Source: Allacma fusca (lineage: Eukaryota > Arthropoda > Collembola > Symphypleona > Sminthuridae). From it: a stretch of 64,000 nt of DNA. Position 1 is the first letter of the stretch, and every line of letters begins with the position of its first letter. The notes beneath the pieces are model-generated. The model ran no database searches and was not told where the DNA came from. It saw only the letters and a list, made by a program, of their open reading frames with translations. The position numbers and the translations under genes are program-made. The DNA is taken from positions 56,455,131 to 56,519,130 of the forward strand of contig OX359247.1 of assembly GCA_947179485.1 (NCBI GenBank). Direction: 5' to 3'. Shown here one piece after another: positions 1-64,000 of the stretch.

Positions 1-260
1 TTGTACGCGGACCAAATTTACACCAATCAACTACAATATTGAATATGCTCCAGTACTAATATACAGCAATCAGTTTCACAAATTTCTAACGTCTTCTGAA
101 TCCGTTAAACAAAACAATATGAATTGTTTTTTGAACAATCCGTATTGTTCAAAAACAAAACAAAACAAAACTCGGTGAACAAAACAAAACTCGAATTGTT
201 CTACTTTTGTTCATTTCAGAAGAGAACAAAACAAACCAAAACGAACAAATTACAGCACTA
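1..260. mobile_element. Probable right end of a hAT-type element, GAACAAAAC word family
   Basis: About 140 bases (112-250) are saturated with the word GAACAAAAC and its complement. The stretch stops at ACAGCACTA (position 260). Read from the other strand this end begins TAGTGCTG, which fits the hAT terminal consensus YARNG. The matching left end is not in the window, so no target duplication can be tested. The open frame at 124-399 is a by-product of the repeat. The call rests on likeness to the better bounded elements further on, so it is weak. Confidence 0.33.
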
Positions 261-2392
261 CCCAAGGTACGTTTGTTTACAATGTTTACTACAAAAAATG
301 ACAGCTACGGTCTCCCGCCGTGGATTGCCCATTCCCAGTTGTTTTTTTTGTTTTAGAATTTTAATTAAACATACTTTGAGATGTTTTACAATGTTTTAAA
401 TTAAAAGGCCCAGATCATAATGATCCGGTTATATACATGTATTCCAATATGATAAGCACAACATTATAGTTCAGTTATCTCTATTCCACTTCTCGATGGT
501 TGAGGAGAGTTCAAACCCTTATTATCTGCAAAACAATAACATTTAAAGAGGGTTTAGCTAAACGTTTACAGACCCTCTGGTCTAATGAAACTATAATTTT
601 ACTGTTCAAAATCCAGGAAATGAGGCTACAAATAATTTATTATACTTCTCCTAAACCATCAACAACCACTATGTATTGGGTAAGTCTTCACGATCATGGC
701 TACTCTAACTCCGACCAGTCCGACATGTCCAACTCCCGGGGTGAAATTCTATGAAAAAATGATTCACTAGGACCCTTTCCTCCAAACGAAGCTCCCCGTT
801 CAGTTTCTCCAAACAGGGATTTCTTTACAACTACTCCTGTAAGTGCCTATAGTTACATATTAATTATTTTTATGATAAGATGCTATTTTCAATACTACAG
901 GTCAGGAACTGCATCAGGAACTTCTATACAGTAGGATATATTCAAAATCTTTGTTAGCAAATTTACAGCCAATACGTATTTATAGTCAGAGGGAACAATG
1001 GACATGGAATTATATAAGTAATTAATAAAATTATTTTGTAAAAGAAATCTGCATAAAACTTAATTAAGACAGGTGACGACACAATACTCGGGCTAATTGC
1101 GTATTTCGACGTAATTGTTTGCTGTGAATTATTACGTCTTTACAGAGATTGTTAAAATAACCCCAAGTAAAACTAATTGCCGTCTTTGAAATCCCGTCAT
1201 TATTTCAAGCCTACAATAGTTCAGTAACAGGGAATGCTTTGTTCTACATATTAGTAGATATTGTTTTCAATATTTCAGAATTAATACGCTTTCTGGTATC
1301 CTATACAAATATTACAAATTGCTTAATGACTGCTTGTATCCATGCACACATTATTGTATAATTTAATTTATAATCCAATCCACCACCAAACTAACAATAA
1401 GTACAGGGAGTGCATTAATAATTGTATTAATTGCAAAATTAATCTACCTAATTTCACATTAACACGACAACACGAGTACATACATTTAGAAGTGGGCCTG
1501 AACTAACTACGTGCAGCATTGACGTGTTCAAAAATCATCTGTGATCAGCACTATACGTGCTAAGTCACCAGGGGGCGAAGCGCTGGCGGAATGTTGCAAC
1601 AAGGGTTATTAACAGTAATGTGGTGTGTACAAGGAAACGTGTATTTAATTTTCCCCCGTACAGGTCACATTTATATGTACTGGGCAAAGATGTTAACTGA
1701 GGCAAAAGAAAAAATGGTTTGTACATGTGCTTCCTTGTATGTAGTATTATATTCAGTACGCATATAGTAAATTGTGCAAAACGTTTCATATTCAATTTTA
1801 AAACACCATGTACAAGTACTCCAGACCTCTACCGGTGGTTAGAACACACAATTTAATGTAAGCAACAAATCCTACAATAAATGGCGCAAGCTGTACTCCC
1901 CAATGTGAACACATATGTATTACTATGAGTTTATGTTCGACCTCATTTAATTTTCTTAGGTCAAACGAATGACACGATGTTCTTCAAAAACAATAGGGCT
2001 CTTCCTGTTTGCATGATCTGTCCCTGTAAAAATTTTGCAGTGTGTAGTAGTAATGGTTCTGTAGATATCGTGCGGACAAGACAACCTCTACAGACAGCCA
2101 GACAGCCCGACCTTCGCAATAGGGACTCTCGCTTCGCTTCGCCCCTAAAAACGTACACACATTGTGTAGAGTAGACACGTGCAATGTGCACATACATCTC
2201 AACCTCAACTTGCTATCAGCAATTGTAACGACAGGAAAGAGCATTAATTTTTTTAGAATAATAAAAATTATTATTGTCATACAATCTCTAAAATATGGTT
2301 GGATTTAACCAAGGAGGGCGCAAACTAAGTTTATATGTGGCCTCCCTGTTTTAATTCCAAATGTGGCCTCCCTACAAACCGAATAAAATATG
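261..2392. other. Gene-free AT-rich stretch
   Basis: I see no convincing gene here. Short open frames at 500-754, 1,565-1,795 and 1,961-2,280 have no recognisable domain and lie on both strands of the same bases. Two copies of the phrase ATGTGGCCTCCCT occur near 2,334 and 2,361. A phrase TCGCTTCGC followed by CCTAAA near 2,130 recurs near 25,780, so some dispersed repeat is present. Confidence 0.5.
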
Positions 2393-3002
2393 TAAGGGAG
2401 AGGTTACTAATGACTCACTTTCAAAAACGTAAATATTTCACCCACCCACCCTATCGTCACTTGCTGTCACTTTCTGTTTGAGGCACCTACCCACCCTAGA
2501 AAGTGATGTCACAAAGGATCGCAAAATATCGTCTTTTGCTCAACAAAGTTTTACGGTGTCACCCTAATGAGTACTGGCGACTATTTGAGATACCTGATAT
2601 ATTGGCAAATTTGAACTCTTAAATTGGAGAAGAAAACGTCGTAGGACTTTGATTATTTAATAATAATTCAAATAGGCGGAATTAAAATATTTTGGTTCAC
2701 ATTAACATTGTTTCAGCAAATAATACTGCTTTTGCTCTCATTTACATCTTATTAATCAAAATGTAAATTTTGGCTACGTTTTATAAAAATCCATATATGA
2801 ATGAAAATACTGCTCACGATCAATTTAAACAACGTCCGATGCTTAATAATTCCAACAAAGTAATAACAACTGTTGGCCGTAAAAGCATGCTTATTGTTGG
2901 TCAGTTTTAACCCGAATATAGTGCGTAATTACTATTCAAACTGCAATACGCAGCAATAATGTGCCAAGGTAACCCGCAATAATACTAGCATTTGCAGGGA
3001 TG

Positions 3003-3370
3003 TCAACGATTAATAATCACGATTAATGATTAACGATTAATGATTACTAATTATTAATCATCAATCGTTAATTTAGTAAGCTTGGATTTTTTGAAATAAT
3101 CATCAATTGTAATCATCAATTAACCTTTTTGCAAAAATCAATCATCAATTGTAATCATCAATTAACCTTTTTCAAAAATCAATCATCAATTGTAATCATC
3201 AATTAACCTTTTTCAAAAATCAATTATCAATTGTAATCATTAATTTACCGTTTTCAAAAATCAATTATCAATTGTAATCATCAATTAACCGTTTTCAAAA
3301 ATCAATTATCAATTGTAATCATCAATTAGCCGTTTTCAAAAATCAATTATCAATTGTAATCATCAATTAT
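3003..3370. repeat. AT-rich tandem array, about 42-bp unit (left arm of hAT element)
   Basis: After a less regular start, about six or seven units of roughly 42 bases follow. Each carries AATTGTAATCATCAATTA, then ACC or GCC with a T run, then CAAAAATCAAT. The units differ by a few bases each, so the array is neither very recent nor homogenised. Confidence 0.9.
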
Positions 3371-3951
3371 CGGGCTGGCGACGTCTCCAAAATTCTAAGC
3401 AGTCTAGGGTTCGAAGAAGTTTTTACTAAGCAGTGTCCGGTGTATCTGGCTGATAATATAAAGGATATAATACACTCTGTTTACGATCAGAGCAGTTTAC
3501 ACGACATGAACAGAATCCTGAACTCCTCGTCTCACCCTTTGCACAAGTTAGCTTATTAAAATGATAAATGCAAGCAGTATCTAAATACCCACATTCCATT
3601 GTCATTCAAAGCCCTACTGTGCCAGTTTCGACTCAACAGCAGTACGCTAATCTATCGAATGAACTGTATTATATTTAATGAAGAATTTTGTTAGCTGTGT
3701 GGCCCACCTACACTTTATGACATTGAGCACATTCTGTATGACTGCAAGTACTTATGTGATATTAGAACTAAGTACTTTTCACACATCTCAAGAGACTAGT
3801 CCTTCGTAATATTTGTAACGCCGACGTGAATCTATGTAAACAACTAGCCTTCTTCCTAATTTCATGCATTCAAAAATTTTTATCTATGTAATGCATTATG
3901 GGTAAGCCCGAGTAAATACAATAAACTGGCCGAACAGTCCTTGATTGATTG
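3371..3951 (+). mobile_element. 5'-truncated LINE fragment (3' end of a reverse-transcriptase ORF)
   Basis: One frame reads about 150 residues with a few stops. It contains the pattern LCGPPTLYDIEHILYDCKYL, the Cys-x2-Cys ... His-x4-Cys tail motif found after the reverse transcriptase of many non-LTR retrotransposons. The element ends in AATAAACTGGCCGAACAG followed by the short tail TTGATTGATTGA, typical of LINEs with microsatellite tails. The repeat array resumes immediately after. The 5' part is missing, as expected from incomplete reverse transcription. The clade (CR1, I or Jockey-like) cannot be settled by eye. Confidence 0.78.
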
Positions 3952-4225
3952 AACAATAATTGTAATCGACAATTAAATGTTAAAAAAAATTAACAATAAT
4001 TGTAATCGACAATTAAATGTTAAAAAAATTAACAATAATTGTAATCGACAATTAAATGTAAAAAAATAAACAATAATTGTAATCGACAATTAAATGTTTA
4101 AAAAAATAAACATTAATAATTGTAATCGACAATTAAATGTTTAAAAAAATAAACATTAATAATTGTAATTGACAATTAAATGTTTAAAAAAATAAACATT
4201 AATAATTGTAATCGACAATTAAATA
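3952..4225. repeat. AT-rich tandem array, about 41-46-bp unit (central part of hAT element)
   Basis: About six units each contain AATAATTGTAATCGACAATT, then AAATGT and a run of A. Later units gain an extra ATTA so the period lengthens from about 41 to 46 bases. It is related to, but distinct from, the arrays on either side. Confidence 0.9.
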
Positions 4226-4734
4226 TTTTGTTAAAAGATAATCGTTAATTGCAATCCTCAATTAATTAATTTTCAAAATAATCGTTAATCGTTAATTGCA
4301 AGCATCAATGAAAATTATTTTTAAAGTAATCGTTAATTGTAATCATCAATGAAAATTATTTTCGAAGTAATCGTTAATGATAATCATCAGTGAAAATTAT
4401 TTCTAAAGTAATCGTTAATTGTAATCAACAATGAAAATTATTTTTAAAGTAATCGTTAATTGTAATCATCAGTGAATAATATTTTCAAAGTAATCGTTAA
4501 TTGTAATCATCAGTGAAAATTATTTCTAAAGTAATCGTTAATTGTAATCATCAGTGAAAATTATTTCTAAAGTAATCGTTAATTGTAATTATCAGTGAAT
4601 AATATTTTCAAAGTAATCGTTAATCGTAATTATTAATTATTAGTTGTAAGCCCATTAATCATTAATTGTAATTATAAATTCATTTTGTTTTCGAAGTAAT
4701 CGTTAATCGTTAATTGCAATCACAAAATTGGAAA
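4226..4734. repeat. AT-rich tandem array, about 42-bp unit (right arm of hAT element)
   Basis: About nine units each contain AAGTAATCGTTAATTGTAAT, then CATCAGTGAAAATTATTT. Individual units vary at a few positions. The array runs up to the right terminal repeat of the hAT element. Confidence 0.88.
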
Positions 4735-4956
4735 TTGACATCCCTGAGCATTTGTCGTTCTTGCTAACGGATCTCAACCTTAACACAGATGGAGTCGGTG
4801 ACGTCACTTTCCCAACAAACCACCCTACTACTACGTCATGTCTCGTCACTTTTAAGTGTTACCACCCACCCACTCAAAATATGACGTCATTAGTGACCTG
4901 CCCCTAATGTTTACGTACGATACTTAATTTTCATTGACAGGTATTCACGTGCAGAG

Positions 4957-6235
4957 CATAGATGGGCGTTTTTCTCCCCCTCTGCCTCTTTGTGCGAGGG
5001 ATGGAATATAGCCTGCTCGCACTCTCCCTCGTCATCAATCGTGCGACACGTTACGGGTTGTCCTCGCCCTCGTGAGGGGCTATTTTAAAATACACCCCTC
5101 TCCCTCGCACTCATGAGGGCCCTCGTTATTTTATATTACACGTAAATAACCCCCCTACAATTTCCTACAATACCTGTGCCTTCAAATAACTTTTTCGCGG
5201 ACACTTGGTTAAAATATGACAACTTCAATATGTGTCGACATTCCCCCCAGTTCTGAACGTACGGAACTTTTGGATAGCTTAGAAAGTTTATAAAATTTCC
5301 TACAACCTAGAGTTCAAAACAAATTTTAAAAAATTGTTGGTGAAATAAACTACTGTATTCAAAATTGTGCCATTCATTGGTTCAGGTTTTACACAGGTAT
5401 TTGGGTACAGGTACATATTAAGTTTCGTGGTTGACATAATTGTAAAAGGTATAAAAAACTTGAAAATTTACAATGTTTTTTCGATTTTGTCCTGAAAATA
5501 ACGTAAAAAAACAAGTTTAAAATTCTAATTCATCAGTAAAAAGTGTCTATCTTCCTTATATTTTAATTGTCGGCAAAATGGAAAACATTCAGTAGTCAAA
5601 CTACAATATTTTGTTATAAAAGACATTTTTGATAGTTTTTGACAATAATTTTCATTATAATCGATTTCGTAGCTCAGAAAATTACTATTATTGATCAAAG
5701 CTGTTTTCTACGTCTCCGGTTAATAAAGATTAGTCACAAATAGGTTCCATAACCTCAGACCAGTAATATTCAATAGTAGGGTCTGAAAATAGCATTAATC
5801 AAATATAAAGCCCAGGTGCCCTTGTTTACAAATGACCATGTCTCCCCGACATCCTAAAATGAAATTGTTTTATGGAGTTTAGTATGAGAAATTTTAACCT
5901 AAACAAGAGGACCTTTTACTTTTAAAAATTAAAACTGGGATTTTTGCGCAGGGCCATAAACCATGTACCTAAGACGTTATGAAGTTGTTCTTGCTACAGA
6001 ACAATATATGCATGATTTTCGCATAACGATTAAGGTAAGAGAATGTCATGAGGGCTTACATGTGTACTCTGCCTCCCCCTCTTTCCTTCACATCCTATTC
6101 ATAGGTCCTCTCCCTCATGTTCATGAGGGCACCTAAAATCAACGTGTACTCGCCATCACCCTCGCAGTTTGTGAGGGCGAGGACGAGGGAGAGGGCGAGG
6201 CATCCCTCAATTACTCGTGAGGGTGCCCATGTATG
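4957..6235. mobile_element. Non-autonomous hAT element, CCCTCGC/GAGGGC word family
   Basis: An exact 8-bp target duplication GTGCAGAG lies at 4,949-4,956 and 6,236-6,243. The ends are CATAGATGGGCG and, on the other strand, CATACATGGGCA (10 of 12 agree). The outer 160-180 bases at each side are crowded with CCCTCGC, CTCCCTC and TCATGAGGGC words, while the middle 900 bases (about 5,135-6,045) are AT-rich and lack them. No transposase is visible. The terminal CATAG departs at one base from the hAT consensus YARNG. Confidence 0.82.
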
Positions 6236-6243
6236 GTGCAGAG

Positions 6244-6982
6244 AAGACGATGCTTTCTGAAAGTGAAGTTTTGGAATTTTGGATGTCTTCGCTTATCACT
6301 TATTGTTGTACCCATAGTATAGTAGCTTTGTGTTTGTACCCGAGTTGCTTTGTTTCGTTCATTATTGCTCTAATTATTCCTCTCATATCAAATGCTAGTT
6401 TTTAACTTTTTAGAGCCGTAAAAGCATCTTCGTTTTGGTATTTTTAAAACATCATTTTTCCGTTATTATTTTGCTTTGAAGCCAGGATACAACAAACTCA
6501 GAATAAGTTTAAAAATAAAATTTCACAATTTAGAAATTATTGTTTCCAATTCCAATAAAATTCCATTGTTTACCAAAAAACATATCTATCGTACAGTCGT
6601 GCATCATCCCAGGAATGCCCAAGAAGGTAGTAATAAAAAATCAGGCCAGCTTCGGCTTCGACATGACATGACATGACCATTAGACTGAGCACAAAGTGCA
6701 GGATGGATGAGGGGAGGGCGAGCCGCGTACTGTGGGAGTTTGTTTTAATTTTCTAAAAGCATAATAATTACTTACATATACATGCATACTTGCACTATTT
6801 AATATCAAATAACGCTTTGATCCCTTTAAAATTTAGCATGAAACGTAGATATTGGTTTAAATAATTAAAACCCCTTCTCCAACTCTCACACACGTTATTT
6901 TCTAATCCCAAAATTATTATCCATAAGAGATATCAGCACCAATTATTTCATTTTTTGTCTTAAATAATAAGTACTGTAAAAA
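6244..6982. other. Intergenic, upstream of the plus-strand orphan gene
   Basis: Nothing is recognisable here. Short frames at 6,217-6,405 and 6,476-6,676 have no domain. The last 150 bases probably hold the promoter and 5' untranslated region of the gene starting at 6,983. Confidence 0.4.
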
Positions 6983-7990
6983 ATGGCAGAACCACAAAGT
7001 GGAACCTTCGCCGAAAACAAAAACTCCTCCTCCGCATCAGCAGCAGTAGTAAAGAAAGATGCACAGATACAAACTACGCTGGAATTGGCTGTACTCCAAG
7101 AAAATCTATTGAGGAATGAGCAGGTCAAGATTAAAGAGTTCCGGAGAGCTTATAGTCAAACAACGGGTCTTAAAATATCGTCAAATTCTAGAAGAAATTC
7201 CAGTACGTCAACGGCTTTGCCTTCACCAGTACCTCCTGATTTCTCAAACCTATCTCATTTCATGCAAATGAACCCCTCATTATTTCAAATTAAAAAACGC
7301 TCATCGAACATAACAATGCCAAGTTGTAGAGAAAATATTTCAATGGCTTTATCTAAGTCAAGTGTAACCTCTGAATATTTGTCAAATGTACCCTCCAGAG
7401 ATCATTGTGCAGTTGAGAAACTTAGAGTTACTGAATTCTTACAAACCAGCTTCGATCACGAATGGCAGGAAAACATTTTTGCAAAATTAGGCAAGTTTTA
7501 TCCATGGAAAATTCAAGAACCAGATGAACCTTCGACGATGCAGATGCTCACTAATTCTGAGAAGGATTTAGAAATACTGGAAAATCTTCTCACTACCTTT
7601 CCCTTCCAGACTGTTTATTCTGCAGTTCAACCACCTGTTACACTACCGTGTCTGAGCTTGTCCACCTTTTTTGACACATTCATGTCTCATCGAGATTTCA
7701 TTCCGAAGACACTCCTCCGAAATTACTCCGACCATGCTTTGTTACACGTCAGGCCCCAAGAAATTCCGGAAGAATTATTTCCATCAAGACCAGTAAGCTC
7801 CATTGAAGACTTTGAACTAAGTTATAATAAAGACGGGAGAAACGTTCAAATTGAGCATAACAATGAATTTGGAGAGAACATCGTGTTCGGAAATGGGCCC
7901 AAGCATGTTATTTCTCCAATCAACATGAATCCTGAGAAGTCAAGAATTCGATACCGGAATTTCCCTTCTATGGTGAATTTTTATCTGTAG
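6983..7990 (+). CDS. Unrecognised 335-residue protein, single exon
   Basis: I do not recognise this protein. It is one uninterrupted frame of 335 codons that starts at the first ATG in a good context (AAAAATGGC) and ends with TAG. The N-terminal third is rich in Ser, Ala and Asn and looks disordered. Residues 26-32 read DAQIQTT, close to the consensus for binding dynein light chain LC8. Residues 150-270 look more ordered, with hydrophobic spacing, several aromatic residues and a short leucine-rich helix (KDLEILENLLTTFPF). There is no signal peptide or membrane segment. Long length, codon-like composition and a Kozak-like start support a real gene. It is transcribed towards the F-box/LRR gene 180 bases downstream. 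Function unknown. Confidence 0.72.
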   Translation: MAEPQSGTFAENKNSSSASAAVVKKDAQIQTTLELAVLQENLLRNEQVKIKEFRRAYSQTTGLKISSNSRRNSSTSTALPSPVPPDFSNLSHFMQMNPSLFQIKKRSSNITMPSCRENISMALSKSSVTSEYLSNVPSRDHCAVEKLRVTEFLQTSFDHEWQENIFAKLGKFYPWKIQEPDEPSTMQMLTNSEKDLEILENLLTTFPFQTVYSAVQPPVTLPCLSLSTFFDTFMSHRDFIPKTLLRNYSDHALLHVRPQEIPEELFPSRPVSSIEDFELSYNKDGRNVQIEHNNEFGENIVFGNGPKHVISPINMNPEKSRIRYRNFPSMVNFYL

Positions 7991-8169
7991 TTACACTTTT
8001 TAATTTCCACAGATAGGCATTTATTTGTACTTTTAAAAAAATGCATTCATTATAAATACGCCGCAACGCATTTGAAGGGTCACACTCGTTTAAGCAGGTA
8101 AGATAATGATAGATTTGTGAAAAACTGAAGTCATAAAATGTGTTATATAGGCGCTGAAATCAATAATCA

Positions 8170-9971
8170 ACCGAAGCAAAATCTCAGATATTTTTAAATG
8201 GCGCCTGATTAACAAACACTGGAACTCCATCTGTTGCTCGAAACTTGAGAAATTAGTAAACCCTGAAATAACTTTGAATTCGGAAAACCACATCAAAGCG
8301 TTCCTTCAAGTATCACAATGCCCCAAGCTAACACTCTTTAGTTCATTTAGCCTTAATCAAGTGATTGTGCGTCCACCATTAGCCGCCTGGGATTTTTTAG
8401 TAAGATTTGGACCAACTTCTATCAAAAGGCTAGAACTTCAACACGACACCCTTATTTGGGTCGAGCGATTCCGGGAACTCCTACAACATCTCCCAAACCT
8501 CGAATACCTCTCCATGGGAATAACTCGCTTTAGAGGAACACGTTTATGCCCTGACACCCCTTCAGAAATCATAGGCGCTATTGATTTGCCAGTTTTAAAA
8601 AAATTAATGCATGTTAATTTTTATGGTGTAGGAGGTTCTTTCTCATTCCATGAATTACTTCAAGATTTTTTTTCGACGTTTGCTCCAAATGTGGAAATTG
8701 TTCAAGCCAATCCAGGAGAGCCAGGGCTAATGTCCAAAGATTTCCGTGAAAAATTAATTTGTGGAAGTTTGAGTTTAAGAAAACTGAAAAAGTTTGACTT
8801 TCCAATTTCAGTGGGGGAATTAACATTGAAAAAATTAGGAGGATGCAGACTTCCTTTGCAAGAATTAATCTTGGTTATAAAAGAGAGCGCCATTAGAAGC
8901 GAGATTATTTTGAAACTTCTGAGGTCAGTCGTAAATACTTTAAAAATTTGTGAAATCACTTTCGAGCTTTTTCAAGAGGGACGAAAGCAAAAATTTGAAA
9001 TTCCGGGTTTGAAAGTTTTGGAGAGGCTTGTTTTGAAAAATTTCTACGGAGGAACTGATGGCTTAGCTTTTCTGAACAAATGCCCCTTGCTTAAGTACAT
9101 GGACTTGTCAATGGTTGACGGGTATGAAACAATGCTCCCCGAAAAGATGCCTGCCATGGATAGTATAGAGGAAATTAGACTATCCCCGACTGCGTACTGC
9201 AGTTCTTGGGCTTTCCAAAATATTCTGGGTATGTTCCCGAAGTTGAGAAAGTTGACGATGGAACATGCGGAAGATTTCGTCTTGAGGGCTATTTTCTTGG
9301 AAGTAGAAACCCTAGAGGAGCTAAGTTTGAGTGGAACCTTTACAGATGAAGGAGTAACTGGGATTCCAAGGGACAAGTGCAAGGACGTTTTGAGGTTCAA
9401 AATGTACAACGAGGTGGACGCGGTCAAACTTCGGGAATCGGTGTGCATAGGGAACTTAAAGAGTAAACGAGCACTTTTATGAACCTAATCTTAATAAATA
9501 TTGTGCAGATAATTAGTTTTATACCGTTTGGTAATAGATTTGTATCAACTTCATCTGAAAAGTAATTTTATTACGGACGTGTCAATCCTCCATGGTGTGG
9601 CCTGTGTGAAAGCAGTGACAAGCTTGTCTTTAAGCGCAGAAAAGATAACCGACATTTCCATCGTCTGCATCATTAACAATCTGCAAAAACTCAAGCGCTT
9701 ACATTTGAACAAATGTTCATTATTGTCTGTAGAGCTCCAATTTGCTGTGTGGAAGGAGTTTAGTGAAGAAATAATTCTGGATTTTGAAGAAATCAAACAC
9801 TTGCTCAATGCTGTAACTAAGCAAGTGCGATTTTCAGAGGACGGGATGAAGGACGTCCTTGAATGCATTGATCCCGATAAGGTCAATTATTTTCAGGGCG
9901 CATTTCTTCCTTGCCTCCGGAATTCCGAAAGCGATATGAAAGACTCTTTAATTGGAACAAGCAATAAATAA
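8170..9971 (+). CDS. F-box/leucine-rich-repeat protein, two visible exons, 5' end uncertain
   Basis: The frame begins at about 8,140 with an F-box-like tail (ISDIFKWRLINKHWNSICC), which normally follows an N-terminal helix. The first half of the F-box must be in an upstream exon or lost; a possible donor GTAAGA lies at 8,097. The first in-frame ATG I can point to is at 8,274, which would drop the F-box. About 450 residues of degenerate leucine-rich repeats follow. A 75-base GT-AG intron (9,463-9,537) joins both frames in phase, ending in KNLYQLHLKS. F-box proteins recruit substrates to SCF ubiquitin ligases, with the LRR as reader; the substrate is unknown. The stop at 9,969-9,971 overlaps a poly(A) signal. 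The product ends convergent with WDR81, 585 bases away. Confidence 0.75.
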
Positions 9972-9972
9972 A
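9963..9972 (+). terminator. Poly(A) signal overlapping the F-box/LRR stop codon
   Basis: AATAAA occurs twice in overlap (9,963-9,968 and 9,967-9,972). The TAA stop at 9,969-9,971 lies inside the second copy. If used, the 3' untranslated region would be only some 15-30 bases. Confidence 0.6.
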
Positions 9973-10556
9973 GGGATTTGAAATCTTTGTCTTTTAATTC
10001 AACTTTCCATAAAACTCTTGCGTTATAATTGCCAAAGAAAACATTTCATGATGACCAGAGCTTCTTTTGATTTAAGTAATCGAAAGCCCGAACTAAGATT
10101 TGATTTCTTCTTTTTTAGCCTGCCGTGTACAACTTAAAACTGAGTTCTGGTTCTAACAATCCATGCAAACATGAGTATTTATACAGGATTTGATATACTT
10201 GATAGAGAAAATTGGTTCAGTATACATATAGTTCAAATCGGTGGATGAATTCCTCCAAACATATCTAAAATCAGTATTGAAATTAACAAATAATTCCGTT
10301 TAAAAAACATTTAACCTTGACAAGCGTGCATGAAATATCATTGTGTCGAAACTTATCACATATAAGTAATATATATTACTAAAGAAGTATAATTATTACA
10401 TAAAATAGGTGAAACGATGCATTGAAAAAGCACAAAAACTAACTTAACTTTTGTTGCAATTCTAGACAAAAATCGACACCGCAGCGAAACGATACATTTA
10501 ACGTGGATGAGTATGTTCTGAAAATATCCAAGCAAGTTCTAGTCGCTGGGAAGGAT
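9973..10556. other. Convergent intergenic gap
   Basis: It holds the 3' ends of two convergent genes. No open frame, repeat or RNA gene is recognisable. Confidence 0.45.
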
Positions 10557-13500
10557 TTAACTGAGAAGCGTGACAGTTCCAGAATCAGATCCTACAAGTA
10601 GGATTTGATTAAGAGGCAAAAGTGTCATGGTCGTGACGATTCCTTTGAAAGTATCCGATCGAAGACGCGTGGAGGAGAAGTCCGAGTTAGGGTCAATGTA
10701 CGAATGGACACCGATTCTGTTGGAAGTGGTGCATGTTATCAGTTCGTTTTCGTATGCTGAGATGGAATGCACTGGCTCCGTTGGACCTCTACAAAGTATC
10801 ACATTAAAAAATGTTCATTCTCTATAATATTAACTAGAAAATATTTCACACCATTTTAAATAAATCAAAAGCTTTCGTTAATTTTGTAACTACAGGGAAA
10901 GCTACTATTCCCTGGTGTATCGAGTAGGAGCTTTGTTCACACCAAAGAAATCCTCCCAATAGATACTAAATATGCTAAGAAGCTCTGAACCGGAAATTGA
11001 TGTTGACTATCACTTTGGATTTGATAATTGTTTTTCACTGTAATTCCATAAAAAATCAAAAGAAACCTCATGTGGAATGCGAGTCGGTGGTCATCGAGGA
11101 TATTCCAAACGGAAATATTCTGATCGAAAGAAGAGCTGATCAAACGGTTATCACTGGAATTCATCAACTGTAGAATCTCTCCTTCGTGGGCCTTCCATGA
11201 TCCCAGCAAAGTTCCATTCCTTAAATCTAGAATGCTGATCATACCAGAAGAGTGTCCAACTGAGATAAACTGCCTCGAGGGTGAGACAGACATACACCGG
11301 ACCAATCCACTATTTTGACCGATGCCAATCTATCAAATTAATAAAGTTCGGATATACTTATTAGTGTTTTTTTTCAATTAACAATATTCAAGAATTTATA
11401 GTAGCATTTTGAAAATTTTACTCTGAGTTCAAAAGAATGACAACTTCTCGGATCTATCACATGAACAGTGCTGTCTATGCCAGCACCAACGAAAGTATTC
11501 TCAAGACTTTTCAAGCTGCAGATGATACCCTTAGAATTCTTCTGATCCAGTATTCTTACAATCTTTCCCACAAAAGGATCCCAGACATGAATGAAGCCAT
11601 CCGTTGAGGCTGCTAGATGCAAGGGCTCATTAAATATCACACTGAGAACAGATTTCTTATGGTTGCTGTATGTCCACTGGGAGCTTGTAGTTGTGGTTTC
11701 GTCACCCTTTGAAAGAAAAAATATTTTCTCAACTGATTACAAATAGGTTACTTTTACATACATATTTACGGGATTATCCTTAAAAGAGAATAGAATTCAC
11801 TTATTAAAAAATAGGCTACACATTTCCCATACAAAAAGCTAATGAAAAATGCCTGTAATTAAATTTTTATCTATAGTTAACATACTATAATACTTAGAAT
11901 ACCTGATTCCGCAGAGAAAATAATTTGACACACTTATCCTTGCTCGCAGTAAGGAAACTATTTTCATTATTGAGGACGAATATTGATCTAATAGCGCCTG
12001 TATGGCCAACAAAGTTTTGTAGTTTAATTTGCTTGAAATCGAACTTGGTCTCAAACCGTCCCACTTCATGGTCCCAATATATTAACCAGTTTCCTTTGAG
12101 ATGGCGGGTGGTATCCTTTCGCGGCGGAGGCGCTTCTGGACTGGACTCATTCTCTTGGCTGTTGTCCGGCTGAAAGTGGTTAGTATAATAATTAATATTA
12201 CAATAAAAACTAGTCTGGTAATACGTCTCCTTGTGTTTTGGTACGTAATGATTGATTCAACTTGATTAACAGGACAAGGATAGTGAGAATTACTATCGTA
12301 CCTCCTCAATTTGCACTCGGTTCCCAAAACTTCGGCTTCCAAAGCTGCTGCTCTGTGGATCCAGACGCTTTTTGGACGACTTTTCAGTAGGTACTTGAAA
12401 TTTTTAAAAATAATAAGGAATTAATGGAATTTAAATATTTTTTCCATACCTCTATTAGTTGATTGATACTGAAAAATATTTACTACTTTGCTAAGGAATA
12501 ATACTACAATTTAATATTACTGTAATCATATACCTGATAAACTGGTTAACCTACATTATATAATAATAATTTAAAAGCATAGCAAGTTTCCTATACGTTT
12601 AAATTTCTACAATCATCCTACACTCCAACTCATGATTGTGTGTTTTTGAACCTGAAGGGGTAACTATTACACTATAAATACATAAAATGTAAATAATTTT
12701 ATACCAGCGACAGGTGACAAATTATTATCCAGTCCGTACTTGTAATACAGATCTCTAATTAGGGTCTCGAAGTCTGTTCCGAGAATTAAATCACAGAAAC
12801 TCAAGTACGACTCGTATGCTAACGAGGCTCCAAAAACAATCTTCATTTCGGGAACCTAAAATTGTTTTCAGAGAAATCATTGGCTACAGTAAGCTGTCAT
12901 AATTAAAGATACTTAAATACATATATGACAATATTCCTCACATTCTACCATATTCTGTAAACTTATGTTGTATTGTACCTCTGTTTGGGACGTAAAAACT
13001 GCATGGAAAGTTGAGCATATCTGTAGGACTAAAGGTTTTAAATGTTGACTCAGATCAGGTCCAATCTTCTTTCTTATTGCATTCAACATAGCTACGGTCT
13101 GAAACAAACACAATGTGCTTGTTAATCCCCACAAAGTATAAGAAAACAAAATAATCAACCAACAAATATCAGTGAAACTAACTAAAAACAAAATTTTCAA
13201 AACTTTAACACAGTTGAAAGTATTTGTGAAATAGATCAGCTTTACATATCAAACTTTGCAAACAACACAAGACAATTTTGCAAAATTACTTTAGAAGCTA
13301 ATAAAGCTCTGGGCATGGCTCCTGAAGGAAATATTGGACTATCTGTGCAAATAAAAGTGACCAATGGAGCAAGCACAGCAGTCATGAGCGGTTCTCGGAG
13401 TTGACTTAGAAGTAACGCGTCCGGCATGTGAACAAACACTTTCTGCAACAAAGACCCCACACCTACAATAGCTGCTTCCACGCTTCCATTCATTTTCTTA

Positions 13501-16500
13501 ATAGTTGCTGAATGAATCAGATCCACTGCGTAAGGGAGATATTGCCGTTCTATAAAACAGTCCCCGTACAAATCTGATATTGCGATTAGACATTCTAGAA
13601 CCCTATTTGCGTACTCATCCCCTTCGCATGATACACTTCCTCCAGATCCTACATTTCCTTCTAAATGTCCGTAGTAACAGAGTGTGAGCATTCTTAAAAG
13701 GTTTCTGGAGATGAACTTCGCACTTAAGACAGGACCCAACCGATGTGCAAGCCAAATGATACTTTCACAGCACATTTCCGAAATGTCAGTATTTGTTTTG
13801 TTGATAAGCACTGGTCCGATAACTGATCCGAAACTCGAAGCTCTCCCTATTGTTATACTACTTCCACTTGTTGTAAGATCCATGTCATCAGATATATTCA
13901 AACTTTTAGCACTGGAATTATCGAGTCCACTTATGCTGGGTGAACGAGAAGTTGGACCTCGGGGATTTTGAAGAGCTGATAATATAACACCTTCGGTCTC
14001 ATAATCCGAGGCGGAAGTCTCTGGCTCAAAGAGGAACATTTCTGGTTCAACTTGATCCATACCCTCCCCTCCTACTACAGTTTCAGATTCTGCACGTTGA
14101 GGTGGCAACTTCTTAGTACATTTAGATGTTCCCGGAGCATCAATTTCTAAGATATCAGTAGAATTGAGATGAGTTCTGGGCCGAGTGTCGAACGTATCAA
14201 CGGAGTTTTTCCAGCCTCCAATAGCTTCAATTAGCAGCGTGGCAAAATTTTCAAGGAAAACTTGTAAACCAAAACAACTCATGAGTTGGAGCAGGAAACT
14301 GCGATGGAACAGTTTCAGGTGCTTTTCGGAATGGTAGTCGGACTCGTAGATTTGTACAATAGGCAAAAGGAGGTGGTCGATTGATTCTGAAAAAAATTAT
14401 TTGGCATTCAAATAAATCTTGCTGAAACAGCAATTTCTTGAAGAACCTTCAAATAGACATATTAAAATGATTTGTCTCGTTAGTTAATTCTTAGCGGTAC
14501 AAGTACGAGAAAGTAATATTGCTCAGAGATAAGCCATTTGAAAGGCTAAGCAATGAACTTGTATGCAAGACTTTGTTGCTTAGACTACGTCACGTTAGTT
14601 GTACCATTTATCGTACAACGCCAGGTGATTTTGCATCAGATCTTAATTAAATTAATTTAGTAAAAATTTTGACCTGGTAACTATAAGTAATTGCGAAAAA
14701 TCATGTTTTACTTTTGCGCCCGATGGCCCTTGAAATAGGACAAAATAAGTTCCACACAGCCAAGACCCGGGTTTCAGGATGGTGAAATAATTCGATAACG
14801 AAAGGTAAAATTATTTCCAGTCCCTCTTCATCTATAAGATTCAGAATTGAAATGAGGTCCCTAGAGAAGGACTTGACTTTTAACTCCTGCACTTTAATTC
14901 TGTATATTGTGTCTGAGGGCTCCGAGGTTTGGAGGAGGCCATCAAAATTCCTAAGGGTTCGGACCATCTTTAAGACATCAGGGAAGTAGCGTGGGAAAGC
15001 CAGTGGAGACAGTCGGTCTCCCTTTAAAAATAAACTGAGAGAGATCTGCAGCGGGAGGGAGTATTCAAGGGTATGCGGTAGGAAAATAGCTTGTACTGCT
15101 CGTTTGGCAAATAGTGGCAGAGATTCTAATAATGCATTGTTCACAGCTTTCTTGTAAAAATCGAATTTTTCTTGAACACTTGTGACTACGGACGAGATGT
15201 GCGAGAACTTCGAGGTAAGGGTCAGTTCTAAAAGGAGACAGCCGAATAGTTTCACTTGATCCGGGATCTCTTCGCGATTCTTCAAGCCCAAAAGACGAAT
15301 TTGGGGTTCTTCGTTAAAATGCGAGCGAAAAAAGTTGAGGGATACTTCCAAGTCATTGAGAAATCCCATGGGATCGTAGTGCTTCGGTAGGGATATGTTT
15401 TTCCACACAGCAGAATTAACTGATTGGGATGTAGTTGCTGACGAGTTACTGCTGCTACCTGTTCCGGCTGCCTTTGTGGGAGACCGATTATCCGAAGTTT
15501 CTGCAGTAGCGGTGGTATCTTCCAGGGGGTCAGCTTCCCGAAGTCCTAAGTATCAAAAAAACATTAAAATAAAGCATTCAACATAAACTATATACAAGCA
15601 ATCAAACAAGCTTTAATACTGCATGTATTTTAAAATCAGTTCAATAACCTAATCAAAAGAAAAATACATATCAAAGAATAATTGAAGCTATTCAAAATCC
15701 TAAACAAACGTAATTTCACAAGACAATAAAAACTCCCTGACATGAGTAGTCCAATAAGCAATTGCAAACGCGAAAGTAGATTCTAAAATTACAAACTTCT
15801 AAGAAAATGGTATTTTAGCGTATAAAATATACTTACTTTTTAACTCAGCAAAGGTGACCGTATTCTTGATTTCCCTTAAGCGACACTTCCGAGGAGGATG
15901 AGGGGTGTGGAATATTTGCAGGATGCCACTCTTTTCAAGCTGCTGATGATTATCGGCCAAAGCTAAATAGATATTTTTGGATTTGACCGCTGCGTTCCCA
16001 CTGAGTTTGAAACCGAAGGTCAGATCAATCCAGTGGTGAAGCTTTGCGGAGACCATTTCACTCTCAAGAAGTTGTCGGTGACGGTAAATAAAATCCTCGG
16101 CGGATTTGGACCATTTGGGAACTTGTAAGTCCGCGAGGTCTGGATGAATTGACTACAAAAAACAACCAGTATTGTTGCGAAAGACTAAGAATTAAATTGC
16201 CCACCAGGGTTTTTAAAATAAATTATTAAAACATTAGGGGTTTGCCGTAGTTCCGATTCTTCTAATAAATGATTATGAAGAACATACAACGAAAATCCTA
16301 TTATAAAGATGTTCACCTTAAAAATATTGGGATCGTCGTAAAATTCTGGAATGCACTCATCTGGGGTCCATTCCTGCATTCGCTGAATGGAAATCGGATA
16401 CTCAGCTGGGACCCATTTGGGCCGCACAAACTTGCATAAAATTTCTTTAGGTGTCTGCCGAGCTTTGTACACATAGAAGGTGATTTCCGAGAGAATGTCC

Positions 16501-19500
16501 GTCACATGATGCGGTACCTGATTTAACATTAAATACAACTCTAGGTAAAGAAAATGCTGATCGTTAGACAGTTACAAAAACAGACAATGAGCACTTTGTA
16601 TTTATCCTCCCCTGGTAGGTTACATCAAAAACGGCGAATAACTTTGAATATCTTAATTTAAGTGTATTTCAGACCCCACTTATTTACTAATTGTATTTAT
16701 GGAATAATTGTTTAAAAATTAAGTAAATGACCACGAAAAAACGTTCACAAAATTTTTTGATTTGGGTGTTAAACCTAGGAACGGAGCAAGATATGCATTA
16801 ATGGGTAGGCTGACCGAACTGGTAGTTGCAAAGTTGAAGAACCTGTTGCTTAAAAAACTAGCAGAGTAAGCCGACCTGGGTTTCAGGTAATCCCAGATGG
16901 GTCATAGAAAAGCAATAAGCGATATTTTTAATTTCATTTGCCATCTTGGCTAAATAAATCGTAAGTAATATATAAAAGTAACCGACTGCAATAAGATAAC
17001 AATACAATTCCGATAATTTCGCTCAAAATTTGTTTATCAGGAGCCATTATTTCTATCTTTTGACGCCATTTGGAGACATGATGGTTGGGGGAGCCAATCA
17101 GGATTGGGCCTGTAGGCTTTTCCTCCAATGTTGACCCGGTCAGGTAAACGTCAAACCAAATCCAACGTTTTTGTGAATTTTTTTCCGTCTCACGTGTCAT
17201 TTGCATAATAACTCCACAAACCATATTTAACATAATCACGTCTAGAAGACACAAATTTTTCCAGGTCCCCAAACGGATACAACTCAAATGAAATATAAAC
17301 CATGAATTATTGCAATTATTAGATAAGTATTTCTAATAATTACTATTACTAACAATTTAAGACCTTTGTCGATGTTCCTTGTCCTTGGCACATTGGAAAA
17401 AAGTTACTCGTCGTTTTACATGGAACCCACCAGGGCAGGATAAATATGTTGTGCTCACTGTACATTATATATGTATCTCAAGTATCAAAACATACGGAAT
17501 TGTGATTCCCAGCTTCCTCAAACATCAAGTCTAACTGCCGCTCCCCCTTATTAAGCCTGAACTTAGACTTGGTCAAGTCCCTCCAACCTAATCCAACGAA
17601 AGTGTGTCCACTCTGACCTGGATTCTGATGTGGTTGACCTGAAGTAGTAAAATCAGTGACCCAAGGGAAGACCGGATGGAAATTGGGATTCCCGTCACAG
17701 ATCCGCCCACACAGAAAATTCAAAACCATGATGTAGTCATAATTGGAAATAATCCCTTCACACCAATGCTTGACAATTGAAGAGATAACTTTGGCTTCCA
17801 AACCATGGGCCACTTCACTCTCCAAACGTTGACTCATTCCACCCCTCCTAACATAATTAACAACTGACTTGACAAAGCTTAAAATCTTTTCATCCGCCGA
17901 AACTGTTAAGTCCGATCTATCATTCACAGTGTTGACCTCACTGAGTCCCAAAATTTGACCAAATTTTGGAACAACGCTCAAATATAAGCACTCATCTGTA
18001 CGAAAGTCCCCTAGACCCAAGTCCCAAGCTGGAATGTTGCTGTCCCGAAGGTCAGAAATAAATTGGAGGATTTGATAAAGAATAAATAAATATTTTAAAT
18101 GTGAATTCAATTTATGAGGAGAGAACTTGACACAGTCTTGGAGAGTGAAAGGGACGAAGGCGTTAAGGACAAAAAAATAGCTCTCATCCGAAGATTTGCT
18201 CATGGGTGACGTTCCGTTCAATAACAAAATCGCTAAGGCGGGACTTAGGCTTGAAATTGAGGTCTTCTCTTCGGACCTCACTTGATCTTGACTTGCAGTT
18301 ACAGGACTCGTAGCCACTGCGGCCAAAGACGGTGCATTAGGGTACACATGATTCATTAAGTTGCTTAAGTAGTTTTTTTCTGTTGTTCGAACTTCTTCCA
18401 GTATTTCCATCTTCTTCTTGCTATTTCCACATCCATCAATATTACTGTTTGTTTGTTCTGCTAGCAAACTCAGCTGTGGCTGTTCCCATAAAAAATTGAA
18501 ATTAGATTCCCCAATAAAATCCACCAATTGTGGCCAGGTCAATTTCCCTTGAGAGTGAATTGCACGTGTTCGGAGGGAAGTGTTGAAGTCTTGGAAACAT
18601 TTAACTGAGCTCGATACTTTCACAACCTGAAAATATTTACAAAAAAATGTCAAACATATCAGTCAGTCATAGGACAACGTGCCACAAATCCTGTACTAAT
18701 GCAACCAGTGTGCAACTAGGATTTATCAACACTAGATATAACACGAAAATACGAATGACAAATGTCATTTTATGTAAAAGTAATTCACACCGAGGAAGTG
18801 GGATACTTACAAGAACTTATTTTTTTTACAGAAGTCATACTAAAATACATATTTGAATCTTGACCTTGCCTTGCTACATTAATTACCCAACTGTTCTAGC
18901 TACGAGTCAATATTTCTGAAAACTTCTTGATTTTGCGTTTCGAGCACTGCCACGGGACGTAGTCGACCACGTAACGTACCACCACCGTTTGTCCAGATGT
19001 TCGTACAGACGGTGGCCAGTATTCATAGTAAAAAAAAAACCTGGGTTACAATTAGGGTGGGTGTTATTTCTAGGACGTGGTTTTTTTAATAGAGACAGAT
19101 TTTTCATCTCATATACAACTACGGTGAGTGTTGTTACAAAAAGAAATGACACTAGTAGCACAAGATGAGTAAAACACAAAACTATCATAGTTTCCTGATT
19201 TCCCTTACGGTCAAGTGGAGAAAAAGCCAATTCGGACCCAAGGGTTGGCAATTGCCTTGACTTAAATGCGCTTGAACATCATCGTCAGTCAGGTCATCAT
19301 GAATTGGGAACTTTGGAGGAACTTTATTCTCTGACATAACCTCCCTGCAAAAATTATGAGACCATAAACAGTATAATTTGAATTACAATGAAGTCGGAGT
19401 ATTGTCTGTATCAAATTCCTCAATTATTTTTGACTAAAAATATCTAAAGAATAAAACAAGCTAACCTGACCCAAGGAATTTGGGCCGCCAAAATGAACCG

Positions 19501-19590
19501 CTGTTCACCCCCAGAACTGCCCAGAGGTCTAGGTAACGTAAAGAGATACTTGGATGGAATGGAAATACCCACATTATGGAATGGATTCAT
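10557..19590 (-). CDS. Wdr81: WDR81, BEACH and WD40 domain protein
   Basis: Fourteen coding exons add up to about 1,750 codons (human WDR81 is about 1,940). From the N-terminus: 19,590-19,466, 19,344-19,209, 18,626-17,496, 16,517-16,317, 16,152-15,837, 15,545-14,712, 14,385-13,290, 13,098-12,979, 12,855-12,705, 12,393-12,302, 12,169-11,903, 11,706-11,422, 11,329-11,067, 10,788-10,557. The BEACH domain spans exons 3-4, with [15 protein letters not shown] and [20 protein letters not shown] followed by [14 protein letters not shown], a WDR81 signature. The C-terminal five exons hold WD40 repeats, starting [19 protein letters not shown]. The family pairs with WDR91 to restrain endosomal PI3-kinase and helps clear ubiquitinated aggregates. 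The start is the Met at 19,588-19,590, with an in-frame stop just upstream. Edge bases of exons may be off by one. Confidence 0.92.
16518..17495 (-). other. WDR81 intron with an unassigned open frame
   Basis: This intron joins NHNS to VPHH inside the BEACH region, and both splice sites are clean. It contains an 117-codon open frame at 16,934-17,287 that matches no part of WDR81 and no domain I know. I treat it as intronic. Confidence 0.5.
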
Positions 19591-20519
19591 CCCTGTCCTT
19601 TAATGAAAAATAGTTAGAAATTAACTCATAGGAAAAATAATCAACCCCCAAACTACTCCCTTGTCTTCCATTAAACTAATGAAATTAATTATCAACCCAA
19701 TTCAAAATACGCTTGGAAAGGGAATTGACTCTGGAATTTAAAATCTACCGGCTTGGCCAAGGACTTCCTGATTTTGTACTATTTGTTGTACTGCAGTCGC
19801 AATCCTACTTTGAACGAACTAAATCTTAAACCCTATGAATATATTGTCTGCTGAGAATTTACTTTACTGCAACCTGTACTTAATGTTTTGGGTGTGTATT
19901 TGCGTATCTACTTAAAGTGTGTGTGCTTGGGCTTAGGATAAATGAAAAACATTATGAAATAGATTCATGACCCTACACAGCAACAGCACAAAACTGCAAA
20001 CGCAAATGATAACTTGCTTCTGTGATTTGCAATAGCGCATTATGTAAAATATTCGGTAACAAATGTTTTGTTGCTTATTTATTCAATACTTCTTCGTGAG
20101 CGTCTACACAAAAGTCCTGCATGTACTTCTCTAACAGTCAACAAAACATTATTAAACCTCATAGGAGTCAAATTATTGCAAGCCTTTCTACCAACAAATT
20201 ATCAACGTGGGCTATTGCATCTATACGCCCTAAAGTCAACAAAATACTAACAAAGTGTGCCATCAACTACTAAATGTGTAAGGATAATACTAACAATCAT
20301 AAGTTTTCCTACATCTCCGGATTCAACGCCCGAGGAAACAACTAACAACTACGTGACAACGTACATACATCAAGAAATAATAAGAGACAACTAAAACAAA
20401 AACGCAAGCAGTAACCTACGAGTACAATCTTCAAGGATACATAAAAATGTATTATCATTAATAAAAGTAAAGCAATATTTGTTTTGCAAATCTCCTTGGG
20501 TTAGAGTTGTGCTTGTTCA
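19591..20519. other. Gap between WDR81 and vasa
   Basis: It should hold the WDR81 promoter and 5' untranslated region and the vasa 3' untranslated region, since both are on the minus strand. No repeat or conserved signal is clear. A 60-codon plus-strand frame at 20,068-20,250 has no domain. Confidence 0.4.
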
Positions 20520-23663
<3,144 letters not shown>

Positions 23664-25311
23664 TTCTCAGATTAATTATTCCCTACGACTTATTAAACTT
23701 TCAAAAGAAAAATAATAATAATTACAAGTTTTCCAAATTATCACTTGATCACAGACCTTTCACCTTACAACCTCCCAGGACGATCACTTGCTCAGCAGTG
23801 AGAGTAAATCGAGATGGAATTTCAAATTGCGGCATGCAAAGAGTGGGAGTTAGGAGACCTGGAACGATCCGTGCATGCTAGAAGGATTGGGATTGGTGTC
23901 AAGGGTTCTAGCTCCGCCTTTTCAGACGTAATAGCCAATGATAAGCGTGTCTGGCGATGCTCCTTTGTTCTAGGATAGGGATTTTGCCTGCCGAGGAATT
24001 GCAGGGTCACGACGTATGTACTTTAATTGAGTTAAAGATGCAACATTCAGAATTCAGGCTCAACCTTATGTAAACTCTAAACGCACTTTAAAACTCACAG
24101 ACGTATTTCTGCCTTTGTTTTTCAGACGGGGCCATTTGCATAGAAGGAAGCATTCCTGTGCAGTAGTAAGCATGCAAAGTGCCGACGGTTCAGAAAAAGT
24201 GGAGCTTGGGAGTATAGGCGACATTTCAACGTTAATAATAATATGTGGTAGGTGTAATGCGCAATGTAATAGACTCATCGTGTGCGTTACGCGTTAATAA
24301 TGTCCACCTATAGAGAGGCTTCTCTATAAATTTCTAACGATTTTTTTTGAGAGAAGGTTTTGAAGAGGTTTGTTTTAATTGCTAAATCCCACACAGCTCC
24401 CTTAAATTGTGGGACAAAATTGAATATCTAATTGTAAGGATGGCCGTTTAAGGGAAAGTTAAGTGTAAATGGATGTAATCATGCGACACTTCCCTTCCTT
24501 CGTTCCATCCAATGACAACATGCGTACTCTTTACTAGATTGTGAGAGTATGTATTTTATTCGCATATACGCCATACGGAATTAAATTTTTAATGAAACCT
24601 CCGTTGTAAATTGTAACGGCGGCGCAGCCATATTATGCTAAAAGGACGGTATTAAAGCGGTATTCAATTTATTTTAATGTGGCATATTTTGTCACTTCCT
24701 TACCAAGTTCCAACGACATTTTAAAATTCCTAACTAAGGTAACGTACTATTTTATATATAGGAAGAGCTCAATATTAATAAAGGATACGTAGAGCCCTAA
24801 AGCAACATCACCATCTCCCCCTATTTCATAATAGGTGATTCTAATATGCAGTTGGTGAAATGTCAGAGTAAATAAATATTTTGTTGCGTTAAACTAAATT
24901 AGAGATAGCTGCCATACTCATAAATATTAATTTTGCATTTGTGGAAAACTATAACTGGACCAATTTGCTTTCAATCTAATACATTTCTACAATCAACAAG
25001 AATACAAGATGAGATGCCTGAATATTTAATTTTACTGCATGAATAAGATTTGTTTTGGCTTCAAAATTTAATTACGAATTTTAAGACCTTAACCTACAAG
25101 ATGGCAGGTTCTGTGGTCCCAGCCAGGGGTGTTTGAATTTGTATTTATTGAATTCATTATAATTTAATTTTGCCAACACTGTAAAGACGTGGAACATTGA
25201 ATTACATTACAAAATGGACTCATAAAGCTGTGATATTAGTATAGTGCTAGTGTATAGTATAAGTACTACTGGAAATGCAAATTATAGCCAATGCGTCAAT
25301 GCGTATTTAAG
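23664..25311. other. Intergenic, vasa upstream region
   Basis: The vasa promoter should lie in the first few hundred bases. Beyond that I see no gene, RNA gene or bounded transposon. Short frames near 24,066-24,297 overlap on both strands and have no domain. Confidence 0.4.
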
Positions 25312-25314
25312 TAT

Positions 25315-25675
25315 GACTGTAGAGTATGTAATACCAAATTTAACTAAATTCGGAAAAAAATTGTGTAAAACCAGGGTAACTCTGAACCTGGTTGGGTGAT
25401 TCGGCTTAACTTTTAATTCTGGTTAAATTTTATTACTGGAGAGTAAGTATGTGCACCAATTTAAAGCAAAATCAGAAACAAATTGCATAACACCAATGTA
25501 ACTCCGAGACCGGTTGACCGATTCGGCTTAACTTGAAATTATGATGTAGTGTACTACTGGAGAGTATGTGTAAAATTTTCAGCAAATTTGGAAGGAAATT
25601 GTATATGATAAAACCCGGGTAACTCCGAAACGGGTTGACCAATTCGGGCCCATTTAATTTCTTGGCAAATCTTTA
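25315..25675. repeat. Three degenerate tandem copies of an about 120-bp unit
   Basis: Units begin at GAGTATGT-like points near 25,322, 25,440 and 25,561. Each carries GGTAACTCYGA, GGTTGRSYGATTCGG and then a T-rich tail leading to ACTACTGGA. The copies differ at perhaps a quarter of positions, so the duplication is old. Confidence 0.75.
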
Positions 25676-26374
25676 GGCCACGGCGGGTCGAATGGTACTG
25701 CGAACTTCAACGCAGATGCCTTCAGTGTCAAGATATGGGTGGGACAAATTTCGTTACAGAAAACAGCGTTCTCCGACTCGCTTCGCTCCTAAAGAGGTCA
25801 GATTATGTATACAAATCTGACACTAAAAATTGAAATGTGCCACCTGCTACCATTAATGATAATAATAATTACTGAATATATTTGCACTTTGCTAAGGTTC
25901 CTCAACGGAATAGGATATATCCGCATATCCGCGGATCGGATAAATTTCGGATAGGATAATTAATGAATTTATCCTATCCGCATATATCCGCCCGGATCGG
26001 ATAGGCACATTATATCCGTTAAAATAATGCGGATAGGATAGGATACAAGGTTAAAATTATCCGCACGGATACGATAATAGAATCTTGAGCTTCAGGTAAT
26101 CCTTCGGATATCTGCGGTTATCCGCGGATAGCGTTATCTGCCATCTGTTGCATACCGGCCTAACAAATTTTGGTAGTAGAATGAAGTAATTGATAGCAAA
26201 ACGACGAAAATACGCTTTTCTATTTCAACAAACACAAAAACACACAGTATATTGCTACTAAATTTACTCATCTTTATCATCTCCTAAGTAAGTCCTACCA
26301 AGGAAATTAACTGTCATACAGGAAGTTTAAAACTATCCAATTCAAATTTGAGTGTCGAAATGTTAACCGACAAT

Positions 26375-26788
26375 TTTTTCGGACCAGACCAGACCAAAGA
26401 CTATGGTCCTGACCATGGTCCAGAAAACCATTGAGAGCAATAATTAAATAATCATATTTTATCCAGTCAAATTCTTCTTTTGTTCCCAGAAATGACATTT
26501 TTAATTTGTTCCGTAGGATTTCGTTAATTCATAAATTTTTATTTTGCGTACTTTTGGGACCACGGTCCTGTAGTCTGGTCTGGTCCTGAAGCTGGACCAA
26601 TTGTATCTGGTCTGGTCCTGAAGCTGGACCAATTGTATCTGGTCTGGTCCTGAAGCTGGACCAATTGTATCTGGTCTGGTCCAAGCGTTGAATCAGACCG
26701 GATCAGACCATACAAATCTGGGATCAGATCGGACCAGACCAATCCAAGACCATTAATAATGGTTCGGACCAAATCATTGGCATCCCTA
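26375..26788. mobile_element. hAT-like fragment, GGACCAGACC word family, nested in the GGATAGGATA element
   Basis: The stretch is full of GGACCAGACC/GGTCTGGTCC words. Its right end, read on the other strand, begins TAGGGATGCCAATGATTTGG, a good hAT terminus. No matching left end is visible, so it is probably truncated and its left limit is approximate. It lies wholly within the element at 25,893-27,208. Confidence 0.5.
26574..26682. repeat. 32-bp tandem repeat, three full copies and a part
   Basis: The unit TCTGGTCTGGTCCTGAAGCT plus GGACCAATTGTA is repeated nearly without change. High copy identity points to recent expansion. The open frame across it is repeat-derived. Confidence 0.9.
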
Positions 26789-27216
26789 GTTGCGCCTATA
26801 GTTACGGTAATTGTATATTTCATATTACAAAGAGAAGAATGATTATTGCAGGGGTGAATAAATGATAAGCGTAATATTCATACTATGTAATCCTATATTG
26901 ACCACGTAAACCGGAGGACCTTTTTCGACACTTTGTATTTGAATAAATACTTTTTATGAATTTGCAAGAATAATTTCTAAATTCGAACCATATCCGCGGA
27001 TAGGATCGGATTTCTCGTTGCAAGTATCCGTCGGATACGGATACATATTATATCCGATCCGAAATTTTCGAATAGGATTCGGATAACATAAAAACTTTAT
27101 CCGACATTACCGGATAGGATCGGATTAAGTTTTAATTTATCCGAGAATTTGCGGATAGGATAGGATACGGATAGGATAAGCCATTTATCCTATCCGTGAG
27201 GAACCTTACACTTTGC

Positions 27217-28427
27217 AGTGAACTCTCATTATTTCTTACTGTAACCAAAATCAAAACATCCAAAGGAAATTGTACATTTGATTGCTTCAATGGGATGTTT
27301 ACTACGAGGAAATTTTAATGTTCCAGCAGAATAATATTCTAAATTTGTTCATGTTCTTTCAACAAATTTATCTGCCAATTCAGCAAAATACATATCTCAA
27401 CTTGTAGAAGATAATATTAACCTTCGGGAACAATACTTCCAGCAGAATATATGAAATTTCAGCAAAATTTTTCGAATATGGTCAAGATGAAGTTTGGAAT
27501 GAAAGCAAAATATTCTACTTACAGATAAAAATACACGCAGGAATTTCATGTAAGAAGACCATTTTGCTTTAGTATTACTGTACGTATGAATGTAGACTAT
27601 TTAAATTTTAATCGAAAATGCATCTGGTCCATTTTTGGATTTCACCAACGATTTTGTTCGGAAGTGTGGATTGTTGGACCCGAGAAAAGATTTCAACACC
27701 AATAACCATTGTTGTATATTTCAAATTTTTAGTCCGTTATCTTCGAAATAGATGGCGATTGGCTCCGTCATTGACATACGTACTTGTCTCCATCCAATCA
27801 GATGTTTGGACGTGTTGAGTGTTACCGTAGGAGACATTTTCACTTGGGAGAAGTAGGCTATGATGACGCTATGAGTTCCATTAATGACCTGGTAGGAAAA
27901 CGACTGGTTGGTTAAACAAACCTGCTGTATATTGTCTCTGAAGAGGCAAAATGGTCTAAGTGCTGTACAAAAGCATGTGCATGTAAACCATGTTGGCTCT
28001 TCAGTGACGATATGCTAATGGTATATTTTAGGTAGTTTAGCAAAGAAAAGCTGAATTGTAGGCAATCGTATCAATATATCAAGTATAGAACTCACGCGGA
28101 AGCTAAAAATTTTTTCGCACGAATACATATGAATTGATGGATGAAGATCCTCATGGAAGATCAAAGTTTTTAAAACTTAACAAGACGTTTGAAGCTGTTC
28201 TGGTTGTTGTTTCTAATCCGGTAAAATATTATAAATGCGTAATACATATATGTATAGTTCTGTGTAGCAATAAAATTGGTATTCTTCTCTTACTGCTTAT
28301 GGGAGATTTCTTGAAAGGTGTTCGTCATTGCCTCTTTAGGACTACCTGGATTTGGAGTTGGAATATCAACATCTGAGTAGTCCTCCTGGAGAGCAGTGTT
28401 TTAATTAATTCAAAACTAAAGCTAATA
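27217..28427. other. Gene-free stretch between two hAT elements
   Basis: Short plus-strand frames at 27,618-27,818 and 28,134-28,376 have no recognisable domain. I find no bounded repeat in it. Confidence 0.4.
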
Positions 28428-28435
28428 ATTGTAAT

Positions 28436-30144
28436 CAGTGCTCGGACTGGGTACAGAAACCGTGTACCCGTACCCGAATATCGGGTACTACAAAATGCTG
28501 TACCTATACCCGTACCCATACCCGAGTACCCGGGTAAATTATTTCAGTACCCGTACCCGTACCTGAAAATACAATGTAGTACCTGTACCCACAATTTACC
28601 CGTACCCGTAATGTACCCAAAACCTGTACCCGTACCCGAGTATCTATTGTGTGTACCCGGGTATTACTCGGGTACTGGAAGTTTGGCCGATTTAAAACCC
28701 CCGACGACATTAGCCTGCCCAGCTGAAAAATTTCAAGTTGTCAATTTTTTGACCTCCATTAAAAGTGTCCGGGATTTTGGGAATTTTCCCTAGGTGTTAA
28801 AGACATCCTATTTGAATTTTTTGAAAAAATTATTTAAGGCATTGTGTGATTTTTTTAATAAACACTGACGAAATTCAAATCCTACTACCCCAAAATAATA
28901 ACTTGCTGAATGAAATGAAATGTGTTCTCGCTAATTGGAATTGGGACGGATTCTTTAATACTAAACTCTCCATAACTTGCTTTTCAACTTGGAGAACAAG
29001 AAACAATTTTTTTTTTCGGCTAATCGAACTCTGTGTATAGAAAATGTTAAACGGAAAAATTGGGTTGATCATAATTTTTCCAAGTCAAATATTGCGGTTT
29101 CAGGAAATAAATGTGGGAGGCAATATTGAATATTCATTTTATATTACAGCTTTATAAAACAAACATTCGTAAACTGCCTCTAACATTTATGAAGCCCGAG
29201 ACGGAGATTTTCGAAAAATGCAGGCAAAATAGAACTAAAATGCAACCCCATGGAAGTTTTGAACGCCAAGTTCAGATGTCTGTCAAGTTCTTTTAACATC
29301 AAAATTATCAAGATTAATCAAAGGGACTGAAATATAAATATTGCGTGCAAGGAATGATATTTTTCATTCTAAAATGTTATAAATATTCACCTCAATGAAT
29401 ACTCAAAATGTCATAAATACCCAGAATTGAAAATGCTCAAATTGCCTGCATAAAATGCCTTGGCGTTTTCAAATGGACAACCCTGGGTACTTGTAACGTT
29501 AAGAAATGGATCTGCTAATAAATGTATATTTATTCCGATCTTATCTCGGAATACGTCTTCAAATAATTGTAATGTTACGCTCCCAATGAAGCTAATTAAA
29601 TTGAATCCCAAGAACCTCCCTCTTGAAATTCTTCGTTGATGAGCTTCACTATTTAAGTCGATAAACAGATGATTTCACTGACTCTACGCTCTATTTCTTT
29701 ATTAGATTCCTTGGATGAATTATTAGAAGCGTAGATTGCAACTACCACGTAATCATAAACGAAACGAAGCCACTTGGCTCTGTCACTAACGCAAGTATCT
29801 GTATACTACGAAATAAGCAACTCGACGGTTGGTAGGTCTTATTGTTAGCCATAGTAATCCATCCCATCAGGAATCCTTGAAGTACCCAAAAATATTCGGG
29901 TACAGCACCCACGGGTACAGGTATTTTACATAGTGATACCCGTACCCATTGGGTACTACCCGATTGTCACTGAGTGAGTACCCATACCCGTACCCGCACC
30001 TGTACCCACTTTATTGTCTAAAATCCAGAGTACCCGGGTAGTACCCGCGTACTTGCGAGTACGCAACTTCTGTACCCGGGTAGTACCCATACCTGTACCC
30101 GTACCCATTTACCCGAGTATTACCCGTACCCAGTCCGAGCACTG
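28436..30144. mobile_element. Non-autonomous hAT element, GGGTACCCGTACCC word family
   Basis: The ends CAGTGCTCGGACTGGGTAC (28,436-28,454) and its exact complement (30,126-30,144) form a perfect 19-base inverted repeat. An exact 8-bp duplication ATTGTAAT flanks it (28,428-28,435 and 30,145-30,152), and this fits the hAT target preference nTnnnnAn. About 240-270 bases at each end are dense GGGTAC/TACCCG words. Another hAT-like element (about 28,678-29,485) has inserted into the left arm. The remaining core at 29,500-29,870 has a 66-codon minus-strand frame that I cannot assign. Confidence 0.93.
28678..29485. mobile_element. hAT-like element, AAAATGCCC family, inserted in the GGGTAC element
   Basis: Its left end GAAGTTTGGCCGATTTAAAA and, on the other strand, right end CAGGGTTGTCCATTTGAAAA agree at about 13 of 20 positions. 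Both resemble the copy at 30,319-30,906. It is flanked by GGGTACTG and GGGTACTT (7 of 8), a likely target duplication inside the GGGTAC array of the host element. The exact ends may shift by one base. Confidence 0.65.
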
Positions 30145-30318
30145 ATTGTAATCAATCTTTCGTACTTCTCGCTTCGTTCAGTAATTTTATTCTCTTTGAA
30201 ACACCACGCTTAAATGTTGCAGGAAGTATACATCCACTCTTTTCTAGTTAGTTGCTTATGAATCAAACTGCATTTACAAAAATATTCTAGAAAACGTAGA
30301 TTTTCTCCTTAAGCTATA

Positions 30319-30906
30319 TAGGGTTGGTCAATTCAAAATGCCCTACGATATTTGCCTGCCCAGTTGAAAATGCCTTGAAAATGCCCAATTTGCTGTTTTT
30401 GCCCACCATTGAAAATGCCCGACATTTTGAGCATTTTCTGTAAGTAATTAAAAAAATACTATTCCAAATTGATTATAAAATCATTTCAAATCATTCATGG
30501 CTAGTTTTTTGGTAAGCATTCACAATCAGTGACAAGCAAACTCTTGCAAAATAAAGTGTGCTACTAAACCAAAATAATAATAAGATAGATTCAAATGAAA
30601 TATTTATGTACTCACGAATTGGCTATTGAACCATTCTTACTACCAAACTATTCGTAACCGACATATCTTGCTTTTCAACTGCGAGAAAATCTATTTCAAC
30701 ACTTTGTTTAGAAAATATTATACGGATAGATTTGAGTTGAGCCTCATTTTTCCAAGTCAGACATGTGGTTTCAGGTCTTGAATATTTATTTCGTATTGCT
30801 TTCAAGGAATGATATTATCCAAAATTTCATAGATTGCTAAATTTTCGTAAATATTCACTGCAATAAATGCCCAAAATGCTTTGGCATTTTCAAATCGTCA
30901 ACCCTG
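30319..30906. mobile_element. hAT-like element, AAAATGCCC family, second copy
   Basis: The ends TAGGGTTGGTCAATTCAAAA and, on the other strand, CAGGGTTGACGATTTGAAAA form imperfect inverted repeats. Inside both ends the words AAAATGCCC and TTGAAAATGCC recur. The 8-base flanks AAGCTATA and ATGCTAGC agree at five positions only, so the target duplication has decayed or my borders are slightly off. Internal DNA aligns by eye with the copy at 28,678-29,485. Confidence 0.65.
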
Positions 30907-31132
30907 ATGCTAGCATTTAAACTTTAAACACGACTGAAGCGTGAAACAAGTCCATACATTTATAAGCTTGTTTTGACCTTTTGTGATTCTTTCACAGAAA
31001 ATTCTTTTCGTTTACATTGTTTAGTGCCCCTATTTGACGCATCGCGTAAACTAACTGTTATTTTTCAACAATAATATCTATTATTTTGTGTTATTAATTT
31101 ATCATACGATTTCACTTCCCTTTATTAGTGAT

Positions 31133-31157
31133 TAGGGTTGGTCAACTAAAAATCCCA
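31133..31157. mobile_element. Solitary left end of the AAAATGCCC hAT-like family
   Basis: TAGGGTTGGTCAACTAAAAA matches the terminus of the copy at 30,319 in its first 13 bases. I find no matching right end downstream, though a weak AAAATGCCTGCC phrase occurs near 31,871. It may be a truncated copy. Confidence 0.4.
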
Positions 31158-31159
31158 AG

Positions 31160-32798
31160 TGCATTCATTGCGCTTTGGGTATTTTGGTCAATTATAACAG
31201 TTTGGGCATCAATATAGCTTCGGATATTTACGAAATTTTAAGCATTTGTAAAATTTCGAGCAACACCATTCTTTATAGGTTGAAATTCGTTCCCTTGGAT
31301 TCCAAGATTTGCTGAAGAAAGCTCTTTAAGACTTCGAGTAAAATCGGTGCAGTGGTTTTTTAATCGTGCCGTTAGACTCAAGCACAAAGCATAATCACTT
31401 ATTAACCGCCGCTACGCAGCATTAAAAATTACATGTTCATCGCTCAGAAATTCCTAATTTACTGCATCTTTGTCAGCTTCGGCATTGAAGTTGAGTTTTG
31501 CACTGTTTTTACCGTTATGTCCGTTCTTAAAGTCGGGGACCAGAAAGACAGCTGTATTAAAAGTCTAAAGTTTCCTTTGAACAAGCGTTAAAAGATATTT
31601 GGGAAAAATGATTAACCGAGAATAAAAACTTGGAATGTTCTGAAAAGCACGTTTTGAGTTACGCAGAGTTTGGTGTTGAAGAACTCGTTGAATTTAGTTA
31701 TCCCTACACACAAGTTTAATGTTCGAAAACTATTTCACTTCATTCATTTTGACTATCGTTGAATTAGCGCATGAATTATTCAATAGTATTTACGAAAAAA
31801 AGCAACCAAGATCTAAAAAGATTTTATAGTTTGGATTAGGATGTCCTTAATGTCTGGGGAAACTGTCCAAAATGCCTGCCTTAAATGACGAGATTATAAT
31901 AGAATATTGTGTTTATTCGTTTAAAAAAATCCTCTTATAAAGGAAGGAAAGGCAAGTGTGAAAAATAAATAGCAAGAGGGAACTGAATAATTACAGATTT
32001 GTGCATAGAAACAGCTCCGGAGAACATTCCCGTGGTCCGGTTGAAAAACTTTGTGCTGCACTCTGGCGAGGTCTTAGGTCAATACCATGTAGACATAAAT
32101 CATGTTGTGATTTTGACATCAGGATGCTGTTTTACAAATTAACACAGTTTGGAGTTGATTGCATTTCTTTTCTGAACAAGCGATATGTTGTCTTTTAGGT
32201 CGGGATTACGAATTCAAGTTTTAAGTAAATATAACTAAGAAAATTGCCGTATACACTATTTATTGAGGATGCTACATGTTTGTAAAGATATCAGGTAACA
32301 ATATTTCCGTTGGAAAAAATAGTTCTGACCTTCTGACAACGGGGAGCGCAGTTCAATTCCATAAGACGAAAGCAACCTGTTTTATAAGGGCATTTATAAC
32401 TAATGTAATCCGGTGTAATCTTAAAGATCTTGATGAGCCTACAACATCCAAATTAGCAGATACTGTAAGTATGTAATCATTTATGGTGGCCTTAAAACGC
32501 CTCCAAATAGGATTATTTAAAGTTGTAAATGAATAATATTCAGAAACACCAAAAAAAATTTAGCTTGTTAAAGCTTGTAAAGGACGTTTTTGTAATTATT
32601 CTACATATGTATTTCTGTGAATATTATGTCGTGGATATTATTTTGGATAAATTTTAGTTTTAGGAGTTCGCGCTGGTAGCGGGGGCGAGTTTAAATACAA
32701 TTAATATTGATATTTTTTTTATTGTTGCAGAAAGGTCCTTTGAAAATAAAGGTTGGTAAATATTTATTTTGCGTGCCTACAACGTAAGCATGTACAAC
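31160..32798. other. Gene-free stretch
   Basis: Frames at 32,001-32,198 and 32,276-32,476 are short and carry no domain that I know. No other bounded repeat is evident. Confidence 0.4.
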
Positions 32799-32801
32799 TT
32801 A

Positions 32802-33189
32802 TACCCAACACGGACAGCAACTTCTGTGTTGACATAAATGTGGTGACATGCATATGCAAACATAAATGCACAGCATTGACATATAAATAGTGCAGCCAAT
32901 GAAATGAAGAAGAAATATGTGGGTAAAAACATGGTCATTTTTAGCGGGCCTGGAGTTTGAATGAAGAAGGTTCCAGCACATAATATACATAATTACTTTG
33001 TCAAGTTTTTCCCGCACAACATTTAGTAACTTGCATATGTCACGACTTGTGCTGACACAAGGCTCACATATCTATGTGAGAACTTGTGCAAGCCACCTCC
33101 CACTTATGTCAGTGTACGTACGAGCGCACAGCATTTCTGTGTCAAACATATGCAAGTCAGCACAGATTTCGTGCTGTCCGTGTTGGGTA
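32802..33189. mobile_element. 388-bp Harbinger-like MITE with perfect 18-bp inverted repeats
   Basis: The ends TACCCAACACGGACAGCA and TGCTGTCCGTGTTGGGTA are perfect complements. TTA flanks both sides (32,799-32,801 and 33,190-33,192), the three-base duplication of PIF/Harbinger. Beyond the perfect repeats the arms stay loosely complementary for about 80 bases, with shared ACATAAATG, GCATATG and GCACAGCAT phrases. It has no coding capacity; the open frames on it are accidental. Confidence 0.82.
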
Positions 33190-33192
33190 TTA

Positions 33193-34359
33193 GGTAAGGT
33201 TCAAAGCAAACGGTGGTGGTTTATGATTTTAGTACGCGGGGGCTCCTTGAAGGGAAAATAACTTGATGGAGATACCTAGGCTATTTTTGGGGAAGAGTTC
33301 GAAGAGATCGAGGGAAAAACCACACTTGGAATTGTAAATTAGGTCTAAGTCTGGGTTTGTAAAATTAGTACTTTAGTCTCTATAGTGATGTGTAATACCA
33401 AATACACCTCTTGTATTGGAAAATTCAAGTCCAAGGTCACCATCAGGATTTTTTGAATATTGACTGTGTCTTTCAAATATTTAGAGCAAGTAGAAAAAAC
33501 ATTAGAGATCATTAAAGAAAGCAGTCTGAATGTTAGGACTTCCTAATTCGTCTAAAATATTTCAACGTACTCTACCTCCTCCCAATTTTCCGTTTTTTAC
33601 ATTGAGTCCCAGTTGTCTCATTTACCGTTGTAAAAATGTTTAAATAGTCCCCATCGAACTATAACGCAGTTAACATCGATCATGACACGTGAAAATGAAG
33701 AAATATTTTTACATTGTGCGTGCTGCACAATTTATACGAATCAACAAAACTCTATTTTCAAGTTTCCCCAAATTCAAAGTTTTTCCAGAACCTAAAATAG
33801 CCTTACATATCGGATATGTTGCTAAATTGTTTATTTCAAAATACAAAACTCGAACCAGAATTTCGAAGAACTAGCAACTCCATGAATTTTGCATATGAAA
33901 GCTTTTTTCCTTCGATAACCAATTGTATGTTGGCAAACAAATTGCTAGATAAAACCCAGTAATTTATTTGAAATCACTCTCGAAATAAAAGTACCATAAA
34001 GAATGTACATATACGGACATAACAACATAGAGTGTACAGCTAAACACTAAGAAACAACAATAATTAATTGCTATTGCTTTAATCTATAGCATGGAACATT
34101 ACGCATACTCTACTAATACTTGTAATTGTAATAATGCATACTTAAAATTAGTGTAAATGTAGATAATTATGGAAAACAGTACACTATAAGTTAGAGCAAA
34201 CTAAGAGACAGCTGCTAAAAATATGACAAGAAACATTACAAAGCAAAAGGTAACAATGTTCACGCCGGAACAGATCAAGCATTTACACATCCAAGAGTAT
34301 CCATATTATAGGTATCGTATATGTATGCATGTACTTGGAATAATACATAAACTACTACA
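33193..34359. other. Gene-free stretch, downstream of Megf8
   Basis: I see nothing beyond AT-rich DNA. Short frames at 32,998-33,261 and 33,689-33,874 have no domain. Confidence 0.4.
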
Positions 34360-34365
34360 TTTATT
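34360..34365 (-). terminator. Candidate Megf8 poly(A) signal
   Basis: AATAAA on the minus strand, about 315 bases past the Megf8 stop codon. It is the nearest good hexamer I noticed. Confidence 0.4.
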
Positions 34366-34678
34366 TTTAGTCTTTTCTTAAATGGTAACTCTTTTTTCTT
34401 CATATTTAGAAAAAGGAGAACAGGAAAACTGATACCATCCTTTCATTTAAAAAACCCTCTAGCGCGTGTTGGTTAAAAAAAATTACAAATCTTGACTCAG
34501 TTGTGTACACTCATATTTTATATGCGGAACCACAAGCAATAATAACCCTATACAATTGAAATAACTTCAAAATGTTCTACCGAAGAAAATATTGCTGTGG
34601 AATCAAATTAACAATAAAGTTGCCTATAACTATGTTATTATTACTTCAATTGCGCAATAGCATGAGCTTATGTATTAT

Positions 34679-37600
34679 TTATCGTCGTCGTCGTCGTGCG
34701 TGAAGTGGAGGATGCGATCGGTTATGGAGATTTGCTAACGTGGAAGCAAGGCAGAGTCGAACGGGAGCCGTCGGACCACCGGGCAAAGATACCAACATTG
34801 TACAAACACCTGCTGAACCCTCTTGAAGGTTTTCTATGGCTAAAGGTCGAATACATATACAACCCTGAAGCAGGAAAATAAATTTACATACTCAAATTAA
34901 TTCAGGAATTAATTCATATTAGTATCACACTGCGAAATTTAAGCAAAGATTCTGTAATACAAAATCAGAAATAATTAATTATTACCTTGCGACAAGTTTT
35001 ACGGCACTGATTATAAGCAGGATAAAGAGGACTGGACTGTTCTGGCTCCAAAAGCAGAGTCCAAACAGCAAAGGGCCTTTTAGCCATAGATAGCATTTCG
35101 GCCACATGACGATGTCGTGCTCGTCTCGTTTCAATCTAAAATAGATATCAAAATAAAATAAAATCTACACGTATTGTAGCTCTAAATATAAATATTAATG
35201 TATAATACATAATAACGTTACATTTATATGAAAATGTACTACAGAATGACATTATTACTTTCTAATGCCTAAACAAAAAGTTGCATTTTAATTTGTGAGC
35301 ATCTAGACTTCCATTATACATTCGTACATGCAAGTTACATTTTCCCGAACTTACATTTTGCTTAACTTTCCAAGCGATGCCACAAGCTGCTAAGAAGAGG
35401 AAAAATGCGGAGAAAAATACAGAGAAGAACACGAAAAGATCTATGTGAAGCTGATCCTGGCGGAAAGACAAGGACCCGAAGGACACATCACCAACCCCTT
35501 CAAGGACAATGTAAAACCGAGTCAGCCGAAGGTCATGGTAGTCCTGCATTCAAACAATATTAAATTACAGGCAATTTCCTAAACCACTACTACTTCATGA
35601 GAATTTGCACACGAAATAACTTACATATGAACTACATAGTGTCTGCTAGCCATTAGAACTTACCTGTGGTAAAGTAATGACGAGGCGGTTGCGAACATTG
35701 CGAACGACGAGCACAGCTCTAGGATCCTCAAGAGTGATGTGCGTGGCAAAACCGGCTGCCTCTTCCTCCACTAATCGAAATATTGATGCAGTGTTGATAG
35801 ATCTAGGGATACTTAAATTAATGCCGTCCTCATCATGTCCTGAAGAACTGTTCGCATGTTCTGGAAACTCTTTACTATTAATATTTTCATCCTGTGATAA
35901 ATGATCAAGTTCCCCTCCCAACCCGTACTTCGTATCAAATCGGACCTGAATTCAAAATTCCAATAATGTCACAAACTAATCCACAGTATTCACAAAACAT
36001 TAGAAACTAAAAAAGACCAATACAAATTGATGCAACAAGTACAGATTCGTGTTTGCTTACCTGATGCATCCAAGTATTGCCATCTGGTTTGATGATAAAC
36101 GTGTCATCCTTTGGGCTTAAGTAGACATGAACTGATCCAACAGTCACATCTAAATTAATCCTAATGTTCACATTCATGAACTTCGGTTGCACTGCAAAGA
36201 ATACAGTTCGACCCGTCAGCAGTGCTTTAGGCTTCATCGTGCAGTAGTCTGGAAACAAAATATAATAATTATTTTACACTTATTACATAATGTTTAATTA
36301 ACTTGCACCTCCACTATAAACAGTATCGTAATTAAAAATGTCTATAATAGCCATAGAACTATAAAATTCTAAATGCTGTCACTATGCAATACTAGCAATT
36401 ATATTACATGTATATTCATGGATGGGCACTGTCTTTCTGACAGACTGTTTTGCTAAATAGTTACGTTCACCATTCCGTAAGAAATAGATGCTTGTGCGTT
36501 TCCACCATTGGAATAAGGTAAAAAAAAGTGTACACATTCTTATGTAGTAACTTTTACAGATAACCCAATTCTACCAACCATATAGCTTTCAGTTATTCAC
36601 ATAGTAAATATGAACCCCCTCTCAACTAAATACTTTCAACACAATGCAATAAAACTAAAAGCACAAAGAGGAAATCTTGATCACCTTGAGATTTAGGATC
36701 AAAACAATACTCGTACTCTACAAACATATGCCTATAACATTGATGTCCATTAGTGGGGTTGCCCAAATAAGTCTCACGACATTTGGCACACTGCGACTTC
36801 CAGCACTGACTGTGGCCCTGCAGTAGCAAAAATCAAATAAAAAGAAAGTTTTTAAAACCACATCCCATTATATAAATGAAACAATTGAAAGATATTTAAA
36901 CATGCTGCAACCAATAAGATTACCATTTATTGAGAAGTAGTACTATTGGCACAACATCATCTCTTCAGGCAAGCACAAACGCAACTATAATTATGCTAAC
37001 GTAAAAATAATAATAATTACAAGGACTCTATAACATACCATTTTAGAAAGATTCTGTGAGCAATGATCGCTCTCTGTGTTGTTATGACAATTGCAGTCTG
37101 TGCCGGTGACAGGATCACAGGTATCCCCATGACCATGACATTCACATTTCCGACAAGCCCTTCGCTTATCTTCGCTCCCACGAAAATAGCCCGGAAGACA
37201 ATTATCACATTTACTCCCACTAGTCTGTTCTTTGCACGCGCAACAGACGGCATCTCCTAAAGGACCCTCCGAAATGAATGTTGAATTAGATTGTATTCTT
37301 CGAATAAGCTCCGCTTCATCAAAACTTCTTCCAGCAGTGGCACAAACGCTTGAAGCGATTTCCGGGGGCAGACAAATATTTGAATGTCCATTGCAGAAAT
37401 CAAAACAAGAAATACAAGGTCGACCGTTTCTTGGGTCACCCACAAACAAAGGCTTGCATTTTGAACACTGAGGACCCATCGTGTCGTTCTTGCACTCAAG
37501 ACAATTATTCAAGTCATTCACTCCAGCGCAGTCTGAGTGACCATTGCAATTACATTGAGCGCTGCAGTTCCGGCCCACGTACCCAAAGTGACATTGACAC

Positions 37601-40600
37601 CTGCCTGGAGAGACACAAGTGCCATGGATGCACCCATCGTCACAAATCGGGACACACTGACCAGTTGCTTCTTCTCTGTAGCCCTTTTGACACTCACAGC
37701 GATAACCATCTTCCAGATCAATGCATTTTTCCGAGGCATCGTTACAAGTGTGATGTGAATTCTCACATTCATTTTCAGCTGGACATTTCATGTAATGCCA
37801 GGAAAGAATATCATTCCCAACAAGGACTGATGTAGCTGTGCAGTTGTGAGTTTGACTGGAAACTGCATCTCCGGGAAGGCACTGGCCCATACCGTTCCTC
37901 CCAGACGTGGCACACCATCTGCAATAATTACATTTAGTACATTTAGGCCATGTAATAATTGTTACATTTCTTTGACGCTATGATCACTCTATTCATATCA
38001 TTCAGGGATTTAGGTTGAATATAGCAAGCAACAAATTAAAAATAACAACAATTTTCTTATAACTCACCCACACGATGGATTCTGTATGCAGGAAGCACAA
38101 GATGCAAAAGTGGAACAAGGCTTTGGACAGATCTGAGCATCCCCATGCAATATCGGACCACAAACCCCGCCAAAGCACATTAAGTACGCGTGAGCTGGGG
38201 ACAAGCACATATTCTTTGTGATACTCCAACGACACTCCTGGAAGCCTCCTTCACCTCCACTCGAACTCAAGCAAGTATCGCAAGTCTTATAATGTGTGCA
38301 AGCAAGTGGACATTGCTCAGGCGGAGATGCCACAACCTTGTAAGTTGTCGTTGACGTATTCACGCTTTGTTTTCTAAAACAAACCCAGTCATACACTGGC
38401 TTTGACTTGAGTTCCCATCCCCACCCATTTGAACGCAATATCTGTCTTGTCCACGCACACTTGCCCGATCCAATGCACTTGTTACACTCACTGGCCACAC
38501 AGGTTCTCTCTGGGCAGTGACTGACATCCAAAACGTCCCTCTGCTTCTGGCTACAAGAGTTCTCTTCCTGACATTTCTTGCCAAGTGGGATACAACGGCC
38601 TATCTTGCAATTGGTGCACCATTGGCACATCTGTAAACGTGTGATAAAGCATTTAAAACCGGGCCGTCATTATCCATCTTTCAATGAGCACCTGGTGATC
38701 GCTAACCAAATATATATGTACATTCACAGTACGTGATCACAATATCAGAAACCATTATTTTGAGTTCATCAAATGCAAATTAAGACCAAGGGTTCCAAAA
38801 GCTAATACAGAACTATTGAAACAGCAATTCTATATATTCATACAATCACTATTAAGCTGGGGTACACCCTCACAGGAAAAAAGACCTACAATAAAGTCAC
38901 GACCTCAAAAGTTGGCTTGATCAAATAGACATTTTGTTTCTGTAACGTATTTTATATCCTGAATTTTGATTATGCTGAAATTCTAAATTGCATTTAGTTT
39001 CTCAACTCACAATCAGGTGCTCGGTAGAACTAGACCAAACGAGAAGGTAGCGTCAAAACTTTTAAAACTATGTTTGCCTTCAGTTCAGTTTGAACTACAG
39101 GGCTAGAATTTTGACCCAGATCCACAGGGTTTTTAAATTTTACAAAAATTTATAATCAAACAATTGAGGAAAAAATTCAAACCGGTGTAGCGTTTGGATG
39201 ACTCGGCCAGGTGCTTAAGCAATCCGTGCAGGTGAGATACTGGTTGCAATTTCTGCTCTCCATCCACTCCTTAGAACACATTTTTCCAACCTTGAGTTCC
39301 ATGGTGAGCTCCGTATTATTTGGCTTGATGGAGCATTCCCTTGGAATAGCTAGCTCCGAGTAATAGCACTGCTGGCTTTGGTTATTATTGGAGAAACAGT
39401 AGGAGCAGCCCAAGGTAGCTTTGCAACGTTCTCCCGAGGTTTGCACGCTACAAAGGTCCTTCGGAAGCACCAGTCGAAATAAGCTCTCAGAAGTAGTCGC
39501 TCCATCCCAATCCCAACCTCCCATAAGAAGCACATCCTCATGGTCAATTGCTGCAGCACTCCCAGCACGGTCCAAAAATTTGCTTTCCCCCTCAAGCAAG
39601 GTCCAAAGATTGCATTTGTAGTTATACGCAAAAACACTCGTATTATGGGGACCCCCCGTACCTCCCATAACTACCATATAGCTGTCAGTTGACACTGCTG
39701 CATGAAAGAATCTTGCCAATGGTAACTTATGGACTTGGTTCTCATCATTAGGTGGTAACACAGTCCAAGTTTTAGAGGGCCAGTGGAGTGCAAACAGTTG
39801 TGATGACACAGAAACTTTCCCAGCGTCGTATAAGATTCCACCAAAAACATAGAATGAATCAGTGGTCATGTGGTAAACGGTTGAATGTCCATATATCCCA
39901 ATAGGCATGGCCCCAGAAGTGGTCACAGGTTCCCATTCCCAGTGTGCGAAGTCTTGGTTCAACCTCAGGGACCATGTTCGGTTGGAAAACCCATGTTCCG
40001 GATTGAAACCCCCAATCATGACCAATTCTCCAGCTTCCTCTTGCTGGGGATCATTCGTGACCTTCAGCTCTGGCATCCGTAGTGTTACACTATGACCGGC
40101 AAGTTTGACCGAGTTTTTCATAACCCGGGTCCAGCGGGATAGGCGCGTATCAAAACGCCAAGTATCACCCATGAAACTCATATTCTGAGCAATCCCTCCA
40201 TGAATGATAATGTTTTCCGTCGGAACCAACGCACCAGCGTGGAAGTATCTGGCAGTTGGTACGGAATCTTCATTTGAGGTCACTACTAATATGGTCAAAG
40301 GTATCCATTTACCAATATCCCTGGAAAATTGGCGTACATCATTAAGTGCGCCATGGGAAAGAGAATATCCACCGAAAATCCACACATTTTTCTCATCGGC
40401 ATGTAAGCTGTGACCAAATCGAGAAAACACACTTTGACCATCGTAGAGTCGAGTGACAGGGATTTTTGAATTCAAGGTAAAACTTAGTACATATGCCGTT
40501 ATGGCAGCAGAAGGATGATTGTCGTCAAGGAATTCGTAGGAAGCGTTGAAATGTAAAGTAGAATTTCGGACGACTGCGCGAAGGACCAAAGTTGCCAAGT

Positions 40601-43600
40601 TGTTTTCTGTAGAGATAACTAAAGAACGCCCCTTGCTCAAATCAGAGACCTCGGGAGTACAGACACTTGCCAGTAAGACGGCATCTTTCCGCGTTTTTGA
40701 GAAAGAAGGAATCCCTGTGTAAATATTCAGTGCATTTTCGGCGCAAGGTATCCTATAACCAGGTGAGATGTCAATACGGACCTGGCGGGGTTTTGTAGAC
40801 ATTGGATCAGAAGCAGGTAAAGTCAAAACCCATAGGCAATGTTCAACCAAGTTGTTATCTAACGGATAGAAAGACGTTGACAGTCGTTGAGGTACGTCTC
40901 CAGATTTATAAAACGGGTTGAGACCAAAATGTCCTTTTGATGTTTCCATAACAGCCCGGCCACCGCAGGTTCTGTAACAAGGCTTTCCGTTTCGAGGGTT
41001 ACCAAAGTAACCAGGTATGCACCTTGAGCAGTCAGGTCCGGCAGTGTTGTTTAAACAGAAGCACTCGCCTGTTTGACGATCACAGGTGCCTAAGGTTTCA
41101 TCACCATGACCGTTGCAATCACATTCTTGGCACCCAATACTTCCGACAGTTGCATTCCCAAAAGATCCTGGCACGCAATTTTCACAATATTGACCTTCCG
41201 TCCATCCTTGACACTTGTCACATTTTCCCGTCTCACACGATGAGTGGTTATTGCAACCGCAATCAATTGAACAATCGACTCCTGTCCAGCCTAAGTCACA
41301 TTCGCAGACAAAATTAGGTGAACAACTGCCATGTACGCAGGGCTCATAGCAGGTCTTTTCACATATTTTCCTTCCGTCACCTGATTATGAAACAAATATA
41401 ATTGGTAAAATCAAAATAAATTAATGAACTACTACTCAATTCTATTCAACTAAATTAAATAATCTACGGAATGTGTATTTCGCTGGAAACTTTTCCTTAT
41501 GTCTCAGCAAATATAGATATATATTTTTTATAAATGTCATACCTATAAAGCCTTGCTTGCATTTGCAATTATACGACCCTGGGGTGTTCTCACAAGTCGC
41601 ATTTTCATTACAGTCATGTATCCCCAGAAAACATTCATCGATATCCGGACATGTTGCATACGTCCAGGTTTTGTTAGGTTTGCTCTCCGACATAACTACC
41701 ATCTCGTCACTCATATGTGGGCCACTAAAATCCCCTTCAGTACAACTGCCCCCATTGTCATCATAGCTCCAGCCACAACCCAAAAATCGTATGCAATCTT
41801 CACAAGAACTCTGCTTCGCACACCGCTGGCATTGTTCCCCTTTATCCATCCAATGAACGCATTGACCATACTGATAGAACGAAGTATAAACATCAAACAC
41901 AAAGCATTCCTGCCGATCTGCACACCAAACACATTTTCCTGGCCCTTCTAAGCAAGACGAACAATTCTTCCTTAAATGACAGTCAACTGGACAAGCACCA
42001 CTGACCCGTACGGCCGTGTCAGAGCGACCTCTTCGGTGACAGGAAGACTCTTCTTCCCACCATTCACAATACGTCCCCGCAGAATGTTTTTCCAAAACAC
42101 AGTCCTGGCAATTGGTTCGGTCAGCGCAAAGAGGACACTCATCCGGACTAAGGATCATTGATGTCTGGCGCAAAAATGTTTCCGGCATTTGAGAGCTAAT
42201 AAGCCTGCTTAAGCAAACAGCTTCATCAACGTGCCAGGAACAAGCTGCATCTCCGACGCATGCTAGGCAACTGGTATAACTGGGACAAGACGCATTCCCA
42301 CCGGTGAATGGAACAAGGCTATCTTTCGGAATCCGATTGGCTGTTGGGGGCACTGAAGACGTATTTTTCACCAGAGGTCGTTGCTGCAAAATAACTCGAA
42401 CTGGGGTGCCTACTTGAGCGCGAGAAGTATTAGCTGAAACTTCAAACCTGATTTTAGTTTCTGGGTGTAGTAAGACCGGTTGACCCGATGGCCAAGTGAG
42501 ATTCATACAATAAATATTTCCAGACCAATTTAAATGTGTAGTGAGATTTTCTGTCTCCGAAGATGTTCTCTGATGAAGATTCATATTGTTCCCGTCTTTT
42601 TCGTTGTCCATGGATAAATTTACCCGGGCTTGGGACCCACAAAGTTCGACTCTTCGGGGGGCTTGAAGGAGACCAACGAGGAAGCCTCGCATAATCATCA
42701 CTGTGGGACCATGGTCTACGAAGCTCCCTGCTGGGCTACCGAGGGGACTATTATCCCGCTGAATTTTAAACACCGTGGAGTTTATCAATTTGACCTGGTC
42801 AGGGTTTAGGTAGTCCGCGGGGTGGCGAAACTCGTATAGAGTGACACCTTGGCGGTGGTAATTAATTAGACAAGACTTATAGTCAGTGCTAATTGGATGG
42901 GAGTTACACTGTCTGGGATCTTGGGTATTTAAACACTGTTCCAAATGATCACACCAAGAGCAGCCGAGGCTTACGCAAGAATGACAGTTGGACATGAGGT
43001 GGCATATCCCGGGACATTGGGATGTTTGCAGGTTAGTGGTACAGTTCTTGGAACCAGTTATCTTATCATAGCATTTCATATCTGTTGGACACCACCCACA
43101 GTGTGGGTCCCCACTACATCGCCACTTGTCATTAGAGATGCAACCTTCGTCGTCATTACTTTTTCGGGTTTTGAATGGGAGTGTGATGCTCCGGATGCGT
43201 CCATCTAAGTACCCTCTATAGCCACCTGCGATACAAAGTAAATATAAGAAACATCAAAATGTTATATATACAATAAAAACATTGTCATAGGTACACACGT
43301 TATATTACTTATGAATATACATATAATATTACTGTATTATAGGAATCCATTTAGCACAAAACAAACATATTCGCTTTTTCGGTTTCAAAATATTATATGC
43401 AATCATTTTACGAACTCAAAGAAAAATTAAACAAAAATGGCACTGAAGATTATCATAAATTAGGTTAAAAGAAATAGAATATCTAGCATACCTATGATGT
43501 ATACTTTGTCGCCATTCACGATGGTTCTGTGCCCGAACACCCCCTGGATTCGATGCCCGATGGACATCGTATGACCGGGATCGATACCAATTCCAGAGAT

Positions 43601-46600
43601 TCTGAGAGGCAAGTCCGGTACGAACTGTTGACATTCCAAATTGTAAACCAGCATCTGGTTGGAGTAACAAGTCTCGTCTCGATTGTGTGAATGGGTGTAT
43701 CCTCCAATGATAAGAAGCTGGTTACCAATAATGTCCATGGAATGGAAAGCTCGCTCATGGGCATGTGCCTGACTGCTACTAGCAGCATGTAGAGAGTTGA
43801 CATTTTTGAATAATGATCTAAAATGATGATTCCGTCGGTATTGGATCTCAACCCATACTTTAGGCTCTATTAAGAACATCCACATTTGGCTAGAAATTTT
43901 TGAGAACCGGCCCATGTCGATAGTGACACCTCCATAAATTACCAGCGCGTGCTTGTCCTTCCAGTATACGGCAGAATGACCCAAAACACTTCGGTCCTTA
44001 GCTTTTCCGCAACAGGCAGCCTTAACCTCTTCCCAGGGCGAATTCATGGATTTATCTCCATGGAACCGGTATAGTTTCGACGAGAATTCTCCACTTGGAG
44101 TACCCCCACCGTAGACAAAAATCTCTCCGGATGTTCCAGCTGAAGTCATTGTATGGTACATTAGCCTAGGCAACCCTGAAGATACCAATGTCCAACGAAG
44201 ATCCGTCACATTGAAATATAGAAGCTCATCGGCGATACCGTTTCCCTCGCTGAGTCGACCTCCGTGGATGAAAAATCCAGCTTTAAATTCTGCTCCTGCA
44301 TGACCAAACCTTCCCTGCGGCCACAAAAAATCTGGCTTTAAGTCATTTGGTGTGTCAGATCCAGAGTCTTGGAGGGTCGAGAGGGGATTGAAGTCATGAA
44401 TCACACCCGTGTGAAGGTCATAAATTTTGAGATCATTAAGGATTTTGTTGAGGTCAAACCCGCCAAAGATATAGACTTTGTCTTCAATCCGAGTTACACT
44501 ATGGCCAACCCTGTGGAACAAATTTGGGAATGTTCGGGAAGGAAGGAGGAGTGTGTCTAGATCCTTATTATGGATTTCACATCCTTCCCCTGACCGGGAA
44601 GATTCACAATGGCAACGGTATCGAATTTCCGAGGGCTCTTGAATGGGAGAGTCTTCATCGGATAGCACACGGAGGCACTTGCCTCCCTGACGAGATTCGG
44701 AACAGTTGAGAGGACAGCGAGTTATAAAGAACTCCGCTTGGAAACCTTCCAGGGCGTAGTTGGTATCTGAGTATAGGAGGATGAGCATCTGAAATTAAAA
44801 TATGGTAGTTTCATTTGATCTATTATCGGTTTATGGTCTGCATGGCTATTTCTGGTGCAGTTTTATTTACAGTAACTAAAACTTGGAAAATATATTGTCG
44901 TGTTAGACGCGGAGTCCAGACTTTCAGAATTAAACTAAAATCAAACACTACTTTTAGACTTTTAGAGATTACTAGCACTGCACAGCCAGCTATTGCTGGC
45001 TTTGAAAGGCTTCATAGCTTGTTGGTTCAGTCGAATAGCACATGATTCAGAAATACACCCCAGTTGTAAATACATTCATATTACATACTACAAATAAGCC
45101 GGGTAGTTAGCCTTTAAGGTAATTTGTAATCACAATCGCAAACCAATAGGAGATGTTATCCGATAGCGGATCAAGCCACCACAGGACGGCAGGTGGTGGA
45201 TAACCCCCATTTCCCAAGTGCAACACCGACGAAGTCTAGTGGTTTGATCCGCCAGTATTAAAATTCCATTGCTGAAATAGTTTTTTTCTAATAGAATATT
45301 TTTTAAATGACCTTTGCTCCTGAAATACAACTCCGTATGATTATAATCTAACATTACAGAACTTTTTTAAATATCCAATTTGCAATTTGTACTCGCAAAA
45401 CTATAAAGCGTCTCTAGGAGAGAGAGTGAAGATTTAAAAATGTCCCCTCATCGTCAAATCCTAGTATTAAGAAAGCCAGTAGCCTTATTAAAGACTTTTT
45501 AATTGCAACAATTTACAAAACTTCTTTAAAACACAATTACTTTTGTATGTACCTTTACCGACCTTGATATTTTCTTTAGACTTATCCCTCGAAAAGCAAC
45601 ATACAGTTGTCTATGTGAAAATTAACGCCAACTTTACCAAAACTTTGTCCCCTACATTTATTAAGTTACTGTCTTTGCAAAGCGTACTCCAAAATGTCTC
45701 TTCTCTTTAATATAAATGGGTAGCCACCGTTTATGGCACTATAAATATAGCCCGTGACAGTATCACTGCCCTTGCTACTACTTGCTAAGCCATATAACCT
45801 TTATGGTAATTTGTAACCGCGAACCTATAAAGCGCGTTTAGGAGAGGGAGGGAAGTTTTAAAATAGTCGCTTCATCACGCGCGTTTTATATTTTAGAGAT
45901 TATTTTAGATTTACCCATAATTTTAAGATAATTTCATTACGTAATAATAAGGATGTTTACTGAATGAATGGAGGATGAGGACTTAAATAAAAACGATTAT
46001 TCTAGTTTTGGCATTTAGCCTGACTGGAACTATTTTACATTCGCTTTCTTTCAAAGTGATCCACCCTACTGATTATATCTTGTGCTGATTTTAATAGTAC
46101 TACTACTATTACGAGCTACGCTGCCCAACTCCAAATCCTTACAACAAGCAAGTTTTGTAATACATGAGAAAGTTAATGGGACCCTAAGTAAGTTATACTA
46201 GAGTAAATTCGGATCTTCAAGTAATGAAAAGTAATGAATAAAGTAAACGCATGAAAAAATTCGTCAACATACCTTCCCCGACCTGGCCATTAGAGTAACA
46301 CTATGCTCGCTGGCTCCACTGAACGAAGCCAAAAGTGTGGAATTTCGCGTGTACGACTCTCCATCAAATACAAACAAATAGTCATATGAGCACTCTGTTC
46401 TGACTTGGTGTATCTCTAATGTGATGTATTGGTTTGGCTCACCTACATATTCACAAATAATCAATACCAATAACAATTATTTTAATTCAATTTAATCTTT
46501 ATAAAATCAAAACATTGCATAACCACATCAACGCATCCTAAAATAACAAATAACGACTCTGTAGTCGTAGTCCCAATTTCGTACAAAAGCCAATTATTCC

Positions 46601-46885
46601 AAACTGATATAGTTACTCCTTACCAACAATAAGCCATTCACAGTACGAGTCTTGAGTGTAATTAGCCTTCCCATCCGAGATGATTCCCCAGGAGGAATTG
46701 GTAATAATACGACGCGTCCGATTGCATGACGCCTGAGATTGTTCCGCCACATCCGACCACGAAATTGACAGATCCGGAAGGGACAAAAGAATCAGGAATA
46801 CCACCACGGAACTGAACAATACATTACAACTAATTCGGAGGGAGTTAAAGGTGAGTAGCCGACGTTTCCTAACCCGGCTCTTCAT
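34679..46885 (-). CDS. Megf8: Megf8, multiple EGF-like domains 8, giant type I membrane protein
   Basis: Thirteen coding exons encode about 2,700 residues, close to vertebrate MEGF8. Order: signal peptide and CUB (46,885-46,623, 46,443-46,275), EGF and six Kelch repeats (44,790-43,490), PSI repeats and a calcium-binding EGF starting [12 protein letters not shown] (43,226-41,545), laminin-EGF, second CUB, second Kelch set and PSI (41,380-39,180), PSI (38,630-38,070), PSI, EGF and laminin-EGF (37,920-37,040), laminin-EGF (36,820-36,685), an ectodomain stretch (36,248-36,060, 35,945-35,665), membrane segment [20 protein letters not shown] (35,540-35,355), then a cytoplasmic tail with [11 protein letters not shown] and LPGGPTAP (35,137-34,985, 34,868-34,679). 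Vertebrate MEGF8 works with MGRN1-type ubiquitin ligases to lower Smoothened and shapes BMP and left-right signalling. The start is the only Met before the signal peptide. The protein ends in five arginines encoded by a CGA run. Exon limits are approximate. Confidence 0.93.
45105..45865. repeat. Dispersed repeat in the second Megf8 intron, three related copies
   Basis: A phrase like CCTTTATGGTAATTTGTAA followed by CGCGAACCTATAAAGCG occurs near 45,112, in part near 45,385 (CGCAAAACTATAAAGCG, then CTAGGAGAGAGAG) and near 45,800. The latter two share a further 40 bases (TAGGAGAG ... TTTAAAA). Family unknown. Confidence 0.6.
45167..45250. repeat. Short inverted repeat in Megf8 intron
   Basis: CGGATCAAGCCAC (45,167) and GTGGTTTGATCCG (45,238) are complementary at 12 of 13 bases, with an inner GC-rich segment rich in GGTGGTGG. 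It could be a small hairpin-forming repeat. No target duplication seen. Confidence 0.45.
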
Positions 46886-48323
46886 TTCAATTTAGTGCGG
46901 TCCGTCCTTTCACTCATTTTCCTCTCACAAATTGCTTGTACGATAGCAATTATTCCCGTTCACTAAACCGAAATAACATGGTGAGAAGAGCAATAATTGA
47001 CATCTTGATTCGTATCGTGATTCCATGCTTAGGGTAGGAACAATTTGAATGGAATTATAATCTGGGATCAAAAACAGAAAATATGTAAATATAATTAACA
47101 CTACTTAATTGCAATCAAGGAAAAAAACCTTAACTTTGCCAATTCACATTTTTCATTATACAAAACTTTAAGTTGTAATCAAATTTCACAAACCTATCTT
47201 ATTGATCCAAATTCCAAATCCTATGCATTTAGGAAAAATCGACTCCCATCATCACTTCTCTCATTATCAATTATGAAAAATTATTAACTTTCTCAATTCA
47301 CAGATTCACTTCCAATCAGTGGCGACTTAATTTTTTCGTTATATACTATTTAAAGCTATAACTGGGACACTTGCGGAACATAAAGTGTTTTATTTCGCAA
47401 AATTTTATTAATGTGCAATTGATTGAAGCATATTTTGAAATTGGGTAAAATTATGACAGGAGCAGAAGACCTCAAAAGTAATTAGATACACATTGCAGCA
47501 TAGCAATACTCTACTTGCTTTTGGTATGTATTCCTTCGGATTTTAAAGCCAAGCTTCGTATAAACAGAATTATTTTGAATCATCGCGGTGGCTGTGTTTA
47601 ATCCAATCAGGCCCAGAACGAAGGAAAAGGCACATACAGTACTCTCTTGCGTAAGTATAAGTACAGTACAAGTACGAAGAGCGAATGTACCTTAGGCCTA
47701 GGCCTAGTCCTAGGAGCATTGGACTTCAATTATGACATACACTCTCAACCTATGATGGTGAACCTGTGACCTCCTTGACCCTTGAGTAGAAAATCTGTTG
47801 TTTTAGAAAGATGATCGGTAAAAATAAATCAATGTTGAGGCATGGGGCGCAGTGACTACAAGTCCTTTTCAAAATCAGTACAGGCCGAAAGAAATGTACG
47901 GATAAGACATTTAGTAGCAGTTAATTTACTTCAAATGCAAAATCACCACCAACTATAGTAATGACAAAAAAGCTCTTGATTAAAACTAAAAATGCTCAAT
48001 TGAAAATTACAATAAACAACGGATATTGCAAATATGCCACTGATAAAATAACATTTTTCATAAGAATAATTCTGTAACATAATTCTACAAGACACCCTTG
48101 TAGATAAAAAAACAGTGAAATAAACTGATTAGTGAACTAATTATTAATTATAATGGAATAATTAATATTGTAAAAAATCATTTGATGTTTACCATCGTCA
48201 GTCTATTTTCAATCTGAGTCTAATATAATATTCACAAATGGGAATTTCGTTTTGGATTCTATTTCTTGACAAAAACAATTTCGCAATGCTACACACATGG
48301 ATTAAGAGAGAACGTTTTACATT
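46886..48323. other. Gap between Megf8 and RABL6
   Basis: The Megf8 promoter should be next to 46,886. The GC-rich start of transcription is not obvious. The phrase TAGGCCTAGGCCTAGTCCTA near 47,694 is a small palindromic repeat. No gene seen. Confidence 0.4.
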
Positions 48324-48329
48324 TTTATT
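48324..48329 (-). terminator. RABL6 poly(A) signal
   Basis: AATAAA on the minus strand, about 70 bases after the RABL6 stop codon, followed by a T-poor, mixed stretch. The distance is normal for an animal gene. Confidence 0.6.
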
Positions 48330-48398
48330 TGGTTTCTAGCGTTATTAGTAGGTATATAGCTAATAGCGTTGACTCCGATAATTTCAGATCGGTTCTTT

Positions 48399-51300
48399 TC
48401 ACAGAGCTTCGTACGCATTCAAATCTACATCACCAGTTGATTGCACGGAGGTTCCAGGTCCGTTTAAAAAATCTTCCAAATCCATTTGGGGCTTGTCCTT
48501 TTTTGAAGACTTTTTATGCTTTGATTTTTTATGCTTCGAGGACTTCTTGGATTTTTTATCCCCACTTTTACTATCATTTCGAGATGGGACAGGAGAGGAA
48601 GAAAACTCGGATAGAGCATCAGTTGCATTGAAAGTATTATCAAAACCTTGTGAGGTGGAATCTTTAAAGAAGAAATTCAAATCCAAGTCTAAGGGTACTG
48701 TGTGGGTACTGTTTTCTTGATTCTGTTCCTCAGCCCTACTCCTTTCTTCTTCTTCATCTGAGGATGACAAGATGCAAAATTTTTTGGAAGGAGACTCTAC
48801 GGCTGCAGCTTTTACTTCTTCATCAACTTTGATTTCACTACTAGCACCATTCGTCGTTGGAGGATTGCTGTAAGCTTCAGGTACGACATCCTCTTCGTAA
48901 GCAGCAACCAATGGATTCTGGGAGGACTCATGTGATGCTTCTTCATCTTCATCTGTTGTTTCGAATTCAGGTCGGAAATTATTCCTGTTTTGACTGTTTC
49001 GACTGGAACCATCGTCGAAGAATGATTTGTCTATCCCGTTGGGACCTTCCGGAACAAAGTCGTCTACATCCGGAGAGCCGGGTTCTCCTGGTGATTGTTT
49101 TTTCGGTGAGGATTTATTCGTTGGTTTTGAATTGTTACTGTTATTAACAAGGATGTTTTGCTGATTCTTAGTATTTCCGGTACTAACTGGAGATTTGCTA
49201 GCTTGTTTCGGTAATGTCGGTTTAGTTTGTAAGGAGCTGGCGGAGGTAGTTGTTGTAGCAAGACTGGACGCGGATTCTTGCAGAGTCTTTCCTACGGGAT
49301 TGCTTGGCACATTTTGCTTTGAATTGTCAACTATACTTGGTTTGGAGGCTACAGCCACCGCAGCAGCCACATTCCCTTCTTTCATTGCCTTTTCTTGAGC
49401 GATGGCTTGCGCTTCCGCAAGACTCATCTTAGCGGGCACTGATAAAGCATCTGCGGCCTGTCGTCGCTTCTGAGTAAGCCCATCAATGAAACTACGGATT
49501 TAAAAATCAGAAATTGTTTAATGTTAGCAATTGTTCTGAATATTTAGTAATTTGTCTTGTCATTTGATCAGTCTTGATGCAAAAATTCTACATAACTTAC
49601 AGGTCATAATTAGACTCATCACTATCTGCATAGTAATCTAGTTCCTTCAACGTTACATTATTTTCCTCCCTATTCGTTTCTAATTGCTTTAATAGAGTTT
49701 CTCGTTGTAGTTGCAAAAAAGGCAGATTAAAGAACTTGTGTATGAACTTTAAGCCGAATCCATTTCTCATTGAGGATTCAGCGTAACGAATTTCAGCACT
49801 ATCGTCGTCCCTGCAAAACACAAGAACATTCAAACATTTTTATCCAATATTAATTAATACCTAAGCCCTTGAATGATGATACAAAATATTTAACTTATCC
49901 AAGCACTAACCTTGACAACCCTTCCACAAAATAATGCACAGAGTCAGCAGCAGTAGCCCTATGATGGCCCATGTCCCGGTGATTCCCTAAAATTAATATT
50001 GGGATGTGTGCCGGGACACAAGGAACTTCTCTCTTGATGTAATCGAACGTCCTGTAGAAAGACAAGTTCAATAAAGGTTCATACGTTATAAATACTTTCC
50101 GACCTGTTTCAAATTAGCAATAAGCAAGAAAATATCAAATATAAGATCAAATCTCACCAGTTCTTGGTGATGTCAAACACAAAAATAACTCCGTTTGTAT
50201 TCTTGTACACATCTAAAAATGAAGCATCCAAACCAATCTCTTGAACATCTTCTTCCTCCCCAGCTTTATTGGCCTGTGCATTGTCTATCTTGAGCTTATT
50301 CGGCAAACTTTTCTTTTTCTTAGCTTTGTCCACCACATCCCATACTTCTACTTTGACCACATCATCCGTCGTTTTGTAGTTCCATTGAATATTGGCAGCC
50401 TTCAAATCAGAACATACTATTAAATCAATTTCTACGAAATTACTAATTGCCGGCTAATATCCATGAATCCTTAGCATTAAAATAATAATAATTATCGTCC
50501 ATAATGAAAATAGGCACACATAAGCATATTTCCAGTAATTTCATTAATTGAAACCCTACCTGAATTTCGTCCGTCGGAGTATATTCTTCCACAAAAGGAA
50601 GACCTTGCAGTCTTCGAAAAAGGCACGTTTTCCCGGAATTCCTATCCCCCTTGAGGATGATTTTCACTGGAGAAATAAAAAATTAAAAGACATTTTAGAA
50701 TTTCATTTTCGCTAACTCTAAAAACTCAAATATTGAAGTACAAAATCTGTTTTATTCGGATCCTCAATAGAAACATTCCCATCAACATGACACAAAATGT
50801 GACATTGACCTCACAAGTTCATCAGCTTCAAATTGGCATGTTTGACGTCATGGAAATCAGTCGCAAATTATACCATCATTTGAACTCATGAGGGCACCCA
50901 GGATCGAAACCACATCCCTCTGCTACACGATAATGCACACATCTACTAAACCCTACCTTTCACAACCATCATTTCAGACCACTAGGCCACAATGTAACGA
51001 ACTTTCAAACTCAAGTGCTGTTGTCCTAAGTATTTAAAATCCTCAGGTTTCATCCTTCTCACTATCAACTTGTACACTCTAATTACTCTGTAATTCCTGC
51101 GTAGGATGATTATTACAGATTATGCCCAGACATATTTTTAAACTTCATGTTAACACTTCATTTCCAACAGAATTACAAAACTGAACTATTCCTTTAAAAT
51201 TGGAATATGCCTTGAACTGAAAGAAATACTAGTTACTTAAACCTCAATGCTAAATATTTCATACATCCACTACTGTTGACAAACCTAAAAATAAATAATT

Positions 51301-51475
51301 ACCAGCTACTACTACAACGAATGACAAAACTTATTTGGCTTTACTCACTATTATATTGAACTCCTTTCGAGAACTTTTTCTGGAGAGTTGAGGACATGGC
51401 ATGAAGACCCGGCGGGGTATTTGCAGCCCCATTTGTGTCCGATCTTGTTGTTAGCCGTTTGAGCGCCGAAAACAT
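48399..51475 (-). CDS. Rabl6: RABL6, Rab-like GTPase 6
   Basis: Six coding exons encode about 640 residues (human RABL6 about 730). The start, [13 protein letters not shown] at 51,475, matches the family N-terminus and is followed by FSKGVQYN. Exons lie near 51,475-51,350, 50,668-50,561, 50,402-50,157, 50,053-49,913, 49,812-49,601 and 49,493-48,399. The GTPase domain shows the P-loop [17 protein letters not shown] where ordinary Rabs have DTAGQ, and NHRD near the usual NKxD place. Then [20 protein letters not shown], strongly conserved in the family. The last 360 residues are low complexity, with Asp/Glu/Ser blocks, a DDFVPEG motif, a lysine-rich [17 protein letters not shown] segment and the end [10 protein letters not shown]. 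The altered DxxG suggests unusual nucleotide handling. The family is tied to cell proliferation in mammals. No sign of prenylation cysteines at the C-terminus. Confidence 0.93.
50885..51000 (-). mobile_element. Possible tRNA-derived SINE head in first RABL6 intron
   Basis: On the minus strand, GTGGCCTAGTGG (near 50,995-50,984) matches a tRNA A box (TGGCNNAGTGG). GGTTTCGATCCTGG (about 50,910-50,897) resembles a B box with one extra T. The spacing is somewhat longer than in a true tRNA, and no acceptor-stem pairing is clear, so a SINE relic is likelier than a working tRNA gene. Confidence 0.5.
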
Positions 51476-53138
51476 TTTTGGACAATTTCGGGGAGACACA
51501 GTAATTGTTTAAATGACGTCTACTCAATATACTTACAAGACTCGAAAACACTAAATTACATATAAAGCACAATACTTATTACAATCCCTAACAAAAAAAT
51601 GACTGTCGACACGACACTTGACTCCTTGGCACCTTCAATTTCAATAATATTTCAAAACTATTTAATTATTCGCTACCATTATCTGACCAGTACGTTGACT
51701 CACATTGTCACAGCTAATAATATTTAATCTCACTTCACCTCTGTAACACACTATTACATGATTTCATCAACAAAATATGTAACACCGGAATTTTGAAGTA
51801 TACAGATTTTTAATGTGACTCCTTGTGATGTTATAGAGAGGACTATTAATTGTAGAAATAATATTAACTTATTTTGGTATGCACACTCCTATTATTTTTA
51901 AGCATTACAGATGATGTGATATAATTTGATGTTTTTGCTACTACTGTTTTGAGTGTAAAAAGTTATTTAGCACAGGTGTCAGAGTGAGAAGTTGCCTATG
52001 GAAATCCTCCTTGTGTATAATATTCACTAAAAACTGATTCCTGCTCTCCTCACAACACTTTCATATGGGACGGATCCACTCGAGTGCTAAACACTTTCTT
52101 TTTTTATGTGTCGAATCAATAGCCATGTTGAACTCTGTGGAAGTGAGCGTGTTGTGGGGAGACTGAACAACAAGTTCATTTTTGATGTAGTTTTATTTAA
52201 ATCTCGGCAGTTGTCAAAGAACACTTGTGTGATATGAGAGTATATTTCGGTAGTTTTTTTTGTATAATAACTCTTCACAGGACAGTGATAAGTTAATAAA
52301 TGTGTTGACTTCAGTACCTATTTATCTTAAATCTAAATGAGAAGAGCTGTTAGTACTATTTTCGTTTTAGATGGAAGCGTATATACGTATTAATCCGTAA
52401 TAATTATGTTGAGGTATTTATTTAATCCTGCCTGCTGTCGTATTGAAATTGAAGGTGCTTATATAAGTATGTTATGTAAGCTCAGCATATAAATGAAGTT
52501 TGGAGATAAAGCGACTCTGTCCGGCACATTTCGCTTAACGACAGCACAGAAGTTCTATTTGTAGTCAAGGGTAGGCATCTACCCGTCGAAAAATACGACG
52601 ACGAGGAGTAACTATAAATAAATTGAGCTGAAAATTCTTGAACAGACTATTATTACAGAAAAATATATTTACAGTATTAAGGTAATATAATGGGCACTTG
52701 CGTATAGGGATTAGTATTAAGCTTAATTATTTTGGCGTCTTGCTTTTAAGGGTTCACTGGTACGAAATTGTATTAGATTAGTTATATCCACATTTTTATA
52801 ACCTCACATATAGTACAGCGTACTACATTATCATGCCAAAGTATGTAGTTTCGAATATTTTCGATTTAAAATTAGCTAGAAAATGCTGACAACATTACTG
52901 TAAAATTTCTATAAAAGTTAGGGACCGAGTAAAAGAGGAAGTTTGATTTTTATTGGAGTGACAAAAGTATTTAGACACGCCCCTATTTACCACATCGTTA
53001 GTTTCTTGCATTACAAGGTCATAACATTATAAGGTCCACATTTTTGCCTTTAAACAGATTTTATAGAAAGTGAACAATGTAAGAACAGCATGAAATTTTC
53101 AATAGCTCCATACATTGGTAGCCATGCTGGAATTTAAA
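51476..53138. other. Gene-free stretch upstream of RABL6
   Basis: The RABL6 promoter and 5' untranslated region should lie at 51,476-51,900. Beyond it I see only AT-rich DNA and short frames without domains. Confidence 0.4.
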
Positions 53139-53150
53139 TATTAACCTTAA

Positions 53151-53202
53151 TAATAATAATGTTTATTCAGGTCGATAATACGGCCTCAGCCCTTACAACC
53201 TT
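53151..53202 (-). mobile_element. Extremely truncated LINE copy: only the last 52 bases
   Basis: On the minus strand the segment reads GGTTGTAAGGGCTGAGGCCG, then TATTATCGACCTGAATAAAC and an (ATT)n tail, a normal LINE 3' end. It is flanked by an exact 12-bp target duplication TATTAACCTTAA (53,139-53,150 and 53,203-53,214). That makes it a genuine insertion cut short by early stop of reverse transcription. Confidence 0.8.
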
Positions 53203-53214
53203 TATTAACCTTAA

Positions 53215-54801
53215 ATAAGATAATAATATTAAAATTAGTATACATAGTTTAAGACCTCAATTCAGCTTATTTATTTTTTGACAAGCGTCGAACACTGGAC
53301 AAAAGTTATTGGTTATATTTTCTTCTGAAGATTAGAATATAAATTTTGCAAAAGCTTCCACTTTCTAATGATGAGTTTTTATGATTGCAGGATAAGAGGA
53401 ACGATGTTATGTGACATTTTCATTTTCACGGTTACTGCTGGTTGTATGAAAATGAGAAAAATTGACGTTTGAAAATAAAGATTTTTAAAAGGCGAGGCTT
53501 TCAAAAGTTTAACAGATGATTTTATGTTAAAATTACAGTACTATCTGTGACAGTTTATTCTATTATATACATGTATACATAAATATTATATTACTGTGGT
53601 CTTCCAGCTTTTTTTAAGGGGATATAATTACTAACGATCTATTTGAATAAGTTTTTTCATATTACGCTTCATAGAGTTGGTAGGTTAATTTAGACAGTCT
53701 CCTGAGTCTATAAGCGTTACATGGTCTATAGAAGATTTTCAAGGTCTTTGAGTAGTTTGAATGCACCATTTTAATAGATGATGTGTAAACACTATTCCAT
53801 TTTAAAACAGACTGTGAGTAATGTTGTGAGGGTAGACAACGTTATGTGCACTTGCTTGTATACAGTCAATGTCAATAACTTGACATGGTCGTCTGTACGA
53901 GCTGTGTGTGCGTACATGTAAAAAGAACAATTGTTTTTTATATTCAAGTTTTGATCCAAGGGAAAGCAAGGGCAGGATTTAGTGCCTACATTTTCTACTT
54001 GTACTTTGTTATTTCCATACTTAAACATTTCTCCGCCAAATGTTGTATCCATCAAACTTTGATGATACCTGAAAACGTTGCCTTCTATTTCCAAAATATG
54101 TGTACAGTAGACTCGCAATAGTCAGGATGAGATAGTTATAACAACGAAACCTAGAATTTACAAGTTTCCTCGCACAATTTGTCTTCCAACTCATGCAAGC
54201 ACTGATATAAAAGTATTCACTTGCCTCATCAGAGGTTTGAAATTTGAATATTAAATCACTAATTTAAGTCACTGGACTGGTCAACCGTTTGGGTATCAGA
54301 GGGAAAACATATAATACAGATATCGTTTTTTTTTCTGGCAAGTTTATTTTCTTTTTGTAATTCCGTAGTGGGCCACGTAGCGTTGAATTCCTAAGGTTCT
54401 ATTTAAATTATCACCCTATACCCTATCACACAGATTCAACCCTGAAAATTTATTGCAATACTGACTGACATAAAATCAGCTTAATAAGTTCAAAATCATT
54501 CTCAGGTGTGAAAAGGGTCGCTTTAAAAAATCTACTTTGGACTGCCGTAGCATGACCCAACTTGTCAATGTTGTCAATCAAATTTTGTCCCTTTCGTGAA
54601 ATTGTTGATCGCCCTGCTCGACTTCCCTTTTGACTTTCGAACACAGGGACCCATTCAAGAATTCTCTTCAATTTCCTTATTTTGTACTCTTCTGTCTGTC
54701 GAGCGGATAGAATAGTTTTTACTAAATAATTAATTTAGCCTGCGGATCTGCCACCAAGATAATTTTAATAGTTACCTAGATGAACTGATCTTCACAATTA
54801 T
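53215..54801. other. Gene-free stretch
   Basis: Frames at 53,792-54,121 overlap on both strands and carry no domain. A 73-codon minus frame at 54,450-54,671 is likewise unassigned. Confidence 0.4.
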
Positions 54802-54809
54802 ACTTGTAC

Positions 54810-55465
54810 CAGAGCTTCTGCCGGGGACAGGGACGTCCCGTCGGGACACTGGACGGACCGGGACGGGACGTCCCCGGGGACAAAATAATTGTCCCCATGT
54901 CGTATTCGGGACGGGACGGGGACAAAAAAAATTTCCCCATTATAATCGGGACGGGACGGGGACAAAAAAAATGTCCCCATTATAATCGGGACGGGACGGG
55001 GACAAAACAAATTGTCCCCATTGTATTCGGGACAGGACGGGGACAAAAAAAATGTCCCCATTATAATCGGGACGGGACGGGGACAAAACAAATTGTCCCC
55101 ATTGTATTCGGGACAGGACGGGGACAAAAAAAATTGTGTTTTCCTATGTTTTTGGACAAATATTTTTTGAACGAAGTTTTCCTCATGTTCCGATTTTTGG
55201 TAAAAGAATGTTTACAACTGTTTTTAGTAATTTTCGGCACGGAACAAGAATTTTGTTCACATGCCCCGGACCGGGGACAACGTTTTTTAATACTTTTGGG
55301 GACGGGACGGGGACAACGATTTTTGAAGATTTTGGGGACGGAACGGGGACATGGATTTTGTCACCGTGTCCCGATTGTCGGGACGGGACTGGGGACAAAG
55401 GTTTTGAAAAAATATCGGGACGGGACGGGGACGGGACAAGAATTTTGTCCCCAACAGAAGCTCTG
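54810..55465. mobile_element. Non-autonomous hAT element, GGGACGGGGACA word family
   Basis: An exact 8-bp duplication ACTTGTAC lies at 54,802-54,809 and 55,466-55,473. The ends CAGAGCTTCTGCCGGGGACA and, on the other strand, CAGAGCTTCTGTTGGGGACA agree at 18 of 20. Almost the whole 656 bases are GGGACGGGGACA words and tandem units, leaving a short AT-rich centre (about 55,130-55,270). The 220-codon frame across it, on the plus strand, is repeat-derived and not a gene. Confidence 0.93.
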
Positions 55466-55473
55466 ACTTGTAC

Positions 55474-56012
55474 TATCTACTTCTGCTTGTATTAATGTGC
55501 TAGGATGAGAAGGATATTTTGCACCACGGTATAAATATAGATAGAATAATAGATTGCTTCAAGTTTTTTGAATACAATTAATACCAATTCGTACAGGATT
55601 TTTTAAAAATGGAAACTGTATTGCAGTTTTTTGTCAGCTAAAAGTGTAAAAGGCTAATATTTGATTCTTGAAAAGAGGGGGGGGGGCGTCTGTTTTTTTG
55701 AAAACGGCCACCCGTGAATGCAACTATTTTTTGAAACACAATTATAGGGCCCATTAGATGATAAGTTTGTTTAAAAAAAATATACACACCTTTTTTTTCC
55801 CGTAAATCCGAGTAGGAACGTTAAAAAACCGAAAAAACCCGAAAACTTCAATAATTTATTGTAGCTATACCGATTTGAATATTAAAAATTGGGCTATCTC
55901 AAACAAATTGGCTAACCAACTACTACACTCGCGATTTTTTTTGGTATCGTTGAATCAAAATTTCGGATTTTTTCAAAAAATCACATGGGGAATTTTGAAA
56001 TTTTGGAATTTG
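55474..56012. other. Gene-free stretch
   Basis: It holds a run of ten G near 55,678 and AT-rich DNA with scattered ACCGAAAAAACCCGAAAA words near 55,828. No gene seen. Confidence 0.4.
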
Positions 56013-56013
56013 T

Positions 56014-56130
56014 TTTGACTGCCGGCACACGCAAGTGCGCAATTTTTAAAAACTCTAAACTCAAGGGAAGCACGAAACTTACAATTTAAAATTGTTAAAA
56101 AGTGCACACTTGCGTGTGCCGGCAGTCAAA
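56014..56130. repeat. Near-perfect 28-bp inverted repeat around a 60-bp spacer
   Basis: TTTGACTGCCGGCACACGCA plus AGTGCGCA (56,014-56,041) is complementary to 56,103-56,130 at 27 of 28 bases. The spacer is AT-rich. The outer flanks also share CGGATTTT-like phrases in opposite orientation. It could be a tiny foldback transposon, the two ends of a MITE, or a piece of a larger palindrome. No flanking duplication is clear. Confidence 0.75.
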
Positions 56131-56575
56131 TCGGGGAAAATCCGAAACGGGTAATTTGTATACATATCTGCGTAAGGCGTTGTGGATATGTTACGTCCAC
56201 GAATAGTTTGCATGAACATACATACAGCGCGCATGCAAGCATGCTTGCTTGCTGTAGTGGAAGAGGAGAGGAGTTTCCTTCCAGCGTAATACACGGGGAG
56301 TCCCTTCCATGTAAATAGAAAGCCCTATCACGCTCCATTCCTTGGGACCGTGCCGCAGCTAAAATAGTCCCTAATTATTTTTTTTAATAATTTGGGATTG
56401 GTGATTTGTAGACCAATCATATTTGGTCTCAGCACTACCCTCACTATGTCGATTGTATTTATGTACATATAATGTACATAAATACAAAAAATTGTTTCAC
56501 TATGGGAATGGCTGTATTGAAGCTCGTTTTGCCAACACGGGAGAATTTTGGTTCAAGGAACTTTAGCAAACCGTG

Positions 56576-57706
56576 ATGGACTATATAGTGGTACTGGATG
56601 ATGACAGTTTAAATTCGGAAAAATCTCCATTACCAGCTGAAGATTCTTCTGTGATTCCGACAAACAGAATACAGGTTTCAGACATCGTCACAGACAACAA
56701 TTTCTAAGATATAAAGAGACAGGTTGAGAGAAGAAAACGATGCTCCATGCAAAGGAAGGTTAAAAAGTTTGCAAAGATTGTAAAAAATTGTATGTACATC
56801 AAAAGAATCTAGTGCAGCACAGATATTCACTTCACAGATCTATCAAAATTAATATAGCTGATGAATTTCGTTCTTCAACCAGCAGTAAGGGGCAAAGAAA
56901 TTCTGCTCACGACCAGCCTGTTAATTCGACTCTCCTAAACCATTCAATGAATGAGAGTGATGTACAGTGCAAAAAGCCTGCTTCAACAAAAGGCCAAAAC
57001 TTTGTGACTGGTACGGTTTAATAATTTTCTGTGAACATGAAATATTGGTTACCACTAACTTGGTGGGGGAATGAGTATATCGAAAAATGTAATAATGTTA
57101 GTTATTATTATTCGCATTATTGAATTTTGAAAATTTTTATTATGTAGACCCGCCATTATGCAATACTTGCAACAAAAAATTTCATGGATACCTTGATCTA
57201 AATGAACACCTCCCACAGTGTATTCAATTTCGAAGAGAACTATGTCATGTCAAGAATGCAGTCAACTTTAGTGATGCAATGATTCAAACGGATAACATTT
57301 GTCTACGGGAGACGGAAACACAAACGGTTACAAAATTTCAGGTTGGGAACAAGCGGATTGAAAAAAGAATGGTACATTCAAAGAAATATTAATTGCATAG
57401 GTCTTGATTTTCATAAACATGCTTTGACCGACGGATACGCAGAGTCCAGGGATCTCGTGTTTCTATATATATATATTATAAATTATAATTAAATTATATA
57501 ATTAAATAATTATTCAATATTACAATTTGACTCAAGTTCTATCTTGCTCAACATGCAATGTAATTGTGTCTACACAATCCCGCTTTAAAAGACACTACAT
57601 GCTAATTCATACTGATTCTGAACCTGAGATTTGTTCAAGAAAAGACACTTTTTGTCAAGAAATTCGCATCTACAACCGGTATTGGGAAAGAGAGGATAAT
57701 TTTTAA
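56576..57706 (+). CDS. Three-finger C2H2 protein gene, possibly a remnant
   Basis: Three zinc fingers lie in three separate blocks. Finger 1 (CKDCKKLYVHQKNLVQHRYS..., 56,772 on) and finger 3 (CSTCNVIVSTQSRFKRHYML..., 57,553 on) have C-x2-C-x12-H-x4-H. Finger 2 (CNTCNKKFHGYLDLNEHLPQ..., 57,160 on) has C-x2-C-x12-H-x3-C. A GT-AG intron of about 135 bases (57,012-57,148) joins the first two in phase as VTDPPLCNTC. The last frame ends in TAA at 57,704-57,706. An ATG at 56,576 opens 43 codons (MDYIVVLDDDSLN) whose link to finger 1 I could not fix. The second link is also unresolved. Between fingers 2 and 3 the text IQTDNICLRETETQT resembles LC8-binding sites. It is likely a DNA-binding host gene, or one left by the neighbouring virus-like element. 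Confidence 0.45.
57463..57512. repeat. AT microsatellite
   Basis: A short run of (TA)n and related AT words between fingers 2 and 3 of the zinc-finger locus. Confidence 0.8.
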
Positions 57707-57899
57707 ATTGGTAAATATAAGCGGAAATAATCAAATATGTTGTTTTTCATTTACACCTTTAAAAGTCTATTTGTACCAATCTTATTACTGACCAATGCTT
57801 AATAAAGAAAATTATGATTTAGAAAACTCACAAACACTTTGCTATTCATCAAGGGCGAATATTTTACGTCGACAAATATAAGTGCAATTTTAAATCAAA

Positions 57900-58860
57900 T
57901 ATTTATTTGCAGAAATAGAAAAATTCATTCATTTCACAGGTAGGGAAAGAACTTGCATTATAAAATGTAATAGTAAAGAACTATGCGTGTGAAGGGTAAA
58001 ATTAAATGTTGACATCTGCATTGCCAAGGCCATCCTCAGCTCCAGCAACTCCCCTGGTTCCCTGTTTGGGCCGAAATGTTATAAAAGAATCAATTTTGTC
58101 CTTCCGATTTTCGAGAATAAATGCCTCCAAATTGATGCACGCATTCATGGACAATGTCAGAACTGGACCTGGCCATCCTAATACTTAACGTCATATTTCA
58201 GTCAACTTAAATACACACGAATTACAAGCATATCAGTTGTCCGCCATCAGGAATGCCTTAGCTTGTCTTTTCTTACCTTTGAGTTTGTTGCTGGTTTCAA
58301 TTGGAACAGGACAGTTCATCATAACCTCTGGAGACCCCAAAGTCTTACAAAGCCCAGTACTCCAAACGTTTCTCGGTCTTGCTCACATAGCAACGACCCT
58401 CCATCCCACGTATGAATGGGATGATCGGCATTTCCTCCAATCCTTTTTCGGTTGTCTTTGCCTGCGTTTTGGCATACTCTTTGAGAATCATTCCCAGGAA
58501 GCTGACAATTTTTGCTGCGTGGTAGAAGCTGGATTTGATGACAGTTGGCTTTGTCGTATTAGTGGAACGTCCCAAATACATGATTTCCACTCCATGAATC
58601 GGAATCATAGAAATTTTTCCGCTGATATTATCGCTGATCTAAGTGGTCCATAAAGTGGCTAGTACTCGCACTTTCATATTCACACTTAATGCAATCAAAA
58701 TAAAGTTACTGAAAAAATGGAAAGTCGAACTTACTCTGACACAATCAGAGGTTTCGAAAAATTGCCAAGTGCTCTACAGATGCTGGGATGCTAGCTTCTT
58801 TGCCGTCCGCAAGTACGGATCAAATCTTGTCAAAGTCGGTCTCACACGAATGTGTTGATC
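57900..58860. other. Unidentified coding-like debris next to the virus-like fossil
   Basis: A 138-codon plus-strand frame (58,237-58,653) and an 87-codon minus-strand frame (58,345-58,608) overlap. The minus-strand text (SSFYHAAKIVSFLGMILKEY) looks more protein-like, but I cannot match either to a family. Given the polymerase and helicase remnants next door this could be a further decayed gene of the same element. Confidence 0.3.
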
Positions 58861-59269
58861 TGCAATTTGTTTTCAATTTTGGATTAAATTGAAAAGGTAA
58901 TAACAATTCAGTACAAATATTGAACACAAATATAACAAAATGATGTTTAAAAATAAATGTTACCCGTCGAACTTTGCTGTTGATCGCCCTGAAGGCTGCT
59001 TGCCATTCTATGCTGAGTAATAGTAGAAAATGAAGAATGTAAACTTGATTGCAAATTTAGGTCTTTGAAAATGCTAGATGAAATTTTGAAAGAGTAAAGG
59101 TGGAATGAAGCCTAGGTTTGAATCCCCGCTTTGATATTACCGCTTTAAACTGTTCTCGCGGCTAATAAATTGTACAGCAATGTTATGTCCTAAAGATAGC
59201 TAAAGGCAGCTCAGCTGCCTTAATTTTTTACAGTAGGATTTTGTGCTTTCACCATGGAGTTTCAAGCAA

Positions 59270-59860
59270 CATAAGCAACGTTTCCAGTTTTCAACACTTG
59301 GAAGTCAGTGGTTAACTAAGCCTGTCGAACCCTGAAAACCAAATATTTCCTTTCAAGATCTCAGTGAGAAACAAAAGTACATTTTGTCATTAGTTCAGGA
59401 TCATATCAAAAAGGATTTCAAGGAGCAGATAAGATAATTGTGAGATTGTTAATGCTATAGCAGGAGCAAGGAAAAGTGAGCTCATATTTTATTTACGATA
59501 CACTTTTGAAATGAAAAGGCAAAGCTGTCAAGAGTTTGAATACATACTCGCCAGCCTGACAGGATCAGCCAGTTTACCCATTCGTGGATCTAGTATTCAT
59601 TCATCTTTTGGTATTCCTGTATATCGCTCGTCAAATCATGTCGTCAGTGATGAAGCAATTGAGGAAGAGGAGCTTGTTAGTGAAACCCAACTTACTAATA
59701 AGAAGAAGGAACGACTATCAAAAGTTAGTATTATAGTACTGGGTGAATTTTCTCTGATAGGGCAAAGCCTTTTGAAAGAGATTGACTCCAAGTTGAAACT
59801 AGCATATCGTAAACACTCTGATAAGCCTTTTGGAGTCTGCAAGTCAGTGCTTTGAAACAA
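59270..59860 (+). pseudogene. PIF1-like helicase remnant, fossil
   Basis: The clearest part, 59,511-59,855, contains a piece matching the PIF1 helicase Walker B and following region (IIVLGEFSLIGQSLLKEIDS, then KHSDKPFG), and the upstream bases carry faint PIF1 text. PIF1-type helicases occur in Helitrons and in some virus-like DNA elements. The copy is broken, short and old. It lies on the strand opposite to the polymerase fossil and faces it. It may belong to the same element or to a separate one. Confidence 0.6.
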
Positions 59861-60217
59861 GAATACTTAAATACATACATGGATCAATAAATGATTATTC
59901 TGTACATAAACCCACTTTTACAATTATCATTTCTTCAATTTATGTTGTCCGAACGGGTACGACAAATTGTAATCGTTTGAATCCGGTTAACATCTATACA
60001 AATCTAATGTATGGAAAGATAACTTATTCGGACAAATACATTTTAGTGTATGATTTGAGGATCTAATCATACGTACATCTAGTTTAATGTTGGAGGTTTT
60101 TTCAACCAAACTTTTGAGCGTGTTGTGATTACAGAAATGGCAAAGCGAACTAACCTGTACACCCTTTGCCTTCATTTCAGACAGCATATTGTGCATCAAA
60201 AGACTACTGTTTTAATT

Positions 60218-63200
60218 TCAGATATATAATCTGCGATATGTCCAATTGTTCAATTTTCCATAACCCACTTTCATTCTTGTTAGCAAGTCGCAAGTTGGGA
60301 ATATCGGTATGTTGTTTAAAAATATCATGTGATTCGGAATTTCGCTAAAGTCAAAGCTCTCTCTATGTGCAACCAAATCATTCCAGATTTCATTTTCTTT
60401 CCCAAGTATTTCACACACAGCTGAATCAGTTACCATTTGGATTACATTAATACGAACTCCAAATATCATTCTGAGTTGGTCATAAAATCCAGTATAAAAT
60501 ACACATTTAGCAATTTTCGACACAGTGAAACCACACGAAATTATTTAAAATAACTCGTTTCGGCTTCATTTTAATTATGCTTAAGTGTTCATTCAGGGGA
60601 GAAAAGTAACTCATGAGCCTTGGCTCCACTCTGAAATACCATCATTTGGAAAAAGTTCACGCAACTTTTTCCATAAAAGCTAATGTTCCATTGCTTACCG
60701 TTCAGATTCTGTCAGTGCAACTTTACGCTTTGCAATGTTATCCTCTATAAACTGTGGCAAAGTATGGCCTTTCGTGGAACAAAAACCAGAGTGGATACGA
60801 GTCAATTCCATACCTTTCCTTAAATAATATTCGAGTGTACGGTAATGTATGACATATCTTTTACGCGGGAAACAGTGCAGTAGCAGCTTCTTGATTTTCA
60901 TATACGAACGAGAACTAACGTTGCCAAGCCTTGCGAGCATTTCCCGCTGTCTACGTGAAAGCTATTCAGGCTGTACACACAGTTTCTCCGGACATAGCGA
61001 GAGACTGCAAGTCTCGTCTTGAATGCTTTCAGGATATTCTAAATCTACTCTAAGATTTGATCCTCGTAAATTGCTTTCACACAAAAGTTCTTTGCTTTGC
61101 CAAACCATCTTTTTTAAATTTCCCAGGGATTTCCATTTAAAATCACTGTGCGGGAATTTAAACGATTTTATAACATGGCTATACAGACCAACAACATCAA
61201 AGTACATAACACAGCTGTCTGGCTTGTCTGGCTGATAGCCTAAAGGATTTTGCGGCAAATTGGCTGTAGTAATTTTTCTAGTGGCAAATGACTGTCCACC
61301 ACGGTTCCCTGCTCTCAAAATTTTGTACATTTCTCTATCCCTCAAATAATGAATTTCCTCTTCAGATGAATAAAGCCAGCATTGCCATGAATACCCGCTG
61401 CTAGTGCTGCAATATGTAGGATCCAGGCCGTACGATCTCATACCATTAAGTACAAAATTTATCCACATGCAGAACAGCTGTAGACTGTCAAGGCAGCAGT
61501 ACAAACGAGTGTGTTTTAAAGTCAGGAATTTTATAAATGATGCTTACACGAAGTATAATCTCCCATTGTTCATCCGTACACGCCTCATGAGTAAGTTCGT
61601 TAAAAAATGTTCTCGCGACGGAATCGGTGCTACAGGAGCAAGCTGATCGGCTGAAGCGAGAAACGAATAAGGGAATGGAAGTTTCACTAGGAATAGATTA
61701 AATCCATTATCCTGTTCGTATGACACGACTGGTTTTACAAGCGTGTGTGTGGGAAACATAAAGCTTTCCATAGCGCTGTGTAGCAGTGATAAGTCAGGGG
61801 ACTTCTTTTTCCTCAGCCTGGCTATTAATGAAGCTAGAGAGCTGGGCTGAAACTAACACGCATATAAAATTTTTATATGTACCTTGCTGGTACCGCACTA
61901 GCTCCTGGCTGCATTAGCATTACTCCCTCCATAATTTTTATATAACTTTGGAATATACATATCTCCAGCTGCCATTGTCATTTGTACAAACGTTTGTCCT
62001 GATTTGGCTATTATGTTGATGTCCTCAAATCTAAATTTAAGGTTACATCCTTGGCAAATGCTTGAAACATAGTGTCCGGTATCGTGGTTGTGATTTTAAC
62101 ATCTTGTGACTCTAACACTCTTCTTATTTTTCCTATGTGGCTTTGAGCACGTATTCTTCAATACCTTTTGATCGTTATCATTCTCGCTCATCAAATAAAT
62201 CATAAGCAAGGTATCCATTGGCAGCATCATCTGCAGTCGAAGTAAATTTACGCTTGCAATGCTTGCAGTGTGTTGCTTCGTTTTGCAGACGCCTTTCTTC
62301 TTTAGTTGGTATAATCGTGTTATTGGTTGTTAATACATGGCTAATCAGAGTTTATGCCCAGTAGAACGCTCTGGAAAAGAAATTGTGGACTGGATTTTCA
62401 CAGTCGTAATATTCTGTTCCAAGCAATTCTGCTTCGTTCCCTGTATTATGTGCAATGAAAAGGGGGTAGCTAGCCGGGATGAACACGTACCGCCTAACAG
62501 TAGCCGAGCGTTGCGTGTCAAGCTCTCCAACTGCTTCTATCGCCTTACTGTAACACTCCAAATCAAACGTAGCAAAGTAAGGGTAGGGATGCAGCATCTC
62601 AAGTCGCTTGAACTTTAATGTGTCTCTTTCGGCTGGAAATTCAAAGCACGGATTCCAGTCCTCTGTATCGGCTGATGGTTCCACTTCATCTTTATCCGGT
62701 GTTTTGTATTTACAGTACAATGAATGATTTAGCTGTTTGCCTCTGGTCTTAAATTTCCGAAAACAATTTGGACAGCAATACATTGGAGTTTGAGCATCGT
62801 CTTTTAGAAAACGCTCTAAATCCCTAATCCATGCATAATGATATAAATCGCGCTCCTCTGCATTATCTGCGAGATCTACCTTTTTGTGAATTAGAAATAC
62901 ATTAATATTTTTCTTGCTTTTGTGCTTGCTTGCTCGCATGAGTACGACGTTCTCATTTCTGTGAGTAAATGCATTAACAGATACATCAGTGTTAGATTCA
63001 AACTGAGGAATGTCCTATTAAGGATTTACAAAGCCCTCCGGAATACCGGAAAAATCAATCTTACTCATGAATTTACTATAAGACATGCAGTTTTCCAGAT
63101 CCCGATTCTTTCGACCCGCAGACTTGTTTTCAGCTATTTTAATAGAGTAAAATAATGCTACTGTCACAGCGTAACGAAAATAGAAGTTGTCAGTATTTTG

Positions 63201-63266
63201 AAAGTTAATGCAACCAAAACGTTTTTTCTTAAGAGGTAACGGTAGAAACCCCTTGGCGCGAGCCAA
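60218..63266 (-). mobile_element. Polinton/Maverick-type DNA polymerase B fossil
   Basis: Pieces of a protein-primed family B DNA polymerase lie in order on the minus strand. From the N-terminus: an INFQNTDNFYFRYAV region (about 63,200), a single zinc-finger-like CCPNCFRKF patch and the exonuclease motif FATFDLECY (62,352-62,939), a polymerase motif YFDVVGLYSH (about 61,140), a GMELTRIHSGFCS region (60,695-60,940), and a palm region with FYDQLRMIFG and VTDSA (60,218-60,523). This order is the one I know from Polinton-like and adintovirus polymerases in invertebrates. The copy is broken in many places (at least five), so it is an old fossil and not functional. Element ends, integrase and capsid genes are not visible. 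Confidence 0.82.
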
Positions 63267-64000
63267 TAAATAATAAATAACTTCAAAACTGGCCCCGGCT
63301 TGGAGGATATTTACTCCGCTCCTTAAGAAAATAGAAAATGCCCGCGTTCAGCCCATTCGTTACAAGTGAAAGAAGCGAAAATACTTTTGTGACCAAAACG
63401 TTTATAAGCATTGTTTCCAACCCTTACCATTTCTTGTTTTAAAGTCGTTGGCATTAGCTTTAAAATTTTACTTATTTACGGTTGGCAATATGTAAGAGTA
63501 CTGTTGTCTAACATTTATAGATATTATAGATATATTTATAGCCAGTAACTTCAAATATTATGGATCTTACAAGTGGATTGCTCGTACGCTTTAGATTGAC
63601 TTCCGGCTACTGTAACATTTATCGCCACAAGAATGATTCCTTCCTAATGAATGTATAATCAAATTATAGCCACAGTAATTTAACTGACAGTAACCCGATT
63701 AACCCAACTAAGTGTACCTTAAACGGCTTACTCTTTATTGATTGCGTGTAACCCAGTGCTTAACCTTCACGAGTTGGGTAATATTTGATTATAATGAGCC
63801 TGTTTTATAGCACTTGAATATTCGGTATAGTATCATTAAAAATGTTATCTTGGTGGATCATAAATCCTCATGAATGAGATTTCAAGTGAATTTATTATGT
63901 GTTAACAAGTAATTTGTCTGTAGTTATTTCATTATAAATTAAAATAAACAAGATTTCGCCTTTGCCGTGCGTAAATCATATATATCTATACCTGATTGAC
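63267..64000. other. End of window, no gene recognised
   Basis: The first bases could still belong to the polymerase fossil. Beyond about 63,350 I see only AT-rich DNA and no terminal inverted repeat that would close the virus-like element. Confidence 0.4.

Follow-up and report, generated by a model that had tools for sequence, protein, structure and literature searches.

Within one 64,000-nucleotide stretch of the Allacma fusca genome, all of which was analysed (the window), five hAT-type families are spread over 52 kb, each represented in the window by a single copy (E1 to E5) and each carrying subterminal repeats of a short private word at both ends. We consider it probable that these copies are non-autonomous hAT elements moved in trans, their words serving as family-specific recognition sites. 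They are a new set of an already known kind of element, not a new kind.

Boundaries, affiliation and contents

All five elements are flanked by exact 8-bp duplications (TSDs), with the left copy identical to the right. A blind scan of the window sought 8-bp TSDs together with 11-bp TIRs lying 80-8000 bp apart, with ten third-order Markov sequences as controls. At the loose level the scan returned 77 candidates in the window versus 32-56 in each of the ten controls, and loose matches therefore carry little meaning. At the strict level, which demands an exact TSD and at most one TIR mismatch, it returned 6 matches versus 1 summed over all ten controls, namely E1 to E5 and a stem-loop at 56028-56116. 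The five exactly delimited elements of the preliminary description were thus all recovered blindly. The differing termini that it listed were also read at the tips of E1 to E5, in order CAGGG, CATAG (with CATAC at the other tip of E2), TAAGG, CAGTG and CAGAG; all of these except the E2 pair, and hence four of five, match the hAT tip consensus YARNG.

The Ac group of hAT elements has the TSD consensus nTnnnnAn, which two of the five TSDs match (E2 and E4), each family being represented by one copy only. None of the five matches the nnnTAnnn of the Buster group, and together they fit no single hAT group; the TIRs, at 11-19 bp, fall within the 5-27 bp range of hAT elements (PMC3517528).

Table 1. 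Positions of the five elements, their duplications and their internal arrays in the window.
Feature	Position	Strand	Basis
E1 left TSD AGCATTTG	2987..2994 (right copy 4747-4754)	.	exact duplication, blind scan
E1, 1752 bp, 12-bp TIR CAGGGATGTCAA at both tips; word core AATTGTAATC / TAATCGTTAAT	2995..4746	.	
E1 left array, 6.7 units x 41 bp, 96% matches	3094..3369	+	
E1 centre, word-free	3371..3950	+	sequence reading
E1 middle array, 6.8 units x about 43 bp, 94% matches	3952..4228	+	
E1 right array, 8.4 units x 41 bp, 90% matches	4286..4630	+	
E2 left TSD GTGCAGAG	4949..4956 (right copy 6236-6243)	.	exact duplication, blind scan
E2, 1279 bp, 11-bp TIR with one mismatch (CATAGATGGGC / CATACATGGGC); CCCTC x19, both strands	4957..6235	.	
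E3 left TSD CACTTTGC	25885..25892 (right copy 27209-27216)	.	exact duplication, blind scan
E3, 1316 bp, 12-bp TIR TAAGGTTCCTCA; word CGGATA / GGATAGGATA, both strands	25893..27208	.	
Sixth word cluster within E3 (GGTCTGGTCC x6), hAT-like tip TAGGGATGCCAA at 26777-26788 minus	26381..26788	-	
E4 left TSD ATTGTAAT	28428..28435 (right copy 30145-30152)	.	exact duplication, blind scan
E4, 1709 bp, perfect 19-bp TIR CAGTGCTCGGACTGGGTAC; word GTACCC / TACCCG, mainly one strand, both ends	28436..30144	.	
E5 left TSD ACTTGTAC	54802..54809 (right copy 55466-55473)	.	exact duplication, blind scan
E5, 656 bp, 11-bp TIR CAGAGCTTCTG; word GGGAC / GGGACGGGGACA, mainly one strand, both ends	54810..55465	.	
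E5 left array, 40/81-bp units, 88-93% matches	54875-55137		tandem-repeat reading

Pfam recognised no BED, C-terminal dimerisation or other transposase domain in any of the 47 ORFs of at least 110 aa in the window (47/47 scanned), nor in the 9 of 60 shorter centre pieces scanned, and E1 to E5 are therefore not taken for autonomous copies. No transposase piece was recognised in E2, where Pfam covered 1 of 11 centre pieces. Peptide pieces from the centre of E1 presumably resemble the C-terminal tail of a non-LTR reverse transcriptase; three of them gave no Pfam match. Several Pfam matches were taken as chance: Emr1 in E4 (29414-29674, E 3e-4, below its cut-off), a lantibiotic model in E2 (E 0.017) and two DUFs in E5 (E 0.065 and 0.63).

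Private words and their placement

Counted across the five elements, each word is absent or nearly so from the other four. TAATCGTTAAT occurs 14 times in E1, 0 times in E2 to E5 and 0 times in the remaining 57,288 bases, while the 10 copies of GGATAGGAT and the 15 copies of GGGACGGG lie only in E3 and E5, respectively. TACCCG has 30 copies in E4 against 11 elsewhere in the window, and GTACCC has 31 in E4, one in E2 and 11 in the remainder. The distinct word per element reported earlier thus stands as to privacy but needs correction in its spelling: GGGTACCCG has 0 copies in E4, against the GTACCC and TACCCG just counted, and CCCTCGC, given for E2, does occur (3 copies) but is far outnumbered by the shorter CCCTC (19).

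Words cover about 15-57% of most end segments, measured per 100 bp, versus a background of 0.5-1.4%. Subterminal repeats are present at both ends of all five elements, most weakly in E2. By the same measure, the words of E2, E3 and E4 crowd both ends and thin toward the centre. All 9 copies of TAATCGTTAATTG lie in the right half of E1, whose left array is built of related units. The earlier picture of words dense at the ends and scarce in the centre is borne out for the ends, but not for the centre of E5, where cover falls to 10-15% rather than to zero; the centre of E3 holds a different, sixth word. Likewise, "extreme" fits the arrays of E1 and E5 but not the moderate ones of E3 and E4, nor E2, in which every 300-bp segment fully inside the element has less than 10% repeated 7-mers, below the background maximum of 19.7% found near the start of the window.

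Each of the five elements has, at one tip or both, its outermost word at a distance of 13-15 bp (15 bp at the left of E1, 13 at the right of E2, 14 at the right of E3, 14 at both tips of E4 and 15 at both tips of E5); the first words of E2 lie 13 and 22 bp from its two tips. Of the close pairs listed outside the elements, none involves the longer words, two are of CGGATA and two of GTACCC, and the 5-base CCCTC alone accounts for many.

Strand polarity and array structure

The words keep one strand at both ends of E1 (18/18 on the same strand), E4 (34/45) and E5 (35/44), and the arrays of these three elements are therefore unmirrored. Mirror symmetry is rejected at p 3e-5, 9e-4 and 1e-4, respectively, values that treat as independent some sites that, inside tandem arrays, are not. 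No orientation asymmetry is seen in E2 (p 1) or E3 (p 0.53). In both E4 and E5 the outermost copy, read inward from the tip, has one and the same orientation at the two ends, and the next copies mostly do not.

The three array types of E1 have AATTGTAATC in common, whereas shuffled units reached 10 shared bases in 0/2000 trials, the longest being 9. This comparison rests on an unanchored common-substring test; anchoring on TTGTAAT fixes seven columns by construction. The left and right arrays of E1 are homologous both directly (score 158 versus 60 +/- 10 resampled) and in inverted orientation (100 versus 44 +/- 5). E5 is borderline, with a direct score of 53 versus 36 +/- 7 (the highest of 60 resamples was 59) and an inverted score of 36 versus 25 +/- 4 (highest resample 38). 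E2, E3 and E4 show no extended left-right homology, their direct scores of 29, 48 and 44 lying inside the range of 4th-order resampling. Left-right homology was accordingly rejected as a general source of the words.

Two further regularities were considered and set aside. Spectral analysis for helical phasing at 10-11 bp gave nothing consistent, with one row of 12 standing out (E4 minus strand, p 0.003) and the plus-strand and pooled rows of E4 at p 0.82 and 0.99. Palindromic word pairs stand out in E1 alone, being part of its repeated array unit; strand-shuffle p values for convergent pairs are 0.000 in E1, 0.46 in E2, 0.65 in E3, 0.28 in E4 and 0.18 in E5. A 41-bp word spacing is found in E5 (p 0.001 or less) and is inherent in the tandem units of E1, where the gap-shuffle test is uninformative; E4 gives a pair-count p of 0.007 versus a spectral p of 0.12, and E2 and E3 give no signal. 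A 41-bp spacing common to the elements is a lead only.

Possible roles of the words

Taking together the observed tips, duplications, private words, end enrichment and orientation asymmetry, we infer that E1 to E5 would be MITE-like non-autonomous DNA transposons of five families, four clearly hAT-like and E2 probably so. Each family would depend on a hAT transposase of its own, encoded at another genomic site and acting in trans, with the catalytic domain working on the 11-19 bp tips and BED zinc fingers from several subunits of the transposase ring binding the outermost words, if the visible word is indeed the transposase site. Each word probably helps, privately, its family's own mobility enzyme to find its element. 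The inner words may add avidity and family specificity or may position the end, and any role for them is the least secure part of this proposal. The unmirrored words of E1, E4 and E5 could give the two ends separate identities. Arrays would have grown by tandem duplication of units of about 41 bp in E1 and E5, scattered copies having stayed in E2, E3 and E4. Certain features weigh against the proposal: E2 is off YARNG and has few words, neither E2 nor E3 has orientation asymmetry, the TSDs match no single hAT group, and each family is represented by one copy. The lack of any hAT transposase or BED domain in the 47 ORFs scanned and the Hermes results described below also count against it.

Close known systems include Tgf2 and, grouped with it, Tol2. 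The comparisons that follow draw on parts of the cited papers. The goldfish element Tgf2 resembles E1 to E5 in the 17 and 18 subterminal repeats of its ends, which its authors treat as a defining feature of the hAT superfamily, and is unlike them in being autonomous and from a vertebrate (PMC4890040). Hermes, a hAT element of Musca domestica, likewise gathers short repeats near both tips, with 17 and 14 copies of AAG(T/C); in the structure its BED finger contacts the outer repeats, three contacts per left end, and the BED substrate, LE bp 11-27, coincides with the zone of the outermost words described here. As in E4 and E5, the first repeats of the two Hermes ends are aligned and most others are asymmetric, and its authors regard end asymmetry as an important requirement. 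A left/left element was not rescued when its first three repeats were made asymmetric again. Hermes differs in its 4-base motif, against words of 5-12 bases, and in its sparser repeats; the arrays of E1 to E5 are partly tandem, whereas tandem units are not described in the parts of the Hermes paper used here. Hermes depends on one palindromic pair, its deep copies are dispensable (about 70% of activity is retained when the deeper putative BED sites of the left end are mutated), and its authors exclude a need for auxiliary transposases at those sites. The Hermes repeat GTGGC was once taken for the binding site, the true BED site being AAGT; together with the deep-site results, this implies that a dense word need not bind and that inner copies need not matter (PMC10368747).

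Herves, from Anopheles gambiae, shares with E1 to E5 an 11-bp TIR and one motif, with variants, at both ends, and its left end has three imperfect 100-bp tandem repeats; it is autonomous and has another word. Its CG/AATTCAT motif is enough for transposase binding, and binding regions are held to vary among hATs, securing specificity (PMC3143072). The target region of the domesticated Kluyveromyces transposase Kat1 has AATTCA/TGAATT hexamers between TIRs, with polarity that differs between its two ends, and is unlike E1 to E5 in its numbers, six exact hexamers and 12 at 5/6 matches (PMC4763223). From the protein side, Yellan et al. describe hAT-derived proteins with diverse motifs, four hAT proteins with subterminal matches in their own elements, and related BED-type proteins of the hAT-19/CGGBP kind that favour CGG, CGC/GCGC or AT-rich words (PMC8097297). 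In the P superfamily, Galileo has extra binding sites in tandem end repeats, proposed to lend specificity to a short recognition sequence, and differs in its THAP finger and very long TIRs (PMC3688188). Because published hAT words differ, such repeats bind transposase and the motifs of hAT proteins are diverse, the rapid co-divergence of word and transposase put forward in the preliminary description is plausible. Its core claim, hAT elements with family-specific subterminal repeats, agrees with the anatomy (8-bp TSDs, short TIRs, YARNG at four of five tips) and with published work, and as a whole that description is partly supported.

The words might instead be passive minisatellites, grown by slippage or unequal exchange inside the elements and having no binding role. 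E1 (41-43-bp units, 90-96% matches) and E5 (40/81-bp units, 88-93%) are truly tandem, the left and right arrays of E1 are homologous in direct orientation, as array spreading predicts, and both GTGGC and the deep sites of Hermes are near-end repeats with no needed role (PMC10368747). We nevertheless judge this improbable: the words of E2 to E4 are scattered without left-right homology yet crowd both ends, the stretch common to the diverged arrays of E1 is the word itself, and in all five elements words begin 13-15 bp from a tip. A little less credible still is service to a host factor or to DNA shape for end pairing rather than to a BED finger. A DNA-bending cellular factor has been proposed for Hermes (PMC10368747), but one common host factor would not need a different word in each family, and word privacy therefore counts against it, as does the binding of Herves transposase to its own repeated motif (PMC3143072). 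Very improbable is the suggestion that the arrays are decoys titrating transposase and so repressing mobility. The 45 TACCC of E4 and 44 GGGAC of E5 do far exceed the three BED contacts of the Hermes left end (PMC10368747), but Tgf2, which is described as an active element, carries 17 and 18 end repeats as well (PMC4890040), and close pairs of the longer words are lacking among those listed outside the elements. Expansion as decoys, raised in the preliminary description, is unsupported, with words at both ends adjoining intact tips and intact duplications.

For E2, membership of the P superfamily, with its THAP finger and 8-bp TSD, in place of hAT is unlikely, though its CATAG/CATAC tips break YARNG; against it, its TSD GTGCAGAG fits nTnnnnAn. 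P and Galileo ends also hold internal binding sites, Galileo's in tandem repeats, but the first words of E2 lie closer to the tips than the THAP sites, found at bp 41-63 of P and near bp 70 of Galileo (PMC3688188).

A wider and doubtful reading may be ventured. One genome would hold at least six hAT-type families, each having drifted to a private word; in at least three, the words would have grown into polar same-strand arrays in which only the outermost copy is mirrored. Through successive rounds of co-divergence between word and BED finger, the arrays might have come to form an insulation code against cross-mobilisation of co-resident families and to mark the left and right ends for the transpososome, and they might point to what Hermes requires within its ends. 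The same-strand arrays bear on the Hermes question of why long ends are needed beyond the outer binding sites (PMC10368747). E1 to E5 offer a compact natural experiment, five cleanly bounded hAT-type families with different words. Should the host genome prove to encode matching transposases, the binding site of each finger could be predicted from the word of its family, which would offer a route to understanding DNA reading by BED fingers and the means by which co-resident families are kept from moving one another.

Exact word or tip patterns matched 0, 2, 0 and 2 stretches of viral contigs for four patterns, and 3 stretches of bacterial and archaeal contigs for one; the first two viral matches and the three bacterial and archaeal ones, with about 250 bases on each side, show no tip or array like those of E1 to E5. 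Titles and abstract openings, from a literature with few subscription journals and with Repbase outside its scope, mention neither these words nor any comparison of arrays across co-resident hAT families. For the sixth word cluster within E3, no left tip was found on the plus strand of 25893-26420 as an exact match to at least 7 bases of its 15-base tip; the cluster is possibly a truncated nested element.

Boundaries of the insertions

All five hAT-type elements, E1 to E5, carry an identical 8-bp duplication on both sides and end in inverted-repeat tips, exactly at the intervals drawn in the preliminary description. The whole window was scanned mechanically for 8-bp duplication pairs enclosing 11-bp inverted tips 80–8000 bp apart, using ten third-order Markov sequences as controls. 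Loose settings return 77 candidates versus 32–56 per control, so such candidates mean little. Strict settings (exact duplications, at most one tip mismatch) return six matches in the window versus one in the ten controls combined, demonstrating that E1–E5 are real insertions; their unmutated duplications suggest that they inserted fairly recently. The sixth strict match, read as an 89-bp element at 56028–56116 with TGCCGGCA duplications, is more simply explained as a stem-loop.

Features of the five elements and neighboring DNA (window-relative positions)
Feature	Position	Strand	Description
E1	2995–4746		12-bp tips
E1 wordless centre	3371–3950		pieces with Cys/His knuckle; TTGATTGATTGA at 3' end
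E2	4957–6235		11-bp tips, one mismatch
E3	25893–27208		12-bp tips
Sixth word, GGTCTGGTCC, in E3 centre	26381–26788		6 copies, partly as a 32-bp tandem unit
Lone hAT-like tip, TAGGGATGCCAA, in E3	26777–26788	minus	exact match adjoining the GGTCTGGTCC cluster
E4	28436–30144		19-bp tips
E5 open frame	54789–55463		single reading frame open across E5, 225 aa
E5	54810–55465		11-bp tips
Stem-loop	56014–56130		perfect 24-base inverted repeat (TTTGACTGCCGGCACACGCAAGTG and complement), loop of ~70 bases
PIF1-like helicase piece	within 59433–63014	plus	E 2.5e-8
B-family DNA polymerase piece	within 59433–63014	minus	E 1.5e-5, just under cut-off

Private words and their arrangement

Counts across E1–E5 and the DNA outside them reveal that each element has its own word, a short repeated sequence, with hardly any mixing between elements. 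All 14 copies of TAATCGTTAAT in the window fall in E1; GGATAGGAT (10 copies) and GGGACGGG (15 copies) are confined to E3 and E5, respectively. E4 contains 30 copies of TACCCG, and 11 more lie in the 57,288 bases that belong to none of the elements; for CCCTC the counts are 19 in E2, one in E4 and 63 in that remaining DNA. Two words are hereby corrected: GGGTACCCG, previously named for E4, is absent from that element (zero copies), and CCCTCGC, named for E2, occurs there just 3 times. In 100-bp steps, word cover is ~15–57% across most of the end segments; the central steps of E1–E4 mostly stay at 5% or below, and in the centre of E5 cover falls only to 10–15%. Repeated 7-mers reach 83%, 64% and 30% of the best 300-bp window in E1, E5 and E4, versus a background mean of 1.1% and maximum of 19.7% (n = 1111 windows). 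The corresponding values for E3 are 23% at the ends and 39% in the centre, and every 300-bp window wholly inside E2 stays below 10%.

True tandem arrays hold the words in E1 (41–43-bp units) and E5 (40/81-bp units). E1 contains three mutually diverged array types that all share AATTGTAATC, and none of 2000 unit shuffles produced a common stretch as long as 10 bases. E2, E3 and E4 carry scattered words, and left–right likeness of their ends does not exceed word-preserving resamples. The words could be regarded as a mere minisatellite; that they crowd the ends in two ways, through tandem growth and as scattered copies, counts against this reading. A word spacing of ~41 bp recurs across the unrelated words of the E1 and E5 arrays, and E4 gives p 0.007 by pair count and p 0.12 by spectrum. 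The open frame spanning E5, whose 81-bp unit is a multiple of three, gives nothing meaningful in Pfam and is probably an accident of the array.

Orientation and proposed recognition of the ends

In E1, E4 and E5 the tips are mirrored and the words are not: 18/18, 34/45 and 35/44 words, respectively, share one strand across the two ends. Mirror symmetry is rejected for each (p 3e-5, 9e-4 and 1e-4), with the caveat that sites within tandem units are not independent. E4, with its scattered words, is the cleanest case (p 7e-4 without copies inside the tips). E4 and E5 each have a mirrored outermost copy, 14–15 bp from either tip, followed by inner copies that are mostly unmirrored. Orientation bias is absent from E2 and E3. 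According to the Hermes report (PMC10368747), the first repeats at the two ends align and most others are asymmetric; left/left elements are nearly immobile, and its authors consider end asymmetry an important requirement. Repeat polarity likewise differs between the ends of Kat1 (PMC4763223). The word asymmetry of E1, E4 and E5 thus fits a known feature, although Hermes left/left elements are not rescued by restored asymmetry of the first three repeats.

In hAT elements, catalytic domains act at the tips and BED fingers on short subterminal repeats, as seen structurally for the Hermes left end (PMC10368747); a four-copy repeat of the Herves motif alone is bound (PMC3143072), and hAT-19 relatives prefer diverse words on binding arrays (PMC8097297). 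Because one finger reads few bases, having several copies makes an end easier to distinguish from other genomic DNA, as has been argued for the Galileo THAP finger (PMC3688188) and similarly for the many-fingered Hermes octamer (PMC10368747). By analogy, the outer words of E1–E5 would be docking sites for BED fingers, and private words would keep co-resident transposases off one another's ends, as the Herves authors state generally for binding differences among hAT transposases (PMC3143072). Co-divergence of word and finger in these families would be a natural extension.

Hermes also counsels caution with such a reading. Its report (PMC10368747) describes GTGGC, a conspicuous Hermes repeat long taken for the site, as not the site. 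Activity stayed at ~70% when putative sites far inside the left end were mutated, indicating that auxiliary transposases are unneeded there, yet with that stretch scrambled mobility was lost or almost lost, through some feature not yet identified. The present arrays go far beyond three docking sites, the number of BED contacts seen per Hermes left end. Inner copies may serve avidity, end identity or a host factor, or may do nothing; the decoy role proposed in the preliminary description finds no support in the window data.

Elements of this kind are already known. Literature listings, screened mostly by title and abstract and hence a weak test, with Repbase and most subscription journals outside their scope, mention none of these families, their words or the same-strand arrays. 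We rate E1–E5 a good set of new families within a known kind, the point of interest being why three unrelated words (E1, E4, E5) build long one-way arrays.

Coding content and inserts

Pfam domains in the window (BEACH, WD40, DEAD-box helicase, attractin-type kelch, EGF and PSI) establish the DNA as eukaryotic and probably from an animal. Each of the 47 ORFs that reach 110 aa was scanned with Pfam, and none matches a hAT transposase or BED finger; a transposase divided among numerous small exons elsewhere in the window could have escaped this search. Among 9 of the 60 listed shorter pieces from element centres, the sole match with E below 0.01 is Emr1 (3e-4, below its cut-off), taken as chance.

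The wordless centre of E1 resembles, we presume from its peptide pieces, the C-terminal tail of a non-LTR reverse transcriptase; three of these pieces have no Pfam match, and a retroelement fragment may lie between the E1 arrays. The sixth-word cluster in E3 and the tip beside it may together represent a nested element, now truncated, from a sixth family. With two mismatches allowed, the TAGGGATGCCAA pattern, picked after sighting, occurs 10 times versus 10.2 expected by chance, and the exact tip draws its support solely from the adjoining word cluster. Near the end of the window, the proximity of the helicase and polymerase pieces suggests a large mobile element.
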